A stretch of DNA of 64,000 bases, taken from assembly GCF_041296385.1 (NCBI RefSeq), contig NW_027184084.1, positions 1 through 64,000 of the forward strand, given 5' to 3'. Below the pieces are notes generated by a model. It was not told the DNA's origin and did not search any database. It saw nothing but the letters and a program-made list of their open reading frames with translations. This document shows, in pieces, positions 1-64,000 of the stretch; position 1 is the stretch's first letter, and each line of letters begins with the position of its first letter. Source of the DNA: Aphelocoma coerulescens (taxonomy: Eukaryota > Chordata > Aves > Passeriformes > Corvidae). A program made the position numbers and the translations under genes.

Positions 1-533
1 CCATCTTGGGCCTGGAAAAGCAAGTCCTGTGGAGACATGGCACCCCCGACAGGATCGAGTCAGACAACGGGACTCATTTTAAGAACAGCCTCATCAACAC
101 CTGGGCCAGAGAACACGGTATCGAATGGATATATCACATTCCTTATCATGCACCAGCTGCCGGAAAAGTTGAACGCTGCAATGGACTACTTAAAACCACC
201 CTAAAGGCACTTGGTGGGGGGACCTTCAAAAATTGGGAAGTGAACTTAGCGAAGGCTACCTGGATGGTCAATACCCGAGGGTCCATCAATCGAGCTGGTC
301 CTGCCGAGTCCGAACCCTTGCACACAGTGGATGGAGATAGAGTCCCTGTGGTACACCTGAGAGGTATTTTAGGAAAGACTGTTTGGATTAATCCCACCTC
401 AGGCAAAGGCAAACCCATCCGTGGGATTGTCTTTGCTCAAGGACCTGGTTGCACTTGGTGGGTAATGCAAAAAGATGGGGAAACCCGTTGTGTACCACAG
501 GGAGACCTAATCTTAGGTGAGAACGGTGTGTAG
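1..533 (+). CDS. pol: pol 3' end (integrase core and C-terminus), partial copy 0
   Basis: This is the last 177 codons of the pol frame, identical as read to the same stretch of the downstream copies. It starts within the integrase core. The second catalytic Asp (SDNGTHF) and the catalytic Glu (GKVERCNG) of the DDE triad are present, followed by the C-terminal DNA-binding region and a TAG stop at 531-533. The rest of this copy is to the left of the window, so the array has at least six pol-bearing units. Confidence 0.93.
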   Translation, partial: ILGLEKQVLWRHGTPDRIESDNGTHFKNSLINTWAREHGIEWIYHIPYHAPAAGKVERCNGLLKTTLKALGGGTFKNWEVNLAKATWMVNTRGSINRAGPAESEPLHTVDGDRVPVVHLRGILGKTVWINPTSGKGKPIRGIVFAQGPGCTWWVMQKDGETRCVPQGDLILGENGV

Positions 534-610
534 GGTTTCATTGTATATATATATATATATGTATGTATGTGTGTTTAGAGTTTAAGAAGGTATTGATTTG
601 GGATGCTGTA

Positions 611-669
611 GATGGTAATAGAATACGGGGTGGATAATGTCCTGGGTTGAGGTGTATTCTATTACCATC
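611..669. repeat. 16-bp perfect inverted repeat flanking the LTR start
   Basis: GATGGTAATAGAATAC (611-626) and GTATTCTATTACCATC (654-669) are exact reverse complements around a 27-base spacer that contains the proposed LTR start (638). It recurs in every unit at +5793. One arm lies in the internal region beside the polypurine-like stretch and the other in U3, so only a 3' LTR with its upstream internal sequence carries both arms. The role is unknown; it could form a hairpin in the genomic RNA 3' end or in DNA. Confidence 0.85.
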
Positions 670-721
670 CTCATGAGCTGTTGAAATCAGGTGGGGCAGT
701 GTTTCCTTGCCTCCTCCCCCC

Positions 722-840
722 AGACTATCTTTCTGTTAATGGCCCATCATTGTCCTGCCCATGACTCAGAGATAACTCCCTCCGGACTATCTTCTGTTAA
801 CGAGCCTAATCAACACTTGGCCTCATGACTCATTACCCCA
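722..840 (+). promoter_or_regulatory. U3 direct repeats with paired AP-1-like sites
   Basis: Two imperfect copies about 62-64 bp apart each run GACTATCTT..CTGTTAA..G and end with CATGACTCA. The TGACTCA cores at 762-768 and 826-832 match the AP-1 consensus. The pair sits about 60-125 bp upstream of the TATA box, the usual place for retroviral enhancer repeats. The arrangement is visible in all six LTRs. Binding is inferred from consensus only. Confidence 0.55.
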
Positions 841-886
841 TTGTGAGATGCTCCACCCAGAGGGAGGAACCAAGCATCCCATTGTG

Positions 887-894
887 GATATAAT
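887..894 (+). promoter_or_regulatory. LTR TATA box (copy 1)
   Basis: GATATAAT is the only TATA-like element well placed in the LTR, about 245 bp upstream of the ATTAAA polyadenylation signal. The same element occurs in each LTR at +5793 steps (+2 more in the last LTR). Confidence 0.6.
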
Positions 895-1195
895 CTGGGA
901 CTCTGAGCACCAAAGACACTGGCTCCACTGGATTTCCAGAGGACAGGAGCTACACAGCCACCGCTGGACTTTCTGAGGAAGAGCAGACCCCTTCTACTAC
1001 AGGATCACCACTTCAGAGGACTGCAGCCACCACTCCACCAGACTGCTACCACTACCCTGCCTAATAGGGACTCAGGTCGTATCTTGACTCTGTCAGTGTT
1101 TTCTTTTACTTTCTTTTCCTTTTCTTTAATTTCCATTAAATGGTTATTCTGACTTGGTGCCTCTCACTGGTTTGTTTTCAAACTAGTACATAATT

Positions 1196-1213
1196 TGGCG
1201 CCCAACGTGCGGC
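1196..1213 (+). other. Primer-binding site, tRNA-Lys type
   Basis: TGGCGCCCAACGTGCGG matches the 3' end of tRNA-Lys (the Lys1,2 class, TGGCGCCCAACGTGGGG) except for one base. It lies five bases after the LTR end. Copies recur at 6989, 12782, 18575 and 24368. It is absent after the last LTR, as expected for a 3' LTR. Confidence 0.8.
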
Positions 1214-1268
1214 CTACCCTGAGAGAAAGTCAGAATTCCAATCTTGTATTAACAGAAACCTATTCACC

Positions 1269-3101
1269 ATGGTGCTCAGCTTGTCTGCATGGGTTCTGTA
1301 TCTTGCTCTCTATAGTTTTCCTCACATGGGGAACTACCTGCCTGTTGTGTTACTCCTGTTAAAACCAGGGACTGGTATGAGAATTGCTTTATTGGTTTAT
1401 TATGTCTATAGCATAATAACCTGCGAGGCGATGAATACCATTCGGAATATATACTCAATTTTGTTTGGCTGTCCTAGTCTGGGCTCCTATGTCTGGGATC
1501 TCTTCAACAATCGCACCCAGCCCCTGGTGGGAGGAGTAGAGAGTGGTTTCTTCCAGCCGTTCAGGCCAGGCACAGCAGTTTTTGAAAATATTGAGTTCCC
1601 TCTGGATGTTAAGGATGGTATAATCTTCTTGTCAGTTCTATTCTCTTTTTTCTCTATGGCCTGCATTGTGTACACCATGCTTAGAAACAGAACGCTACTT
1701 AGTGTGGTGCAACGTCTGCTTGAGGAGGAGGTAAAAAGGAGCAAAGCAGCAAATACCATGTCTACACAGACTGCCACACAGAAAGGAAGCAAAAGCAAAG
1801 CAACAGGGTCCATCTCTACGCAGACTGACACAGAGGAGAAAGAAACCAAATGCAAAACAACAGCATCCATCTCTACACAGGCTATCACAGAGGAGAAAGG
1901 AACCAAAAACAAAACAACAGCGTCCATGACTACGCAGACTGACTCAGAGGAGAAAGGAACCAAAAGCACTGTCAGCGTCCCCATGCAAACTGTCACTGAA
2001 CCAGAACAGCCCAAACCGATTGCAGTTGCCCCCGTGCAGAAGAAGAAATCAAAAAGCAAGTCAGTCCGCATAGTGACTGATGAGGATGCAGCAGGACCTT
2101 CACATCCAGCAGAAGAGGCAGAGCCAGAGATCATCACTCGGTCCCTATCCCTGGGTGAGCTGCGTGACCTGCGGAGGGAATTCACGTGCCAGACGAACGA
2201 GTCCGTCCTGACCTGGCTGCTCCGCTTCTGGGACGCTGCAGCCAATGACACCATTCTGGACGGAAGTGAGGCCAGGCAGCTGGGATCTCTGTCCCGGGAT
2301 GTGGTCATTGACCAGGGGATCGGGAGAACCCAAGAAACTCTCAGCCTCTGGCGGCGACTGCTTACAAGTGTCAGGGACAGGTACCTTTGTAAAGAAGACC
2401 TCCAGGTGCACCAAGGGAAATGGAGCACAATGGAACAAGGTATCCGGTGCCTGAGGGAATTGGCTGTGCTGGAGATCATTTTCTCAGAAGACGAGAGATT
2501 TCCTAAGAGCCCAGATGGTGTCCAGTGCACGTCACAGATGTGGTTGAGGTTCGCACGCCTTGGACCAGAGATATACTCCCGTTACCTGGCAACGCTGCAA
2601 TGGAGGGAAGGTGAGGACAGGGTGGGCGTCTTGGTGAACAAACTGAGGATTTACGAGGACACCGTCACAGCCCCGTTTCGCACCCATGTCTCATCAGTGG
2701 AAACAAGTCTTTCAGCTGAGCAAGTCCGGAGTTTGATTGAAGAAGGCCATCAGAAATTGAAAAAGGAACTTAAGGAAGAGATTTACCAGATCTCGCCAGA
2801 ACCAACAAGAGTCTCTGCCATTAGGAGCCGGCGTCCCCCAACCAGGGAGAGAGGATACACCCCACGAGGTAATCTCTGGTTTTTCCTTCAGGAACATGGA
2901 GAAGACATGAGTAAGTGGCATGGAAAACCCACCTCCTCCTTAGCAGCCAGGGTACGTGAACTAAAAAGAGGGACAACTACCACAAGAAGCGCATCTAGAG
3001 TCAACATTGCTCCGGTCTCTCGCACACAGAACTCCAGACGATACCAGAATGATAGCATGACTGATCCCCTTGAAGGGACCTCAGGAACATATTCACCGTA
3101 A
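1269..3101 (+). CDS. gag: Gag, copy 1, with predicted membrane-spanning N-terminus
   Basis: A 610-residue open frame starts at the first good ATG (ACCATGG context) 73 bp after the primer-binding site. Hydrophobic stretches lie at about residues 3-16, 22-31, 37-51 and 117-138, with an N-glycosylation sequon at N81. Then come four 18-19-residue repeats (166-240) with TQT cores, a basic patch (258-266), and a helical capsid-like part (about 290-500) similar to ERVL Gag. No CCHC zinc knuckle is present. The frame ends with TAA at 3099, followed in the same frame by a seven-codon mini-frame (ATG 3111 to TAG 3129) and then pol. Gag would form the particle. The membrane segments are a sequence-based prediction. 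Confidence 0.9.
   Translation: MVLSLSAWVLYLALYSFPHMGNYLPVVLLLLKPGTGMRIALLVYYVYSIITCEAMNTIRNIYSILFGCPSLGSYVWDLFNNRTQPLVGGVESGFFQPFRPGTAVFENIEFPLDVKDGIIFLSVLFSFFSMACIVYTMLRNRTLLSVVQRLLEEEVKRSKAANTMSTQTATQKGSKSKATGSISTQTDTEEKETKCKTTASISTQAITEEKGTKNKTTASMTTQTDSEEKGTKSTVSVPMQTVTEPEQPKPIAVAPVQKKKSKSKSVRIVTDEDAAGPSHPAEEAEPEIITRSLSLGELRDLRREFTCQTNESVLTWLLRFWDAAANDTILDGSEARQLGSLSRDVVIDQGIGRTQETLSLWRRLLTSVRDRYLCKEDLQVHQGKWSTMEQGIRCLRELAVLEIIFSEDERFPKSPDGVQCTSQMWLRFARLGPEIYSRYLATLQWREGEDRVGVLVNKLRIYEDTVTAPFRTHVSSVETSLSAEQVRSLIEEGHQKLKKELKEEIYQISPEPTRVSAIRSRRPPTRERGYTPRGNLWFFLQEHGEDMSKWHGKPTSSLAARVRELKRGTTTTRSASRVNIAPVSRTQNSRRYQNDSMTDPLEGTSGTYSP
1761..1985 (+). repeat. Four in-frame 54-57-bp repeats in gag encoding TQT motifs
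   Basis: Units lie at 1761-1814 (54 bp), 1815-1871, 1872-1928 and 1929-1985 (57 bp each). Each encodes a variant of S/T-T-Q-T-x-T/S-E-E-K followed by a K/T/S-rich tail. Three carry TQT and one TQA, and a partial fifth (MQTVTE) follows. The lengths keep the reading frame. The same block occurs in all five gag copies. Confidence 0.88.
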
Positions 3102-3131
3102 GGGAGTACCATGCACCAGAACCAGGAATAG

Positions 3132-6100
3132 AGGGGCCCTGCCTCTAGCCAGGTAGAGGAAAGGGATAATCGGGTCCTTTGGACTGTGTGGGTCCGATGG
3201 CCTGGCACAGCTGACCCACAAAAATACACGGCTTTGGTTGACACAGGCGCTCAATGTACTCGGATGCCATCAAGGTATGTGGGAGCAGAACCCATTTCTA
3301 TTTGTGGGGTGACAGGAGGATCCCAGCAGCGGACTGTACTGGAAGCTGAAGTGAGTTTAACTGGGAACGAGTGGCAGAAACACCCCATCGTGACTGGCCC
3401 GGAGGCCCCGTGCATTCTCGGCATAGACAATCTCAGAAATGGATATTTCAAGGACCCAAAAGGACATCGTTGGGCTTTTGGGATAGCTGCCGTGGAGACA
3501 GAAGATATCAGACAACTGAGTACATTGCCTGGCCTCTCAGATGACCCGTCTGCCGTGGGACTGCTAAGAGTTGAAGAACAACAGGCACCAATCGCCACAG
3601 CAACCGTACACCGTCGGCAATACCGCACCGACAGAGACTCTGTGGTTCCCGTCCATGAGATGATTCGTAAACTGGAGAGCCAAGGGGTGGTCAGCAAGGC
3701 CCATTCACCTTTCAACAGCCCTATATGGCCAGTGCGTAAGTCCAACGGAGAATGGAGACTGACGGTGGATTACCGTGGCCTGAATGAAGTCACACCACCA
3801 TTGAGTGCTGCTGTGCCGGACATGTTGGAACTTCAGTACGAGCTGGAGTCCAAAGCAGCGAAGTGGTACTCCACTATTGACATTGCCAACGCCTTCTTCT
3901 CCATTCCTTTGGCAGCAGAATGCAGGCCCCAGTTTGCTTTCACTTGGAGGGGTGTGCAATACACCTGGAACCGACTGCCCCAGGGGTGGAAGCACAGTCC
4001 CACCATTTGCCACGGACTGATCCAGACTGCACTGGAAAAGGGTGAGGCCCCAGAACATCTGCAATACATCGACGACATCATCGTGTGGGGAAACACAGCA
4101 AAGGAAGTATTTGAGAAAGGAGAGAAAATCATCCAGATTCTCCTGGAAGCTGGCTTTGCCATCAAAAGGAGCCAAGTCAAGGGACCTGCCCAAGAGATCC
4201 AGTTCCTGGGAGTAAAGTGGCAAGATGGACGACGTCAGATTCCCACCGAGGTCGTCAACAAGATCACTGCGATGTCTCCACCGACCAGCAAGAAGGAAAC
4301 ACAAGCTTTCCTAGGCGCCATAGGTTTTTGGAGAATGCACATTCCTGAGTACAGCCAGATTGTGAGCCCTCTCTACCTGGTTACCCGAAAGAAGAACGAT
4401 TTCCACTGGGGCCCTGAACAGCAGCAAGCCTTCGCCCAGATCAAACAGGAAATCGCTCATGCGGTAGCCCTTGGCCCAGTCAGGACAGGACCAGAGGTGA
4501 AGAACGTGCTCTACTCTGCAGCCGGGAGCCATGGTCTGTCCTGGAGCCTCTGGCAGAAGGTGCCTGGTGAGACTCGTGGCCGACCACTGGGATTCTGGAG
4601 CCGAAGCTACAGAGGATCGGAAGCCAACTACACTCCCACAGAGAAGGAAATCTTGGCCGCCTATGAAGGAGTCCAAGCTGCCTCAGAGGTAATCGGCACA
4701 GAGGCACAACTCCTCCTGGCACCCCGACTACCAGTGCTGGGGTGGATGTTCAAGGGAAAGGTTCCTTCCAGGCATCACGCCACCGACACCACATGGAGCA
4801 AATGGATTGCTCTCATCACACAGCGTGCCCGTATTGGAAACCCGACTCGCCCTGGGATTCTGGAAATTATAACAAACTGGCCTGAAGGTGAGACTTTTGG
4901 ATTATCTTCTGAAGAAGAGGAAGAGCAAGTGACTCGTGCTGAGGAAGCCCCACCATATAATGAGCTACCGGAGACTGAAAGACATTATGCCCTCTTCACT
5001 GATGGTTCCTGCCGAATTGTAGGCACTAACAGGAAGTGGAAAGCTGCAGTATGGAGCCCCACACGGCAAGTTGCACAAGCTACCGAGGGACAAGGTGGAT
5101 CGAGTCAGGTTGCAGAGCTTAAAGCCGTCCAGCTGGCTTTGGATATTGCTGAACGAGAGAAGTGGCCGAGGCTCTATGTCTACACCGACTCGTGGATGGT
5201 AGCTAATGCTCTGTGGGGATGGCTGGTTCGCTGGAGAAAAGCCAACTGGCAGCGCAGAGGGAAACCCATCTGGGCCGCTGAGATTTGGCAGGACGTCGCC
5301 GCCCGAGTAGAGAAGCTGACCGTGAAGGTTCGACACGTGGATGCGCACGTACCCAAGAGTCGGGCTAATGAAGAACATCGCAACAACGAGCAGGTGGACG
5401 GAGCTGCCAAGTTGAAAGTATCACAGGTGGATCTGGACTGGCAGCACAAGGGAGGATTATTCCTAGCTCGTTGGGCCCATGATGCCTCTGGTCATCAGGG
5501 GAGAGATGCAACATACCAATGGGCCCGTGACCGAGGGGTGGGCCTTACCATGGACAGCATCTCACAGGTCATCCACAGCTGTGAGACCTGTGCTGCAATC
5601 AAACAGGCCAAGCGGGTGAAGCCTCTGTGGTACGGTGGACGATGGTCAAAGTACAGGTATGGGGAAGCCTGGCAAGTTGATTACATCACCCTTCCCCAAA
5701 CTCGCCAAGGCAAGCGCTACGTGTTGACCATGGTTGAAGCAACCACTGGATGGCTGGAGACCTACCCTGTGCCTCATGCTACAGCCCGGAACACCATCTT
5801 GGGCCTGGAAAAGCAAGTCCTGTGGAGACATGGCACCCCCGACAGGATCGAGTCAGACAACGGGACTCATTTTAAGAACAGCCTCATCAACACCTGGGCC
5901 AGAGAACACGGTATCGAATGGATATATCACATTCCTTATCATGCACCAGCTGCCGGAAAAGTTGAACGCTGCAATGGACTACTTAAAACCACCCTAAAGG
6001 CACTTGGTGGGGGGACCTTCAAAAATTGGGAAGTGAACTTAGCGAAGGCTACCTGGATGGTCAATACCCGAGGGTCCATCAATCGAGCTGGTCCTGCCGA

Positions 6101-6326
6101 GTCCGAACCCTTGCACACAGTGGATGGAGATAGAGTCCCTGTGGTACACCTGAGAGGTATTTTAGGAAAGACTGTTTGGATTAATCCCACCTCAGGCAAA
6201 GGCAAACCCATCCGTGGGATTGTCTTTGCTCAAGGACCTGGTTGCACTTGGTGGGTAATGCAAAAAGATGGGGAAACCCGTTGTGTACCACAGGGAGACC
6301 TAATCTTAGGTGAGAACGGTGTGTAG
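3132..6326 (+). CDS. pol: Pol polyprotein, copy 1 (protease-RT-RNase H-integrase)
   Basis: The frame is open from just after the TAG at 3129 to TAG at 6324. It is in the same frame as gag, separated by two stops, and no ATG precedes the protease active site. Numbering from the GTG at 3186 as residue 1: protease DTGA 19-22; RT with YIDD 294-297; RNase H D606, E644, D668, D738; integrase zinc ligands H765, H770, C799, C802 and catalytic D832, D891, E927. There is no dUTPase after the integrase and no env. Private variants of this copy versus the others are Q330, G757 and G786, and a silent C at 5575. Every catalytic residue I can identify is intact. Confidence 0.9.
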   Translation, partial: RGPASSQVEERDNRVLWTVWVRWPGTADPQKYTALVDTGAQCTRMPSRYVGAEPISICGVTGGSQQRTVLEAEVSLTGNEWQKHPIVTGPEAPCILGIDNLRNGYFKDPKGHRWAFGIAAVETEDIRQLSTLPGLSDDPSAVGLLRVEEQQAPIATATVHRRQYRTDRDSVVPVHEMIRKLESQGVVSKAHSPFNSPIWPVRKSNGEWRLTVDYRGLNEVTPPLSAAVPDMLELQYELESKAAKWYSTIDIANAFFSIPLAAECRPQFAFTWRGVQYTWNRLPQGWKHSPTICHGLIQTALEKGEAPEHLQYIDDIIVWGNTAKEVFEKGEKIIQILLEAGFAIKRSQVKGPAQEIQFLGVKWQDGRRQIPTEVVNKITAMSPPTSKKETQAFLGAIGFWRMHIPEYSQIVSPLYLVTRKKNDFHWGPEQQQAFAQIKQEIAHAVALGPVRTGPEVKNVLYSAAGSHGLSWSLWQKVPGETRGRPLGFWSRSYRGSEANYTPTEKEILAAYEGVQAASEVIGTEAQLLLAPRLPVLGWMFKGKVPSRHHATDTTWSKWIALITQRARIGNPTRPGILEIITNWPEGETFGLSSEEEEEQVTRAEEAPPYNELPETERHYALFTDGSCRIVGTNRKWKAAVWSPTRQVAQATEGQGGSSQVAELKAVQLALDIAEREKWPRLYVYTDSWMVANALWGWLVRWRKANWQRRGKPIWAAEIWQDVAARVEKLTVKVRHVDAHVPKSRANEEHRNNEQVDGAAKLKVSQVDLDWQHKGGLFLARWAHDASGHQGRDATYQWARDRGVGLTMDSISQVIHSCETCAAIKQAKRVKPLWYGGRWSKYRYGEAWQVDYITLPQTRQGKRYVLTMVEATTGWLETYPVPHATARNTILGLEKQVLWRHGTPDRIESDNGTHFKNSLINTWAREHGIEWIYHIPYHAPAAGKVERCNGLLKTTLKALGGGTFKNWEVNLAKATWMVNTRGSINRAGPAESEPLHTVDGDRVPVVHLRGILGKTVWINPTSGKGKPIRGIVFAQGPGCTWWVMQKDGETRCVPQGDLILGENGV

Positions 6327-6430
6327 GGTTTCATTGTATATATATATATATATGTATGTATGTGTGTTTAGAGTTTAAGAAGGTATTGATTTGGGATGCT
6401 GTAGATGGTAATAGAATACGGGGTGGATAA

Positions 6431-6983
6431 TGTCCTGGGTTGAGGTGTATTCTATTACCATCCTCATGAGCTGTTGAAATCAGGTGGGGCAGTGTTTCCT
6501 TGCCTCCTCCCCCCAGACTATCTTTCTGTTAATGGCCCATCATTGTCCTGCCCATGACTCAGAGATAACTCCCTCCGGACTATCTTCTGTTAACGAGCCT
6601 AATCAACACTTGGCCTCATGACTCATTACCCCATTGTGAGATGCTCCACCCAGAGGGAGGAACCAAGCATCCCATTGTGGATATAATCTGGGACTCTGAG
6701 CACCAAAGACACTGGCTCCACTGGATTTCCAGAGGACAGGAGCTACACAGCCACCGCTGGACTTTCTGAGGAAGAGCAGACCCCTTCTACTACAGGATCA
6801 CCACTTCAGAGGACTGCAGCCACCACTCCACCAGACTGCTACCACTACCCTGCCTAATAGGGACTCAGGTCGTATCTTGACTCTGTCAGTGTTTTCTTTT
6901 ACTTTCTTTTCCTTTTCTTTAATTTCCATTAAATGGTTATTCTGACTTGGTGCCTCTCACTGGTTTGTTTTCAAACTAGTACA
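6431..6983 (+). repeat. Shared LTR between array copies 1 and 2
   Basis: This 553-bp LTR serves both as 3' LTR of copy 1 and 5' LTR of copy 2. It matches the first LTR throughout as read by eye. TATA box at 6682-6687, ATTAAA at 6928-6933, primer-binding site from 6989. No second LTR and no host sequence separate the two proviruses. Confidence 0.85.
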
Positions 6984-7061
6984 TAATTTGGCGCCCAACG
7001 TGCGGCCTACCCTGAGAGAAAGTCAGAATTCCAATCTTGTATTAACAGAAACCTATTCACC

Positions 7062-8894
7062 ATGGTGCTCAGCTTGTCTGCATGGGTTCTGTATCTTGCT
7101 CTCTATAGTTTTCCTCACATGGGGAACTACCTGCCTGTTGTGTTACTCCTGTTAAAACCAGGGACTGGTATGAGAATTGCTTTATTGGTTTATTATGTCT
7201 ATAGCATAATAACCTGCGAGGCGATGAATACCATTCGGAATATATACTCAATTTTGTTTGGCTGTCCTAGTCTGGGCTCCTATGTCTGGGATCTCTTCAA
7301 CAATCGCACCCAGCCCCTGGTGGGAGGAGTAGAGAGTGGTTTCTTCCAGCCGTTCAGGCCAGGCACAGCAGTTTTTGAAAATATTGAGTTCCCTCTGGAT
7401 GTTAAGGATGGTATAATCTTCTTGTCAGTTCTATTCTCTTTTTTCTCTATGGCCTGCATTGTGTACACCATGCTTAGAAACAGAACGCTACTTAGTGTGG
7501 TGCAACGTCTGCTTGAGGAGGAGGTAAAAAGGAGCAAAGCAGCAAATACCATGTCTACACAGACTGCCACACAGAAAGGAAGCAAAAGCAAAGCAACAGG
7601 GTCCATCTCTACGCAGACTGACACAGAGGAGAAAGAAACCAAATGCAAAACAACAGCATCCATCTCTACACAGGCTATCACAGAGGAGAAAGGAACCAAA
7701 AACAAAACAACAGCGTCCATGACTACGCAGACTGACTCAGAGGAGAAAGGAACCAAAAGCACTGTCAGCGTCCCCATGCAAACTGTCACTGAACCAGAAC
7801 AGCCCAAACCGATTGCAGTTGCCCCCGTGCAGAAGAAGAAATCAAAAAGCAAGTCAGTCCGCATAGTGACTGATGAGGATGCAGCAGGACCTTCACATCC
7901 AGCAGAAGAGGCAGAGCCAGAGATCATCACTCGGTCCCTATCCCTGGGTGAGCTGCGTGACCTGCGGAGGGAATTCACGTGCCAGACGAACGAGTCCGTC
8001 CTGACCTGGCTGCTCCGCTTCTGGGACGCTGCAGCCAATGACACCATTCTGGACGGAAGTGAGGCCAGGCAGCTGGGATCTCTGTCCCGGGATGTGGTCA
8101 TTGACCAGGGGATCGGGAGAACCCAAGAAACTCTCAGCCTCTGGCGGCGACTGCTTACAAGTGTCAGGGACAGGTACCTTTGTAAAGAAGACCTCCAGGT
8201 GCACCAAGGGAAATGGAGCACAATGGAACAAGGTATCCGGTGCCTGAGGGAATTGGCTGTGCTGGAGATCATTTTCTCAGAAGACGAGAGATTTCCTAAG
8301 AGCCCAGATGGTGTCCAGTGCACGTCACAGATGTGGTTGAGGTTCGCACGCCTTGGACCAGAGATATACTCCCGTTACCTGGCAACGCTGCAATGGAGGG
8401 AAGGTGAGGACAGGGTGGGCGTCTTGGTGAACAAACTGAGGATTTACGAGGACACCGTCACAGCCCCGTTTCGCACCCATGTCTCATCAGTGGAAACAAG
8501 TCTTTCAGCTGAGCAAGTCCGGAGTTTGATTGAAGAAGGCCATCAGAAATTGAAAAAGGAACTTAAGGAAGAGATTTACCAGATCTCGCCAGAACCAACA
8601 AGAGTCTCTGCCATTAGGAGCCGGCGTCCCCCAACCAGGGAGAGAGGATACACCCCACGAGGTAATCTCTGGTTTTTCCTTCAGGAACATGGAGAAGACA
8701 TGAGTAAGTGGCATGGAAAACCCACCTCCTCCTTAGCAGCCAGGGTACGTGAACTAAAAAGAGGGACAACTACCACAAGAAGCGCATCTAGAGTCAACAT
8801 TGCTCCGGTCTCTCGCACACAGAACTCCAGACGATACCAGAATGATAGCATGACTGATCCCCTTGAAGGGACCTCAGGAACATATTCACCGTAA
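7062..8894 (+). CDS. gag: Gag, copy 2
   Basis: An intact 610-codon frame with the same domain order as copy 1: four hydrophobic N-terminal segments, TQT repeats at 7554-7778, capsid-like region, no zinc knuckle. At the copy-distinguishing sites it carries the C, C, T, C type (equivalent to 2819, 3068, 3107 and 3109), as do copies 1 and 4. TAA stop at 8892, then the in-frame mini-frame ending at TAG 8922. Confidence 0.9.
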   Translation: MVLSLSAWVLYLALYSFPHMGNYLPVVLLLLKPGTGMRIALLVYYVYSIITCEAMNTIRNIYSILFGCPSLGSYVWDLFNNRTQPLVGGVESGFFQPFRPGTAVFENIEFPLDVKDGIIFLSVLFSFFSMACIVYTMLRNRTLLSVVQRLLEEEVKRSKAANTMSTQTATQKGSKSKATGSISTQTDTEEKETKCKTTASISTQAITEEKGTKNKTTASMTTQTDSEEKGTKSTVSVPMQTVTEPEQPKPIAVAPVQKKKSKSKSVRIVTDEDAAGPSHPAEEAEPEIITRSLSLGELRDLRREFTCQTNESVLTWLLRFWDAAANDTILDGSEARQLGSLSRDVVIDQGIGRTQETLSLWRRLLTSVRDRYLCKEDLQVHQGKWSTMEQGIRCLRELAVLEIIFSEDERFPKSPDGVQCTSQMWLRFARLGPEIYSRYLATLQWREGEDRVGVLVNKLRIYEDTVTAPFRTHVSSVETSLSAEQVRSLIEEGHQKLKKELKEEIYQISPEPTRVSAIRSRRPPTRERGYTPRGNLWFFLQEHGEDMSKWHGKPTSSLAARVRELKRGTTTTRSASRVNIAPVSRTQNSRRYQNDSMTDPLEGTSGTYSP

Positions 8895-8924
8895 GGGAGT
8901 ACCATGCACCAGAACCAGGAATAG

Positions 8925-11900
8925 AGGGGCCCTGCCTCTAGCCAGGTAGAGGAAAGGGATAATCGGGTCCTTTGGACTGTGTGGGTCCGATGGCCTGGCA
9001 CAGCTGACCCACAAAAATACACGGCTTTGGTTGACACAGGCGCTCAATGTACTCGGATGCCATCAAGGTATGTGGGAGCAGAACCCATTTCTATTTGTGG
9101 GGTGACAGGAGGATCCCAGCAGCGGACTGTACTGGAAGCTGAAGTGAGTTTAACTGGGAACGAGTGGCAGAAACACCCCATCGTGACTGGCCCGGAGGCC
9201 CCGTGCATTCTCGGCATAGACTATCTCAGAAATGGATATTTCAAGGACCCAAAAGGACATCGTTGGGCTTTTGGGATAGCTGCCGTGGAGACAGAAGATA
9301 TCAGACAACTGAGTACATTGCCTGGCCTCTCAGATGACCCGTCTGCCGTGGGACTGCTAAGAGTTGAAGAACAACAGGCACCAATCGCCACAGCAACCGT
9401 ACACCGTCGGCAATACCGCACCGACAGAGACTCTGTGGTTCCCGTCCATGAGATGATTCGTAAACTGGAGAGCCAAGGGGTGGTCAGCAAGGCCCATTCA
9501 CCTTTCAACAGCCCTATATGGCCAGTGCGTAAGTCCAACGGAGAATGGAGACTGACGGTGGATTACCGTGGCCTGAATGAAGTCACACCACCATTGAGTG
9601 CTGCTGTGCCGGACATGTTGGAACTTCAGTACGAGCTGGAGTCCAAAGCAGCGAAGTGGTACTCCACTATTGACATTGCCAACGCCTTCTTCTCCATTCC
9701 TTTGGCAGCAGAATGCAGGCCCCAGTTTGCTTTCACTTGGAGGGGTGTGCAATACACCTGGAACCGACTGCCCCAGGGGTGGAAGCACAGTCCCACCATT
9801 TGCCACGGACTGATCCAGACTGCACTGGAAAAGGGTGAGGCCCCAGAACATCTGCAATACATCGACGACATCATCGTGTGGGGAAACACAGCAAAGGAAG
9901 TATTTGAGAAAGGAGAGAAAATCATCCAGATTCTCCTGGAAGCTGGCTTTGCCATCAAAAGGAGCAAAGTCAAGGGACCTGCCCAAGAGATCCAGTTCCT
10001 GGGAGTAAAGTGGCAAGATGGACGACGTCAGATTCCCACCGAGGTCGTCAACAAGATCACTGCGATGTCTCCACCGACCAGCAAGAAGGAAACACAAGCT
10101 TTCCTAGGCGCCATAGGTTTTTGGAGAATGCACATTCCTGAGTACAGCCAGATTGTGAGCCCTCTCTACCTGGTTACCCGAAAGAAGAACGATTTCCACT
10201 GGGGCCCTGAACAGCAGCAAGCCTTCGCCCAGATCAAACAGGAAATCGCTCATGCGGTAGCCCTTGGCCCAGTCAGGACAGGACCAGAGGTGAAGAACGT
10301 GCTCTACTCTGCAGCCGGGAGCCATGGTCTGTCCTGGAGCCTCTGGCAGAAGGTGCCTGGTGAGACTCGTGGCCGACCACTGGGATTCTGGAGCCGAAGC
10401 TACAGAGGATCGGAAGCCAACTACACTCCCACAGAGAAGGAAATCTTGGCCGCCTATGAAGGAGTCCAAGCTGCCTCAGAGGTAATCGGCACAGAGGCAC
10501 AACTCCTCCTGGCACCCCGACTACCAGTGCTGGGGTGGATGTTCAAGGGAAAGGTTCCTTCCAGGCATCACGCCACCGACACCACATGGAGCAAATGGAT
10601 TGCTCTCATCACACAGCGTGCCCGTATTGGAAACCCGACTCGCCCTGGGATTCTGGAAATTATAACAAACTGGCCTGAAGGTGAGACTTTTGGATTATCT
10701 TCTGAAGAAGAGGAAGAGCAAGTGACTCGTGCTGAGGAAGCCCCACCATATAATGAGCTACCGGAGACTGAAAGACATTATGCCCTCTTCACTGATGGTT
10801 CCTGCCGAATTGTAGGCACTAACAGGAAGTGGAAAGCTGCAGTATGGAGCCCCACACGGCAAGTTGCACAAGCTACCGAGGGACAAGGTGGATCGAGTCA
10901 GGTTGCAGAGCTTAAAGCCGTCCAGCTGGCTTTGGATATTGCTGAACGAGAGAAGTGGCCGAGGCTCTATGTCTACACCGACTCGTGGATGGTAGCTAAT
11001 GCTCTGTGGGGATGGCTGGTTCGCTGGAGAAAAGCCAACTGGCAGCGCAGAGGGAAACCCATCTGGGCCGCTGAGATTTGGCAGGACGTCGCCGCCCGAG
11101 TAGAGAAGCTGACCGTGAAGGTTCGACACGTGGATGCGCACGTACCCAAGAGTCGGGCTAATGAAGAACATCGCAACAACGAGCAGGTGGACGGAGCTGC
11201 CAAGTTGAAAGTATCACAGGTGGATCTGGACTGGCAGCACAAGGGAGAATTATTCCTAGCTCGTTGGGCCCATGATGCCTCTGGTCATCAGGGGAGAGAT
11301 GCAACATACCAATGGGCCCGTGACCGAGGGGTGGACCTTACCATGGACAGCATCTCACAGGTCATCCACAGTTGTGAGACCTGTGCTGCAATCAAACAGG
11401 CCAAGCGGGTGAAGCCTCTGTGGTACGGTGGACGATGGTCAAAGTACAGGTATGGGGAAGCCTGGCAAGTTGATTACATCACCCTTCCCCAAACTCGCCA
11501 AGGCAAGCGCTACGTGTTGACCATGGTTGAAGCAACCACTGGATGGCTGGAGACCTACCCTGTGCCTCATGCTACAGCCCGGAACACCATCTTGGGCCTG
11601 GAAAAGCAAGTCCTGTGGAGACATGGCACCCCCGACAGGATCGAGTCAGACAACGGGACTCATTTTAAGAACAGCCTCATCAACACCTGGGCCAGAGAAC
11701 ACGGTATCGAATGGATATATCACATTCCTTATCATGCACCAGCTGCCGGAAAAGTTGAACGCTGCAATGGACTACTTAAAACCACCCTAAAGGCACTTGG
11801 TGGGGGGACCTTCAAAAATTGGGAAGTGAACTTAGCGAAGGCTACCTGGATGGTCAATACCCGAGGGTCCATCAATCGAGCTGGTCCTGCCGAGTCCGAA

Positions 11901-12119
11901 CCCTTGCACACAGTGGATGGAGATAGAGTCCCTGTGGTACACCTGAGAGGTATTTTAGGAAAGACTGTTTGGATTAATCCCACCTCAGGCAAAGGCAAAC
12001 CCATCCGTGGGATTGTCTTTGCTCAAGGACCTGGTTGCACTTGGTGGGTAATGCAAAAAGATGGGGAAACCCGTTGTGTACCACAGGGAGACCTAATCTT
12101 AGGTGAGAACGGTGTGTAG
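8925..12119 (+). CDS. pol: Pol polyprotein, copy 2
   Basis: Open frame with all protease, RT, RNase H and integrase motifs described for copy 1. It is the only copy with Tyr at residue 82 (numbered from the GTG at 8979), in the protease LGID(Y/N)L segment. An aromatic or leucine is common there in retroviral proteases, so this may be the ancestral state and Asn in the other copies the derived one. It has K330, E757 and D786 as in copies 3-5, and the silent C in the His276 codon as in copy 1. Confidence 0.9.
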   Translation, partial: RGPASSQVEERDNRVLWTVWVRWPGTADPQKYTALVDTGAQCTRMPSRYVGAEPISICGVTGGSQQRTVLEAEVSLTGNEWQKHPIVTGPEAPCILGIDYLRNGYFKDPKGHRWAFGIAAVETEDIRQLSTLPGLSDDPSAVGLLRVEEQQAPIATATVHRRQYRTDRDSVVPVHEMIRKLESQGVVSKAHSPFNSPIWPVRKSNGEWRLTVDYRGLNEVTPPLSAAVPDMLELQYELESKAAKWYSTIDIANAFFSIPLAAECRPQFAFTWRGVQYTWNRLPQGWKHSPTICHGLIQTALEKGEAPEHLQYIDDIIVWGNTAKEVFEKGEKIIQILLEAGFAIKRSKVKGPAQEIQFLGVKWQDGRRQIPTEVVNKITAMSPPTSKKETQAFLGAIGFWRMHIPEYSQIVSPLYLVTRKKNDFHWGPEQQQAFAQIKQEIAHAVALGPVRTGPEVKNVLYSAAGSHGLSWSLWQKVPGETRGRPLGFWSRSYRGSEANYTPTEKEILAAYEGVQAASEVIGTEAQLLLAPRLPVLGWMFKGKVPSRHHATDTTWSKWIALITQRARIGNPTRPGILEIITNWPEGETFGLSSEEEEEQVTRAEEAPPYNELPETERHYALFTDGSCRIVGTNRKWKAAVWSPTRQVAQATEGQGGSSQVAELKAVQLALDIAEREKWPRLYVYTDSWMVANALWGWLVRWRKANWQRRGKPIWAAEIWQDVAARVEKLTVKVRHVDAHVPKSRANEEHRNNEQVDGAAKLKVSQVDLDWQHKGELFLARWAHDASGHQGRDATYQWARDRGVDLTMDSISQVIHSCETCAAIKQAKRVKPLWYGGRWSKYRYGEAWQVDYITLPQTRQGKRYVLTMVEATTGWLETYPVPHATARNTILGLEKQVLWRHGTPDRIESDNGTHFKNSLINTWAREHGIEWIYHIPYHAPAAGKVERCNGLLKTTLKALGGGTFKNWEVNLAKATWMVNTRGSINRAGPAESEPLHTVDGDRVPVVHLRGILGKTVWINPTSGKGKPIRGIVFAQGPGCTWWVMQKDGETRCVPQGDLILGENGV

Positions 12120-12223
12120 GGTTTCATTGTATATATATATATATATGTATGTATGTGTGTTTAGAGTTTAAGAAGGTATTGATTTGGGATGCTGTAGATG
12201 GTAATAGAATACGGGGTGGATAA

Positions 12224-12776
12224 TGTCCTGGGTTGAGGTGTATTCTATTACCATCCTCATGAGCTGTTGAAATCAGGTGGGGCAGTGTTTCCTTGCCTCC
12301 TCCCCCCAGACTATCTTTCTGTTAATGGCCCATCATTGTCCTGCCCATGACTCAGAGATAACTCCCTCCGGACTATCTTCTGTTAACGAGCCTAATCAAC
12401 ACTTGGCCTCATGACTCATTACCCCATTGTGAGATGCTCCACCCAGAGGGAGGAACCAAGCATCCCATTGTGGATATAATCTGGGACTCTGAGCACCAAA
12501 GACACTGGCTCCACTGGATTTCCAGAGGACAGGAGCTACACAGCCACCGCTGGACTTTCTGAGGAAGAGCAGACCCCTTCTACTACAGGATCACCACTTC
12601 AGAGGACTGCAGCCACCACTCCACCAGACTGCTACCACTACCCTGCCTAATAGGGACTCAGGTCGTATCTTGACTCTGTCAGTGTTTTCTTTTACTTTCT
12701 TTTCCTTTTCTTTAATTTCCATTAAATGGTTATTCTGACTTGGTGCCTCTCACTGGTTTGTTTTCAAACTAGTACA
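12224..12776 (+). repeat. Shared LTR between array copies 2 and 3
   Basis: A 553-bp LTR bounded by TGTCCTGGG and ACTAGTACA, preceded by the same inverted-repeat arm and followed by the Lys-type primer-binding site at 12782. I saw no difference from the other LTRs by eye. Confidence 0.85.
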
Positions 12777-12854
12777 TAATTTGGCGCCCAACGTGCGGCC
12801 TACCCTGAGAGAAAGTCAGAATTCCAATCTTGTATTAACAGAAACCTATTCACC

Positions 12855-14687
12855 ATGGTGCTCAGCTTGTCTGCATGGGTTCTGTATCTTGCTCTCTATA
12901 GTTTTCCTCACATGGGGAACTACCTGCCTGTTGTGTTACTCCTGTTAAAACCAGGGACTGGTATGAGAATTGCTTTATTGGTTTATTATGTCTATAGCAT
13001 AATAACCTGCGAGGCGATGAATACCATTCGGAATATATACTCAATTTTGTTTGGCTGTCCTAGTCTGGGCTCCTATGTCTGGGATCTCTTCAACAATCGC
13101 ACCCAGCCCCTGGTGGGAGGAGTAGAGAGTGGTTTCTTCCAGCCGTTCAGGCCAGGCACAGCAGTTTTTGAAAATATTGAGTTCCCTCTGGATGTTAAGG
13201 ATGGTATAATCTTCTTGTCAGTTCTATTCTCTTTTTTCTCTATGGCCTGCATTGTGTACACCATGCTTAGAAACAGAACGCTACTTAGTGTGGTGCAACG
13301 TCTGCTTGAGGAGGAGGTAAAAAGGAGCAAAGCAGCAAATACCATGTCTACACAGACTGCCACACAGAAAGGAAGCAAAAGCAAAGCAACAGGGTCCATC
13401 TCTACGCAGACTGACACAGAGGAGAAAGAAACCAAATGCAAAACAACAGCATCCATCTCTACACAGGCTATCACAGAGGAGAAAGGAACCAAAAACAAAA
13501 CAACAGCGTCCATGACTACGCAGACTGACTCAGAGGAGAAAGGAACCAAAAGCACTGTCAGCGTCCCCATGCAAACTGTCACTGAACCAGAACAGCCCAA
13601 ACCGATTGCAGTTGCCCCCGTGCAGAAGAAGAAATCAAAAAGCAAGTCAGTCCGCATAGTGACTGATGAGGATGCAGCAGGACCTTCACATCCAGCAGAA
13701 GAGGCAGAGCCAGAGATCATCACTCGGTCCCTATCCCTGGGTGAGCTGCGTGACCTGCGGAGGGAATTCACGTGCCAGACGAACGAGTCCGTCCTGACCT
13801 GGCTGCTCCGCTTCTGGGACGCTGCAGCCAATGACACCATTCTGGACGGAAGTGAGGCCAGGCAGCTGGGATCTCTGTCCCGGGATGTGGTCATTGACCA
13901 GGGGATCGGGAGAACCCAAGAAACTCTCAGCCTCTGGCGGCGACTGCTTACAAGTGTCAGGGACAGGTACCTTTGTAAAGAAGACCTCCAGGTGCACCAA
14001 GGGAAATGGAGCACAATGGAACAAGGTATCCGGTGCCTGAGGGAATTGGCTGTGCTGGAGATCATTTTCTCAGAAGACGAGAGATTTCCTAAGAGCCCAG
14101 ATGGTGTCCAGTGCACGTCACAGATGTGGTTGAGGTTCGCACGCCTTGGACCAGAGATATACTCCCGTTACCTGGCAACGCTGCAATGGAGGGAAGGTGA
14201 GGACAGGGTGGGCGTCTTGGTGAACAAACTGAGGATTTACGAGGACACCGTCACAGCCCCGTTTCGCACCCATGTCTCATCAGTGGAAACAAGTCTTTCA
14301 GCTGAGCAAGTCCGGAGTTTGATTGAAGAAGGCCATCAGAAATTGAAAAAGGAACTTAAGGAAGAGATTTACCAGATCTCGCCAGAACCAACAAGAGTCT
14401 CTGCGATTAGGAGCCGGCGTCCCCCAACCAGGGAGAGAGGATACACCCCACGAGGTAATCTCTGGTTTTTCCTTCAGGAACATGGAGAAGACATGAGTAA
14501 GTGGCATGGAAAACCCACCTCCTCCTTAGCAGCCAGGGTACGTGAACTAAAAAGAGGGACAACTACCACAAGAAGCGCATCTAGAGTCAACATTGCTCCG
14601 GTCTCTCGCACACAGAACTCCAGACGATACCAGAATGATAGCATGACTGATCCTCTTGAAGGGACCTCAGGAACATATTCACCGTAA
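12855..14687 (+). CDS. gag: Gag, copy 3
   Basis: An intact 610-codon frame. It differs from copies 1, 2 and 4 at 14405 (C to G, silent Ala codon) and 14654 (C to T, silent), and just after the stop at 14693 and 14695. These four variants are shared exactly with copy 5. Domain content is as in copy 1, with the TQT repeats at 13347-13571. Confidence 0.9.
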   Translation: MVLSLSAWVLYLALYSFPHMGNYLPVVLLLLKPGTGMRIALLVYYVYSIITCEAMNTIRNIYSILFGCPSLGSYVWDLFNNRTQPLVGGVESGFFQPFRPGTAVFENIEFPLDVKDGIIFLSVLFSFFSMACIVYTMLRNRTLLSVVQRLLEEEVKRSKAANTMSTQTATQKGSKSKATGSISTQTDTEEKETKCKTTASISTQAITEEKGTKNKTTASMTTQTDSEEKGTKSTVSVPMQTVTEPEQPKPIAVAPVQKKKSKSKSVRIVTDEDAAGPSHPAEEAEPEIITRSLSLGELRDLRREFTCQTNESVLTWLLRFWDAAANDTILDGSEARQLGSLSRDVVIDQGIGRTQETLSLWRRLLTSVRDRYLCKEDLQVHQGKWSTMEQGIRCLRELAVLEIIFSEDERFPKSPDGVQCTSQMWLRFARLGPEIYSRYLATLQWREGEDRVGVLVNKLRIYEDTVTAPFRTHVSSVETSLSAEQVRSLIEEGHQKLKKELKEEIYQISPEPTRVSAIRSRRPPTRERGYTPRGNLWFFLQEHGEDMSKWHGKPTSSLAARVRELKRGTTTTRSASRVNIAPVSRTQNSRRYQNDSMTDPLEGTSGTYSP

Positions 14688-14717
14688 GGGAGCAACATGC
14701 ACCAGAACCAGGAATAG

Positions 14718-17700
14718 AGGGGCCCTGCCTCTAGCCAGGTAGAGGAAAGGGATAATCGGGTCCTTTGGACTGTGTGGGTCCGATGGCCTGGCACAGCTGA
14801 CCCACAAAAATACACGGCTTTGGTTGACACAGGCGCTCAATGTACTCGGATGCCATCAAGGTATGTGGGAGCAGAACCCATTTCTATTTGTGGGGTGACA
14901 GGAGGATCCCAGCAGCGGACTGTACTGGAAGCTGAAGTGAGTTTAACTGGGAACGAGTGGCAGAAACACCCCATCGTGACTGGCCCGGAGGCCCCGTGCA
15001 TTCTCGGCATAGACAATCTCAGAAATGGATATTTCAAGGACCCAAAAGGACATCGTTGGGCTTTTGGGATAGCTGCCGTGGAGACAGAAGATATCAGACA
15101 ACTGAGTACATTGCCTGGCCTCTCAGATGACCCGTCTGCCGTGGGACTGCTAAGAGTTGAAGAACAACAGGCACCAATCGCCACAGCAACCGTACACCGT
15201 CGGCAATACCGCACCGACAGAGACTCTGTGGTTCCCGTCCATGAGATGATTCGTAAACTGGAGAGCCAAGGGGTGGTCAGCAAGGCCCATTCACCTTTCA
15301 ACAGCCCTATATGGCCAGTGCGTAAGTCCAACGGAGAATGGAGACTGACGGTGGATTACCGTGGCCTGAATGAAGTCACACCACCATTGAGTGCTGCTGT
15401 GCCGGACATGTTGGAACTTCAGTACGAGCTGGAGTCCAAAGCAGCGAAGTGGTACTCCACTATTGACATTGCCAACGCCTTCTTCTCCATTCCTTTGGCA
15501 GCAGAATGCAGGCCCCAGTTTGCTTTCACTTGGAGGGGTGTGCAATACACCTGGAACCGACTGCCCCAGGGGTGGAAGCACAGTCCCACCATTTGCCATG
15601 GACTGATCCAGACTGCACTGGAAAAGGGTGAGGCCCCAGAACATCTGCAATACATCGACGACATCATCGTGTGGGGAAACACAGCAAAGGAAGTATTTGA
15701 GAAAGGAGAGAAAATCATCCAGATTCTCCTGGAAGCTGGCTTTGCCATCAAAAGGAGCAAAGTCAAGGGACCTGCCCAAGAGATCCAGTTCCTGGGAGTA
15801 AAGTGGCAAGATGGACGACGTCAGATTCCCACCGAGGTCGTCAACAAGATCACTGCGATGTCTCCACCGACCAGCAAGAAGGAAACACAAGCTTTCCTAG
15901 GCGCCATAGGTTTTTGGAGAATGCACATTCCTGAGTACAGCCAGATTGTGAGCCCTCTCTACCTGGTTACCCGAAAGAAGAACGATTTCCACTGGGGCCC
16001 TGAACAGCAGCAAGCCTTCGCCCAGATCAAACAGGAAATCGCTCATGCGGTAGCCCTTGGCCCAGTCAGGACAGGACCAGAGGTGAAGAACGTGCTCTAC
16101 TCTGCAGCCGGGAGCCATGGTCTGTCCTGGAGCCTCTGGCAGAAGGTGCCTGGTGAGACTCGTGGCCGACCACTGGGATTCTGGAGCCGAAGCTACAGAG
16201 GATCGGAAGCCAACTACACTCCCACAGAGAAGGAAATCTTGGCCGCCTATGAAGGAGTCCAAGCTGCCTCAGAGGTAATCGGCACAGAGGCACAACTCCT
16301 CCTGGCACCCCGACTACCAGTGCTGGGGTGGATGTTCAAGGGAAAGGTTCCTTCCAGGCATCACGCCACCGACACCACATGGAGCAAATGGATTGCTCTC
16401 ATCACACAGCGTGCCCGTATTGGAAACCCGACTCGCCCTGGGATTCTGGAAATTATAACAAACTGGCCTGAAGGTGAGACTTTTGGATTATCTTCTGAAG
16501 AAGAGGAAGAGCAAGTGACTCGTGCTGAGGAAGCCCCACCATATAATGAGCTACCGGAGACTGAAAGACATTATGCCCTCTTCACTGATGGTTCCTGCCG
16601 AATTGTAGGCACTAACAGGAAGTGGAAAGCTGCAGTATGGAGCCCCACACGGCAAGTTGCACAAGCTACCGAGGGACAAGGTGGATCGAGTCAGGTTGCA
16701 GAGCTTAAAGCCGTCCAGCTGGCTTTGGATATTGCTGAACGAGAGAAGTGGCCGAGGCTCTATGTCTACACCGACTCGTGGATGGTAGCTAATGCTCTGT
16801 GGGGATGGCTGGTTCGCTGGAGAAAAGCCAACTGGCAGCGCAGAGGGAAACCCATCTGGGCCGCTGAGATTTGGCAGGACGTCGCCGCCCGAGTAGAGAA
16901 GCTGACCGTGAAGGTTCGACACGTGGATGCGCACGTACCCAAGAGTCGGGCTAATGAAGAACATCGCAACAACGAGCAGGTGGACGGAGCTGCCAAGTTG
17001 AAAGTATCACAGGTGGATCTGGACTGGCAGCACAAGGGAGAATTATTCCTAGCTCGTTGGGCCCATGATGCCTCTGGTCATCAGGGGAGAGATGCAACAT
17101 ACCAATGGGCCCGTGACCGAGGGGTGGACCTTACCATGGACAGCATCTCACAGGTCATCCACAGTTGTGAGACCTGTGCTGCAATCAAACAGGCCAAGCG
17201 GGTGAAGCCTCTGTGGTACGGTGGACGATGGTCAAAGTACAGGTATGGGGAAGCCTGGCAAGTTGATTACATCACCCTTCCCCAAACTCGCCAAGGCAAG
17301 CGCTACGTGTTGACCATGGTTGAAGCAACCACTGGATGGCTGGAGACCTACCCTGTGCCTCATGCTACAGCCCGGAACACCATCTTGGGCCTGGAAAAGC
17401 AAGTCCTGTGGAGACATGGCACCCCCGACAGGATCGAGTCAGACAACGGGACTCATTTTAAGAACAGCCTCATCAACACCTGGGCCAGAGAACACGGTAT
17501 CGAATGGATATATCACATTCCTTATCATGCACCAGCTGCCGGAAAAGTTGAACGCTGCAATGGACTACTTAAAACCACCCTAAAGGCACTTGGTGGGGGG
17601 ACCTTCAAAAATTGGGAAGTGAACTTAGCGAAGGCTACCTGGATGGTCAATACCCGAGGGTCCATCAATCGAGCTGGTCCTGCCGAGTCCGAACCCTTGC

Positions 17701-17912
17701 ACACAGTGGATGGAGATAGAGTCCCTGTGGTACACCTGAGAGGTATTTTAGGAAAGACTGTTTGGATTAATCCCACCTCAGGCAAAGGCAAACCCATCCG
17801 TGGGATTGTCTTTGCTCAAGGACCTGGTTGCACTTGGTGGGTAATGCAAAAAGATGGGGAAACCCGTTGTGTACCACAGGGAGACCTAATCTTAGGTGAG
17901 AACGGTGTGTAG
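14718..17912 (+). CDS. pol: Pol polyprotein, copy 3
   Basis: Open frame with an intact protease DTGA, RT YIDD, RNase H acidic residues and integrase HHCC and DDE. N82, K330, E757 and D786 (numbered from the GTG at 14772). It carries T at 15599, a silent change in the His codon of the RT ICHG segment shared with copies 4 and 5 but not 1 and 2. Confidence 0.9.
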   Translation, partial: RGPASSQVEERDNRVLWTVWVRWPGTADPQKYTALVDTGAQCTRMPSRYVGAEPISICGVTGGSQQRTVLEAEVSLTGNEWQKHPIVTGPEAPCILGIDNLRNGYFKDPKGHRWAFGIAAVETEDIRQLSTLPGLSDDPSAVGLLRVEEQQAPIATATVHRRQYRTDRDSVVPVHEMIRKLESQGVVSKAHSPFNSPIWPVRKSNGEWRLTVDYRGLNEVTPPLSAAVPDMLELQYELESKAAKWYSTIDIANAFFSIPLAAECRPQFAFTWRGVQYTWNRLPQGWKHSPTICHGLIQTALEKGEAPEHLQYIDDIIVWGNTAKEVFEKGEKIIQILLEAGFAIKRSKVKGPAQEIQFLGVKWQDGRRQIPTEVVNKITAMSPPTSKKETQAFLGAIGFWRMHIPEYSQIVSPLYLVTRKKNDFHWGPEQQQAFAQIKQEIAHAVALGPVRTGPEVKNVLYSAAGSHGLSWSLWQKVPGETRGRPLGFWSRSYRGSEANYTPTEKEILAAYEGVQAASEVIGTEAQLLLAPRLPVLGWMFKGKVPSRHHATDTTWSKWIALITQRARIGNPTRPGILEIITNWPEGETFGLSSEEEEEQVTRAEEAPPYNELPETERHYALFTDGSCRIVGTNRKWKAAVWSPTRQVAQATEGQGGSSQVAELKAVQLALDIAEREKWPRLYVYTDSWMVANALWGWLVRWRKANWQRRGKPIWAAEIWQDVAARVEKLTVKVRHVDAHVPKSRANEEHRNNEQVDGAAKLKVSQVDLDWQHKGELFLARWAHDASGHQGRDATYQWARDRGVDLTMDSISQVIHSCETCAAIKQAKRVKPLWYGGRWSKYRYGEAWQVDYITLPQTRQGKRYVLTMVEATTGWLETYPVPHATARNTILGLEKQVLWRHGTPDRIESDNGTHFKNSLINTWAREHGIEWIYHIPYHAPAAGKVERCNGLLKTTLKALGGGTFKNWEVNLAKATWMVNTRGSINRAGPAESEPLHTVDGDRVPVVHLRGILGKTVWINPTSGKGKPIRGIVFAQGPGCTWWVMQKDGETRCVPQGDLILGENGV

Positions 17913-18016
17913 GGTTTCATTGTATATATATATATATATGTATGTATGTGTGTTTAGAGTTTAAGAAGGTATTGATTTGGGATGCTGTAGATGGTAATAG
18001 AATACGGGGTGGATAA

Positions 18017-18569
18017 TGTCCTGGGTTGAGGTGTATTCTATTACCATCCTCATGAGCTGTTGAAATCAGGTGGGGCAGTGTTTCCTTGCCTCCTCCCCCC
18101 AGACTATCTTTCTGTTAATGGCCCATCATTGTCCTGCCCATGACTCAGAGATAACTCCCTCCGGACTATCTTCTGTTAACGAGCCTAATCAACACTTGGC
18201 CTCATGACTCATTACCCCATTGTGAGATGCTCCACCCAGAGGGAGGAACCAAGCATCCCATTGTGGATATAATCTGGGACTCTGAGCACCAAAGACACTG
18301 GCTCCACTGGATTTCCAGAGGACAGGAGCTACACAGCCACCGCTGGACTTTCTGAGGAAGAGCAGACCCCTTCTACTACAGGATCACCACTTCAGAGGAC
18401 TGCAGCCACCACTCCACCAGACTGCTACCACTACCCTGCCTAATAGGGACTCAGGTCGTATCTTGACTCTGTCAGTGTTTTCTTTTACTTTCTTTTCCTT
18501 TTCTTTAATTTCCATTAAATGGTTATTCTGACTTGGTGCCTCTCACTGGTTTGTTTTCAAACTAGTACA
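18017..18569 (+). repeat. Shared LTR between array copies 3 and 4
   Basis: A 553-bp LTR in the same position relative to pol (105 bp after the pol stop) and gag as the others, with TATA, ATTAAA and a downstream primer-binding site at 18575. Confidence 0.85.
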
Positions 18570-18647
18570 TAATTTGGCGCCCAACGTGCGGCCTACCCTG
18601 AGAGAAAGTCAGAATTCCAATCTTGTATTAACAGAAACCTATTCACC

Positions 18648-20480
18648 ATGGTGCTCAGCTTGTCTGCATGGGTTCTGTATCTTGCTCTCTATAGTTTTCC
18701 TCACATGGGGAACTACCTGCCTGTTGTGTTACTCCTGTTAAAACCAGGGACTGGTATGAGAATTGCTTTATTGGTTTATTATGTCTATAGCATAATAACC
18801 TGCGAGGCGATGAATACCATTCGGAATATATACTCAATTTTGTTTGGCTGTCCTAGTCTGGGCTCCTATGTCTGGGATCTCTTCAACAATCGCACCCAGC
18901 CCCTGGTGGGAGGAGTAGAGAGTGGTTTCTTCCAGCCGTTCAGGCCAGGCACAGCAGTTTTTGAAAATATTGAGTTCCCTCTGGATGTTAAGGATGGTAT
19001 AATCTTCTTGTCAGTTCTATTCTCTTTTTTCTCTATGGCCTGCATTGTGTACACCATGCTTAGAAACAGAACGCTACTTAGTGTGGTGCAACGTCTGCTT
19101 GAGGAGGAGGTAAAAAGGAGCAAAGCAGCAAATACCATGTCTACACAGACTGCCACACAGAAAGGAAGCAAAAGCAAAGCAACAGGGTCCATCTCTACGC
19201 AGACTGACACAGAGGAGAAAGAAACCAAATGCAAAACAACAGCATCCATCTCTACACAGGCTATCACAGAGGAGAAAGGAACCAAAAACAAAACAACAGC
19301 GTCCATGACTACGCAGACTGACTCAGAGGAGAAAGGAACCAAAAGCACTGTCAGCGTCCCCATGCAAACTGTCACTGAACCAGAACAGCCCAAACCGATT
19401 GCAGTTGCCCCCGTGCAGAAGAAGAAATCAAAAAGCAAGTCAGTCCGCATAGTGACTGATGAGGATGCAGCAGGACCTTCACATCCAGCAGAAGAGGCAG
19501 AGCCAGAGATCATCACTCGGTCCCTATCCCTGGGTGAGCTGCGTGACCTGCGGAGGGAATTCACGTGCCAGACGAACGAGTCCGTCCTGACCTGGCTGCT
19601 CCGCTTCTGGGACGCTGCAGCCAATGACACCATTCTGGACGGAAGTGAGGCCAGGCAGCTGGGATCTCTGTCCCGGGATGTGGTCATTGACCAGGGGATC
19701 GGGAGAACCCAAGAAACTCTCAGCCTCTGGCGGCGACTGCTTACAAGTGTCAGGGACAGGTACCTTTGTAAAGAAGACCTCCAGGTGCACCAAGGGAAAT
19801 GGAGCACAATGGAACAAGGTATCCGGTGCCTGAGGGAATTGGCTGTGCTGGAGATCATTTTCTCAGAAGACGAGAGATTTCCTAAGAGCCCAGATGGTGT
19901 CCAGTGCACGTCACAGATGTGGTTGAGGTTCGCACGCCTTGGACCAGAGATATACTCCCGTTACCTGGCAACGCTGCAATGGAGGGAAGGTGAGGACAGG
20001 GTGGGCGTCTTGGTGAACAAACTGAGGATTTACGAGGACACCGTCACAGCCCCGTTTCGCACCCATGTCTCATCAGTGGAAACAAGTCTTTCAGCTGAGC
20101 AAGTCCGGAGTTTGATTGAAGAAGGCCATCAGAAATTGAAAAAGGAACTTAAGGAAGAGATTTACCAGATCTCGCCAGAACCAACAAGAGTCTCTGCCAT
20201 TAGGAGCCGGCGTCCCCCAACCAGGGAGAGAGGATACACCCCACGAGGTAATCTCTGGTTTTTCCTTCAGGAACATGGAGAAGACATGAGTAAGTGGCAT
20301 GGAAAACCCACCTCCTCCTTAGCAGCCAGGGTACGTGAACTAAAAAGAGGGACAACTACCACAAGAAGCGCATCTAGAGTCAACATTGCTCCGGTCTCTC
20401 GCACACAGAACTCCAGACGATACCAGAATGATAGCATGACTGATCCCCTTGAAGGGACCTCAGGAACATATTCACCGTAA
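18648..20480 (+). CDS. gag: Gag, copy 4
   Basis: An intact 610-codon frame. Its 3' end has the copy 1/2 variant type (C, C, T, C), whereas its RT has the copy 3/5 type, so the unit looks recombinant relative to its neighbours. Domain content is unchanged. Confidence 0.9.
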   Translation: MVLSLSAWVLYLALYSFPHMGNYLPVVLLLLKPGTGMRIALLVYYVYSIITCEAMNTIRNIYSILFGCPSLGSYVWDLFNNRTQPLVGGVESGFFQPFRPGTAVFENIEFPLDVKDGIIFLSVLFSFFSMACIVYTMLRNRTLLSVVQRLLEEEVKRSKAANTMSTQTATQKGSKSKATGSISTQTDTEEKETKCKTTASISTQAITEEKGTKNKTTASMTTQTDSEEKGTKSTVSVPMQTVTEPEQPKPIAVAPVQKKKSKSKSVRIVTDEDAAGPSHPAEEAEPEIITRSLSLGELRDLRREFTCQTNESVLTWLLRFWDAAANDTILDGSEARQLGSLSRDVVIDQGIGRTQETLSLWRRLLTSVRDRYLCKEDLQVHQGKWSTMEQGIRCLRELAVLEIIFSEDERFPKSPDGVQCTSQMWLRFARLGPEIYSRYLATLQWREGEDRVGVLVNKLRIYEDTVTAPFRTHVSSVETSLSAEQVRSLIEEGHQKLKKELKEEIYQISPEPTRVSAIRSRRPPTRERGYTPRGNLWFFLQEHGEDMSKWHGKPTSSLAARVRELKRGTTTTRSASRVNIAPVSRTQNSRRYQNDSMTDPLEGTSGTYSP

Positions 20481-20510
20481 GGGAGTACCATGCACCAGAA
20501 CCAGGAATAG

Positions 20511-23500
20511 AGGGGCCCTGCCTCTAGCCAGGTAGAGGAAAGGGATAATCGGGTCCTTTGGACTGTGTGGGTCCGATGGCCTGGCACAGCTGACCCACAA
20601 AAATACACGGCTTTGGTTGACACAGGCGCTCAATGTACTCGGATGCCATCAAGGTATGTGGGAGCAGAACCCATTTCTATTTGTGGGGTGACAGGAGGAT
20701 CCCAGCAGCGGACTGTACTGGAAGCTGAAGTGAGTTTAACTGGGAACGAGTGGCAGAAACACCCCATCGTGACTGGCCCGGAGGCCCCGTGCATTCTCGG
20801 CATAGACAATCTCAGAAATGGATATTTCAAGGACCCAAAAGGACATCGTTGGGCTTTTGGGATAGCTGCCGTGGAGACAGAAGATATCAGACAACTGAGT
20901 ACATTGCCTGGCCTCTCAGATGACCCGTCTGCCGTGGGACTGCTAAGAGTTGAAGAACAACAGGCACCAATCGCCACAGCAACCGTACACCGTCGGCAAT
21001 ACCGCACCGACAGAGACTCTGTGGTTCCCGTCCATGAGATGATTCGTAAACTGGAGAGCCAAGGGGTGGTCAGCAAGGCCCATTCACCTTTCAACAGCCC
21101 TATATGGCCAGTGCGTAAGTCCAACGGAGAATGGAGACTGACGGTGGATTACCGTGGCCTGAATGAAGTCACACCACCATTGAGTGCTGCTGTGCCGGAC
21201 ATGTTGGAACTTCAGTACGAGCTGGAGTCCAAAGCAGCGAAGTGGTACTCCACTATTGACATTGCCAACGCCTTCTTCTCCATTCCTTTGGCAGCAGAAT
21301 GCAGGCCCCAGTTTGCTTTCACTTGGAGGGGTGTGCAATACACCTGGAACCGACTGCCCCAGGGGTGGAAGCACAGTCCCACCATTTGCCATGGACTGAT
21401 CCAGACTGCACTGGAAAAGGGTGAGGCCCCAGAACATCTGCAATACATCGACGACATCATCGTGTGGGGAAACACAGCAAAGGAAGTATTTGAGAAAGGA
21501 GAGAAAATCATCCAGATTCTCCTGGAAGCTGGCTTTGCCATCAAAAGGAGCAAAGTCAAGGGACCTGCCCAAGAGATCCAGTTCCTGGGAGTAAAGTGGC
21601 AAGATGGACGACGTCAGATTCCCACCGAGGTCGTCAACAAGATCACTGCGATGTCTCCACCGACCAGCAAGAAGGAAACACAAGCTTTCCTAGGCGCCAT
21701 AGGTTTTTGGAGAATGCACATTCCTGAGTACAGCCAGATTGTGAGCCCTCTCTACCTGGTTACCCGAAAGAAGAACGATTTCCACTGGGGCCCTGAACAG
21801 CAGCAAGCCTTCGCCCAGATCAAACAGGAAATCGCTCATGCGGTAGCCCTTGGCCCAGTCAGGACAGGACCAGAGGTGAAGAACGTGCTCTACTCTGCAG
21901 CCGGGAGCCATGGTCTGTCCTGGAGCCTCTGGCAGAAGGTGCCTGGTGAGACTCGTGGCCGACCACTGGGATTCTGGAGCCGAAGCTACAGAGGATCGGA
22001 AGCCAACTACACTCCCACAGAGAAGGAAATCTTGGCCGCCTATGAAGGAGTCCAAGCTGCCTCAGAGGTAATCGGCACAGAGGCACAACTCCTCCTGGCA
22101 CCCCGACTACCAGTGCTGGGGTGGATGTTCAAGGGAAAGGTTCCTTCCAGGCATCACGCCACCGACACCACATGGAGCAAATGGATTGCTCTCATCACAC
22201 AGCGTGCCCGTATTGGAAACCCGACTCGCCCTGGGATTCTGGAAATTATAACAAACTGGCCTGAAGGTGAGACTTTTGGATTATCTTCTGAAGAAGAGGA
22301 AGAGCAAGTGACTCGTGCTGAGGAAGCCCCACCATATAATGAGCTACCGGAGACTGAAAGACATTATGCCCTCTTCACTGATGGTTCCTGCCGAATTGTA
22401 GGCACTAACAGGAAGTGGAAAGCTGCAGTATGGAGCCCCACACGGCAAGTTGCACAAGCTACCGAGGGACAAGGTGGATCGAGTCAGGTTGCAGAGCTTA
22501 AAGCCGTCCAGCTGGCTTTGGATATTGCTGAACGAGAGAAGTGGCCGAGGCTCTATGTCTACACCGACTCGTGGATGGTAGCTAATGCTCTGTGGGGATG
22601 GCTGGTTCGCTGGAGAAAAGCCAACTGGCAGCGCAGAGGGAAACCCATCTGGGCCGCTGAGATTTGGCAGGACGTCGCCGCCCGAGTAGAGAAGCTGACC
22701 GTGAAGGTTCGACACGTGGATGCGCACGTACCCAAGAGTCGGGCTAATGAAGAACATCGCAACAACGAGCAGGTGGACGGAGCTGCCAAGTTGAAAGTAT
22801 CACAGGTGGATCTGGACTGGCAGCACAAGGGAGAATTATTCCTAGCTCGTTGGGCCCATGATGCCTCTGGTCATCAGGGGAGAGATGCAACATACCAATG
22901 GGCCCGTGACCGAGGGGTGGACCTTACCATGGACAGCATCTCACAGGTCATCCACAGTTGTGAGACCTGTGCTGCAATCAAACAGGCCAAGCGGGTGAAG
23001 CCTCTGTGGTACGGTGGACGATGGTCAAAGTACAGGTATGGGGAAGCCTGGCAAGTTGATTACATCACCCTTCCCCAAACTCGCCAAGGCAAGCGCTACG
23101 TGTTGACCATGGTTGAAGCAACCACTGGATGGCTGGAGACCTACCCTGTGCCTCATGCTACAGCCCGGAACACCATCTTGGGCCTGGAAAAGCAAGTCCT
23201 GTGGAGACATGGCACCCCCGACAGGATCGAGTCAGACAACGGGACTCATTTTAAGAACAGCCTCATCAACACCTGGGCCAGAGAACACGGTATCGAATGG
23301 ATATATCACATTCCTTATCATGCACCAGCTGCCGGAAAAGTTGAACGCTGCAATGGACTACTTAAAACCACCCTAAAGGCACTTGGTGGGGGGACCTTCA
23401 AAAATTGGGAAGTGAACTTAGCGAAGGCTACCTGGATGGTCAATACCCGAGGGTCCATCAATCGAGCTGGTCCTGCCGAGTCCGAACCCTTGCACACAGT

Positions 23501-23705
23501 GGATGGAGATAGAGTCCCTGTGGTACACCTGAGAGGTATTTTAGGAAAGACTGTTTGGATTAATCCCACCTCAGGCAAAGGCAAACCCATCCGTGGGATT
23601 GTCTTTGCTCAAGGACCTGGTTGCACTTGGTGGGTAATGCAAAAAGATGGGGAAACCCGTTGTGTACCACAGGGAGACCTAATCTTAGGTGAGAACGGTG
23701 TGTAG
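20511..23705 (+). CDS. pol: Pol polyprotein, copy 4
   Basis: Open frame with all catalytic motifs. N82, K330, E757, D786 (numbered from the GTG at 20565); the silent T in the RT His276 codon is shared with copies 3 and 5. Combined with the copy 1/2-type gag end, the switch of variant type lies between the gag stop and the RT core of this unit. Confidence 0.9.
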   Translation, partial: RGPASSQVEERDNRVLWTVWVRWPGTADPQKYTALVDTGAQCTRMPSRYVGAEPISICGVTGGSQQRTVLEAEVSLTGNEWQKHPIVTGPEAPCILGIDNLRNGYFKDPKGHRWAFGIAAVETEDIRQLSTLPGLSDDPSAVGLLRVEEQQAPIATATVHRRQYRTDRDSVVPVHEMIRKLESQGVVSKAHSPFNSPIWPVRKSNGEWRLTVDYRGLNEVTPPLSAAVPDMLELQYELESKAAKWYSTIDIANAFFSIPLAAECRPQFAFTWRGVQYTWNRLPQGWKHSPTICHGLIQTALEKGEAPEHLQYIDDIIVWGNTAKEVFEKGEKIIQILLEAGFAIKRSKVKGPAQEIQFLGVKWQDGRRQIPTEVVNKITAMSPPTSKKETQAFLGAIGFWRMHIPEYSQIVSPLYLVTRKKNDFHWGPEQQQAFAQIKQEIAHAVALGPVRTGPEVKNVLYSAAGSHGLSWSLWQKVPGETRGRPLGFWSRSYRGSEANYTPTEKEILAAYEGVQAASEVIGTEAQLLLAPRLPVLGWMFKGKVPSRHHATDTTWSKWIALITQRARIGNPTRPGILEIITNWPEGETFGLSSEEEEEQVTRAEEAPPYNELPETERHYALFTDGSCRIVGTNRKWKAAVWSPTRQVAQATEGQGGSSQVAELKAVQLALDIAEREKWPRLYVYTDSWMVANALWGWLVRWRKANWQRRGKPIWAAEIWQDVAARVEKLTVKVRHVDAHVPKSRANEEHRNNEQVDGAAKLKVSQVDLDWQHKGELFLARWAHDASGHQGRDATYQWARDRGVDLTMDSISQVIHSCETCAAIKQAKRVKPLWYGGRWSKYRYGEAWQVDYITLPQTRQGKRYVLTMVEATTGWLETYPVPHATARNTILGLEKQVLWRHGTPDRIESDNGTHFKNSLINTWAREHGIEWIYHIPYHAPAAGKVERCNGLLKTTLKALGGGTFKNWEVNLAKATWMVNTRGSINRAGPAESEPLHTVDGDRVPVVHLRGILGKTVWINPTSGKGKPIRGIVFAQGPGCTWWVMQKDGETRCVPQGDLILGENGV

Positions 23706-23809
23706 GGTTTCATTGTATATATATATATATATGTATGTATGTGTGTTTAGAGTTTAAGAAGGTATTGATTTGGGATGCTGTAGATGGTAATAGAATACGG
23801 GGTGGATAA

Positions 23810-24362
23810 TGTCCTGGGTTGAGGTGTATTCTATTACCATCCTCATGAGCTGTTGAAATCAGGTGGGGCAGTGTTTCCTTGCCTCCTCCCCCCAGACTAT
23901 CTTTCTGTTAATGGCCCATCATTGTCCTGCCCATGACTCAGAGATAACTCCCTCCGGACTATCTTCTGTTAACGAGCCTAATCAACACTTGGCCTCATGA
24001 CTCATTACCCCATTGTGAGATGCTCCACCCAGAGGGAGGAACCAAGCATCCCATTGTGGATATAATCTGGGACTCTGAGCACCAAAGACACTGGCTCCAC
24101 TGGATTTCCAGAGGACAGGAGCTACACAGCCACCGCTGGACTTTCTGAGGAAGAGCAGACCCCTTCTACTACAGGATCACCACTTCAGAGGACTGCAGCC
24201 ACCACTCCACCAGACTGCTACCACTACCCTGCCTAATAGGGACTCAGGTCGTATCTTGACTCTGTCAGTGTTTTCTTTTACTTTCTTTTCCTTTTCTTTA
24301 ATTTCCATTAAATGGTTATTCTGACTTGGTGCCTCTCACTGGTTTGTTTTCAAACTAGTACA
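23810..24362 (+). repeat. Shared LTR between array copies 4 and 5
   Basis: A 553-bp LTR with the same termini, U3 repeats, TATA and ATTAAA as the others. Primer-binding site from 24368. Confidence 0.85.
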
Positions 24363-24440
24363 TAATTTGGCGCCCAACGTGCGGCCTACCCTGAGAGAAA
24401 GTCAGAATTCCAATCTTGTATTAACAGAAACCTATTCACC

Positions 24441-26273
24441 ATGGTGCTCAGCTTGTCTGCATGGGTTCTGTATCTTGCTCTCTATAGTTTTCCTCACATG
24501 GGGAACTACCTGCCTGTTGTGTTACTCCTGTTAAAACCAGGGACTGGTATGAGAATTGCTTTATTGGTTTATTATGTCTATAGCATAATAACCTGCGAGG
24601 CGATGAATACCATTCGGAATATATACTCAATTTTGTTTGGCTGTCCTAGTCTGGGCTCCTATGTCTGGGATCTCTTCAACAATCGCACCCAGCCCCTGGT
24701 GGGAGGAGTAGAGAGTGGTTTCTTCCAGCCGTTCAGGCCAGGCACAGCAGTTTTTGAAAATATTGAGTTCCCTCTGGATGTTAAGGATGGTATAATCTTC
24801 TTGTCAGTTCTATTCTCTTTTTTCTCTATGGCCTGCATTGTGTACACCATGCTTAGAAACAGAACGCTACTTAGTGTGGTGCAACGTCTGCTTGAGGAGG
24901 AGGTAAAAAGGAGCAAAGCAGCAAATACCATGTCTACACAGACTGCCACACAGAAAGGAAGCAAAAGCAAAGCAACAGGGTCCATCTCTACGCAGACTGA
25001 CACAGAGGAGAAAGAAACCAAATGCAAAACAACAGCATCCATCTCTACACAGGCTATCACAGAGGAGAAAGGAACCAAAAACAAAACAACAGCGTCCATG
25101 ACTACGCAGACTGACTCAGAGGAGAAAGGAACCAAAAGCACTGTCAGCGTCCCCATGCAAACTGTCACTGAACCAGAACAGCCCAAACCGATTGCAGTTG
25201 CCCCCGTGCAGAAGAAGAAATCAAAAAGCAAGTCAGTCCGCATAGTGACTGATGAGGATGCAGCAGGACCTTCACATCCAGCAGAAGAGGCAGAGCCAGA
25301 GATCATCACTCGGTCCCTATCCCTGGGTGAGCTGCGTGACCTGCGGAGGGAATTCACGTGCCAGACGAACGAGTCCGTCCTGACCTGGCTGCTCCGCTTC
25401 TGGGACGCTGCAGCCAATGACACCATTCTGGACGGAAGTGAGGCCAGGCAGCTGGGATCTCTGTCCCGGGATGTGGTCATTGACCAGGGGATCGGGAGAA
25501 CCCAAGAAACTCTCAGCCTCTGGCGGCGACTGCTTACAAGTGTCAGGGACAGGTACCTTTGTAAAGAAGACCTCCAGGTGCACCAAGGGAAATGGAGCAC
25601 AATGGAACAAGGTATCCGGTGCCTGAGGGAATTGGCTGTGCTGGAGATCATTTTCTCAGAAGACGAGAGATTTCCTAAGAGCCCAGATGGTGTCCAGTGC
25701 ACGTCACAGATGTGGTTGAGGTTCGCACGCCTTGGACCAGAGATATACTCCCGTTACCTGGCAACGCTGCAATGGAGGGAAGGTGAGGACAGGGTGGGCG
25801 TCTTGGTGAACAAACTGAGGATTTACGAGGACACCGTCACAGCCCCGTTTCGCACCCATGTCTCATCAGTGGAAACAAGTCTTTCAGCTGAGCAAGTCCG
25901 GAGTTTGATTGAAGAAGGCCATCAGAAATTGAAAAAGGAACTTAAGGAAGAGATTTACCAGATCTCGCCAGAACCAACAAGAGTCTCTGCGATTAGGAGC
26001 CGGCGTCCCCCAACCAGGGAGAGAGGATACACCCCACGAGGTAATCTCTGGTTTTTCCTTCAGGAACATGGAGAAGACATGAGTAAGTGGCATGGAAAAC
26101 CCACCTCCTCCTTAGCAGCCAGGGTACGTGAACTAAAAAGAGGGACAACTACCACAAGAAGCGCATCTAGAGTCAACATTGCTCCGGTCTCTCGCACACA
26201 GAACTCCAGACGATACCAGAATGATAGCATGACTGATCCTCTTGAAGGGACCTCAGGAACATATTCACCGTAA
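24441..26273 (+). CDS. gag: Gag, copy 5 (last unit)
   Basis: An intact 610-codon frame. It shares the G, T, C, A variant set near its 3' end with copy 3, not with its neighbour copy 4. N-terminal hydrophobic segments and TQT repeats are unchanged. Confidence 0.9.
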   Translation: MVLSLSAWVLYLALYSFPHMGNYLPVVLLLLKPGTGMRIALLVYYVYSIITCEAMNTIRNIYSILFGCPSLGSYVWDLFNNRTQPLVGGVESGFFQPFRPGTAVFENIEFPLDVKDGIIFLSVLFSFFSMACIVYTMLRNRTLLSVVQRLLEEEVKRSKAANTMSTQTATQKGSKSKATGSISTQTDTEEKETKCKTTASISTQAITEEKGTKNKTTASMTTQTDSEEKGTKSTVSVPMQTVTEPEQPKPIAVAPVQKKKSKSKSVRIVTDEDAAGPSHPAEEAEPEIITRSLSLGELRDLRREFTCQTNESVLTWLLRFWDAAANDTILDGSEARQLGSLSRDVVIDQGIGRTQETLSLWRRLLTSVRDRYLCKEDLQVHQGKWSTMEQGIRCLRELAVLEIIFSEDERFPKSPDGVQCTSQMWLRFARLGPEIYSRYLATLQWREGEDRVGVLVNKLRIYEDTVTAPFRTHVSSVETSLSAEQVRSLIEEGHQKLKKELKEEIYQISPEPTRVSAIRSRRPPTRERGYTPRGNLWFFLQEHGEDMSKWHGKPTSSLAARVRELKRGTTTTRSASRVNIAPVSRTQNSRRYQNDSMTDPLEGTSGTYSP

Positions 26274-26303
26274 GGGAGCAACATGCACCAGAACCAGGAA
26301 TAG

Positions 26304-29300
26304 AGGGGCCCTGCCTCTAGCCAGGTAGAGGAAAGGGATAATCGGGTCCTTTGGACTGTGTGGGTCCGATGGCCTGGCACAGCTGACCCACAAAAATACA
26401 CGGCTTTGGTTGACACAGGCGCTCAATGTACTCGGATGCCATCAAGGTATGTGGGAGCAGAACCCATTTCTATTTGTGGGGTGACAGGAGGATCCCAGCA
26501 GCGGACTGTACTGGAAGCTGAAGTGAGTTTAACTGGGAACGAGTGGCAGAAACACCCCATCGTGACTGGCCCGGAGGCCCCGTGCATTCTCGGCATAGAC
26601 AATCTCAGAAATGGATATTTCAAGGACCCAAAAGGACATCGTTGGGCTTTTGGGATAGCTGCCGTGGAGACAGAAGATATCAGACAACTGAGTACATTGC
26701 CTGGCCTCTCAGATGACCCGTCTGCCGTGGGACTGCTAAGAGTTGAAGAACAACAGGCACCAATCGCCACAGCAACCGTACACCGTCGGCAATACCGCAC
26801 CGACAGAGACTCTGTGGTTCCCGTCCATGAGATGATTCGTAAACTGGAGAGCCAAGGGGTGGTCAGCAAGGCCCATTCACCTTTCAACAGCCCTATATGG
26901 CCAGTGCGTAAGTCCAACGGAGAATGGAGACTGACGGTGGATTACCGTGGCCTGAATGAAGTCACACCACCATTGAGTGCTGCTGTGCCGGACATGTTGG
27001 AACTTCAGTACGAGCTGGAGTCCAAAGCAGCGAAGTGGTACTCCACTATTGACATTGCCAACGCCTTCTTCTCCATTCCTTTGGCAGCAGAATGCAGGCC
27101 CCAGTTTGCTTTCACTTGGAGGGGTGTGCAATACACCTGGAACCGACTGCCCCAGGGGTGGAAGCACAGTCCCACCATTTGCCATGGACTGATCCAGACT
27201 GCACTGGAAAAGGGTGAGGCCCCAGAACATCTGCAATACATCGACGACATCATCGTGTGGGGAAACACAGCAAAGGAAGTATTTGAGAAAGGAGAGAAAA
27301 TCATCCAGATTCTCCTGGAAGCTGGCTTTGCCATCAAAAGGAGCAAAGTCAAGGGACCTGCCCAAGAGATCCAGTTCCTGGGAGTAAAGTGGCAAGATGG
27401 ACGACGTCAGATTCCCACCGAGGTCGTCAACAAGATCACTGCGATGTCTCCACCGACCAGCAAGAAGGAAACACAAGCTTTCCTAGGCGCCATAGGTTTT
27501 TGGAGAATGCACATTCCTGAGTACAGCCAGATTGTGAGCCCTCTCTACCTGGTTACCCGAAAGAAGAACGATTTCCACTGGGGCCCTGAACAGCAGCAAG
27601 CCTTCGCCCAGATCAAACAGGAAATCGCTCATGCGGTAGCCCTTGGCCCAGTCAGGACAGGACCAGAGGTGAAGAACGTGCTCTACTCTGCAGCCGGGAG
27701 CCATGGTCTGTCCTGGAGCCTCTGGCAGAAGGTGCCTGGTGAGACTCGTGGCCGACCACTGGGATTCTGGAGCCGAAGCTACAGAGGATCGGAAGCCAAC
27801 TACACTCCCACAGAGAAGGAAATCTTGGCCGCCTATGAAGGAGTCCAAGCTGCCTCAGAGGTAATCGGCACAGAGGCACAACTCCTCCTGGCACCCCGAC
27901 TACCAGTGCTGGGGTGGATGTTCAAGGGAAAGGTTCCTTCCAGGCATCACGCCACCGACACCACATGGAGCAAATGGATTGCTCTCATCACACAGCGTGC
28001 CCGTATTGGAAACCCGACTCGCCCTGGGATTCTGGAAATTATAACAAACTGGCCTGAAGGTGAGACTTTTGGATTATCTTCTGAAGAAGAGGAAGAGCAA
28101 GTGACTCGTGCTGAGGAAGCCCCACCATATAATGAGCTACCGGAGACTGAAAGACATTATGCCCTCTTCACTGATGGTTCCTGCCGAATTGTAGGCACTA
28201 ACAGGAAGTGGAAAGCTGCAGTATGGAGCCCCACACGGCAAGTTGCACAAGCTACCGAGGGACAAGGTGGATCGAGTCAGGTTGCAGAGCTTAAAGCCGT
28301 CCAGCTGGCTTTGGATATTGCTGAACGAGAGAAGTGGCCGAGGCTCTATGTCTACACCGACTCGTGGATGGTAGCTAATGCTCTGTGGGGATGGCTGGTT
28401 CGCTGGAGAAAAGCCAACTGGCAGCGCAGAGGGAAACCCATCTGGGCCGCTGAGATTTGGCAGGACGTCGCCGCCCGAGTAGAGAAGCTGACCGTGAAGG
28501 TTCGACACGTGGATGCGCACGTACCCAAGAGTCGGGCTAATGAAGAACATCGCAACAACGAGCAGGTGGACGGAGCTGCCAAGTTGAAAGTATCACAGGT
28601 GGATCTGGACTGGCAGCACAAGGGAGAATTATTCCTAGCTCGTTGGGCCCATGATGCCTCTGGTCATCAGGGGAGAGATGCAACATACCAATGGGCCCGT
28701 GACCGAGGGGTGGACCTTACCATGGACAGCATCTCACAGGTCATCCACAGTTGTGAGACCTGTGCTGCAATCAAACAGGCCAAGCGGGTGAAGCCTCTGT
28801 GGTACGGTGGACGATGGTCAAAGTACAGGTATGGGGAAGCCTGGCAAGTTGATTACATCACCCTTCCCCAAACTCGCCAAGGCAAGCGCTACGTGTTGAC
28901 CATGGTTGAAGCAACCACTGGATGGCTGGAGACCTACCCTGTGCCTCATGCTACAGCCCGGAACACCATCTTGGGCCTGGAAAAGCAAGTCCTGTGGAGA
29001 CATGGCACCCCCGACAGGATCGAGTCAGACAACGGGACTCATTTTAAGAACAGCCTCATCAACACCTGGGCCAGAGAACACGGTATCGAATGGATATATC
29101 ACATTCCTTATCATGCACCAGCTGCCGGAAAAGTTGAACGCTGCAATGGACTACTTAAAACCACCCTAAAGGCACTTGGTGGGGGGACCTTCAAAAATTG
29201 GGAAGTGAACTTAGCGAAGGCTACCTGGATGGTCAATACCCGAGGGTCCATCAATCGAGCTGGTCCTGCCGAGTCCGAACCCTTGCACACAGTGGATGGA

Positions 29301-29498
29301 GATAGAGTCCCTGTGGTACACCTGAGAGGTATTTTAGGAAAGACTGTTTGGATTAATCCCACCTCAGGCAAAGGCAAACCCATCCGTGGGATTGTCTTTG
29401 CTCAAGGACCTGGTTGCACTTGGTGGGTAATGCAAAAAGATGGGGAAACCCGTTGTGTACCACAGGGAGACCTAATCTTAGGTGAGAACGGTGTGTAG
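26304..29498 (+). CDS. pol: Pol polyprotein, copy 5 (last unit)
   Basis: Open frame with all catalytic motifs, N82, K330, E757 and D786 (numbered from the GTG at 26358), and the silent T shared with copies 3 and 4. The TA dinucleotide run just after its stop is 19 bases long rather than 17, the only length change I found between units. Confidence 0.9.
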   Translation, partial: RGPASSQVEERDNRVLWTVWVRWPGTADPQKYTALVDTGAQCTRMPSRYVGAEPISICGVTGGSQQRTVLEAEVSLTGNEWQKHPIVTGPEAPCILGIDNLRNGYFKDPKGHRWAFGIAAVETEDIRQLSTLPGLSDDPSAVGLLRVEEQQAPIATATVHRRQYRTDRDSVVPVHEMIRKLESQGVVSKAHSPFNSPIWPVRKSNGEWRLTVDYRGLNEVTPPLSAAVPDMLELQYELESKAAKWYSTIDIANAFFSIPLAAECRPQFAFTWRGVQYTWNRLPQGWKHSPTICHGLIQTALEKGEAPEHLQYIDDIIVWGNTAKEVFEKGEKIIQILLEAGFAIKRSKVKGPAQEIQFLGVKWQDGRRQIPTEVVNKITAMSPPTSKKETQAFLGAIGFWRMHIPEYSQIVSPLYLVTRKKNDFHWGPEQQQAFAQIKQEIAHAVALGPVRTGPEVKNVLYSAAGSHGLSWSLWQKVPGETRGRPLGFWSRSYRGSEANYTPTEKEILAAYEGVQAASEVIGTEAQLLLAPRLPVLGWMFKGKVPSRHHATDTTWSKWIALITQRARIGNPTRPGILEIITNWPEGETFGLSSEEEEEQVTRAEEAPPYNELPETERHYALFTDGSCRIVGTNRKWKAAVWSPTRQVAQATEGQGGSSQVAELKAVQLALDIAEREKWPRLYVYTDSWMVANALWGWLVRWRKANWQRRGKPIWAAEIWQDVAARVEKLTVKVRHVDAHVPKSRANEEHRNNEQVDGAAKLKVSQVDLDWQHKGELFLARWAHDASGHQGRDATYQWARDRGVDLTMDSISQVIHSCETCAAIKQAKRVKPLWYGGRWSKYRYGEAWQVDYITLPQTRQGKRYVLTMVEATTGWLETYPVPHATARNTILGLEKQVLWRHGTPDRIESDNGTHFKNSLINTWAREHGIEWIYHIPYHAPAAGKVERCNGLLKTTLKALGGGTFKNWEVNLAKATWMVNTRGSINRAGPAESEPLHTVDGDRVPVVHLRGILGKTVWINPTSGKGKPIRGIVFAQGPGCTWWVMQKDGETRCVPQGDLILGENGV

Positions 29499-29604
29499 GG
29501 TTTCATTGTATATATATATATATATATGTATGTATGTGTGTTTAGAGTTTAAGAAGGTATTGATTTGGGATGCTGTAGATGGTAATAGAATACGGGGTGG
29601 ATAA

Positions 29605-30157
29605 TGTCCTGGGTTGAGGTGTATTCTATTACCATCCTCATGAGCTGTTGAAATCAGGTGGGGCAGTGTTTCCTTGCCTCCTCCCCCCAGACTATCTTTC
29701 TGTTAATGGCCCATCATTGTCCTGCCCATGACTCAGAGATAACTCCCTCCGGACTATCTTCTGTTAACGAGCCTAATCAACACTTGGCCTCATGACTCAT
29801 TACCCCATTGTGAGATGCTCCACCCAGAGGGAGGAACCAAGCATCCCATTGTGGATATAATCTGGGACTCTGAGCACCAAAGACACTGGCTCCACTGGAT
29901 TTCCAGAGGACAGGAGCTACACAGCCACCGCTGGACTTTCTGAGGAAGAGCAGACCCCTTCTACTACAGGATCACCACTTCAGAGGACTGCAGCCACCAC
30001 TCCACCAGACTGCTACCACTACCCTGCCTAATAGGGACTCAGGTCGTATCTTGACTCTGTCAGTGTTTTCTTTTACTTTCTTTTCCTTTTCTTTAATTTC
30101 CATTAAATGGTTATTCTGACTTGGTGCCTCTCACTGGTTTGTTTTCAAACTAGTACA
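29605..30157 (+). repeat. Terminal 3' LTR of the array
   Basis: The last LTR ends at ACTAGTACA (30157) and is followed by GAATCTCTC of provirus B rather than by a primer-binding site. This fixes the LTR 3' end. Pol-to-LTR distance is 107 bp instead of 105 because of one extra TA dinucleotide. Confidence 0.88.
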
Positions 30158-31505
30158 GAATCTCTCAAGGGATGAAAGAGAATGGCAGATTAAACATGTT
30201 ATGTTTTGGGTAATGATTGGAGATTTGGCCAGAGTAACTGTCTAATGCAAAATGTAAATTTATATTAGTTTGGCGTAGGTGATCTAATGCGTCAGTTTTT
30301 ACAGGTAAGTAGATGCATTCCAAGTCACATCCTGCCAGGGTGCAGAGCCTTGCTCTACCCTTCATGATATTTTTTGCCATTAGTTCTTGTGGCTGTGTAA
30401 TGGTTTTAGGAGGTTGGAGTGGAAGGAATACCCATTCAATTTTGATGAGGGGTTCCTTCTGCTCTTTGTCCCACTGAAATATGAGGCCGTGAAAGTGTGG
30501 TACATTCCCTAGAATGACAAACTTAAAGGGTAGGGAGGGCTGATACCTGTGTGCTTGTCTGGTGGAAATGATCTCTTGTATCTTTTTGAGAGACTGCCTT
30601 GCCTCTTCTGTCAGGGATCATGGGGATGATGGACCGCCTTCCCCTTGCAACAGGTTTGCAAGAGGAGCTACATCCTCTGTGGTGAGTCCTAACCAGCACC
30701 TTAGATAGGTCAGTGTCCCACAGATCTGTTGCACTTCCTCTAATGTTTTTGGGTTATTATTAATGGTGACGGGTGTTGGGGTGATAAAGGTTTCTGTGAT
30801 TTTGAGTCTGAGGTATTTCCAAGGGCTTGTTCTCTGCATTTTTTCAGGTTGTAATTCAAAGCCCTTGGCCTCTAGGGCATCAATCACCATGTTAAGTGTC
30901 TGCTTGAGATACTGATTATTGGGAGCACATACCAGCACATCATCCATGTAATGTAGGATGATGGCTTTCTCTGCTTTGGCACGGATGGGATATAGAATTT
31001 TAGCAATATACTCTTAGCAGAGAGTTGGGGAATTTTCCATACCTTGGGGAAGCACAAGCCAATGGTAACGTTCCATGGGGGTTTCATGATTAAGAGAGGG
31101 TACAGAAAATGCAAATCGAGGGGCATCTGCATGGTGGAGTGGAATATGAAAGAAGCAATCTTTAATATCAAGAACAGCTAAATGCCAATGTTGTGGGAGC
31201 ATTGAAGGTGATGGCATACCTGGTTGAAGGGGTCCCATGTCTTCAATAACCTTATTAATTTCTCTAAGATCTTGGAGTAGCCCATATTTGTTCTTTCCCT
31301 GTTTTTGTATTACAAACACGGGTGTGTTCCACGGGCTGTTAGTTGGAACTATATTCCCTTTAGCCAATTGTTCAGCTACTAATATTTTGAGTGCCTCTAA
31401 GTTTTCTTTTTTTAGCAACCACTGGTTAACCCACACTGGTTCATTCGTTTTCCAAGTTAATTTCTGTGGATGGCACTCTGCTCCAGCGGCCGCAAGGGAA
31501 AATTT
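30158..31505 (-). pseudogene. pol: Provirus B pol fragment (reverse transcriptase)
   Basis: Minus-strand RT of the beta-like type: fingers with [10 protein letters not shown] (about 31340), palm with LVLPQG, YMDD at about 30950, and thumb/connection down to the junction with array A at 30158. A TAA stop (31014-31016) falls between the LPQG segment and YMDD, and the frame shifts at least once more near 30620. Pol is entered from the protease frame through an A_AAT_TTT heptamer at 31499-31505. RNase H and integrase are missing from the window. Confidence 0.85.
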
Positions 31506-32233
31506 TGATGTCTAGGGGTGATATCAATTTCTGTTCCCCACTGAGACATGGCATCCCTTCCCCACAGGGTGAATTTGGTGTCTAGGACATATGGATGAAG
31601 TGTCGCTATTTGTCCTTCAGGACCTTCAATTTGGATGGTGTGTTTGGATTGCTTTGCAATTTGGGTACCTCCAATCCCATGTATGATGCCCTGAGATTGC
31701 AGTTCCCATTGCGCAGGCCACTTATCAAATGGAATGACAGACACATCAGCACCTGTGTCTATCATTCCCATGATACTGACTTTATGTGATTTGTGACGGA
31801 GATTACATTCTATTACAGGTTTGTCGTTTCCCAAAACCTTAGTCCAACAGATGGCTGGGATATGACCATCTGTTGTCAGGTATTTGGGCAGTGGAATGGC
31901 CTGTGCAATGACTTGACCCTTTGGCATAAAGTACGGTTGGATATATACATTGTACAATTAGGTTAGAACACTCGTTCTGATCCACTTTCATGAGTGTGGG
32001 TGTAACCTCTATCCCAGAAGGTGTTTCCCAAGTGTCCCCAATAACAAAAAGGTATGTAAAGTCTTGCATGTGGTCCACATTCTGGAATGAGATGGGTATT
32101 ACAGTCTGTTTGTTGTTGTTGAAATGGTGTGCTTTATCACAGGTTACCTTAAACCTGAGTCCAGAAGTCCAAGTTGCTTTGTCTGCAGCCCTATTTATGT
32201 CTGAACGCCGACCTGTTAGGACGCGTTGAGTAG
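31457..32233 (-). pseudogene. pro: Provirus B protease with divergent dUTPase-like upstream domain
   Basis: The active-site motif DTGADVS lies at about 31750-31770 and the GRDAMSQWG segment near the C-terminus, both typical of retroviral proteases. Upstream, about 31880-32230 encodes a domain ending in MPKGQVIAQAIPLP, the same position and pattern as the C-terminal motif of betaretroviral dUTPases. The central Gly-Val-Ile-Asp catalytic motif is not recognisable. A frameshift lies near 31960. Confidence 0.7.
31499..31505 (-). promoter_or_regulatory. Predicted pro-pol -1 frameshift heptamer (A_AAT_TTT)
   Basis: On the minus strand the protease frame reads CAA AAT TTT CCC, placing AAATTTT in exactly the zero-frame phase needed for -1 slippage. 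Slipping enters the RT frame, whose products continue without a stop into the RT fingers. Confidence 0.6.
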
Positions 32234-32967
32234 CTAGTTTCCCTGATGTTGACCTGGGGAAACAGTCTTTGGAGAGTTTTTATCAGCAGTTATAATAGCT
32301 CTGCAATTGCGAGCTACATGTCCCTTTTTCTGACAACGATAGCATATAAAGTTACTACGTGATTGAGTTTCCCCTTTACCCGTAGCATTCTCCAAACTTC
32401 CCTAACCATCCCCACTTTTTTCAAAAAGGGAACAGCTGTGTTTAGCTGCACTTTCTTTGTACAGACTTCGAGGATGGATTCAACAGTAGGAGGAGGATGC
32501 AGAGGGAGAGTGAGGATTTGTTTGCAAGTATCATTCGTATTCACTTGGAGAAGTTCGAGTAGGAGCGCTTGTCGGAGGTCAGGATTAGGGACCTGGGAAG
32601 AGACAGCTTCACACAAACGGTTATAAAAGTGAATAATATTTTCATTTGGCAATTGCTTGATGGTGGTATAATGAGAATTAGGAGTTTGAGATGGTAGTAA
32701 TGTTAAGGCCTTTTCAGCAGCACATGTGATTTCAGTAAGAACTGGACGACGGATAAGCATTGCTTGTTTTTGAGGATTTGCCATATTATTGTCACCAGAT
32801 AAAAGGTCTAATGTGATATAATTGTTGTCAAAGTCCAGGTAATTATCTGGAGTTTGCCACAAAATTTTCAATAAATCAGATAAAATTATTTTCCATTGCT
32901 TTTTCCACATCATAAAATCACCAGGTGTGAGAAGAGTTTGCGTCAATGTAAGTAAATCATGAGGTAC

Positions 32968-33568
32968 TGCCTTTGTGTCCTCTGGGAACAGTTCCCACTC
33001 AGCCCGGTCAGCTCAGGACACAGCAGGCTGCGGGGGCCAGCCTCTGATATCAGAGGGATCAGAGGTCTGGCTCGTGGGTCCTTCCAAGGGACCGCGGCAA
33101 TGAAGGCAGATGGCGGAGGAAAGGGGGCAGGCTCAGAGTTGGGTTAAATCCAGAAAGTTTATTGGTCCTCCGAACGGGGGGAACCTCAACCACCAGGGGT
33201 GCCCAACTCTGCGCACCTGCCGATCTCGTGCAAGGGATTTTATGGGGGGGGAGACAAGGGGGGGGAGTACAGAACAACCAACCAGGGAAGGGAAGGGTGC
33301 GGCAAACAGAACGAGGGACACATAAGGGAACCAACTGTAACAGGGGAAGGGAGGGACTTCTTTCCCAGGACCAGTCACCTGGCCCCCTGGCTAGAACTTT
33401 CCAGAAGCCTGGGAGGGGTGCCAGAGTGACAGACAGGGTCCAGGGAGGAGACAAGACTGACATATAGGGTGATTTTAATAAAACAGGGGGGGCGCCAACT
33501 GGGGTACACCAAACTTAAGGAACATAGAGGGGAGACCCGGGCTGAACCAAAGCAAACACACTCCCACA
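32968..33568 (-). repeat. Solo LTR in B gag (TSD AGGTAC)
   Basis: It runs TGCCTTTG to CTCCCACA on the plus strand and is flanked by AGGTAC at 32962-32967 and 33569-33574. Removing it and one TSD rejoins capsid codons that match J gag. Minus orientation is supported by a CATAAAATCC box (about 33235) and AATAAA (about 33158) in the right order and spacing. Confidence 0.85.
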
Positions 33569-34084
33569 AGGTACAAGTAAGTGAGTTGCAAATGTAGCAC
33601 TTAAAAGGCTCCTAAAATAATTACTGTGCATTCCAAACTCCTTAAATGCCTTACACAAATCCTTAATATTAGAATAAGGCAGGGGTGTCCAGGCAGGGTT
33701 TGCTCCATTGCTAGTACGAGAGAGTGTAGTAGAAGCAGTTGGAGTTTCTTCCTGGTAGCCATGGGTTCCCGGATTTAGAGAGGTAGTCTCAGGACTGTGG
33801 GAACTTGGGGCGGGACAATGGGAAGCAGGGGCGGGGAGTGGAGGGGCAGGGGCGGGGAGTGGAGGTGGGGACACAGCCGGAGGAGGGGAGGGGTTGGAGG
33901 CGGGGTTGTAGGAGGCAGGGGCGGTACTTGAGTCATGGGCGGGAACAGAGGGAGGGGTGAAACATGACGCTGTGGGGGTGGGGTTAGGGGCGGGGTCAGG
34001 TTGTGACGTGGAAGTGGGAGGAGATGGGGACAAGAAGGGATTTGTGGGGTGGGGGAGAAAGGGATTGTGGGAGGTGTAGTTTGG

Positions 34085-34525
34085 TGTTGGAATTGTAAAA
34101 AGAAGAAAGCCCGGGGACTCTGGCGGGGGGAGAAAAATGCAGACCAGCCAATATGGTTGATAAGAGCAAAACTCTGTTTATTAGCAATCCAGAGGCACTT
34201 ATATAGTATACCAGCTTGTTAACTCTTAAGTGGCTTAAAACTTATCAAAGCACATTTCTACTCCTACCTAATTGGACTTACGTTGGCAAGCTTCTACTGG
34301 TTATGTTATGATTAAAAGAATTCAGAGTTTATCTCCCCCTCTCCAGGTCTTATCTCCACAGCTGTACTTTTTCAAAACTCCCTCTTTGTTTTTCAGGCCT
34401 TTTCTCACACAAGGATTTTCTCATGGAGAGTCTTTCTCACACAGGCCTTTTGCTTGCAGGCTTATTGCTTGTATAGTTCTTTTATTGATCCCAATAATTC
34501 TATCAATGATCCATATCTTGCAACA
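34085..34525 (-). repeat. Solo LTR in B gag (TSD GTTTGG)
   Basis: 441 bp, TGTTGGAATT to CTTGCAACA on the plus strand, flanked by GTTTGG at 34079-34084 and 34526-34531. Removal restores the Gag segment seen uninterrupted in J. AATAAA near its minus-strand 3' end (about 34170) supports minus orientation. Confidence 0.85.
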
Positions 34526-35221
34526 GTTTGGGGATGAAGAAACATTGCGTCCGCCATTATTGGAGAGAAACAAACTCAGAGAAAAGGGGTTGGGGGGAGG
34601 GGTTTTTTCCCGAGCTTCGTGCACATGGCAATGGCTGTCCCTGGGAACAAGGAGATCAGGGGAGAAGGGGTTTTTACGTGCGCTTGAAACATGAGGGCTA
34701 TAAACTGGGGACAAAGGAGTGGAGAAAAGGGGTTGGGAAGGTCCTGGGATGGGCTCCGGATTCCCGTCCAAGGCAGGGTGCTGAGGAAACACAGGTGAGC
34801 CAGGAGGACGATAGCTCTCCTGTGCTAAAAAGCAGTCTGCTCTAGCTGTGTTTTCCAGCGTAGGGGAAGAGGGGTCCGGGACAAAGGGGTTGGAAGAGGG
34901 CATAAGGGAATTAACAGGGGGCTTTTGCAGAGGCTTTTCATGTACTACTTTTTTCTCTGGCAAAGTATAACTTAGTAACAGGAGAGGAAAAAATTTTGAA
35001 ACTGTTTCATCTCCTGCATGCCTAAGAGAGGAGAGTTTTCTCCCCACCTTCTCCCAAAATTCAGATCTTATGTCCTCGGAGGTCAGATTAGGAAAGTACT
35101 GAAAAAGCCATTGTACAAAAGATTGAACTAGATTTTTAGGGTATTTATGCCCAGTTAAAGAAAGGTAGCTTTGAACTTGGTGGTATATTTCTCTATAGTG
35201 TGCAGAAACATCAGATCCCAT

Positions 35222-35592
35222 TACGAATGCAGCACCACAAATCCTCAACCCTTATTCGCAAAAAGGAGGAAAAAAAAGAGAAAGTTTGCACCGGCACCAG
35301 CTTAAGACAGGAGCTCCTAAACCAGCAGGGAAATACTCACCAGAATTCTGGATTTACTGCAGGAAAGCAGGTCCGGAGGAAAAAAAAACATGCGAGAAGG
35401 GTCTTCTGGTTACCAGCCGTTCCCTCGCCACGTGGTGTGGGGGAGGGTACAGGCTGAGCCTCTGGGCTCACTGTTACGCAAAAAGTAACAGCTTGGAACA
35501 CAGAGCTGGCACGGCAGGACATGCAGAGCTAACTCCAGCAGACACACAGCTGCCGGGACACCCTAAAAGTCTCTCAGAACCGGAGTTCAGAG
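35222..35592 (-). other. Provirus B leader (primer-binding site to gag ATG)
   Basis: This 371-bp untranslated leader corresponds in length to that of provirus J once J's inserted solo LTR is discounted (about 370 bp). It would hold the packaging signal. I see no open frame worth calling in it. Confidence 0.6.
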
Positions 35593-35610
35593 ATAGCATG
35601 TTGGGCGCCA
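35593..35610 (-). other. Provirus B primer-binding site (tRNA-Lys type)
   Basis: On the minus strand TGGCGCCCAACATGCTAT follows the LTR end by two bases (TT). The first 13-15 bases match the tRNA-Lys 3' end; the rest is shared with J rather than with the tRNA. Confidence 0.65.
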
Positions 35611-35612
35611 AA

Positions 35613-36046
35613 TGTGGAAGGTATCTTTTCAGCTTTATACCTGCTAGGCTAATAGTTTAATGCCTTAGAAAGCCTCGAGCAGCCTAGAGAGGTAGCATGG
35701 GCAATCTAGCACTTTAGTAGCTCTAAAATCAGTACCTGTATCAGCTGCAAAGCAAATACCATCAGCAGAAGCAAAGAGGGAGAAATATAGCTCCCTGCTC
35801 GCTCAATTTCCTGCAGTTAGAAGCTTTCAAATGAGACAGACAACAAGAGGTGTTCACAGGAAGATAGCTGAGCCAAGAGACAGTGGGGCCTCCCTCCACG
35901 ATCTCTTTTATTAGGAGAAGGGGAAAGGGGAGGACTGGGGGCGGACCCGGGGTGACCGGACAATCAGACACTGCTAAAGAGTTTGAGTTACATTTGGTTT
36001 TGCCCGCGCTTAGAACAAAGGAGCTCGGAGCACATGGGCAGGAGCA
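35613..36046 (-). repeat. Provirus B 5' LTR (434 bp)
   Basis: On the minus strand it begins TGCTCCTGCC and ends CCTTCCACA. It aligns with the J LTR (60548-60987, 440 bp) through blocks such as CATGTGCTC, CCTTTGTTC, the GGGTCC segment, TATA-like AATAAAAG, and GGGCTATATTTCT. The ends are inferred from that alignment and TG/CA. Confidence 0.7.
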
Positions 36047-36269
36047 AGTGTCTTTGGGAGGGGGAGGGGAAGCTCAGAACAAGCAGCAACACCAAAGGGT
36101 CAGCAATTCTTGGCTCTAATGTGGCTCTTGGTCTCCATTCCCCTGGCTGGTCTTCCTGTCCTTTGTTATCCCAAAGGTTGGAAGTTCAAGGCCTCTTGTC
36201 TTGGGGTCCCACCCAGAGCTCAATCTGTGTTTCAATCTGCATCTCAATCTGCAGCTTCCAAACAGAGCT
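36047..36269. other. Unassigned 223 bp
   Basis: Between the B LTR and the CR1 LINE. I recognise no gene or repeat; it may be older host sequence. Confidence 0.4.
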
Positions 36270-36957
36270 ACCTGGACCAGATATACTCCTCAAGACCCAG
36301 AAGAAAAGGACCTGGGGCTGCTGTTTGACAGCCGGCTGAACGTAAGCCAGCATGTGCCCAGGTGACCAAGAAGGCCAATGGCATCCTGGCTTGTATCAGA
36401 AATAGTGTGGCCAGCAGGACCAGGGAAGTGATTATCTTCTGTACTTGACACTGGTAATGCTGCACCTCAAATCCTGTGTTCAGTTTTGGGCCCACACAAC
36501 AAGAAAGACATTGAGGTGCTGGAACATGTCCAAAGGGAAATGAAACTTGTGAAGGGTCTGGAGCAGAAGTCTTATGAGGAGCAGCTGAGGGAGCTGAGGG
36601 TGATTAGCCTGAAAAAAAGGAGGCTCAGGGGAGACCTTATTGCTTTTTACAACTGCCTGAAAGGATGTGTTAGCGAGGTGTGGGTCGGTTTCTTTTCCCA
36701 GGTAAAAAGTGACAGGATGAGAGAAAACAGACTCAAGTTGTGCCAGGGGAGGTTTAGATTGGATATTAGGAAAATTTTCTTCGCCGAAAGGGTTGTCAAA
36801 CATTGAAACAGGCAGCCCTGGGAAGTGGTCGAGTCACCATCCATGAAAGTGGCATTTAGGGACATGGTTTACAGGTGAGCTTGGCAGTGCTAGATTTACA
36901 GTTGAACTCGATAATCTTAAAGGTCTTTTCCAGCCTCAATGATTCTATGATTCTATG
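36270..36957 (+). mobile_element. CR1 LINE, 5'-truncated 3' end
   Basis: Translation in broken frames gives the C-terminal CR1 reverse transcriptase ORF2 sequence (blocks such as [48 protein letters not shown]). The element ends in the CR1 3' UTR and its diagnostic ATTCTATG terminal repeats (GATTCTATGATTCTATG, to 36957). Internal stops and frameshifts show an old, dead copy. CR1 is the dominant avian LINE, so this supports a bird genome. Confidence 0.92.
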
Positions 36958-37572
36958 TCAAACTGCATGTCATCAGTGCTGAATTGGGGGGATGACCCTT
37001 TGTTACCCCTCTATATTCATGGCCTGGCTGGCGATGTGGGTATAGAGGTAGCTCAGGGGCTGTCACCGGAAGATTCGCAGTCTGCCATTAAATGTGCTTC
37101 TTAAGGAGTGTAGGTCCTGTGCTTGTCTGGTTCTGCTCCGGCTTCAGGCCCCTGCTCCTCCTGGAGGTCCTCTATGTTTGGCAGGGTGGCGAAGCAGGCA
37201 CCATGCTGGTGGTGTCAGGGTTGGGGCTCACTTGGCCACTTTCCAAGTCTGCCCTACCAGCCCTGGCCCTGCTGCTGACAGCATAGCAGTGGGGGAACAG
37301 ATGCAAATTGGGGCAGGGTTTGCCCAGTCCCCTTCTCCTCCTGCTGAGAATTCAGCAGAGGAGAAAGTTGGCTTGACTACCCTCTTGGACAGTTGGGATT
37401 TTATGCTCTTTTCTGAATTGCCCCTTTCAGCATCTGCCATTGTGGAGTCAGGAAACTGAGGGGAAACCTGTCACAAAGGAGGAAGGGGTGTGGTGTCCCA
37501 CTGAGTGGCAGACCCCACTTTTGCAGCTCTCTGTTATTCCAGGATGCTGGGAGTTTATTTCTGTCTCTGTCC
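36958..37572. other. Unassigned 615 bp
   Basis: Sequence between the CR1 end and an LTR-like element. Short open frames only. I see no recognisable gene or repeat. Confidence 0.4.
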
Positions 37573-38154
37573 TGTTACGAATGGAGTGAGAGCTTTTAGA
37601 TCAGTCCTGCCTTAGGCTCAGATTTCTGGCAGTAGCTTTATTCGAGGTGGCCTGCACCCCAAACTGCTCTTGCTTAAAAGTTCTTAAGAATGGCCAATTA
37701 GGTCTATTATAAAATGCATTATTTATTGAATAGACACAAGATTAACAGACAGAAGTCTTTAAACAGACTACTTACTACACAGGATAAAACAAAGAACTGC
37801 TAGTAGATACAAATACAGTGCATTATAAGGTACCTGTATTACAGCTAGCAAAGAAATAGTAAAGATTAAAAGTCAATCTAACTTACCACCAAATTGATGA
37901 TGGAGTACACATAGAGCCCTTTCATTAAACTTCCAGAAGAGGAACCGCCAAGATGTATCCAAACTTTGGGGAGAAGCCCTACACATTTCCAGGGAGTATG
38001 CAAAAGACTTCTGCTTTGTGAAGGTTTGATGCTTCCGAATAAAACCTTAGATTCGCATGTATTTCTATTGGTGGGTCTTGTCCCTTCATGTATTACAAAT
38101 GATGCCCTATTTCATGGGCTAACAACTGCTATGGTGATCTAGTCCTGTGATACA
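37573..38154 (-). repeat. Probable solo LTR, minus strand
   Basis: Bounded by TGTTACGAA and GTGATACA on the plus strand (TGT/ACA termini). On the minus strand two AATAAA signals lie near its 3' end (about 37639 and 37721), as in an LTR R-U5 region. No clear target duplication was found, so the ends are tentative. Confidence 0.4.
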
Positions 38155-38337
38155 CCCCAGCTGAACCATCCTATTGTGTCTGCAAGATCACCAAGGACCT
38201 CCTCTCACCACAGTTATAGAACCAGGTTAGCCAAAAGCGAGCGACTGGGCAGCAATTCTCTTTTATTATGAGGCAAAGTGCAACCAAATCAGAAAGACTT
38301 CATAAAGACTGTCTATAGGAGAAAGTTTCACAAAGGA
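38155..38337 (-). other. LTR-like U5/flank fragment
   Basis: Contains a second minus-strand polyadenylation-like AATAAAAGAG at about 38260 and looks retroviral, but I cannot join it with confidence to either neighbouring LTR. Confidence 0.3.
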
Positions 38338-38676
38338 TGTCTGGACTTCAGGCGACTCTCTTGAAAGCTGTTTATTGCATAGGCGAAGTTACAGCATTTC
38401 AGGGAGTGGGTATCCAGAGCCAGCCGTACAGCTGTCAGCTCCAGCTGTAGGCATCCCTGAAGCCGCCTTCTGTTCAAGTTACAAAGCATTATATACTTTT
38501 CTTTGCAGAATATCTTAATACATAATAAGCACCATACACAATACTTTTACATTTGCCTATAGCCTATCATAGCTACTACCATTACCATATTATAGTCATT
38601 ATTATCCAATCACAAGAGTAAGTTACAATTTAAGCTTACAGTGGAAAATTCTCAGACCTCTCTTCTTCTTCCTACA
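38338..38676 (-). repeat. Probable LTR, minus strand
   Basis: On the minus strand it runs TGTAGGAAGAAG to GTCCAGACA, with a TATATAA box (about 38495) and AATAAA about 120 bp downstream (about 38372), the normal LTR order. No target duplication is visible. Confidence 0.5.
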
Positions 38677-39029
38677 TTGACATTTCTTGTTTGCCTGCGA
38701 TATCTCTCTTTTTGGTAAAGACATGTTTTCTATTTACTTATGCTCTTCTTGAGACTTATTTACTTGGTGAAAAACATCTTTGTTTGTAGTCACATACCTT
38801 TGTCCTAATCATAAAAATCTCCTTCCAACTCATCTCCAACCTTTGCGTTCTCAGCTATTCAGTGGTCAGTGTTTCAGCAAAACATCTTTTACTTTACATC
38901 AAAACTTGCTTCCATTTCTACCTCATCCCCAGTTTCTACATTCAGAGATCCTTCTGCCAAGCCTACATACCTGTGAAACTTTCTTACCAAACTTTCATCC
39001 TCCCCAACAACTCTCTGTTGCTCATTACC
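38677..39029. other. Unassigned 353 bp before F gag
   Basis: Pyrimidine-rich sequence without recognisable coding content. The 5' LTR and primer-binding site of provirus F are expected here but I cannot find them, so F is 5'-truncated or its start is replaced. Confidence 0.35.
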
Positions 39030-40642
39030 AGGGAGCAAGGATTTAAAGTAATACCTCAGAAACTTATATCTTTGCTCATTTGGATTCGAAAAAACTGCCC
39101 CTGTTACCCCTCTGATGGTTCTTATGAACTTACTCATTGGCAAAAGTCAGGGAATGCTTACAAACTCGTCAGGTTACTCACCATGACGTTCACCCCGATA
39201 ATATTGTGACTTGGCGTGTCATCTATTCTGCCTTGCAACAATTTAAGGAAGTGGATCATGTCCCCTCGGACGCACCACTATCCTCGCCTTCTGAGAAGGA
39301 TGACTCAGAACGCCAAGACCTGTTTGATCCAGGGCAGGTAGATCCTGACAAAAAACCAGATTTATACCCTCCTCTGACCCCAATACACCTTATGGCAGCC
39401 ACTGCTCCTAGTGCAGAAGAAATATCACAGACAGCATGCCGAAAGGCAGCTGCAACCATTTCACCCATTCGTCCTCTTTATGCCAAGTCTCACCCTTCTA
39501 ATGATTATGAGGACGTTACCCACTGAACCTGAGCCAGAAAGGTTTATACATAGCTGCCGCAGGCAAGCGTTACACGAGGGAGATACTGAATTTTTACAAG
39601 CTATGCCTGTAATATATCACAATCAAAACCCACATAATGAACAGTTGTCCTATGAAATGGTTAAAGAACTAAGGAAATTGGTGAAGGAAAATGGCTTGCA
39701 TTCCTCCTTTACTGTGAATTTAATAGATGCTATAGCTGAATCGCATATCATGCTACCGGTGGACTGGAAATCTCTTTTTAAAACAGTTTTAATGGGGGGC
39801 AATACTCTGTGTGGTGGATGGAATTTGTAGATTTGGCTCAAACTCAGGCATTGAATAATGGTAATCAAAATCTGCCACTTAATATCACGGCACCCCAGCT
39901 CTCAGGGACCGGCATGTATGCTACTGCCTGTGCCCAGCTGCAATTACAACCCCAGGCCTGGGACCAAACCACAACTATAGCTTTGAGTGCCCTAAGGAAA
40001 GTACCTGATACAAAAAACCTAGAGCCAGGATTTGCTGCCATTTGTCAAGGTGCCCAGGAACCATATATTACCTTCATCGACTGACTGCAATCAGCGGTCA
40101 GATGGGAAATTGAAAAGCAAGTGGCAGCCGATGCTGTTTTAAAATCCCTTGCTTATGAGAATGCTAATAATGACTGTAAAAAAGCCTTAGATTTCATAGG
40201 CAACCACGCCCATGTTGAGCTTGCTGATTACATCAAAGCATGTGCTAATATTCCCTCAGAACAATATAAACCAGGACTTATTGCTACTGCAATCACCCAG
40301 TAATTGCAAGCAGCTAAAGCAACTGTTAAGTGCTTTGCATGTGGAGACGAAGGGCATGTTCAGAAACAATGCCCAAAGGGACAGAAAACTAGTAAAAAGC
40401 TAAATAAACCCTGTCCTTGCTGCAAAAAAGGCTTTCATTGGAGTAGTCAATGCCACTCTAAGTTTGACAAGGATGGCAACACACTCCAAAATCAGGGAAA
40501 CTTGAACAGGGGCGCATGGGCCAGTGCCCCTCAACCCAACGGGGCCCAATTCAACCCACCCCCAATGCAAACTCAGGTCAGGCAAAGGGCACCCCAGGCT
40601 CCGCTGGCCTGGACGTGGCCATCAGCTCTACAACACTCTTAA
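39030..40642 (+). pseudogene. gag: Provirus F gag
   Basis: Matrix-like start (QKLISLLIWIRKNC, about 39050) continues into a linker and a capsid (NEQLSYEMVKELRKLV about 39635, then DWKSLFKTVL). Two CCHC zinc knuckles follow at 40331-40372 and 40412-40453, the usual betaretroviral pair. The frame changes near 39170, 39410-39530 and 39830. TGA (40082) and TAA (40302) stops break the rest. The 5' end of matrix is not clear. Confidence 0.8.
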
Positions 40643-42309
40643 AAGATGCTTCTGTTCATCTATTACCCTGTCATGGTTTGACACTGGCCCAGCAACAGGC
40701 ACCCACAAGAGCCGCTCGCATACCCTCCCCTGCCACAGCTGGGCAGAGGAGGGAAAAGGAAAAAAATTAACGAATGCTTCATGAGTGAGATAAGGACCAG
40801 GAGAAACGCTTCAAGGGTGAAACAGGCTCAACCTAAGTTGTGAAGTGAATTTATTACTAACAGAATCAGAGGAGGATAATGAGAAGTAAAATAAACCCTT
40901 AGAACACCTTCCACCCCCCAGCCCCTCCCTCCTTCCCACCAGCAGCGCAGGGAGACAGGACATGGGGATTTGGTCAGTTCATCACCAAGATTTCCTTCCG
41001 CTGCTCCAGGAGAGGAGTCTTCCCCTGTGTGGGGTCCCTCCCACGGGAGACAGTTTTCTGTGAACTTCCCCAGCGTGGGTCCACTCTCAAGAGCAGCAGC
41101 CATACCACACCCTCTGCTGCGTGAGTCCCTCCCATGGGCAAACAGTCCTCCCAAAACTGCTGCACCGTGGGTTGCTCTTTCCACGGGGCGGAGTCCTCCA
41201 AGGACAGGCTACTCCAGCCTGGAAGCAGGGGCCTTGTCTCTTCACCGGGTCTTCCACTGGAACACAGCCTCCTCGAGGCATCCACCCACTCCGGCATGGG
41301 CACCTCCCCCACGGGCTGTGGATGGATCTCTGCATCCCACGTGGACCCTTGGGCTGCAGAGGGACAACCTGCTTCACCATGGTCTTTACCACGGCCTGCA
41401 GAGGAATCTTGGCTCCGGCACCTGGAGCACCTCCTCCCCCTCCTTCTTCACTGACCTTGGTGTCGCCATGTTGTTTTCCCTCACATGTTCTCACCTCCTC
41501 CTCTTCTCTGACTAGAATCCAAAATCTTGTGACTTTGTTTTGATTTTCTTCTTAAATATGTCATCACAGAGGCGTTATCAACCTCTCTCATTGACCCAGC
41601 TTTGGCCAGCAGCATGTCTATCTTCAGAGCCATCAGCCATTGGCTCTGCCGGACATAGTGGGAAGCTTCCAGCAGCTTCCTCACAAGAGCCATCTTTGTG
41701 GCCCCCCTGCTACCAAAAACCAGGCCATGACAAACCAATATATACCCACTGCTGGTTTTGGTCCACTACCATTTCAAACTCATGCCTTATTATTGGGTTG
41801 TTCTTCTACCACTCGAACTGGACTGTTTATTTTACCAGGAATTATTGATGCATATTATAAAGGAGAAATCAAAATTATGGCTTGGACTCCTAACTCCCCG
41901 CACTGTGCCTCAAGGGACATGCTTGGCACAACTCATACCGTTGCCAGCAATTCCTTGTCCAGTGACAATATTGCAACAGCAACGAAACAATGGGAGCTTT
42001 GGAAGCACAGGTGTTCCTCAGATCTTTTGGTCCAAAGTAATTGGAACACAACAGCCATTACTCACCTGCCAAATAGACTCTAAGTCTTTTACTGGATTGG
42101 TTGATACTGGAGCCGATGTATCCATTACAGCGCAGAAGGAGTGGCCTCCTGATTGGCCCCTGGCACCCTCTATGGCAATTGTCGCTGGAGTCAATGGACA
42201 ACAAATACCCTGGCAGTCAGCCAAAGAACTGCGCATCGTTGGACCTGAAGGCAAGACTGCCACCCTGCGACCGTATGTATTCCTGATCCTGGGCACGTTG
42301 TGGGGGTGA
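40516..42309 (+). pseudogene. pro: Provirus F pro (dUTPase plus protease), split by a solo LTR
   Basis: The dUTPase starts with GSAGLDVA (about 40590), one frame behind nucleocapsid, as expected for a -1 gag-pro shift. It is cut after HLLP at 40668 by a 1.07-kb LTR and resumes at 41748 with TAGFGPL and the GLFILPGIIDAYYKGEI catalytic segment (Asp of DxDY now Ala/Tyr). Protease follows with DTGADVS (about 42110) and GPEGKTATLRPYV. It ends in a premature TGA at 42307. Confidence 0.8.
40669..41742 (-). repeat. Solo LTR in F dUTPase
   Basis: Starts TGTCATGGTTTGACAC on the plus strand. The other end reads CCAGGCCATGACA (41732) plus ten further bases before a repeat of TACCC. TACCC occurs at 40664-40668 and 41743-41747, and dropping the insert with one TACCC rejoins the dUTPase frame as ...HLLP-TAGFG. 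The exact right LTR end (41732 or 41742) is uncertain. Minus orientation is my reading from similarity to avian LTRs with this terminus. Confidence 0.7.
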
Positions 42310-42476
42310 GATCTACTGACTCAATGGGGCTTGATCATTTCAACACATTTTTAATAGGGGCCACTGACGAAATGCTGCTCCTGAAACTCACCTGGCTTAC
42401 TGATAGGCTTGTATGGAAAGACCAGTGGCCCTTAAGAGGCAAGCGGCTTCACCAAGCCTGAATCCTTGTACAGGAA

Positions 42477-43376
42477 TGTTGGGGTTTTAGGAGCTCTCCT
42501 GGTTTTTTGTTTGTTTTCTGTTAAAGGAATTTTCCCCCCGATACATGTTGCTAGGGGAAGAAATGGCTGGATACTTAAGAAAAACAAAAGACCTGGCTGC
42601 TCTTTTTGTTTCACCTGGGTGTGTGGGAAGTCGGTCTTGGCGTTCAGACAGAGAGGGAAGCTGCTTTCTTCGGCCGCTTTTCCTTCTGCTGGAGAAGCCC
42701 CGGGATCCCAAAGCCTGCCTTCCCTGCCCCGCTGGGAGCCGGGCTGTGGCCGCCCTTCCCCACCATTGCTTCGAGCCTTCGCTACGTTGTAGCCGTGCTC
42801 GCCCTGCCTGCCCAGACCTCCGGGGGGTTCCCCGTTTGGATACATCTCGTCTGCCATCTGGGATTTGTGCTCGTCCCTGCCGTTCCAGCCTGCTGTTCCC
42901 GAGGGCCGGGCCAGACACCGGGATCAGCTGCCCAGGGGTTTGTGATGCTTCTTTGTTTCATCCCTCCCCGCCATCCCATGCCACCAGTGCCGCATGCTCC
43001 CCGAGCTCGCTCCGGAGCTCCCCCTGCAGCCGCGGGGGAACCATCGCACCTGCCCTGCTCACCGGGAGCTGCCAGCGCCCCTGCCGGCTGCGACCGGAAC
43101 TGCACCCAAGGGGAAAAGGGCCTGACAGCCGAGAAGGCTGGCACTGGGTTTGTGATTGTTTGCTGTTACTGCCATAGTTATTGTTGTCTGTTTGACTGGT
43201 TATACACATATAGATATATAATAGTAAAGAACTGTTATTCCTATTTCCCACATCTTTGCCTAAAAGCCCCTTGATTTCAAAATTTTAATAACTCGGAGGG
43301 AAGGGGGGGTGGCATCTGCCATTCCAAGGGAGGCTTCTGCCTTCCTTAGAAGACACCTGTCTTTCAAACCAAGACA
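42477..43376 (+). repeat. Solo LTR in F RT (TSD AGGAA)
   Basis: 900 bp, TGTTGGGGTTTT to CCAAGACA, flanked by AGGAA at 42472-42476 and 43377-43381. Removal with one TSD rejoins the F RT frame (GTACAGGAACAACTG, reading VQEQL). Orientation is not certain: no clear AATAAA was seen. Confidence 0.88.
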
Positions 43377-43922
43377 AGGAACAACTGCAATTGGGTCACA
43401 TTGTCCCTTCCACCAGCCCATGGAATACACCTATTTTCGTTATTCCTAAGAAATCAGGAAAGTGGAGACTTTTACAGGATCTCAGGGCAGTCAATACAGT
43501 CATGGCACCTATGGGATAATTACAACCAGAAATACTTAACTCCACGATGATTCCTGAACATTGGGAATTGGATATAATTGATTTAAAAGACAGTTTTTTC
43601 ACAATTCCTTTACATCCTGATGATGCACCTAAATTTGCCTTATCTTTTCCATCTGTCAATCATGAAACCCCCAAGGAACGATACCACTAGGTTGTCTTAC
43701 CCCAGGGTATGAAATACAGTCCAACGATTTGTCAATTTGTCGTTCATTCAGCAATACAGCCAATATGGCAAAAATATCCATCTGTTTTGCTGTATCACTA
43801 TATGGATGACATTTTAGTTGCCTCCGACAGCATGACACTATTGCGTGATTGCCTTGCAGCTATAAAAGTAACACTCACCAGCAGAGGTCTGTGCATGGCC
43901 ACAAACAAAATTCAAACAGAAC

Positions 43923-44298
43923 TGTAGGTACAAAAATGCTGTTAGCAAGGATTTTCTTGTTATTTTCTAAGTCCGTGAGAGATTTTTCTCTCTCACAGAA
44001 GAGGTAGCAGAGTGATGCAAACAACCAAGCCACCTGCAACCTTGAAAAGTCTTGTTTATGGTATAGTAGAAAAATATTTTGACAGTGGATGTTTTAGGAT
44101 TTTAGCCAATCACCCCCAAGGGGTGGCTGGCCCTTTGTCCAATTAGACTATGAAGAAAAAAGTCTATAAAAGAGTTTGTAAAATAATTAAATAAATCAAT
44201 CTTGCTGCACAATTTCTGCCTGTTGGATCTCCTCTCCTCTTCCTCCCTATGGCTGCGGGACACGGTGATATACCGTAGGAACCAGGCCTGCGGTAATA
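43923..44298 (+). repeat. Provirus G 5' LTR (376 bp)
   Basis: Starts TGTAGGTACAAAAATGC and ends GCGGTAATA, followed by TT and the primer-binding site. TATAAAA at 44165-44171 and AATAAA at 44190-44195 are only about 20 bases apart, implying a very short R or overlapping signals. It matches the 3' LTR with a few substitutions and a 2-bp length difference. Confidence 0.9.
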
Positions 44299-44300
44299 TT

Positions 44301-44318
44301 TGGTGCTGCCCGACGTGA
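44301..44318 (+). other. Provirus G primer-binding site, tRNA-Trp-like
   Basis: TGGTGCTGCCCGACGTGATC follows the LTR by two bases (TT). It resembles the Trp-type site of avian leukosis viruses (TGGTGACCCCGACGTGAT) with a small internal change and one extra base. This is weaker than a perfect match, so the primer is tentative. Confidence 0.55.
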
Positions 44319-44425
44319 TCTGCACTCTCTGACGTGTCCTGCTGCTGCGAGTCAAGCCAAATTTCTCTAGAGGTACGCTGTTCCCCTTCCTCCCCCGGGA
44401 CCGGGAGGTCCGACAGAACTGAGAA

Positions 44426-47220
44426 ATGGCAAACAGCGGCTCACAAACCGAAGCTGCGATGCTGGTCTGGAAAGGTGTGTTTAGCATATTGCACACCTCC
44501 ATTCCTGAAAACTCAGTTCGGGAATTATTAGACTGGGCTACTTTAAAAGGGATTTCCATGGACAGAGATAGTGCCCTGGACTTTGCCTTATGGCAGGAAC
44601 TCGGATGCGCTGTCCGACAGGAGCTCCCGACTGGGGACTCAGCAGCGTTAGAATTATACAAAACCTGGCGCTCGTTATTTATCCTGCTGACAGGACTTGA
44701 CTGTGATAGCAGGGCTGGATCGCCTATCTCGGTGATGAGTGACAGAGGAATGTCCGAGGGGGGCACCGTTGACTGGGTTTCCGGGGCAAATGATGGTGGA
44801 TTCGGAAACCCCTCCCCGGCTCCACAGGCAGAGCCTGCGCCAGCTCACCCTGTACAATCGCAGGACTCTGCAGCCCCCAGAGACCCCACACCGGTAGAGG
44901 CAGGGGGGTCAAGGCAGCGGGAGGGCGCACAGCCTGCCTTGCCATTCAGCTGGGTGGCGGCCACGGCTTATCCAGGGCCGCAAATCAGCGGTTTGGCCAC
45001 TTGGACGCCCAGAGCGGCTCCTAGCTCGGTTGCGTATGCACCTGGATCTAACTTCTTAGCCGGCGTAGCGCCAGGCGTGCCTGCCCCTCGACTCCCTGGG
45101 TGTGGTCCGCTGCCTTCCGTGGCGCTGGACTGTTCTGCGCAGTCGCAGAACCGAGCCATTGACCTCTTAATGCAGCATCTGCCTTTGCTGACAGAGTTAC
45201 CTAAGCTATACCGAAGGATGGAGGACCTGCTCAGCCTGTTAGAGCGGCCGTGCCGCCAGCGCCACCTGCACCGCCCGCACCACCCTTCCCCCCCCCGCCG
45301 GCCACGGAGCCAAGAAACGGTGCAGCCGGCACCGAACCCGGAAGCAGGGCTGTCGCGGGAAAACCCGAAAGCGGCAGCGGCTGTGGAGACGCGGCCAGAG
45401 ACGGCGGCTGTGGCTGTGGAGACCGGCATGACCGCCGAGAACGGGCCAGCAGCGGCAGCACGGGGCACATCCGCAGAGCGCGGGCCAGAGACGGCGGCGC
45501 CAAGAGCGGCCGGGGAGCTCAAAACAGCAGTGGAAGCGGAGACCGCGCCAGATGCAGCTGCTGTGCAAGAGGCGAGTGAGGCGCCGAGCGCGGCGCCGGG
45601 AGCGGCAGTAGCCCCAGAGACGGCGGCAGCAGCTTCAGTACCAGTTCGGTCTGGACTGGCCGAGACGGCCTCCCGTAAAGAAACTGCTGTAAAAACTGCC
45701 GCACAGCCAACTGCAGTCTGTCCTGTCTGTTCTGCCTCTAGCAAACTTAGCCAAAGTGCCCCTCTCCGTCCATTTCTGTTCATTCCCAGCGTCTCTGAGT
45801 CTCTGAGTTGCCTTTGCCTGATGATTCCTCATCAGGCAGTGAGGCAGATGAGGTTCTGGCCCCAGGTGATAAGGCGACTGTAGCCACGTGGCGAAGGAAA
45901 AGGCTGCGCAGGTCTCGACCCTGGACATTTCAGGACTGCACAGTAACAGTGCGTCCGACCCATTATAATCGCTTCTTAGAGTCAGTTAAGATGCGAGCAT
46001 TGGAGGAGGGTGACTGGAGGTCATTAGAAATCCTTGGAATGCCATATAGATCTGAGGATTCTGGGGGTAACCGGGGAGCTGTTACACTCCATCCACAGGC
46101 GGTGCCAGAAGTTCAGGATGGTAGTGCTTCCCCTAAAGGGGAGATCCAAGCTTTCCCAGTGTATAAGGCTCTCCCAGATTCAGGGGAGCATGACAAGCAT
46201 GAGGTAATTGCTTGGAAAGTTGCCCAGGACATCCAATCCAAGGTGGCACAATATGGACTAGGTTCTGCTGAGGTTATGCAGATAATAGGGGGGATAAATA
46301 CAGATTTGCTTTCTCCATTTGATATCAGACACTTAGGTCAAATTCTATTTCAACCTGTACAATTTACAGTTTTTGAGAAAACCTGGAGAAAGCTGGCCGG
46401 CAAGACTGCATTAGCAAATATGCAGCTCCCTGCTGCTGATCCTAGACAGACAGCAGGAGTGGATGCTTTGATGGGGACTGGTCCTTTCTCTGATCCCAGT
46501 CTACAGGGTAATTTGCCCTCTAGCATCCTGCAGAAAGCTCAACAGGTCGGCATGGCTGCCCTGTTGAAAACCATAGAGTTGTCTGCACCCAGAAAGCGAT
46601 ATACTGAAATAGTTCAAGGCAAATCAGAGTCATTCCTCTCCTTTGTAGAGAAAGTTGCTGCTTCTCTTGAGAAGCAGGTTGAGGATGACGGGTTAAGACA
46701 GTTGTTGTTAAGGCAGTTAGTGAGAGATAACGCAAACGAGGAGTGCAGAAAAATCATAGATGCCTTACCAGGGGACCCTGAGGTAACAGACATGGTCGAG
46801 GCCTGCACTAAGGTGGGATCTGGGAACCAGAAAAGGTCTGCTTTGGCTGCGTTCCTGCAGCCTGTTCACGCATCTTCTGGTCATGAACCTAAGCCACCAA
46901 AACAGGTGAAGAAACGGAAGCGGCCTAAGCCGAGACAAAAAGAGAACACACCGATCCCCCAGTGCAAGAGGTGTGGCAGGCCAGGCCATTGCTCATACTA
47001 CTGTAGATCCCGGACTCATGCCGATGGTCGGCCTTTGTTGGGAAACTTCTGCCGGGGTGCAAGGAGGGGGAATTGCTCTCCGATGCAGTCGCTCCCCCAG
47101 AGAGTGGCACAGGTACAGGCACAGGCCTACCCAGCCACCCTAGAGACAGCACCCAGGGATCAGACGGCACCCAGGGATCAGACGGGTTTGACGTCCACAC
47201 TGCAGCCGCAGTTGTCTTAG
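44426..47220 (+). pseudogene. gag: Provirus G gag, broken by one frameshift
   Basis: Two overlapping frames make one Gag. 44426-45883 (485 codons) covers matrix and a long Pro/Ala/Glu-rich linker. 45808-47220 (470 codons) covers an acidic segment, capsid, and one CCHC knuckle (CKRCGRPGHCSYYC, about 46966-47007). The switch lies near 45800, where one-base slippage joins VSESLS to LPLPDDSSSG. It could be a plain mutation. The linker at about 45240-45650 is very GC-rich with repeated GAGACGGCGG-like words. Gag stops at TAG 47218, about 28 bases after the frameshift heptamer. Confidence 0.82.
47184..47190 (+). promoter_or_regulatory. Predicted gag-pro -1 frameshift site (G_GGT_TTG)
   Basis: GGGTTTG sits in the exact phase for zero-frame codons ACG GGT TTG of gag. 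Slipping by -1 yields GGG TTT GAC in the pro frame, the start of the dUTPase. A small hairpin (ACTGC/GCAGT) follows after about 8 bases and the gag stop is at 47218. Confidence 0.5.
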
Positions 47221-47865
47221 ACTCTAGCGGTATTTGTAAGGTTCCCTTGGATGCATATGGACCCTTAGCCCAGGGATCCAGTGCGATGCTGGTGGGAAAA
47301 CCTGATGTTGCCCATCAAGGAATCTTAGTGCACTCAGGAGTTATTGGTGCTGACTTTAAAGGTCAGATTTGAGCTATGGTCTCCACGCAAAAACCCCCTG
47401 TAACTATTCCTGAAAAGACCTGACTTGCTAAATTAGTGCCTTTTAAGTCTTGTGTCCCCAGGGTAGAACAAACTCAGGAAGATAACGGCAGTGGATCTAC
47501 GGGACTTCCGCAGGCCTTCTGGACTGCAGACATCTCTGACCAAAGGCCACAGATGACATGTACCCTGATCCCCCGATCCTGCTGAATGCCTGTCTACCCC
47601 AGATTCCGCTTCGAGATTTGATTGATACGGGTGCTGATGTAACTACTATCTCCTTCTCTGCATGGCCTCCCTCATGGCCTTTAGCCCCGGTGGGATCGGC
47701 CATTGCAGGATTAGGAGGAACCACACAGAGCTATTTAAGGGAACGGCCTATGATGGTGAAGGACTCAGAGGGGCACACAGCTATGATTAGGCCTTATGTT
47801 ACTACCACTTCCTGTAACCTTTGGGGACGGGATGTGTTGGCAGCTTGGGGCGTACGGATTGGGAC

Positions 47866-47872
47866 AAATTTT
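47866..47872 (+). promoter_or_regulatory. Predicted pro-pol -1 frameshift site (A_AAT_TTT then TAG)
   Basis: The protease frame reads ACA AAT TTT TAG, so AAATTTT is in phase and abuts the stop. This is nearly the same as the AAATTTA-TAG site of Rous sarcoma virus. A 6-bp stem (ACTGTG 47884-47889 with CACAGT 47900-47905) begins 11 bases downstream. The -1 frame continues straight into RT. Confidence 0.65.
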
Positions 47873-50134
47873 TAGCAGGGGTCACTGTGTGTAAGGGTGC
47901 ACAGTATCCTACACTGCCTTTTCGGTGGATGACTAACACACCAGTCTTTGAGCCTCAGTGGCCCCTACCAAAAGAGAAGTTAGACGCCCTTCATCAGCTG
48001 GTTCCGGAACAGTTACAACAGGGGCACCTTGAACCTTCTACTAGCCCCTGGAACACTCCTGTTTTCGTAATTAAGAAGAAATCAGGGAAATGGAGATTAG
48101 TGCAGGACCTCCGGAAAGGTAATGCAGTAATGGAAGGTATAGGGGCATTGCAGCCTGGCATGCCCTCTCCCACCATGATTCCTTCAGGGTGGGACATCCT
48201 GATAATTGATTTAAAGGATTGTTTCTTCACAATTCCTTTGCATCCTGATGACAAACCAAAATTTGCCTTTACTGTGCCTGCCATTAACAATGCTGAACCT
48301 GCTAAGAGATACCAATGGAAGGTCCTCCCTCAAGGAATGAGGAACAGCCCAATTATCTGTCACCCAAGCTTTAGCCGGAGTTCGCAAGCAGTTTCCTGAT
48401 GCACGCTGCTACCACTACATGGATGATATCCTGGTGGCAGCGTCCACCCGGGATGAGCTGCTGAGAATACAGCCTCAGCTGCTCGCTGCTCTGCATGCCT
48501 ATGGATTAGAGGTAGCTCCGGAGAAAGTTCAACAGCTTCCTCCTTGGAAATATTTAGGAGTGAAAATTTTGGACCAAACTATCCATCGCCAAGAGGTGCG
48601 ATTCCCAGATTCAATAAAAACCTTGAATGATGCTCAGAAACTGCTGGGTGTCATCAATTGGTTGCGACCTTATTTAGGTCTAACTGCAAAGCAACTTTCC
48701 CCAGATTTTTAATACATTAAAAGGGGATCCCGATCTGAATTCACCTCGGGAGTTGACTCTGGAAGCACGACAAGCGCTGCAGGAGGTCCAACGGGCTGTT
48801 TCCGCTCATCAGGTTTATCGAGTGGATCCCTCCATTGCTATCACTGTTTTCATTACTATTCCAGACCTCCATCCTACAGGTATCATTGGCCAGTGGAATG
48901 CACAATGGCCTGATCTTTTGCATATCCTAGAATGGGTCTTTTTGCCTCACCAGCCAAAAAGGACTGTGACCACAGTGTTTGAATTGGTCGCTTCTCTGAT
49001 AATCAAATGCTGTCAACAGTGCTTGCAAATGATGGCTGCGGATCCTGCAGTAATTGTCATTCCGATCTCAAAGGAATACTTTGAGTGGAGCCTTATCCAT
49101 AGTGCTCCTTTGCAAAGCACGCTGCAAAACTTTTCAGGGCAGATCACTTACCATCTGCCCAGCCATAAATTACTGCAGTTGGCAAAATTGACCGTGCTTT
49201 CCTTGCGGCCGAGAAATAGCCGAGTGCCGGTGCAAGGACCCACCGTCTTTACGGATGGTTGAGGGAAAACTGGGAAAGCCATTGTTACCTGGAAGGAGGG
49301 ATCGGAATGGCAGGTTGTCTTGGGGTGACCAATGATGTGTATCCCATATCGCTGCCTATGCCCAGAAATTAATTTTTGTGCCTTTCTATGCCTCTAAACT
49401 GAGCCTGAGAGGGGGAAGGAAAAAACTGAGCAAAACTTTCTCAAAGCAGTTTGCAGCTTGTTCAAGGTCACATAAAGATAGGAGGTTTTTTTTTTTTTTT
49501 GGTTTTTTTCCCCAGCCGCGGCAGGGGAGCGAGGAAGCACCCGGTTTGCTGTGTTCCAGTCAGTTTTGGCCAGTTGTTTTCAGTTTTTTTTTCTCCGGAG
49601 AGAGACTGAGAGTTGAACTTTGCTTTTTCTTCTCTAGAATTCCGGATTTTCTCCCTTTGTTACTGGACTGCTTTCAACCTCAGAGCACATCGGGAGAACT
49701 TTCCACCGGGCACAGGGGGCCTGGCCCTGGCCCAAGCCCCAGCTCCAAGGAGACCAAAGGGAGGACTCTAACGCTTTCCCAGGTTTTTCCTCCACAGCGA
49801 AAGATTTTACCATTTAACCTCATTTTCCTTTCCTGTGTGTTTGTTAAATAAATAGTTTTATCTTCTTCACTTTCCTTCGAGGAAAATTTTTTTTTTTTCC
49901 CTGAACCTGGTGGGGGAGGGGTGGTTGTGCCTTCTCTCAGAGGATATATTTCTAAATTTGGCCAAACCGGTACACAGGTGCTGAAGGAACACGAGTCAGG
50001 CTCTGCTCAGTTAGTTGAATTAAGGGCTGTTACCATGGCTTTTCAGCGATTCTCACAAGAACCTTTGAATTTGGTTACTGACTGCTTATGTAGCAGATAT
50101 CACCCAATGCTTAGATTGTTCACTTCTGAAGGAG
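47872..50134 (+). pseudogene. pol: Provirus G RT and RNase H, split by a solo LTR
   Basis: RT fingers and palm ([19 protein letters not shown], then [10 protein letters not shown]) run to about 48370. The frame shifts before YMDD (about 48415), then again near 48715 in the thumb. RNase H starts with FTDG at about 49250, where the next Ser codon is TGA. It is cut at 49315 by a solo LTR and resumes at 49980 with LKEHESGSAQLVEL (catalytic Glu present). One more frameshift near 50130 leads to the RNase H end and integrase. Confidence 0.8.
49316..49974 (+). repeat. Solo LTR in G RNase H (TSD CAGGT)
   Basis: 659 bp, TGTCTTGGGG to CCGGTACA, flanked by CAGGT at 49311-49315 and 49975-49979. Removal restores WQVLKEHESG in RNase H. 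AATAAA occurs at about 49846, supporting plus orientation. It holds a T run at about 49482-49500. This is the third level of nesting (F, then G, then this LTR). Confidence 0.88.
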
Positions 50135-51304
50135 GTGATCAATGCGGCTCTGTTTTCGCTGTTGCAAACCTTGTGGTCCGCAATTCAGGCTCGAGTGCAT
50201 CCGTATTACATTCTGCACATTCGAAGCCACACCAATTTACCAGGGTTTCTAAAAGAAGGCAATGCCAGGGCTGACATGCTGGCCAACCCTGCATGGGTAG
50301 GGCCTCAGCCTGACAAAATTGCACAAGCCAAGGCATCGCACGGTTTCTTCCATCAAAGTGCACATACCCTGCAGAAGCAGTTTCATTTAATGCCAACTGA
50401 GGCGCGCGGCATTGTCAGCGCTTGTGCTGACTGTCATGGACTCGCTGCGCCTTTGCCAGCGGGGGGAAACTCCAGAGGGCTAAAAGCCTTGCCAATTTGG
50501 CAAATGGATGTAACTCACATCCCTGAATTTGGTCGGCTGAAATATGTGCACGTGTCTATTGACACTTTCTCCTCGGCTATGTGGGCTACTGCTCACACTG
50601 GAGAGAAGGGCCGTGATGTCATCGCCCATTGGAAATTGGCTTTCTCAGTCCTGGGCGTGCCAGCTTCTTTGAAAACCGATAATGGTCCTGCCCATGCCTC
50701 GGAGAAGACACGGCAGTTCTTTCACCTATGGGGTGTGAACCATACCTTTGGTATCCCACATTCTCCTACTGGCCAAGCCATTGTTGAACGCGCTCATGGT
50801 ACCTTGAAGAGTGTTTTGGACAAACAGAAAAGGGGAATGCATGGAGAAACCCCACAGAGCCAACTAGAAAAAGCTTTGTATACAATTAATCACCTTACAG
50901 TACCACAAAATTCAAATAATCCTGTTATTCTGAATCATTTTCTCTCATTGCAGCCTCCAGGCGACAGACAACTGCCCCGGGCAAAAGTCTGGGTGCGGAA
51001 TTTACTCACTAACCAGTGGGAAGGCCCTCATGAGCTTATCGTTTGGGGTCGTGGGTATGCTTGCGTTTCCACAGATACTGGGGTACGGTGGCTACCTTCA
51101 AAATGCGTTCGCCCTGACCTACGGCACCAGAGGCAGAACAGGCAACCTCCAAATGATGACCAGAACGCCAACCATCCAAATGGCGACCAGAATGTAGATC
51201 ATCAGCATCATGACTCTTCTGATGATGACCAGGATGTCAACCATCAGGCAGATGGTCCTTCTACAAGCAGAGACTGGGATGGTCCTTCCACAGGCAGAGA
51301 CTGA
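50135..51304 (+). CDS. pol: Provirus G RNase H end and integrase, open frame
   Basis: A 389-codon open stretch. It has the last RNase H motif (ARADMLA), then integrase: His-His-Cys-Cys zinc site (H ligands in the FFHQSAHTLQ segment, then CADC), catalytic Asp in WQMDVTHIP, Asp in KTDNGPA and Glu in AIVERAHGTLK, all present. The C-terminal DNA-binding region (RNLLTNQWEGP, GVRWLPSKCVRPD) is followed by an odd tail of about 55 residues made of D/N/H/Q-rich repeats. The part upstream of it in pol is broken, so no full Pol can be made. Confidence 0.85.
   Translation: MINAALFSLLQTLWSAIQARVHPYYILHIRSHTNLPGFLKEGNARADMLANPAWVGPQPDKIAQAKASHGFFHQSAHTLQKQFHLMPTEARGIVSACADCHGLAAPLPAGGNSRGLKALPIWQMDVTHIPEFGRLKYVHVSIDTFSSAMWATAHTGEKGRDVIAHWKLAFSVLGVPASLKTDNGPAHASEKTRQFFHLWGVNHTFGIPHSPTGQAIVERAHGTLKSVLDKQKRGMHGETPQSQLEKALYTINHLTVPQNSNNPVILNHFLSLQPPGDRQLPRAKVWVRNLLTNQWEGPHELIVWGRGYACVSTDTGVRWLPSKCVRPDLRHQRQNRQPPNDDQNANHPNGDQNVDHQHHDSSDDDQDVNHQADGPSTSRDWDGPSTGRD
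51154..51301 (+). repeat. Degenerate coding repeats in the G integrase tail
   Basis: Four variants of a D-D-Q-N/D-x-N/D-H word are followed by two copies of a 27-base unit encoding DGPSTSRDW / DGPSTGRD. They end at the TGA stop. The repeats keep the frame. Confidence 0.7.
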
Positions 51305-51433
51305 ACTTTAAATTTCTTGTTATGGAGTCAGATAGTTAAAGCCTTAAGGACATATTTAGAATTAATAACTGATGTAGATTTCTATTTAGGATTAGTAGTA
51401 GAGTTGTTATCTTATAAAACAAAAAGGGGGAAT
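51305..51433 (+). other. Short 3' region with polypurine tract; no env
   Basis: Only 129 bp separate the pol stop from the 3' LTR, so env is absent. AAAAAGGGGGAA at 51421-51432 is a clear polypurine tract. The frame directly after the pol TGA stays open for about 40 codons (FLLWSQIVKALR...), possibly a remnant of a lost env end. Confidence 0.7.
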
Positions 51434-51807
51434 TGTAGATACAAAAATGCTGCTAGCGAGGATTTTCTTGTTATTTTCTAAGTCCGTGAGAGACTTTTCT
51501 CTCTCACAGAAGAGGTAGCAGGGAATGTAAACAACCAAGCCACCTGCAACCTTGAAAAGTCTTGTTTATGGTATAGTAGAAAAATATTTTGACAATGGAT
51601 GTTTTAGGATTTGAGCCAATCACCCCAAGGGGTGGCTGATCCTTTGTCCAATTAGACTATGAAGAAAAAAGTCTATAAAAGAGTTTGTAAAATAATTAAA
51701 TAAATCAGTCTTGCTGCACAATTCCTGCCTGTTGGATCTTCTCTCCTCCTTCTCCCTATGGCTGCGGGACATGGTGATATACCATAGGAACCAGGCCTGC
51801 AGTAATA
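51434..51807 (+). repeat. Provirus G 3' LTR (374 bp)
   Basis: Starts TGTAGATACAAAAATGC and ends GCAGTAATA before the CAGAAC target repeat. It differs from the 5' LTR by scattered substitutions and a 2-bp length change, so the insertion is not very recent. Confidence 0.9.
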
Positions 51808-53356
51808 CAGAACCCCCTTGGAAATACTTGGGCTTTAAACTGCTTGAAACAACAGTCACCCCACAGCCAGTAACTTTGAAAATTAACATACGCACGTTGA
51901 ATGACTTGCAAAAGTTACTGGGAGCCATTAATTGGATTCGATCTCTGATGGGAATTACATCAGAAGAATTATCTCCTTTACTTCAATTGCTAAAAGGGGA
52001 CCCAGACCTCTCTTCCCCTAGGCAATGGATGAAAACTGCCCAAAAGGCTTTAGAGACTGTAAGTGATAAAATCAACAAGTCCTTTGCCACACGTCGAAAC
52101 CCAGATTTGCCTTTGCGGCTGTTCCTGATTTTGCAGTCTTTCCAACCCTATGCTCTTATTGGCCAATGTGATGTGCAAGAACATAGTCTCTGGTTATTAG
52201 AATGGATTTTCTTGCCACACACCTTTTTAAAAACTATAACCACTCAATTCGAAATGATTATTTGACTGCTGACATTGGGATGACTCCAATGTCAGAGCCT
52301 GACAGGATATGATCCGGCAATGATACATCTTCCTATTACTGCAGCAGAATTAGAGAATCTTTTCAGGGATTCACTGTCATTTCAAATTGCTCTTGCGGAC
52401 TATAATGGACAGTTTATTCACACGATGCCTCGACATGCATTGTTGCAGTCCTTCAAAGAACTTCCCTTCCAACCAAGATGTCTACAGTCAAAGACACCTA
52501 TTCCTGATGCAAAAACTGTTTTCACTGATGGATCAGGGAAAACACACAAAGCTGTCACCCTGTGGAAAAATGATACAGGACAATGGGAACACTCAGTAAC
52601 TTTCCAACTTGGATCTACCCAGCTAGTCAAACTGGCAGCTGTGGTAGAAGCATTTCGTTTTTTTTCACAGGAACCTATTAGTATTGTTTCTGACTCTCTT
52701 TATGTTACAGGAATCATCAAGAGAATAGAGCATTCATTCCTGAAGGAAGTCTCTAAAAAAGATATTTTTGTGTTATTAACCACTTTGTATAACCTTTTAA
52801 TTCACAGGTCTCATAAATACTACATCCTGCACCTTAGGTCACACACCACTCTGCCTGGACCTATAGTGGAAGATAATGTGAGAGCAGATGCTCTCACCAT
52901 GATAGCCACTATACCACAGAAATTAGGGCAGGCAAAACTTTCTTATTTCTATTATCAAAATGCCCAAGCAATAGCAAAATAATTTGGCTTAACCTTGCCA
53001 CAAGCTCGAGATATAGTGAATGCTTGTTCACAATGCCAGCAAGCTTTTTCCTTACCACAAACATTAGGTACAAACCCACGAGGGTTAAAATCTAATGACA
53101 TTTGGCAAATAGATGTTGCTCACATATCAAATTTCGGGATTTTTAAATATGTCCATGTTTCCATTGATACGTTTTCAGGTTTCATAGTAGCAACAGCTCA
53201 CAAAGGTGAGAAATCAAGAGATGCCACGCCACATTGGCTGCGTGCCTTTGCTACTATAGGCATCCCTCAACAGATAAAAACAGATAACAGACCTGCATAT
53301 GCATCTCAAAAAACACAAGACTTTTCCACACTTGGGGGATCAAACATGTTACAGGT

Positions 53357-53576
53357 TGATGCCTTTTCCTGGTTTTAAAAACAAGAGTCATACACGGTTA
53401 GAAGGGGAAAAGGGGTTTTACCTTGGTATTTATTTTAAGGATCCTTAGGTGCACACATCCAGGTCATATGCATTGAAATGCACCTCGCCCAGTATACTCC
53501 CAAAGATCGGGTATAATATTATAGGTTTTACTGATTAGCATATCTATCAAAGATTCCCCAATGAGAGGCTCAAGTG
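53357..53576 (-). repeat. Provirus I 3' LTR, truncated
   Basis: 220 bp match the corresponding part of the 5' LTR (59704-59923) with few differences, then identity stops abruptly after GAGGCTCAAGTG. On the minus strand the first about 240 bp of U3 are missing and env sequence abuts directly. One deletion explains both. Confidence 0.88.
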
Positions 53577-53927
53577 GGTCTTATGACAATATGAAGGAAG
53601 AACGGCTTTTCCTGTGGTGTTTACAATTGCACAAGGAACCTTATAGTTTGCATGCTCTACCAGGCCACTCAGGGTAATGGGGGGCAGAAGGGTGCTATTC
53701 ATTGGTTCCCACCTTTCAGTGCGGTTCTCTTCCATTAAAATGCCAATCAATGGCCAGTGACCCTTCCCATATAAGGGTGGTAACTGAGTTAAGATTCAGC
53801 AATCACTCTTATTAAGAACCTTGGACATGTTTTGGACCACAGTCTTATGCAAATCATGGGGTGAACCCTGAACCATGGTTACCAGTTGGGCAAACAGCAA
53901 ACATGTAAAAAACAGTTTAAACTGCAT
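53547..53927 (-). pseudogene. env: Provirus I env 5' stump
   Basis: The frame starts at ATG 53927 on the minus strand, just after the integrase end, with a hydrophobic signal-peptide-like start of about 20 residues. A TGA stop interrupts it after about 40 codons. The rest, with two or three N-glycosylation sequons, resembles the start of a surface subunit and runs into the truncated LTR at 53576. Everything downstream, including the whole transmembrane subunit, is deleted, so it cannot encode a functional envelope. Confidence 0.7.
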
Positions 53928-56900
53928 CTTTCTGATTTGTATCAGTCTCTGTCTTGGTGATTTCGGGAGCAGAAGCTTTCTTCACCCTGGAGTAGTGAAT
54001 CCACGGTCCCTTGCCAGCAACCTTGACTGCAGTAAAAGAGGTCAGCAAAACTTGGAATGATCCTTTCCACTTGGCTTGCAAGGGGTCGCTGTCCCACCAC
54101 TTGATGTAGACTCAGTCTCCAGGCTGGAATGGATGAACAGGTGTGTCCAATCCTATTGGTTTGGATAACACAACGAATCTCTGGAGCTTCTGCAAAGTGG
54201 AACTCAGAGCCATTAAATACTTCTGCAAATCATTTTTACCTCTCATATGAATTTCCCCTGGGATATGTGGAACCTGGTATGGCCTGCCATATAATATTTC
54301 ATAGGGACTGATGTTGTCCCTTTGCCTTGGCTGTATGCAGACTCACAGCAAGGCTATAGGCAGGGCTTGAACCCATGTCATGGATGTCTCTTGACAAATC
54401 TTGCAAATCTGGGTTTTGAGGGTCCCATTCATGCATTTAACTTTGCCACTTGCCTGGGGCCTGTATGGTGTGTGCAGGTCCCAGGCAAGTCCCAGAATCC
54501 TGCTAACTTCCCCAACCACCGTTGCAACAAAATGTGGTCCCCTATCTGATGACATTCCCAAAGGAACCCCACATCTTGGTATTATATGATTGAGCAAAGC
54601 TTTCACTACTTCTTTTGCTGTGTTGATGCAACAGGGGAAAGCCTCAGGCCATCTACTGAAGGTGTCAACCAGTACCAGCACATACCTGCATCCCTCTTTG
54701 CGTGGCATCTCAGCAAAATCTATTTGCCAATAATCTCCCAGGAGATCTCCTGTCTTTATCACTCCTAACACAACTCTCTTGCTTGTGTCAGGGTTGTTTT
54801 TACAGCAGGTTTCACACTTGCTTGTTACAGATTGTACAATATCAGTCATTCCTCTCCCTATCACTACTTTCCTCAAATGTTTTAAAATATTTTCCGTTCC
54901 CCAGTGGGTACTTTCATGCTCTAGTTGGGCTATTTCCCGAAGGATCAGGGGTGGAACTACGACTTGTCCTACCAGAGTAACAGCCCACCCACCTTCTTTG
55001 ATTTCAGCCTTAAGGAACTTAATTAATTTGTGATCCCTCTGATCGTATTTTGGGGTAAATGATGACAATTCTATCTCTTTCTGTGGTACCACTGCAAAAA
55101 TGCCTTTTTCTGCAATCCCCCTGACTGTTTCGTCAGCAAAACGATTTCCCAGTTCAGGGGCTGTTTTCCCTTTTTGATGACCCTTGCAATGCATGATAGC
55201 CACTTCCATAGGCTTCCAAATGCTCTGTAAAAGTGCAAGAATCTGTTTAGCATGCTTAACCTTATTACCTTGAGTAGTCAACAGGCCACGTTCCTTCCAA
55301 ATAGCTCCGTGGGCATGCACAACACTGAAGGCATATTTGGAATCAGTCCATATGTTCACTTTTTTCCCCTTGCTCAGTTCTAGAGCTCTCACTAGTGCAA
55401 TGAGTTCAGCTTTCTGTGATGATACATCTGGAGGCAAGGCTTTTGCCTCAATGATTTTATCTGAGGTGGTTACGGAGTAACCGGTCATCCTCCTACCATT
55501 TTTCATGAAGCTGCTCCCATCAGTGTACAATTCCCAGTCTGGATCCTTCAAAGGAACATCTTTCACGTCTTTCAGGTCTGCTGGAATAAATTTCCTCTAT
55601 TGTTTGCAAACAATCATGCTCAGGCACACTGTCAAGTAATGTGGATGATAAAAACATCGCAGGGTTTACCACAGAAGTTGTCTTTAGAGTAACATAATCT
55701 TGTTCTAATAACACAGATTGGTATTTGAGCATCCTGCTAGGGGAGAGCCAGTGTCCCTCCTTTTGCTCCTGCACATTTATCACTGCATGGGGTACATACA
55801 CGACAATGTGCTGCCCAAGGGTGAATTTACGGGCCTCCTGTGTCAGAAGGACTGTTGCTGCCACAGCTTTCAAGCATCCTGGCCAACCCTGGGCTACATT
55901 GTCTAGTTGTTTTGAGAAATAGGCCACAGCTCTTCGCTGGTCTCCAAGGTGCTGTGCCAGTACCCCCAGAGCAACATTCCGTCGCTCATGTGTAAAGAGT
56001 TCAAAAGGTTTAGTCAAGTCCGGCAGCCCCAGAGCTGGGGCTGACATCAAGGAATGTTTCATCTGTTTAAATGCAGCCCTGGCATTCTCTGTCCACATGA
56101 TTGTCCCCTTTTCAGCTGCTTTAAGGATCTCATATAAAGGTCTCACCAGTATACCATAGTTTGATATCCACAGGCGACACCAACCTACCATCCCCAGGAA
56201 GACTTGCATCTCCCTTATGGTATGGGGCTCTGGAAGTCGACAGATGGCTTCCTTCCATTCTCTGCTGAGTTATCAATGTCCACGGAAAATTTCCAGGCCC
56301 AGGTATGCTACTGTTTCCCTGGCAACCTGTGCCTTCTCTTTCAAGACCCGATACCCACTTTGGCCTAAAAAGTTCAACAGACTTACAGTGAGCTTTATGC
56401 AGTCATCTCTTGTCTTGGCCGCTATTAAGATGTCATCAACATACTGGAGAACCGCTCCTCCTGGTTCTTGTTTCCTCCAGTCCTCAAGCTCCTTTGCCAG
56501 CTGGTTTCCGAATATGGTCGGGCTGTTTTTGAATCCTTGTGGTAAAACTGTCCAGGTGAGCTGGGTCTTCCTCCCTGTTTCTGGATTCTCCCACTCAAAA
56601 GCAAAAAGTTCTTGGCTATTCTTATGCACAGGAATGCAGAAAAAGGCATCCTTGAGATCTAAAACAGTGAACCACCCTAATTCGTTAGTGTTGTTAAAAA
56701 TGTGTAAGGATTTGCTACCACTGGGTGTATGTCCTCTGTTATCTTGTTAATTTCCCTCAAATCCTGTACCAGCCTGTAGCTTTTACCATCATCTTTCTTT
56801 ACTGGCAAGATTGGTGTGTTGTACCTGGATTCACATTCCACTAACAACCCAAATTTGAGAAACCTTTCAATCACAGGTACTAATCCCTTGCAAGCTTCTA

Positions 56901-57453
56901 ATTTCAGAGGATGTTGTCTTTGCCTTGCTGGTGTAGCCCCTGCTTTGAGTGTGATACTCACAGGTTCAGCTTTTTTGGATCTCCCAGGAGAATCATTGGC
57001 CCACACTATTTGAATGACAGCCTCTTCAACTTCTTTGGGAATTTTTCCATGCCATTCCTGTACAAGGATAGCAGCTGCTTCGATAATTTTAGATTCTGGG
57101 ATTATAACTTTCACTCACCCCTCCTTGGAAAACTTAATTTCTGCTTCCAATTTTTCCAATAAATCTCTGCCCAATAATGGTATTGGGGAATTTGGCATAT
57201 ACAGGAACTGGTGAGTGACCCAGTGTTTTCCCAATTTAAATTTTAAAGGTTCTAGAAAAGGCCTTGTTTCACTTACCCCTGTAGCTCCGATCACATCCAC
57301 AGTGTTTTGACTCAGTTTACCTTTTAAAGTATTTAACACAGAATATGATATTAACTCAACAACCACCCATTTCTGGTATCGCTTCAGCTTTTCCATCTGT
57401 TCTGGGACATTGGGATCCCAGTTAGGGTTTCCTAGGGGATAGATATCATTAAT
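53928..57453 (-). pseudogene. pol: Provirus I pol (protease remnant, RT, RNase H, integrase)
   Basis: The protease keeps only its C-terminal half (IPLLGRDLLEKL, about 57150); the deletion took the DTGA active site. RT begins about 57110 after a TGA, with a frame change near 56670, LPQGFKNSPT, YVDD (about 56440) and thumb/connection to about 55590. RNase H (LYTDGSS) and integrase lie in a 407-codon frame (55566-54343). The integrase has the HHCC site ending in CETC, Asp in YWQIDFAEMP and Asp in SSDRGPHF, but the catalytic Glu in GKV(E)xMN reads Lys. The integrase C-terminus continues in other frames to about 53930. Confidence 0.85.
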
Positions 57454-59061
57454 TTACCCTTGGAGACTCCCAGTTGCAGTTTGAATTTCTATAGCAGATA
57501 TAGCAGCTTTGCTGACCATTCCTCTCTCTGTTTTATCCAATAATTCATCTAGCATAACATTTAAATCACCCCTATCTGGGTTTTGGGATTTGATGGCCAT
57601 TTCTACATGCATAGCTACTCTCTCTGGGTTGTCCCTGTACTTCCCAATTGAGTTTTTCCACTGCTGTAATTCTCCGAGGGAAAACGGTGTCTTTATATAA
57701 ATGACTCCTTGATTTCCTACAGCCTGTCTCAGAGGTGCTTCTAATGCAAGTTCTTCCTCCCCCCCTTTATTTGCTTTGGACCTTTTGTGTTTAGTGATGG
57801 GACTGACTGCTTTCATAGCTTCTCGGGCTATCTTGCTCCTTGTTCTACCTCCCTCCCCGTAAGAACCATCTGTATCAAAATCATCCCATTCGCTTTTAAT
57901 TGTAATTGATTCATTGGTTTTAAAGATTGTTCCAGTCAAATGTTGATGAGGAACTGTCTTGCTTTTTGCGACAGTGGAGGGATAGGGAGGCAGGGGCTGC
58001 AAGCAGCTTCTCCCGTCCCTAGCTCTGCAAGAGCCACCTGGGTCGGGGCCATCCTGTCTGCCCTCAGCTTTAACATTGGCCATGCCGCAGGGTGGGGAGA
58101 GCGACTGGCTCCTCCTGTCTCTGGCTCGGAAACTTGTGGTTCTCTGTATTGGGGAATGCTGCCGCAATTGCCCGTGTCCATTTCTGCCTTCACTTTTGTG
58201 TTCAGAGTCTTCGGAGAAAGGTGGCCAGCCTGCCCCTTCCCCTCCCCCTTCCCAATCTCTGCCTCTGGAAAAGTCAGGGGGCGGCGGCCAGTCTGCACCT
58301 TCTCTGCCTCTGGGGCAGTCAGGGGGTGGTGGCATAACCCAATCTCTCCCACCTCCGTGCCTGCCCTCTGCCCCTGACGAGGCTGCAGGGGGGGAGGCTC
58401 TGAGCTGCTCCGCTGGCTTGGAGCCGGCTGCTCGCTCCCTCCCCTGCCCCTGCTCAGACAGCGGCGGTGACAGAGGTGGCGGAGCCACTGCCCCTCCACC
58501 TCCTGCCCCTGCCCCTGCCCGAGTGGGCTGCACCGCCGGCGGAGGCGGCGGTGGCAGTGGCGAAGCCACCACTCCCCCACACCCCCCCTGTGCGAGCTGC
58601 CCCGGCAGTTGAACAGGGTGGGGAGACCCCCTCCCATCACGCAAAGCTGGGCCCATCATATCTAGATCTGCCATATCGATTTCTCTGTCCGTATTAGTAT
58701 GCGAGTCAGCTTGCTGCGGCTTTTTCTTTCCCTTTCTCCTCCTCAAAGTCATCTCCATATTACTTTTGTCTACTACATATGCTTCTTCCCTGTTCAGATA
58801 CATAGTAAAAAGTTCTGCATATCTTAGTTCATCAAACCTACGTAATGATCTCAATTCTACCATCAGGTCAGTAATGATGTTACTTTCCAAACTCCCATAG
58901 CGAGGCCAATTTCCTTGACTTAAAGTCGGCCAAACCTGTGTGGACAGTCTGATCAATTCTTGGGTGTCCAAAGTAGTTTTTCGCCCTGTCAGCCATTTCC
59001 AGTGTTTGATTATCAGCTCTAATGGGCTGTTAGGAGGGATTTTTTCATTCACACCACCCAT
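57454..59061 (-). pseudogene. gag: Provirus I gag (matrix to capsid start)
   Basis: A 535-codon frame starting MGGVNEK (Gly2, possible myristoylation). It covers matrix (HWKWLTGRKTTLDTQELIRL), a long Pro/Gly/Arg-rich p12-like region with repeated PPPPDCPRGRE/PPPPDFSRGRD units, and the capsid N-terminus (TPFSLGELQQWKNSIGKY). It ends at TAA 57454; capsid-like sequence continues in the same frame for about 30 codons, then passes directly into protease sequence. So capsid C-terminus and nucleocapsid are deleted. Confidence 0.85.
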
Positions 59062-59680
59062 GTTTGCTCACAGACAGGAAAGCTCTGCCATAGGGAAGCT
59101 TTTAACTCCAGAATTCAGCCTGCAATCTGGCCTTGGAATTCCGATTTCTCAGTCAGTTTATCTAGGTTACTACACAAACACTTCAAAACAGCACTTTAAA
59201 ATACTAAAAAGCAACTAGTTTTAGCAAACAGTAAATGTGCACGTGTGAAAATCTGGTCCCAAAAGGATTTGAACCCACAACTTCCGGACGTCTCAACCAA
59301 CCAAGCAAGCAACCAACCTCTGAGCCACTCCTGCAGCTGCGTAGGGTGCAGCCTCTGGGCTCCTGTGGACTCCACGGAGGGCGTCCCCTCCTTTCCACCG
59401 TTTGCAGGGGAAAAGTTAAACTTTCCCCTTTCATGGGCTTCTCTGCCCCCAACCTTTCCAACCCCCTTGGAGATCTCCTTCCCTAGTGCTAGCACAGTCT
59501 TGGTAGTATCGATCCCCTTTTCACTCACCTCTTTCCTTGCTTCTGCCTTTCCGTGCTGGGTCCTAAAGTCCTGGTCACAGTCTTAGATTGTTGCTCTGGC
59601 CCCTCTGTAATTTGCTGGCAAAGAGAGGGGCAAAGCAAGATGTGTTCCAACCCAAGACTGCGAGTTTCAAGGTCTTTAGG
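59062..59680 (-). other. Provirus I leader with a tRNA-like A/B box pair
   Basis: 619 bp between the primer-binding site and the gag ATG. On the minus strand TGGCTCAGAGG (59327-59317) resembles a polymerase III A box and GGTTCAAATCC (59275-59265) a B box, about 41 bases apart. The flanks do not fold into a convincing acceptor stem, so this is not called as a tRNA gene. Confidence 0.4.
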
Positions 59681-59698
59681 GTCCCTTCATGGTCGCCA
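59681..59698 (-). other. Provirus I primer-binding site
   Basis: On the minus strand TGGCGACCATGAAGGGAC begins five bases after the LTR end. It begins with the required TGG. It is closest, by memory of tRNA 3' ends, to a Ser-type site, but with several mismatches, so the primer is unassigned. Confidence 0.45.
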
Positions 59699-59703
59699 GC
59701 AAC

Positions 59704-60162
59704 TGATGCCTTTCCCTGGTCTTAAAATCAAGAGTCATACACGGTTAGAAGGGGAAAAGGGATTTTACCTTGGTATTTATTTTAAGGATCCTTAGGTGCA
59801 CACATCCAGGTCATATGCATTGAAATGCACCTCCCCCAGTATACTCCCAAAGATCTGGTATAACATTATAGGTTTTACTAATTAGCATATCTATCAAAGA
59901 TTCCCCAATGAGAGGCTCAAGTGAGCCCCCCTCCCCAAGGAACCTTCCCCTAGATGGTTCTGTCTTGGTTTACAGAATGTGTTCTGGAGAGGACCTTGGG
60001 GTCTGGGGCACACTGATCCCTAGCTACGAAGCTTCTAAAATGTTTAGTCTCTTAGCTTGACAAACAAGTCCAAGAATGTAGGCAAAAAGCACTAGGAATA
60101 CAGAAGTTGTAAGAAGGTATAACAGGGGTATAAAAGAAAAGGCAAAAATCTTCATGGCATCA
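59704..60162 (-). repeat. Provirus I 5' LTR (459 bp)
   Basis: Bounded by a perfect 7-bp terminal inverted repeat, TGATGCC and GGCATCA. On the minus strand a TATAAT-like box lies at about 59862 and AATAAA at 59781-59776. The proximal 220 bp are repeated as the truncated 3' LTR. Confidence 0.85.
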
Positions 60163-60547
60163 GGTGATGCCTTAGGTTTTAACTGTTATATTTTTCAAAT
60201 CCTGTACGGCTTAGTGTGTAACTCTGAAGTTTCTTGTAGCCTGTTAATTTGTGCTCTCTCGTGCTAGGTAGACATAACAAAGCCTCTCCGGGCCTGCTCT
60301 TCAAGGACACCCAGACTGTCGTAGGCCCAAAAAGTATAAACCAAAAGCCTCTGAAAGCGGGACAAGCTGAGGGGAATTACATCATTAAACTGAAGCTTTA
60401 CTTGGAGAATTAACCCTGATATGCAAATGAACCAAACCTATAAAAGTGTGAAGTACTCGTGGCCTGTCGTCCATCTTGGGGTCCATCTTTGTTGCTGCCT
60501 GCCCGAAGTGTAGCCTGGCCCTGGGACTGCCCAGGCATGTCTGGACT
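60163..60547 (+). other. LTR-like fragment between proviruses I and J
   Basis: Begins GGTGATGCCTTAGG and contains an octamer ATGCAAAT (about 60421), a CTATAAAAG TATA box (about 60439) and a following GTACTCGTGG block, typical of a U3-R boundary on the plus strand. No AATAAA follows before the J LTR starts, so it seems truncated. It is not the missing end of F integrase. Confidence 0.45.
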
Positions 60548-60987
60548 TGTCTCTGCCATGTGCTCTGAATCCCCTTTGTTCCAAGCACGGGTAGAATTTG
60601 AAAGTAGCATAGACTCCCCCGAAACAGAGTCCGATTGGCTGGTTACCACGGGTCCACCCTCTGCTCTCCCCATTCCCCTCCCCCAAATAAAGGCAGACTA
60701 TCGCAGCTGGCCTGCCCCTATTTGCTCCTGCTTCCCCTTCTGTGAACTGGTTCTCTTGTCCCTCCTGGGACGGGAGGAATAAAGAAAACAGGAATACAGG
60801 CACAGAGTGAGGGCTATATTTCTACCTCTTTGCTTCTGCTTGTGACGATAGCCAAACAGCTATCACTTGCTGCATATCGGAGCCGCTGAGCTGCTGGATC
60901 ACCCGTGCTGTCTCTCCAGGCAGCTCGAGGCATTCCTGGGCATAGAACAGTGAGTCTGCTGACTAAGCGAGCAGTGAACTCTCGTCA
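60548..60987 (+). repeat. Provirus J 5' LTR (440 bp)
   Basis: Starts TGTCTCTGCC and ends CTCTCGTCA, two bases before the primer-binding site. AAATAAAGG (about 60684) serves as a TATA-like box and GGAATAAAG (about 60776) as polyadenylation signal. Block-by-block similarity to the B LTR fixes the left end approximately. Confidence 0.7.
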
Positions 60988-60989
60988 AT

Positions 60990-61007
60990 TGGCACCCAAC
61001 GTGCTAT
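60990..61007 (+). other. Provirus J primer-binding site (tRNA-Lys type)
   Basis: TGGCACCCAACGTGCTAT matches the Lys-type site of B with G/A changes. The first 14 bases fit tRNA-Lys apart from one transition. Confidence 0.65.
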
Positions 61008-61351
61008 CTCAGAACCACAGTTCTAGAGAGACTTTTTAGGGTGTAGTGGCAAGCCACATGTCTACCAGAGTGAACCCTGTGCGTGCAGTGCCAGCACTCT
61101 GCAGCTCTGCTCCCGCTTTCTGTGTGGTAGCGAGCTCAGAGCACCAGCCGAAGCCCCCCCCCATGCCACGTGGCATGGGAACGGCTGAACAGCAGAGGAC
61201 CCATTTCGCTGATTTATTTTCTCTGGACTGGCTTTCCTATGGTAAATCCAAAGCTTTGGTGAATATTTCCCCACTGGCTTGGGGGCTCGTGTCTTGTAGC
61301 TTGTTTAAGTGCAATTTCTTTTCTTTTTTTCCATTTTTTCGTGATTTGGGG
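61008..61351 (+). other. Provirus J leader (first part)
   Basis: 344 bp of untranslated leader before the inserted solo LTR. The second part is only about 20 bp (61976-61994). Short open frames exist but none resembles a known leader protein. Confidence 0.55.
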
Positions 61352-61357
61352 CTGAGG

Positions 61358-61969
61358 TGTGGCGGGTTCTTGACCCCCAGATGTCCTCTCCGGATGGGGG
61401 AGAAAGTTCTTGCCAGGAGTAAGAGACAAACAGGACTTTTGGATCTTCTCGGTCTTCAGATTGTTTATTATATCTTATCAGTAATTTACATGCTGCCGAC
61501 ATAGCATGAAGCAGAGCAAGTACCAAAAGACAAAATGCAGGAAACTCAAGGCCCTTTTAAATATAAATTACCCAATGGTTACTAAGTATGTACATTATTT
61601 TTACTTTTCTATCAATGCCTAATGAACTATCTATTCACGTAGCCTGTACTGTGGCATTTCCTAACCAATCATTCTGTACTACTAACACTGCAGAAAATGG
61701 AGTAGGTGAAGAAGAAGGAAGAGACCTGAAAAAAGACAGGGATCCTCCATCTTGCCTTCATCTACTTCCCATATTAATAAACCTAAACTCTAAATTTTTC
61801 ACCCTGTGACAAACTATATATTGTACTGACTCACACCCTTGTAGATTCTAATTAATCCCAAAGCCTTGGCAGCTTTCTCCATGGACAAAGGTTAAAAACA
61901 GTGTTTCCCTGGGGGGATGGATCCCTCAGGACAGGCAGAGAAACATTCCCTGCACTTTGGGTTCCAACA
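61358..61969 (-). repeat. Solo LTR in J leader (TSD CTGAGG)
   Basis: 612 bp, TGTGGCGGG to GTTCCAACA on the plus strand, flanked by CTGAGG at 61352-61357 and 61970-61975. Minus-strand AATAAA (about 61470) near its 3' end supports minus orientation. B lacks it at the same site. Confidence 0.87.
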
Positions 61970-61994
61970 CTGAGGGAGTGGTGTTGCTTTTATA

Positions 61995-64000
61995 ATGGGA
62001 TCCGAAGTCTCTGCACACCACAGAGAAATATATTACCAAGTTCAGAGTTACCTTTCTTGTACTGGGCATAAATATCCTAAAAGTTTAGTTCAATCTTTTG
62101 TGCGCTGGCTTTTTCAGTACTTTCCTCAGCTAACCTCCGAAGACATAAGGTCGTCTGAGTTTTGGGATGGTGTCGGGAGAAAGCTTTCCTCTCTCTGGCG
62201 CTTAGGAGACGAAACAGTTTCAAAATTTTTTCCTCTTATATTACTAACTTACACTTTGCCAGAGACAAACGCAGTACAGGAAAAGCCACTGCAAAACCCC
62301 CCAGTTGACTCCCTTATACCTTCTCCTAACCACCGTGTCCCTAATCCCACTTCCCCTATGCTGGAAAACACGGCTGGAGCAGCCTGCTCTTTAGCACAGG
62401 AGAGCTACTGACCTGCTGGCCCACCCGTGTCTCCTCAGCACCCTGCCTTGGACGGGAATCCAGAGCCCATCCCAGGAACTTTCCAACCCCTTTTCTCCAC
62501 TCCCTTGTCCCCAGTTTCTAGTCCACATGTTGTAAGCACACGAAAAAAAACATTTTCCCCCAATCCCTTGTCCCCAGTTTCTAGTCCACATGTTGTAAGC
62601 GCACGAAAAAAAACCCCTTTCCCCCAATCTCTTTGTTCCCAGGAACAGCAATAGCCATGTGCTCATAGCGCGGGAAGAAACCCCCCTCAACCTCTTTTCC
62701 CCGAGTCTATCTCTTCCCAGCAATGGCAGAGGCCATGTGGCCTCATCTCCAAACTACACCTCCTACAATCCCTTTTGCCTCCATCCCACAAATCCCTTCT
62801 TGTCTCCATCCCCTCCCATGCCTGCATCAAAAGCTACCCCCGCCCTCAATCCCACCCCCACGATGTCATGTTTCAGTCCTACCTCTGTTCCCACCCAGGA
62901 GGCGGGCACTGCTCCCGCCCCTGAGGGTAGCACCAACTCCTCCACCGACAACCCTGTCCCCAACCCCTCCCCTCCTCCTGCTGCCTCCGCCCCTCCACTC
63001 CACTCCCTGCCCCTGCCCCCCCCCCTCCCCACCCCTGTTTCCCACTGTCCAGCCCCATGTTCCCACGGTCCCTTTACATCCAGGAACCCATAGCTACCAG
63101 GAAGTGCCTCTGGCTGCTACTACTCTCCCTCGTAGTAGCACAGGAGCTAATCTTAGCTGGACTCCTTTCCCATATTCCAATATCAAAGATTTGTGCAAGG
63201 CAATTAAGGAGTTTGGGATGCATAGTCACTATTTTAAAAGCCTGTTAAGTGCTACCTTTTCAACACATCTGTTAGTGCCTCATGATTTGATTACACTAAT
63301 GCAATCTCTTCTCACCCCTGGTGGATTTGTGTTGTGGAAACAGTGGAAGCTAATTTTATCTGATTTATTGCAAGTTCTGTGTCAAACTCCAGATAATTAT
63401 CTGGATTTTGACAACAATTATCTGACATTAGACCATTTATCTGGTGCCAATAATATGGCAAATGCTCAAAAATAAGCAATGCTTATTCCATGCCCAGTCC
63501 TTATTGAAATAACACGCGCTGCTGAAAAGGCCTTAACATTAATACCATCTCAAACTCCTGAATCTCATTATACCAACATTAAACAATTGCCAACTGAAAA
63601 TATTATACAGTTTTATAATTGTTTGCGTGAAGCAATCTTTTCCCAGGTCCCAAATCCAGACCGGCAACAAGCATTCTTGCTTGAACTGCTCCAGTCCAAT
63701 ACAAATGACGTTTGCAAGCATGTGATTCTGAGTCTCCCCTTGCGTCCACCCCCAACGGTTGAAACCATCCCCAAACTTTGTACAAAGAAGGTGCAGCTAA
63801 ATACAACGGTTCCCTTTTCAAAAAAAGTGGGGATGGTGGGGGAGGTTATGGAGGACGCAGTGGGTACAAGGGAAATTCAATCTCGAGGTAACCTCGTGTG
63901 CTACTGTTGTCAGAAAAAGGGACATGTAGCTCGGAATTGCAGAGCAATTATAACTGCTGCTAAAAACTCTTCAAAGGCTGTTTCCCCAGGTCAACAGAAG
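61995..64000 (+). pseudogene. gag: Provirus J gag, broken by stops and frameshifts
   Basis: Matrix starts at ATG 61995 (MGSEVS, as in B) and is open to TGA 62409. The Pro/Ser-rich middle continues in other frames, then capsid (PYSNIKDLCKAIKEFGMHSHY, about 63170) to a TAA at 63473 and onward in another frame. One CCHC knuckle (CYCCQKKGHVARNC) lies at 63899-63940. The window ends just after it. The order is that of B gag without the two solo LTRs. Confidence 0.82.
62501..62626 (+). repeat. 63-bp tandem duplication in J gag
   Basis: TCCCTTGTCCCCAGTTTCTA starts both units (62501 and 62564). Each is 63 bp (21 codons), with a few differences, and keeps the frame. B has one copy of this segment. 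Confidence 0.85.

Follow-up and report, generated by a model that had tools for sequence, protein, structure and literature searches.

Tandem full-length or LTR-sharing proviruses and retrotransposons have been described in vertebrates and plants. The human HERV-K(HML-2) loci at 7p22.1 and 6q14.1 are tandem proviruses with three LTRs around two internal regions, and the account in PMC11807958 that concerns them reports shared LTRs, coding capacity and a structure that is polymorphic among people. In the chicken, the centromere core of chromosome 32 contains three tandem full-length Kronos_I endogenous retroviruses (ERVs), according to the passage on that region in PMC9974502. Tandems of LTR elements in kangaroo centromeres share internal LTRs, and LTR exchange between sister chromatids or homologues has been proposed for them (as cited in PMC11899658). 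Rice LTR-retrotransposon tandems, in the part of PMC11899658 devoted to them, display shared LTRs, a polymorphic structure and a single insertion bearing a 5-nt duplication. The Cassandra arrays of plants are non-coding and share LTRs over at least 12 copies, as summarized in PMC7215508. Among songbird elements, TguERVL2_I belongs to the ERVL superfamily, has a full length of about 6.4 kb and was recently active in songbirds; the section of PMC6523648 that treats it reports mostly solo LTRs and describes no tandem arrays.

Here we describe a tandem array of an ERVL-like provirus in the Florida Scrub-Jay (Aphelocoma coerulescens). The analysis started from the first 64,000 nucleotides of contig NW_027184084.1 (C38:1-64000; hereafter the window) and extended to 1,330,612,911 bases in 660 contigs. 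The element resembles TguERVL2_I, by description and not by DNA, in carrying two long ORFs in one frame with the domains AP-RT-RH-INT (PMC6523648, in the section cited above), and differs in its tandem arrangement. Like the HERV-K(HML-2) tandems, which comprise two units, are autosomal and belong to HERV-K rather than ERVL, the array has LTRs shared between units and coding capacity. Kronos_I likewise forms tandem full-length ERVs in a bird, but with three units and in a centromeric place. The kangaroo tandems have the same internal LTR sharing but are centromeric, and the rice and Cassandra examples come from plants. The preliminary description had called amplification of intact units unusual. 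That view needs tempering, given the two- to three-unit tandems in print (human HERV-K, chicken Kronos_I) and the longer ones in plants. No report of a bird W array of this kind was found in the open-licence literature, surveyed mainly through ranked titles, abstracts and passages. Shared-LTR tandems are known; what is new here is the size and copy number of the array, its inferred location on the W and reading frames that are mostly open.

Repeat unit and coding content

Self-comparison of the window is dominated by offsets of 5793, 11586, 17379 and 23172, and positions 1-30157 consist of five complete 5793-bp units and one partial unit joined head to tail (Table 1). All six LTR copies are identical, with exactly one LTR per internal junction. 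An ERVL-like head-to-tail array with shared LTRs, ending at 30157, had been proposed in the preliminary description, and the offsets and single-LTR junctions bear this out. The period indeed equals a one-LTR circle. It is exactly 5793 bp across the five units, as had been claimed, but the last LTR interval is 5795 bp because of one extra TA in the microsatellite upstream of LTR 6. The earlier count of at least six proviruses is a large underestimate, since C38 starts inside the array and the window therefore begins mid-array. Any two of the five period-long units are separated by 0 to 9 differences, which fall on 10 sites in total; units 3 and 5 are identical.

Each LTR measures 553 bp (TGTCC...TACA), has TG...CA ends and is associated with 5-bp target duplications outside the window array, namely ATTGT at a copy on C37 and AGAGC at a second array on C38. 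The LTR start at 638 was set from copies outside the window array. A start at 607 (TGTA) was ruled out, as the outside copies begin with TGTCC. The C37 copy lies on a W-sized contig and has ATTGT on both sides, which confirms the LTR ends. Junctions consist of one LTR in the same orientation and show no additional target duplications, both in the window and, by piecewise comparison, on C34. Nested independent insertions were rejected on the grounds that the window junctions are identical and free of extra target duplications. The end of the candidate polypurine tract and the start of the LTR lie between the arms of a perfect 16-bp inverted repeat (611-626 / 654-669) that recurs in each unit, which places both in a predicted hairpin loop. 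RNA folding at this LTR border was not clearly above shuffled sequences (z -1.26; 23 of 200 shuffles fold at least as well).

Table 1. Features of the array and its 3' flank in the window.
Feature	Positions	Strand	Length
Upstream unit tail (integrase end and 3' untranslated part), cut by contig start	1..637	+	
Polypurine tract candidate directly before LTR; partly in inverted-repeat loop	620..637	+	
LTR 1, common to neighbouring units	638..1190	+	553 bp
Primer binding site candidate, unit 1; recurs in every unit	1196..1213	+	
gag unit 1; recurs at +5793 in units 2-5	1269..3101	+	610 aa
57-bp minisatellite in gag, 3.3 copies, in each of five window units	1780..1968	+	
pol unit 1 (protease, RT, RNase H, integrase); recurs in units 2-5	3132..6326	+	
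LTR 2	6431..6983	+	
gag unit 2	7062..8894	+	
pol unit 2	8925..12119	+	
LTR 3	12224..12776	+	
gag unit 3	12855..14687	+	
pol unit 3	14718..17912	+	
LTR 4	18017..18569	+	
gag unit 4	18648..20480	+	
pol unit 4	20511..23705	+	
LTR 5	23810..24362	+	
gag unit 5	24441..26273	+	
pol unit 5	26304..29498	+	
LTR 6, array 3' end, followed by GAATC	29605..30157	+	
Older ERVK-like provirus in 3' flank (RT, protease, Gag_p24 pieces from 31014 on)	30158..35251	-	

Every one of the five window units keeps an open gag frame (610 codons from the ATG at 1269) and an open pol frame (1064 codons from stop to stop). Both lie in the same reading frame, separated at 3099-3131 by two in-frame stops that are ten codons apart. 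Four amino-acid differences, all in pol, distinguish the five units. Inspection by eye of the unit-1 translation reveals the DTG motif of protease, the YIDD motif of RT, and the HHCC and DDE motifs of integrase. The earlier statement that five open units keep complete catalytic motifs is thus upheld for the open frames in all five and, by eye, for the motifs of unit 1. Among the pol pieces, Pfam matches to RT, RNase H and the integrase core are clear, and the protease match is weak (E 0.0018, below the Pfam cut-off). The element lacks env, pol being followed by an LTR after about 100 bases, and no dUTPase was present among the Pfam matches of six unit pieces at E up to 0.01. A dUTPase is a feature of mammalian ERVL, a group named after its leucine tRNA primer. 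Here the primer site reads as what we take to be tRNA-Lys-like rather than Leu, hence the label 'ERVL-like' class III. Compared with solved structures, the integrase matches foamy virus best (2.1e-14; next group 8e-07), and the best RT matches are chains that are presumably of murine-leukaemia type and foamy. By sequence comparison, the element is best classed as an env-less ERVL-like (class III) endogenous retrovirus whose RT and integrase appear nearer to spumavirus or gammaretrovirus than to betaretrovirus.

Relatives of gag number 155, of which 120 are listed, and the named sources are birds save one filed under Klebsiella. Among the matches listed, a blue jay sequence is closest by identity (96% across 61% of gag). 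The exception, P0100, is a bird gag relative filed under Klebsiella pneumoniae on a 1.9-kb contig, and this filing is probably contamination. The RNase H-integrase region has 760 relatives, with the 120 listed coming from many bird orders. The start of gag (window 1269-1700) encodes hydrophobic, membrane-like segments, and the manakin relative P0006 has similar ones. A C-terminal stretch of gag may adopt a weak capsid-like fold, as predicted by a low-confidence structure model. Foldseek returned no match for gag at E up to 0.001; in a second look the capsid-like stretch alone stands out, and the lack of other folds carries little weight. One integrase-region query had no match among viral contigs, the LTR query had none among phage records, and the window yielded nothing from Rfam at gathering scores or from a tRNA scan.

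Array extent and chromosomal setting

Beyond the window, the array occupies the minus strand of C34 from base 1 to 265003 and runs to the contig end. Its 47 anchors are spaced 5791-5796 bp apart, except at the noisy contig end and in one split unit. With the two noisy end units removed and the split unit counted once, C34 contributes 44 units; piecewise comparison covered all but about 2.2 kb within the array. The split unit is interrupted by about 1.36 kb of inserted sequence (C34:40780-42142) that has TG...CA ends and the 5-bp duplication GAGCA. On these features it looks like a solo LTR, from a family not encountered in the window. Across the whole genome, the exact 42-base LTR/PBS junction occurs 57 times, with 45 occurrences on C34, five in the window, five in the second C38 array, one on C37 and one on C39. 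The only two outside arrays are at C39:33458309 and C37:3127601. C39, a 72-Mb contig, may be the Z chromosome; no 3' end was seen for its copy at the position expected of a full-length element.

The end of C34 matches the first units of the window (C34 1-8661 against window 638-9200), so that the two contigs read as overlapping sides of an array. Out of 52 rows compared at shared sites, the C34 end unit 8661 is the sole match to the haplotype of window unit 1, and the partial C34 unit beyond it agrees with window unit 2 at covered sites. The private differences of these two end units (13 and 62) lie within the final ~3.3 kb of C34. Most are single-base insertions, resembling the end of a raw read. 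Differences at 1760-1965 (window coordinates) in this comparison were dropped as out-of-register minisatellite alignments. Most likely, C34 and C38 together carry one array of 44 + 5 = 49 units and about 285.9 kb, a copy number that rests on the assembly of HiFi reads averaging 14.55 kb, or about 2.5 units. Two separate arrays are a possible alternative to this single giant array.

The outer flanks of the giant array differ. On C34 the 5' flank is CCCCC, beside the env (Pfam TLV_coat) of another ERV; on C38 the 3' flank is GAATC, beside a minus-strand ERVK. A matched target duplication was predicted around the giant array and was not found when the C34 and C38 outer flanks were compared. Given this mismatch, the giant array does not represent a single simple insertion. 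It could be a fusion of two insertions, which would explain the unmatched flanks. On the C38 side, the array would interrupt the pol of the flanking ERVK-like provirus, and the frame adjoining the array (30168-30617) has no Pfam match. The window flank (30158-64000) contains other ERVs. ERVK-like fragments lie at 31-35, 43.9-51.8 and 61-64 kb, and the minus strand carries a degraded element of class I/III-like type between 53.4 and 59.9 kb.

The second array lies on the minus strand of C38 at ~349.6-379.4 kb. It is organized head to tail, with five exact junctions ~5847 bp apart that span C38:355403-378790, and AGAGC borders its outer LTRs on both sides as one 5-bp target-site duplication. Its LTR pieces (163 and 224 bases) are ~3% different from the LTR of the giant array, which points to a separate insertion that also turned tandem. 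The contig sizes fit W scaffolds of the Florida Scrub-Jay assembly, and from these sizes the array contigs appear to belong to the female-only W chromosome. The fit has one discrepancy, as the assembly paper has five additional W scaffolds and four contigs (C35-C38) already sum to the stated 20.5 Mb.

Unit variation and competing origins

Variation was analyzed in 47 of the 49 units, leaving out C34 units 2818 and 8661 (noisy ends), 43424/44791 (interrupted) and 247623 (incomplete). Unit distance counts kept units, and indels are scored as sites, with a 2-base deletion counting as two. There are 61 variable sites, 41 shared and 20 private, and in the four-gamete test all four combinations occur at 317 of the 741 informative pairs of sites. 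Pairwise difference averages 11.05 with a maximum of 35, and no difference separates the members of 12 of the 1081 pairs. The mean falls to 6.35 between adjacent units, a value reached in none of 5000 permutations, and difference grows with unit distance (Mantel r 0.419; again 0/5000). The adjacent C34 units 195466 and 201257 share LTR variants, in the same order, with 253418 and 259209 and with no other unit; this two-unit block recurs at exactly 57,952 bp, ten units away. At pol position 100, window units 1, 3, 4 and 5 share a residue and unit 2 differs, the unit-2 state being present in 36 of 37 scorable relatives. Divergent units occur at one array edge, the 5' one only. Likeness of neighbours, variants common to units and a divergent edge are, at the level of the assembled units, what is expected of a satellite or macrosatellite under concerted evolution. 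Together, the shared mosaic sites, the decay with distance and the block repeat argue for repeated unequal exchange and conversion rather than a one-step identical concatemer.

Both gag and pol are open in 42 of 47 units by piecewise comparison, in which no frame-changing indels were seen in either gene. A stop at pol site 4386 is present in 5/47 units, and the gag stop is lost in nine (ten with the split-unit half), adding ten codons before the next stop. Among the variable coding sites, 24 of 42 are nonsynonymous, below the neutral expectation (P 0.004-0.03 by transition weighting), and some variants may therefore predate the array and derive from several active source copies. The low divergence may reflect recent growth or strong homogenization.

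We regard it as likely that one insertion was amplified in place, by unequal exchange between LTRs and units, into a W array of ~49 units. An ERVL-like provirus would have inserted in the W chromosome, and misaligned exchange between its LTRs would have been the first step. Later misaligned exchange between whole units would have produced a satellite-like array in place, and further exchange and gene conversion would have spread variants among units. Over most of its length the W lacks a partner to recombine with, and sister chromatids were therefore probably the exchange partners. The preliminary description had left unequal crossing-over and concatemer integration open; the unit haplotypes and the single 5-bp duplication around the second array favour amplification in place.

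The period would also suit an array in which one-LTR circles or cDNA were inserted repeatedly, by homology, into an LTR already in place, with units from different sources. Mosaic haplotypes and the nonsynonymous deficit fit such multiple sources, and yeast Ty5 tandems offer a precedent (as cited in PMC11899658). This origin is nonetheless unlikely, as the decay of similarity with distance and the 57,952-bp block repeat both require exchange among units of the array, and with 2 of 57 exact junctions outside arrays, source copies with exact junctions are scarce. Integration of a ready-made concatemer in one step has still less in its favour and is very improbable for the giant array, where it predicts unit-private mutations: two-thirds of the variable sites (41/61) are instead shared, and the 317 incompatible site pairs do not fit one tree. 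The second array, known here from its junctions, flanks and LTR pieces, could have arisen in this way, having one target-site duplication around five junctions, and insertion of tandem structures made during retrotransposition is discussed in the relevant part of PMC11899658.

An assembly artefact, in which separated near-identical proviruses were strung together or the copy number inflated, would be encouraged by reads averaging under three units, by identical neighbours among some C34 units, by the raw-read-like single-base insertions in the last 3.3 kb of C34 and by the unmatched outer flanks of the joined array. Against it stand unit-specific SNPs, the single-unit insert that carries a 5-bp duplication of its own, the matched flanks of the second array and the scarcity of exact junctions elsewhere. 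We give this explanation a very small chance; the SNPs, nested insert and second array reduce the concern, but do not remove it, for an array known from assembled sequence. Amplification in place by unequal exchange remains the preferred account.

Implications for the W chromosome and its retroviruses

The array points to host DNA recombination as a means by which an intact provirus can become satellite-like. Two W scaffold ends that stand unjoined in the assembly seem to meet within the array and could be joined there, and arrays should be kept apart from insertions when full-length W proviruses are counted. The locus bears on whether ERV arrays seed centromeres. A far-reaching and rather improbable reading is that the ~286-kb array is the kinetochore-bearing core of the W centromere, multiplied and homogenized by sister-chromatid exchange, with dozens of open gag-pol copies forming a female-limited reservoir of retroviral proteins. 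If true, the array would be a functional chromosome part of the songbird W. The avian W has been proposed as a refuge of potentially active ERVs, in the portion of PMC8310711 that addresses this, and the array bears on that proposal. It bears as well on how a chromosome without a partner recombines, and it marks a route from intact retrovirus to macrosatellite, caught while most of the examined units are still open in gag and pol.
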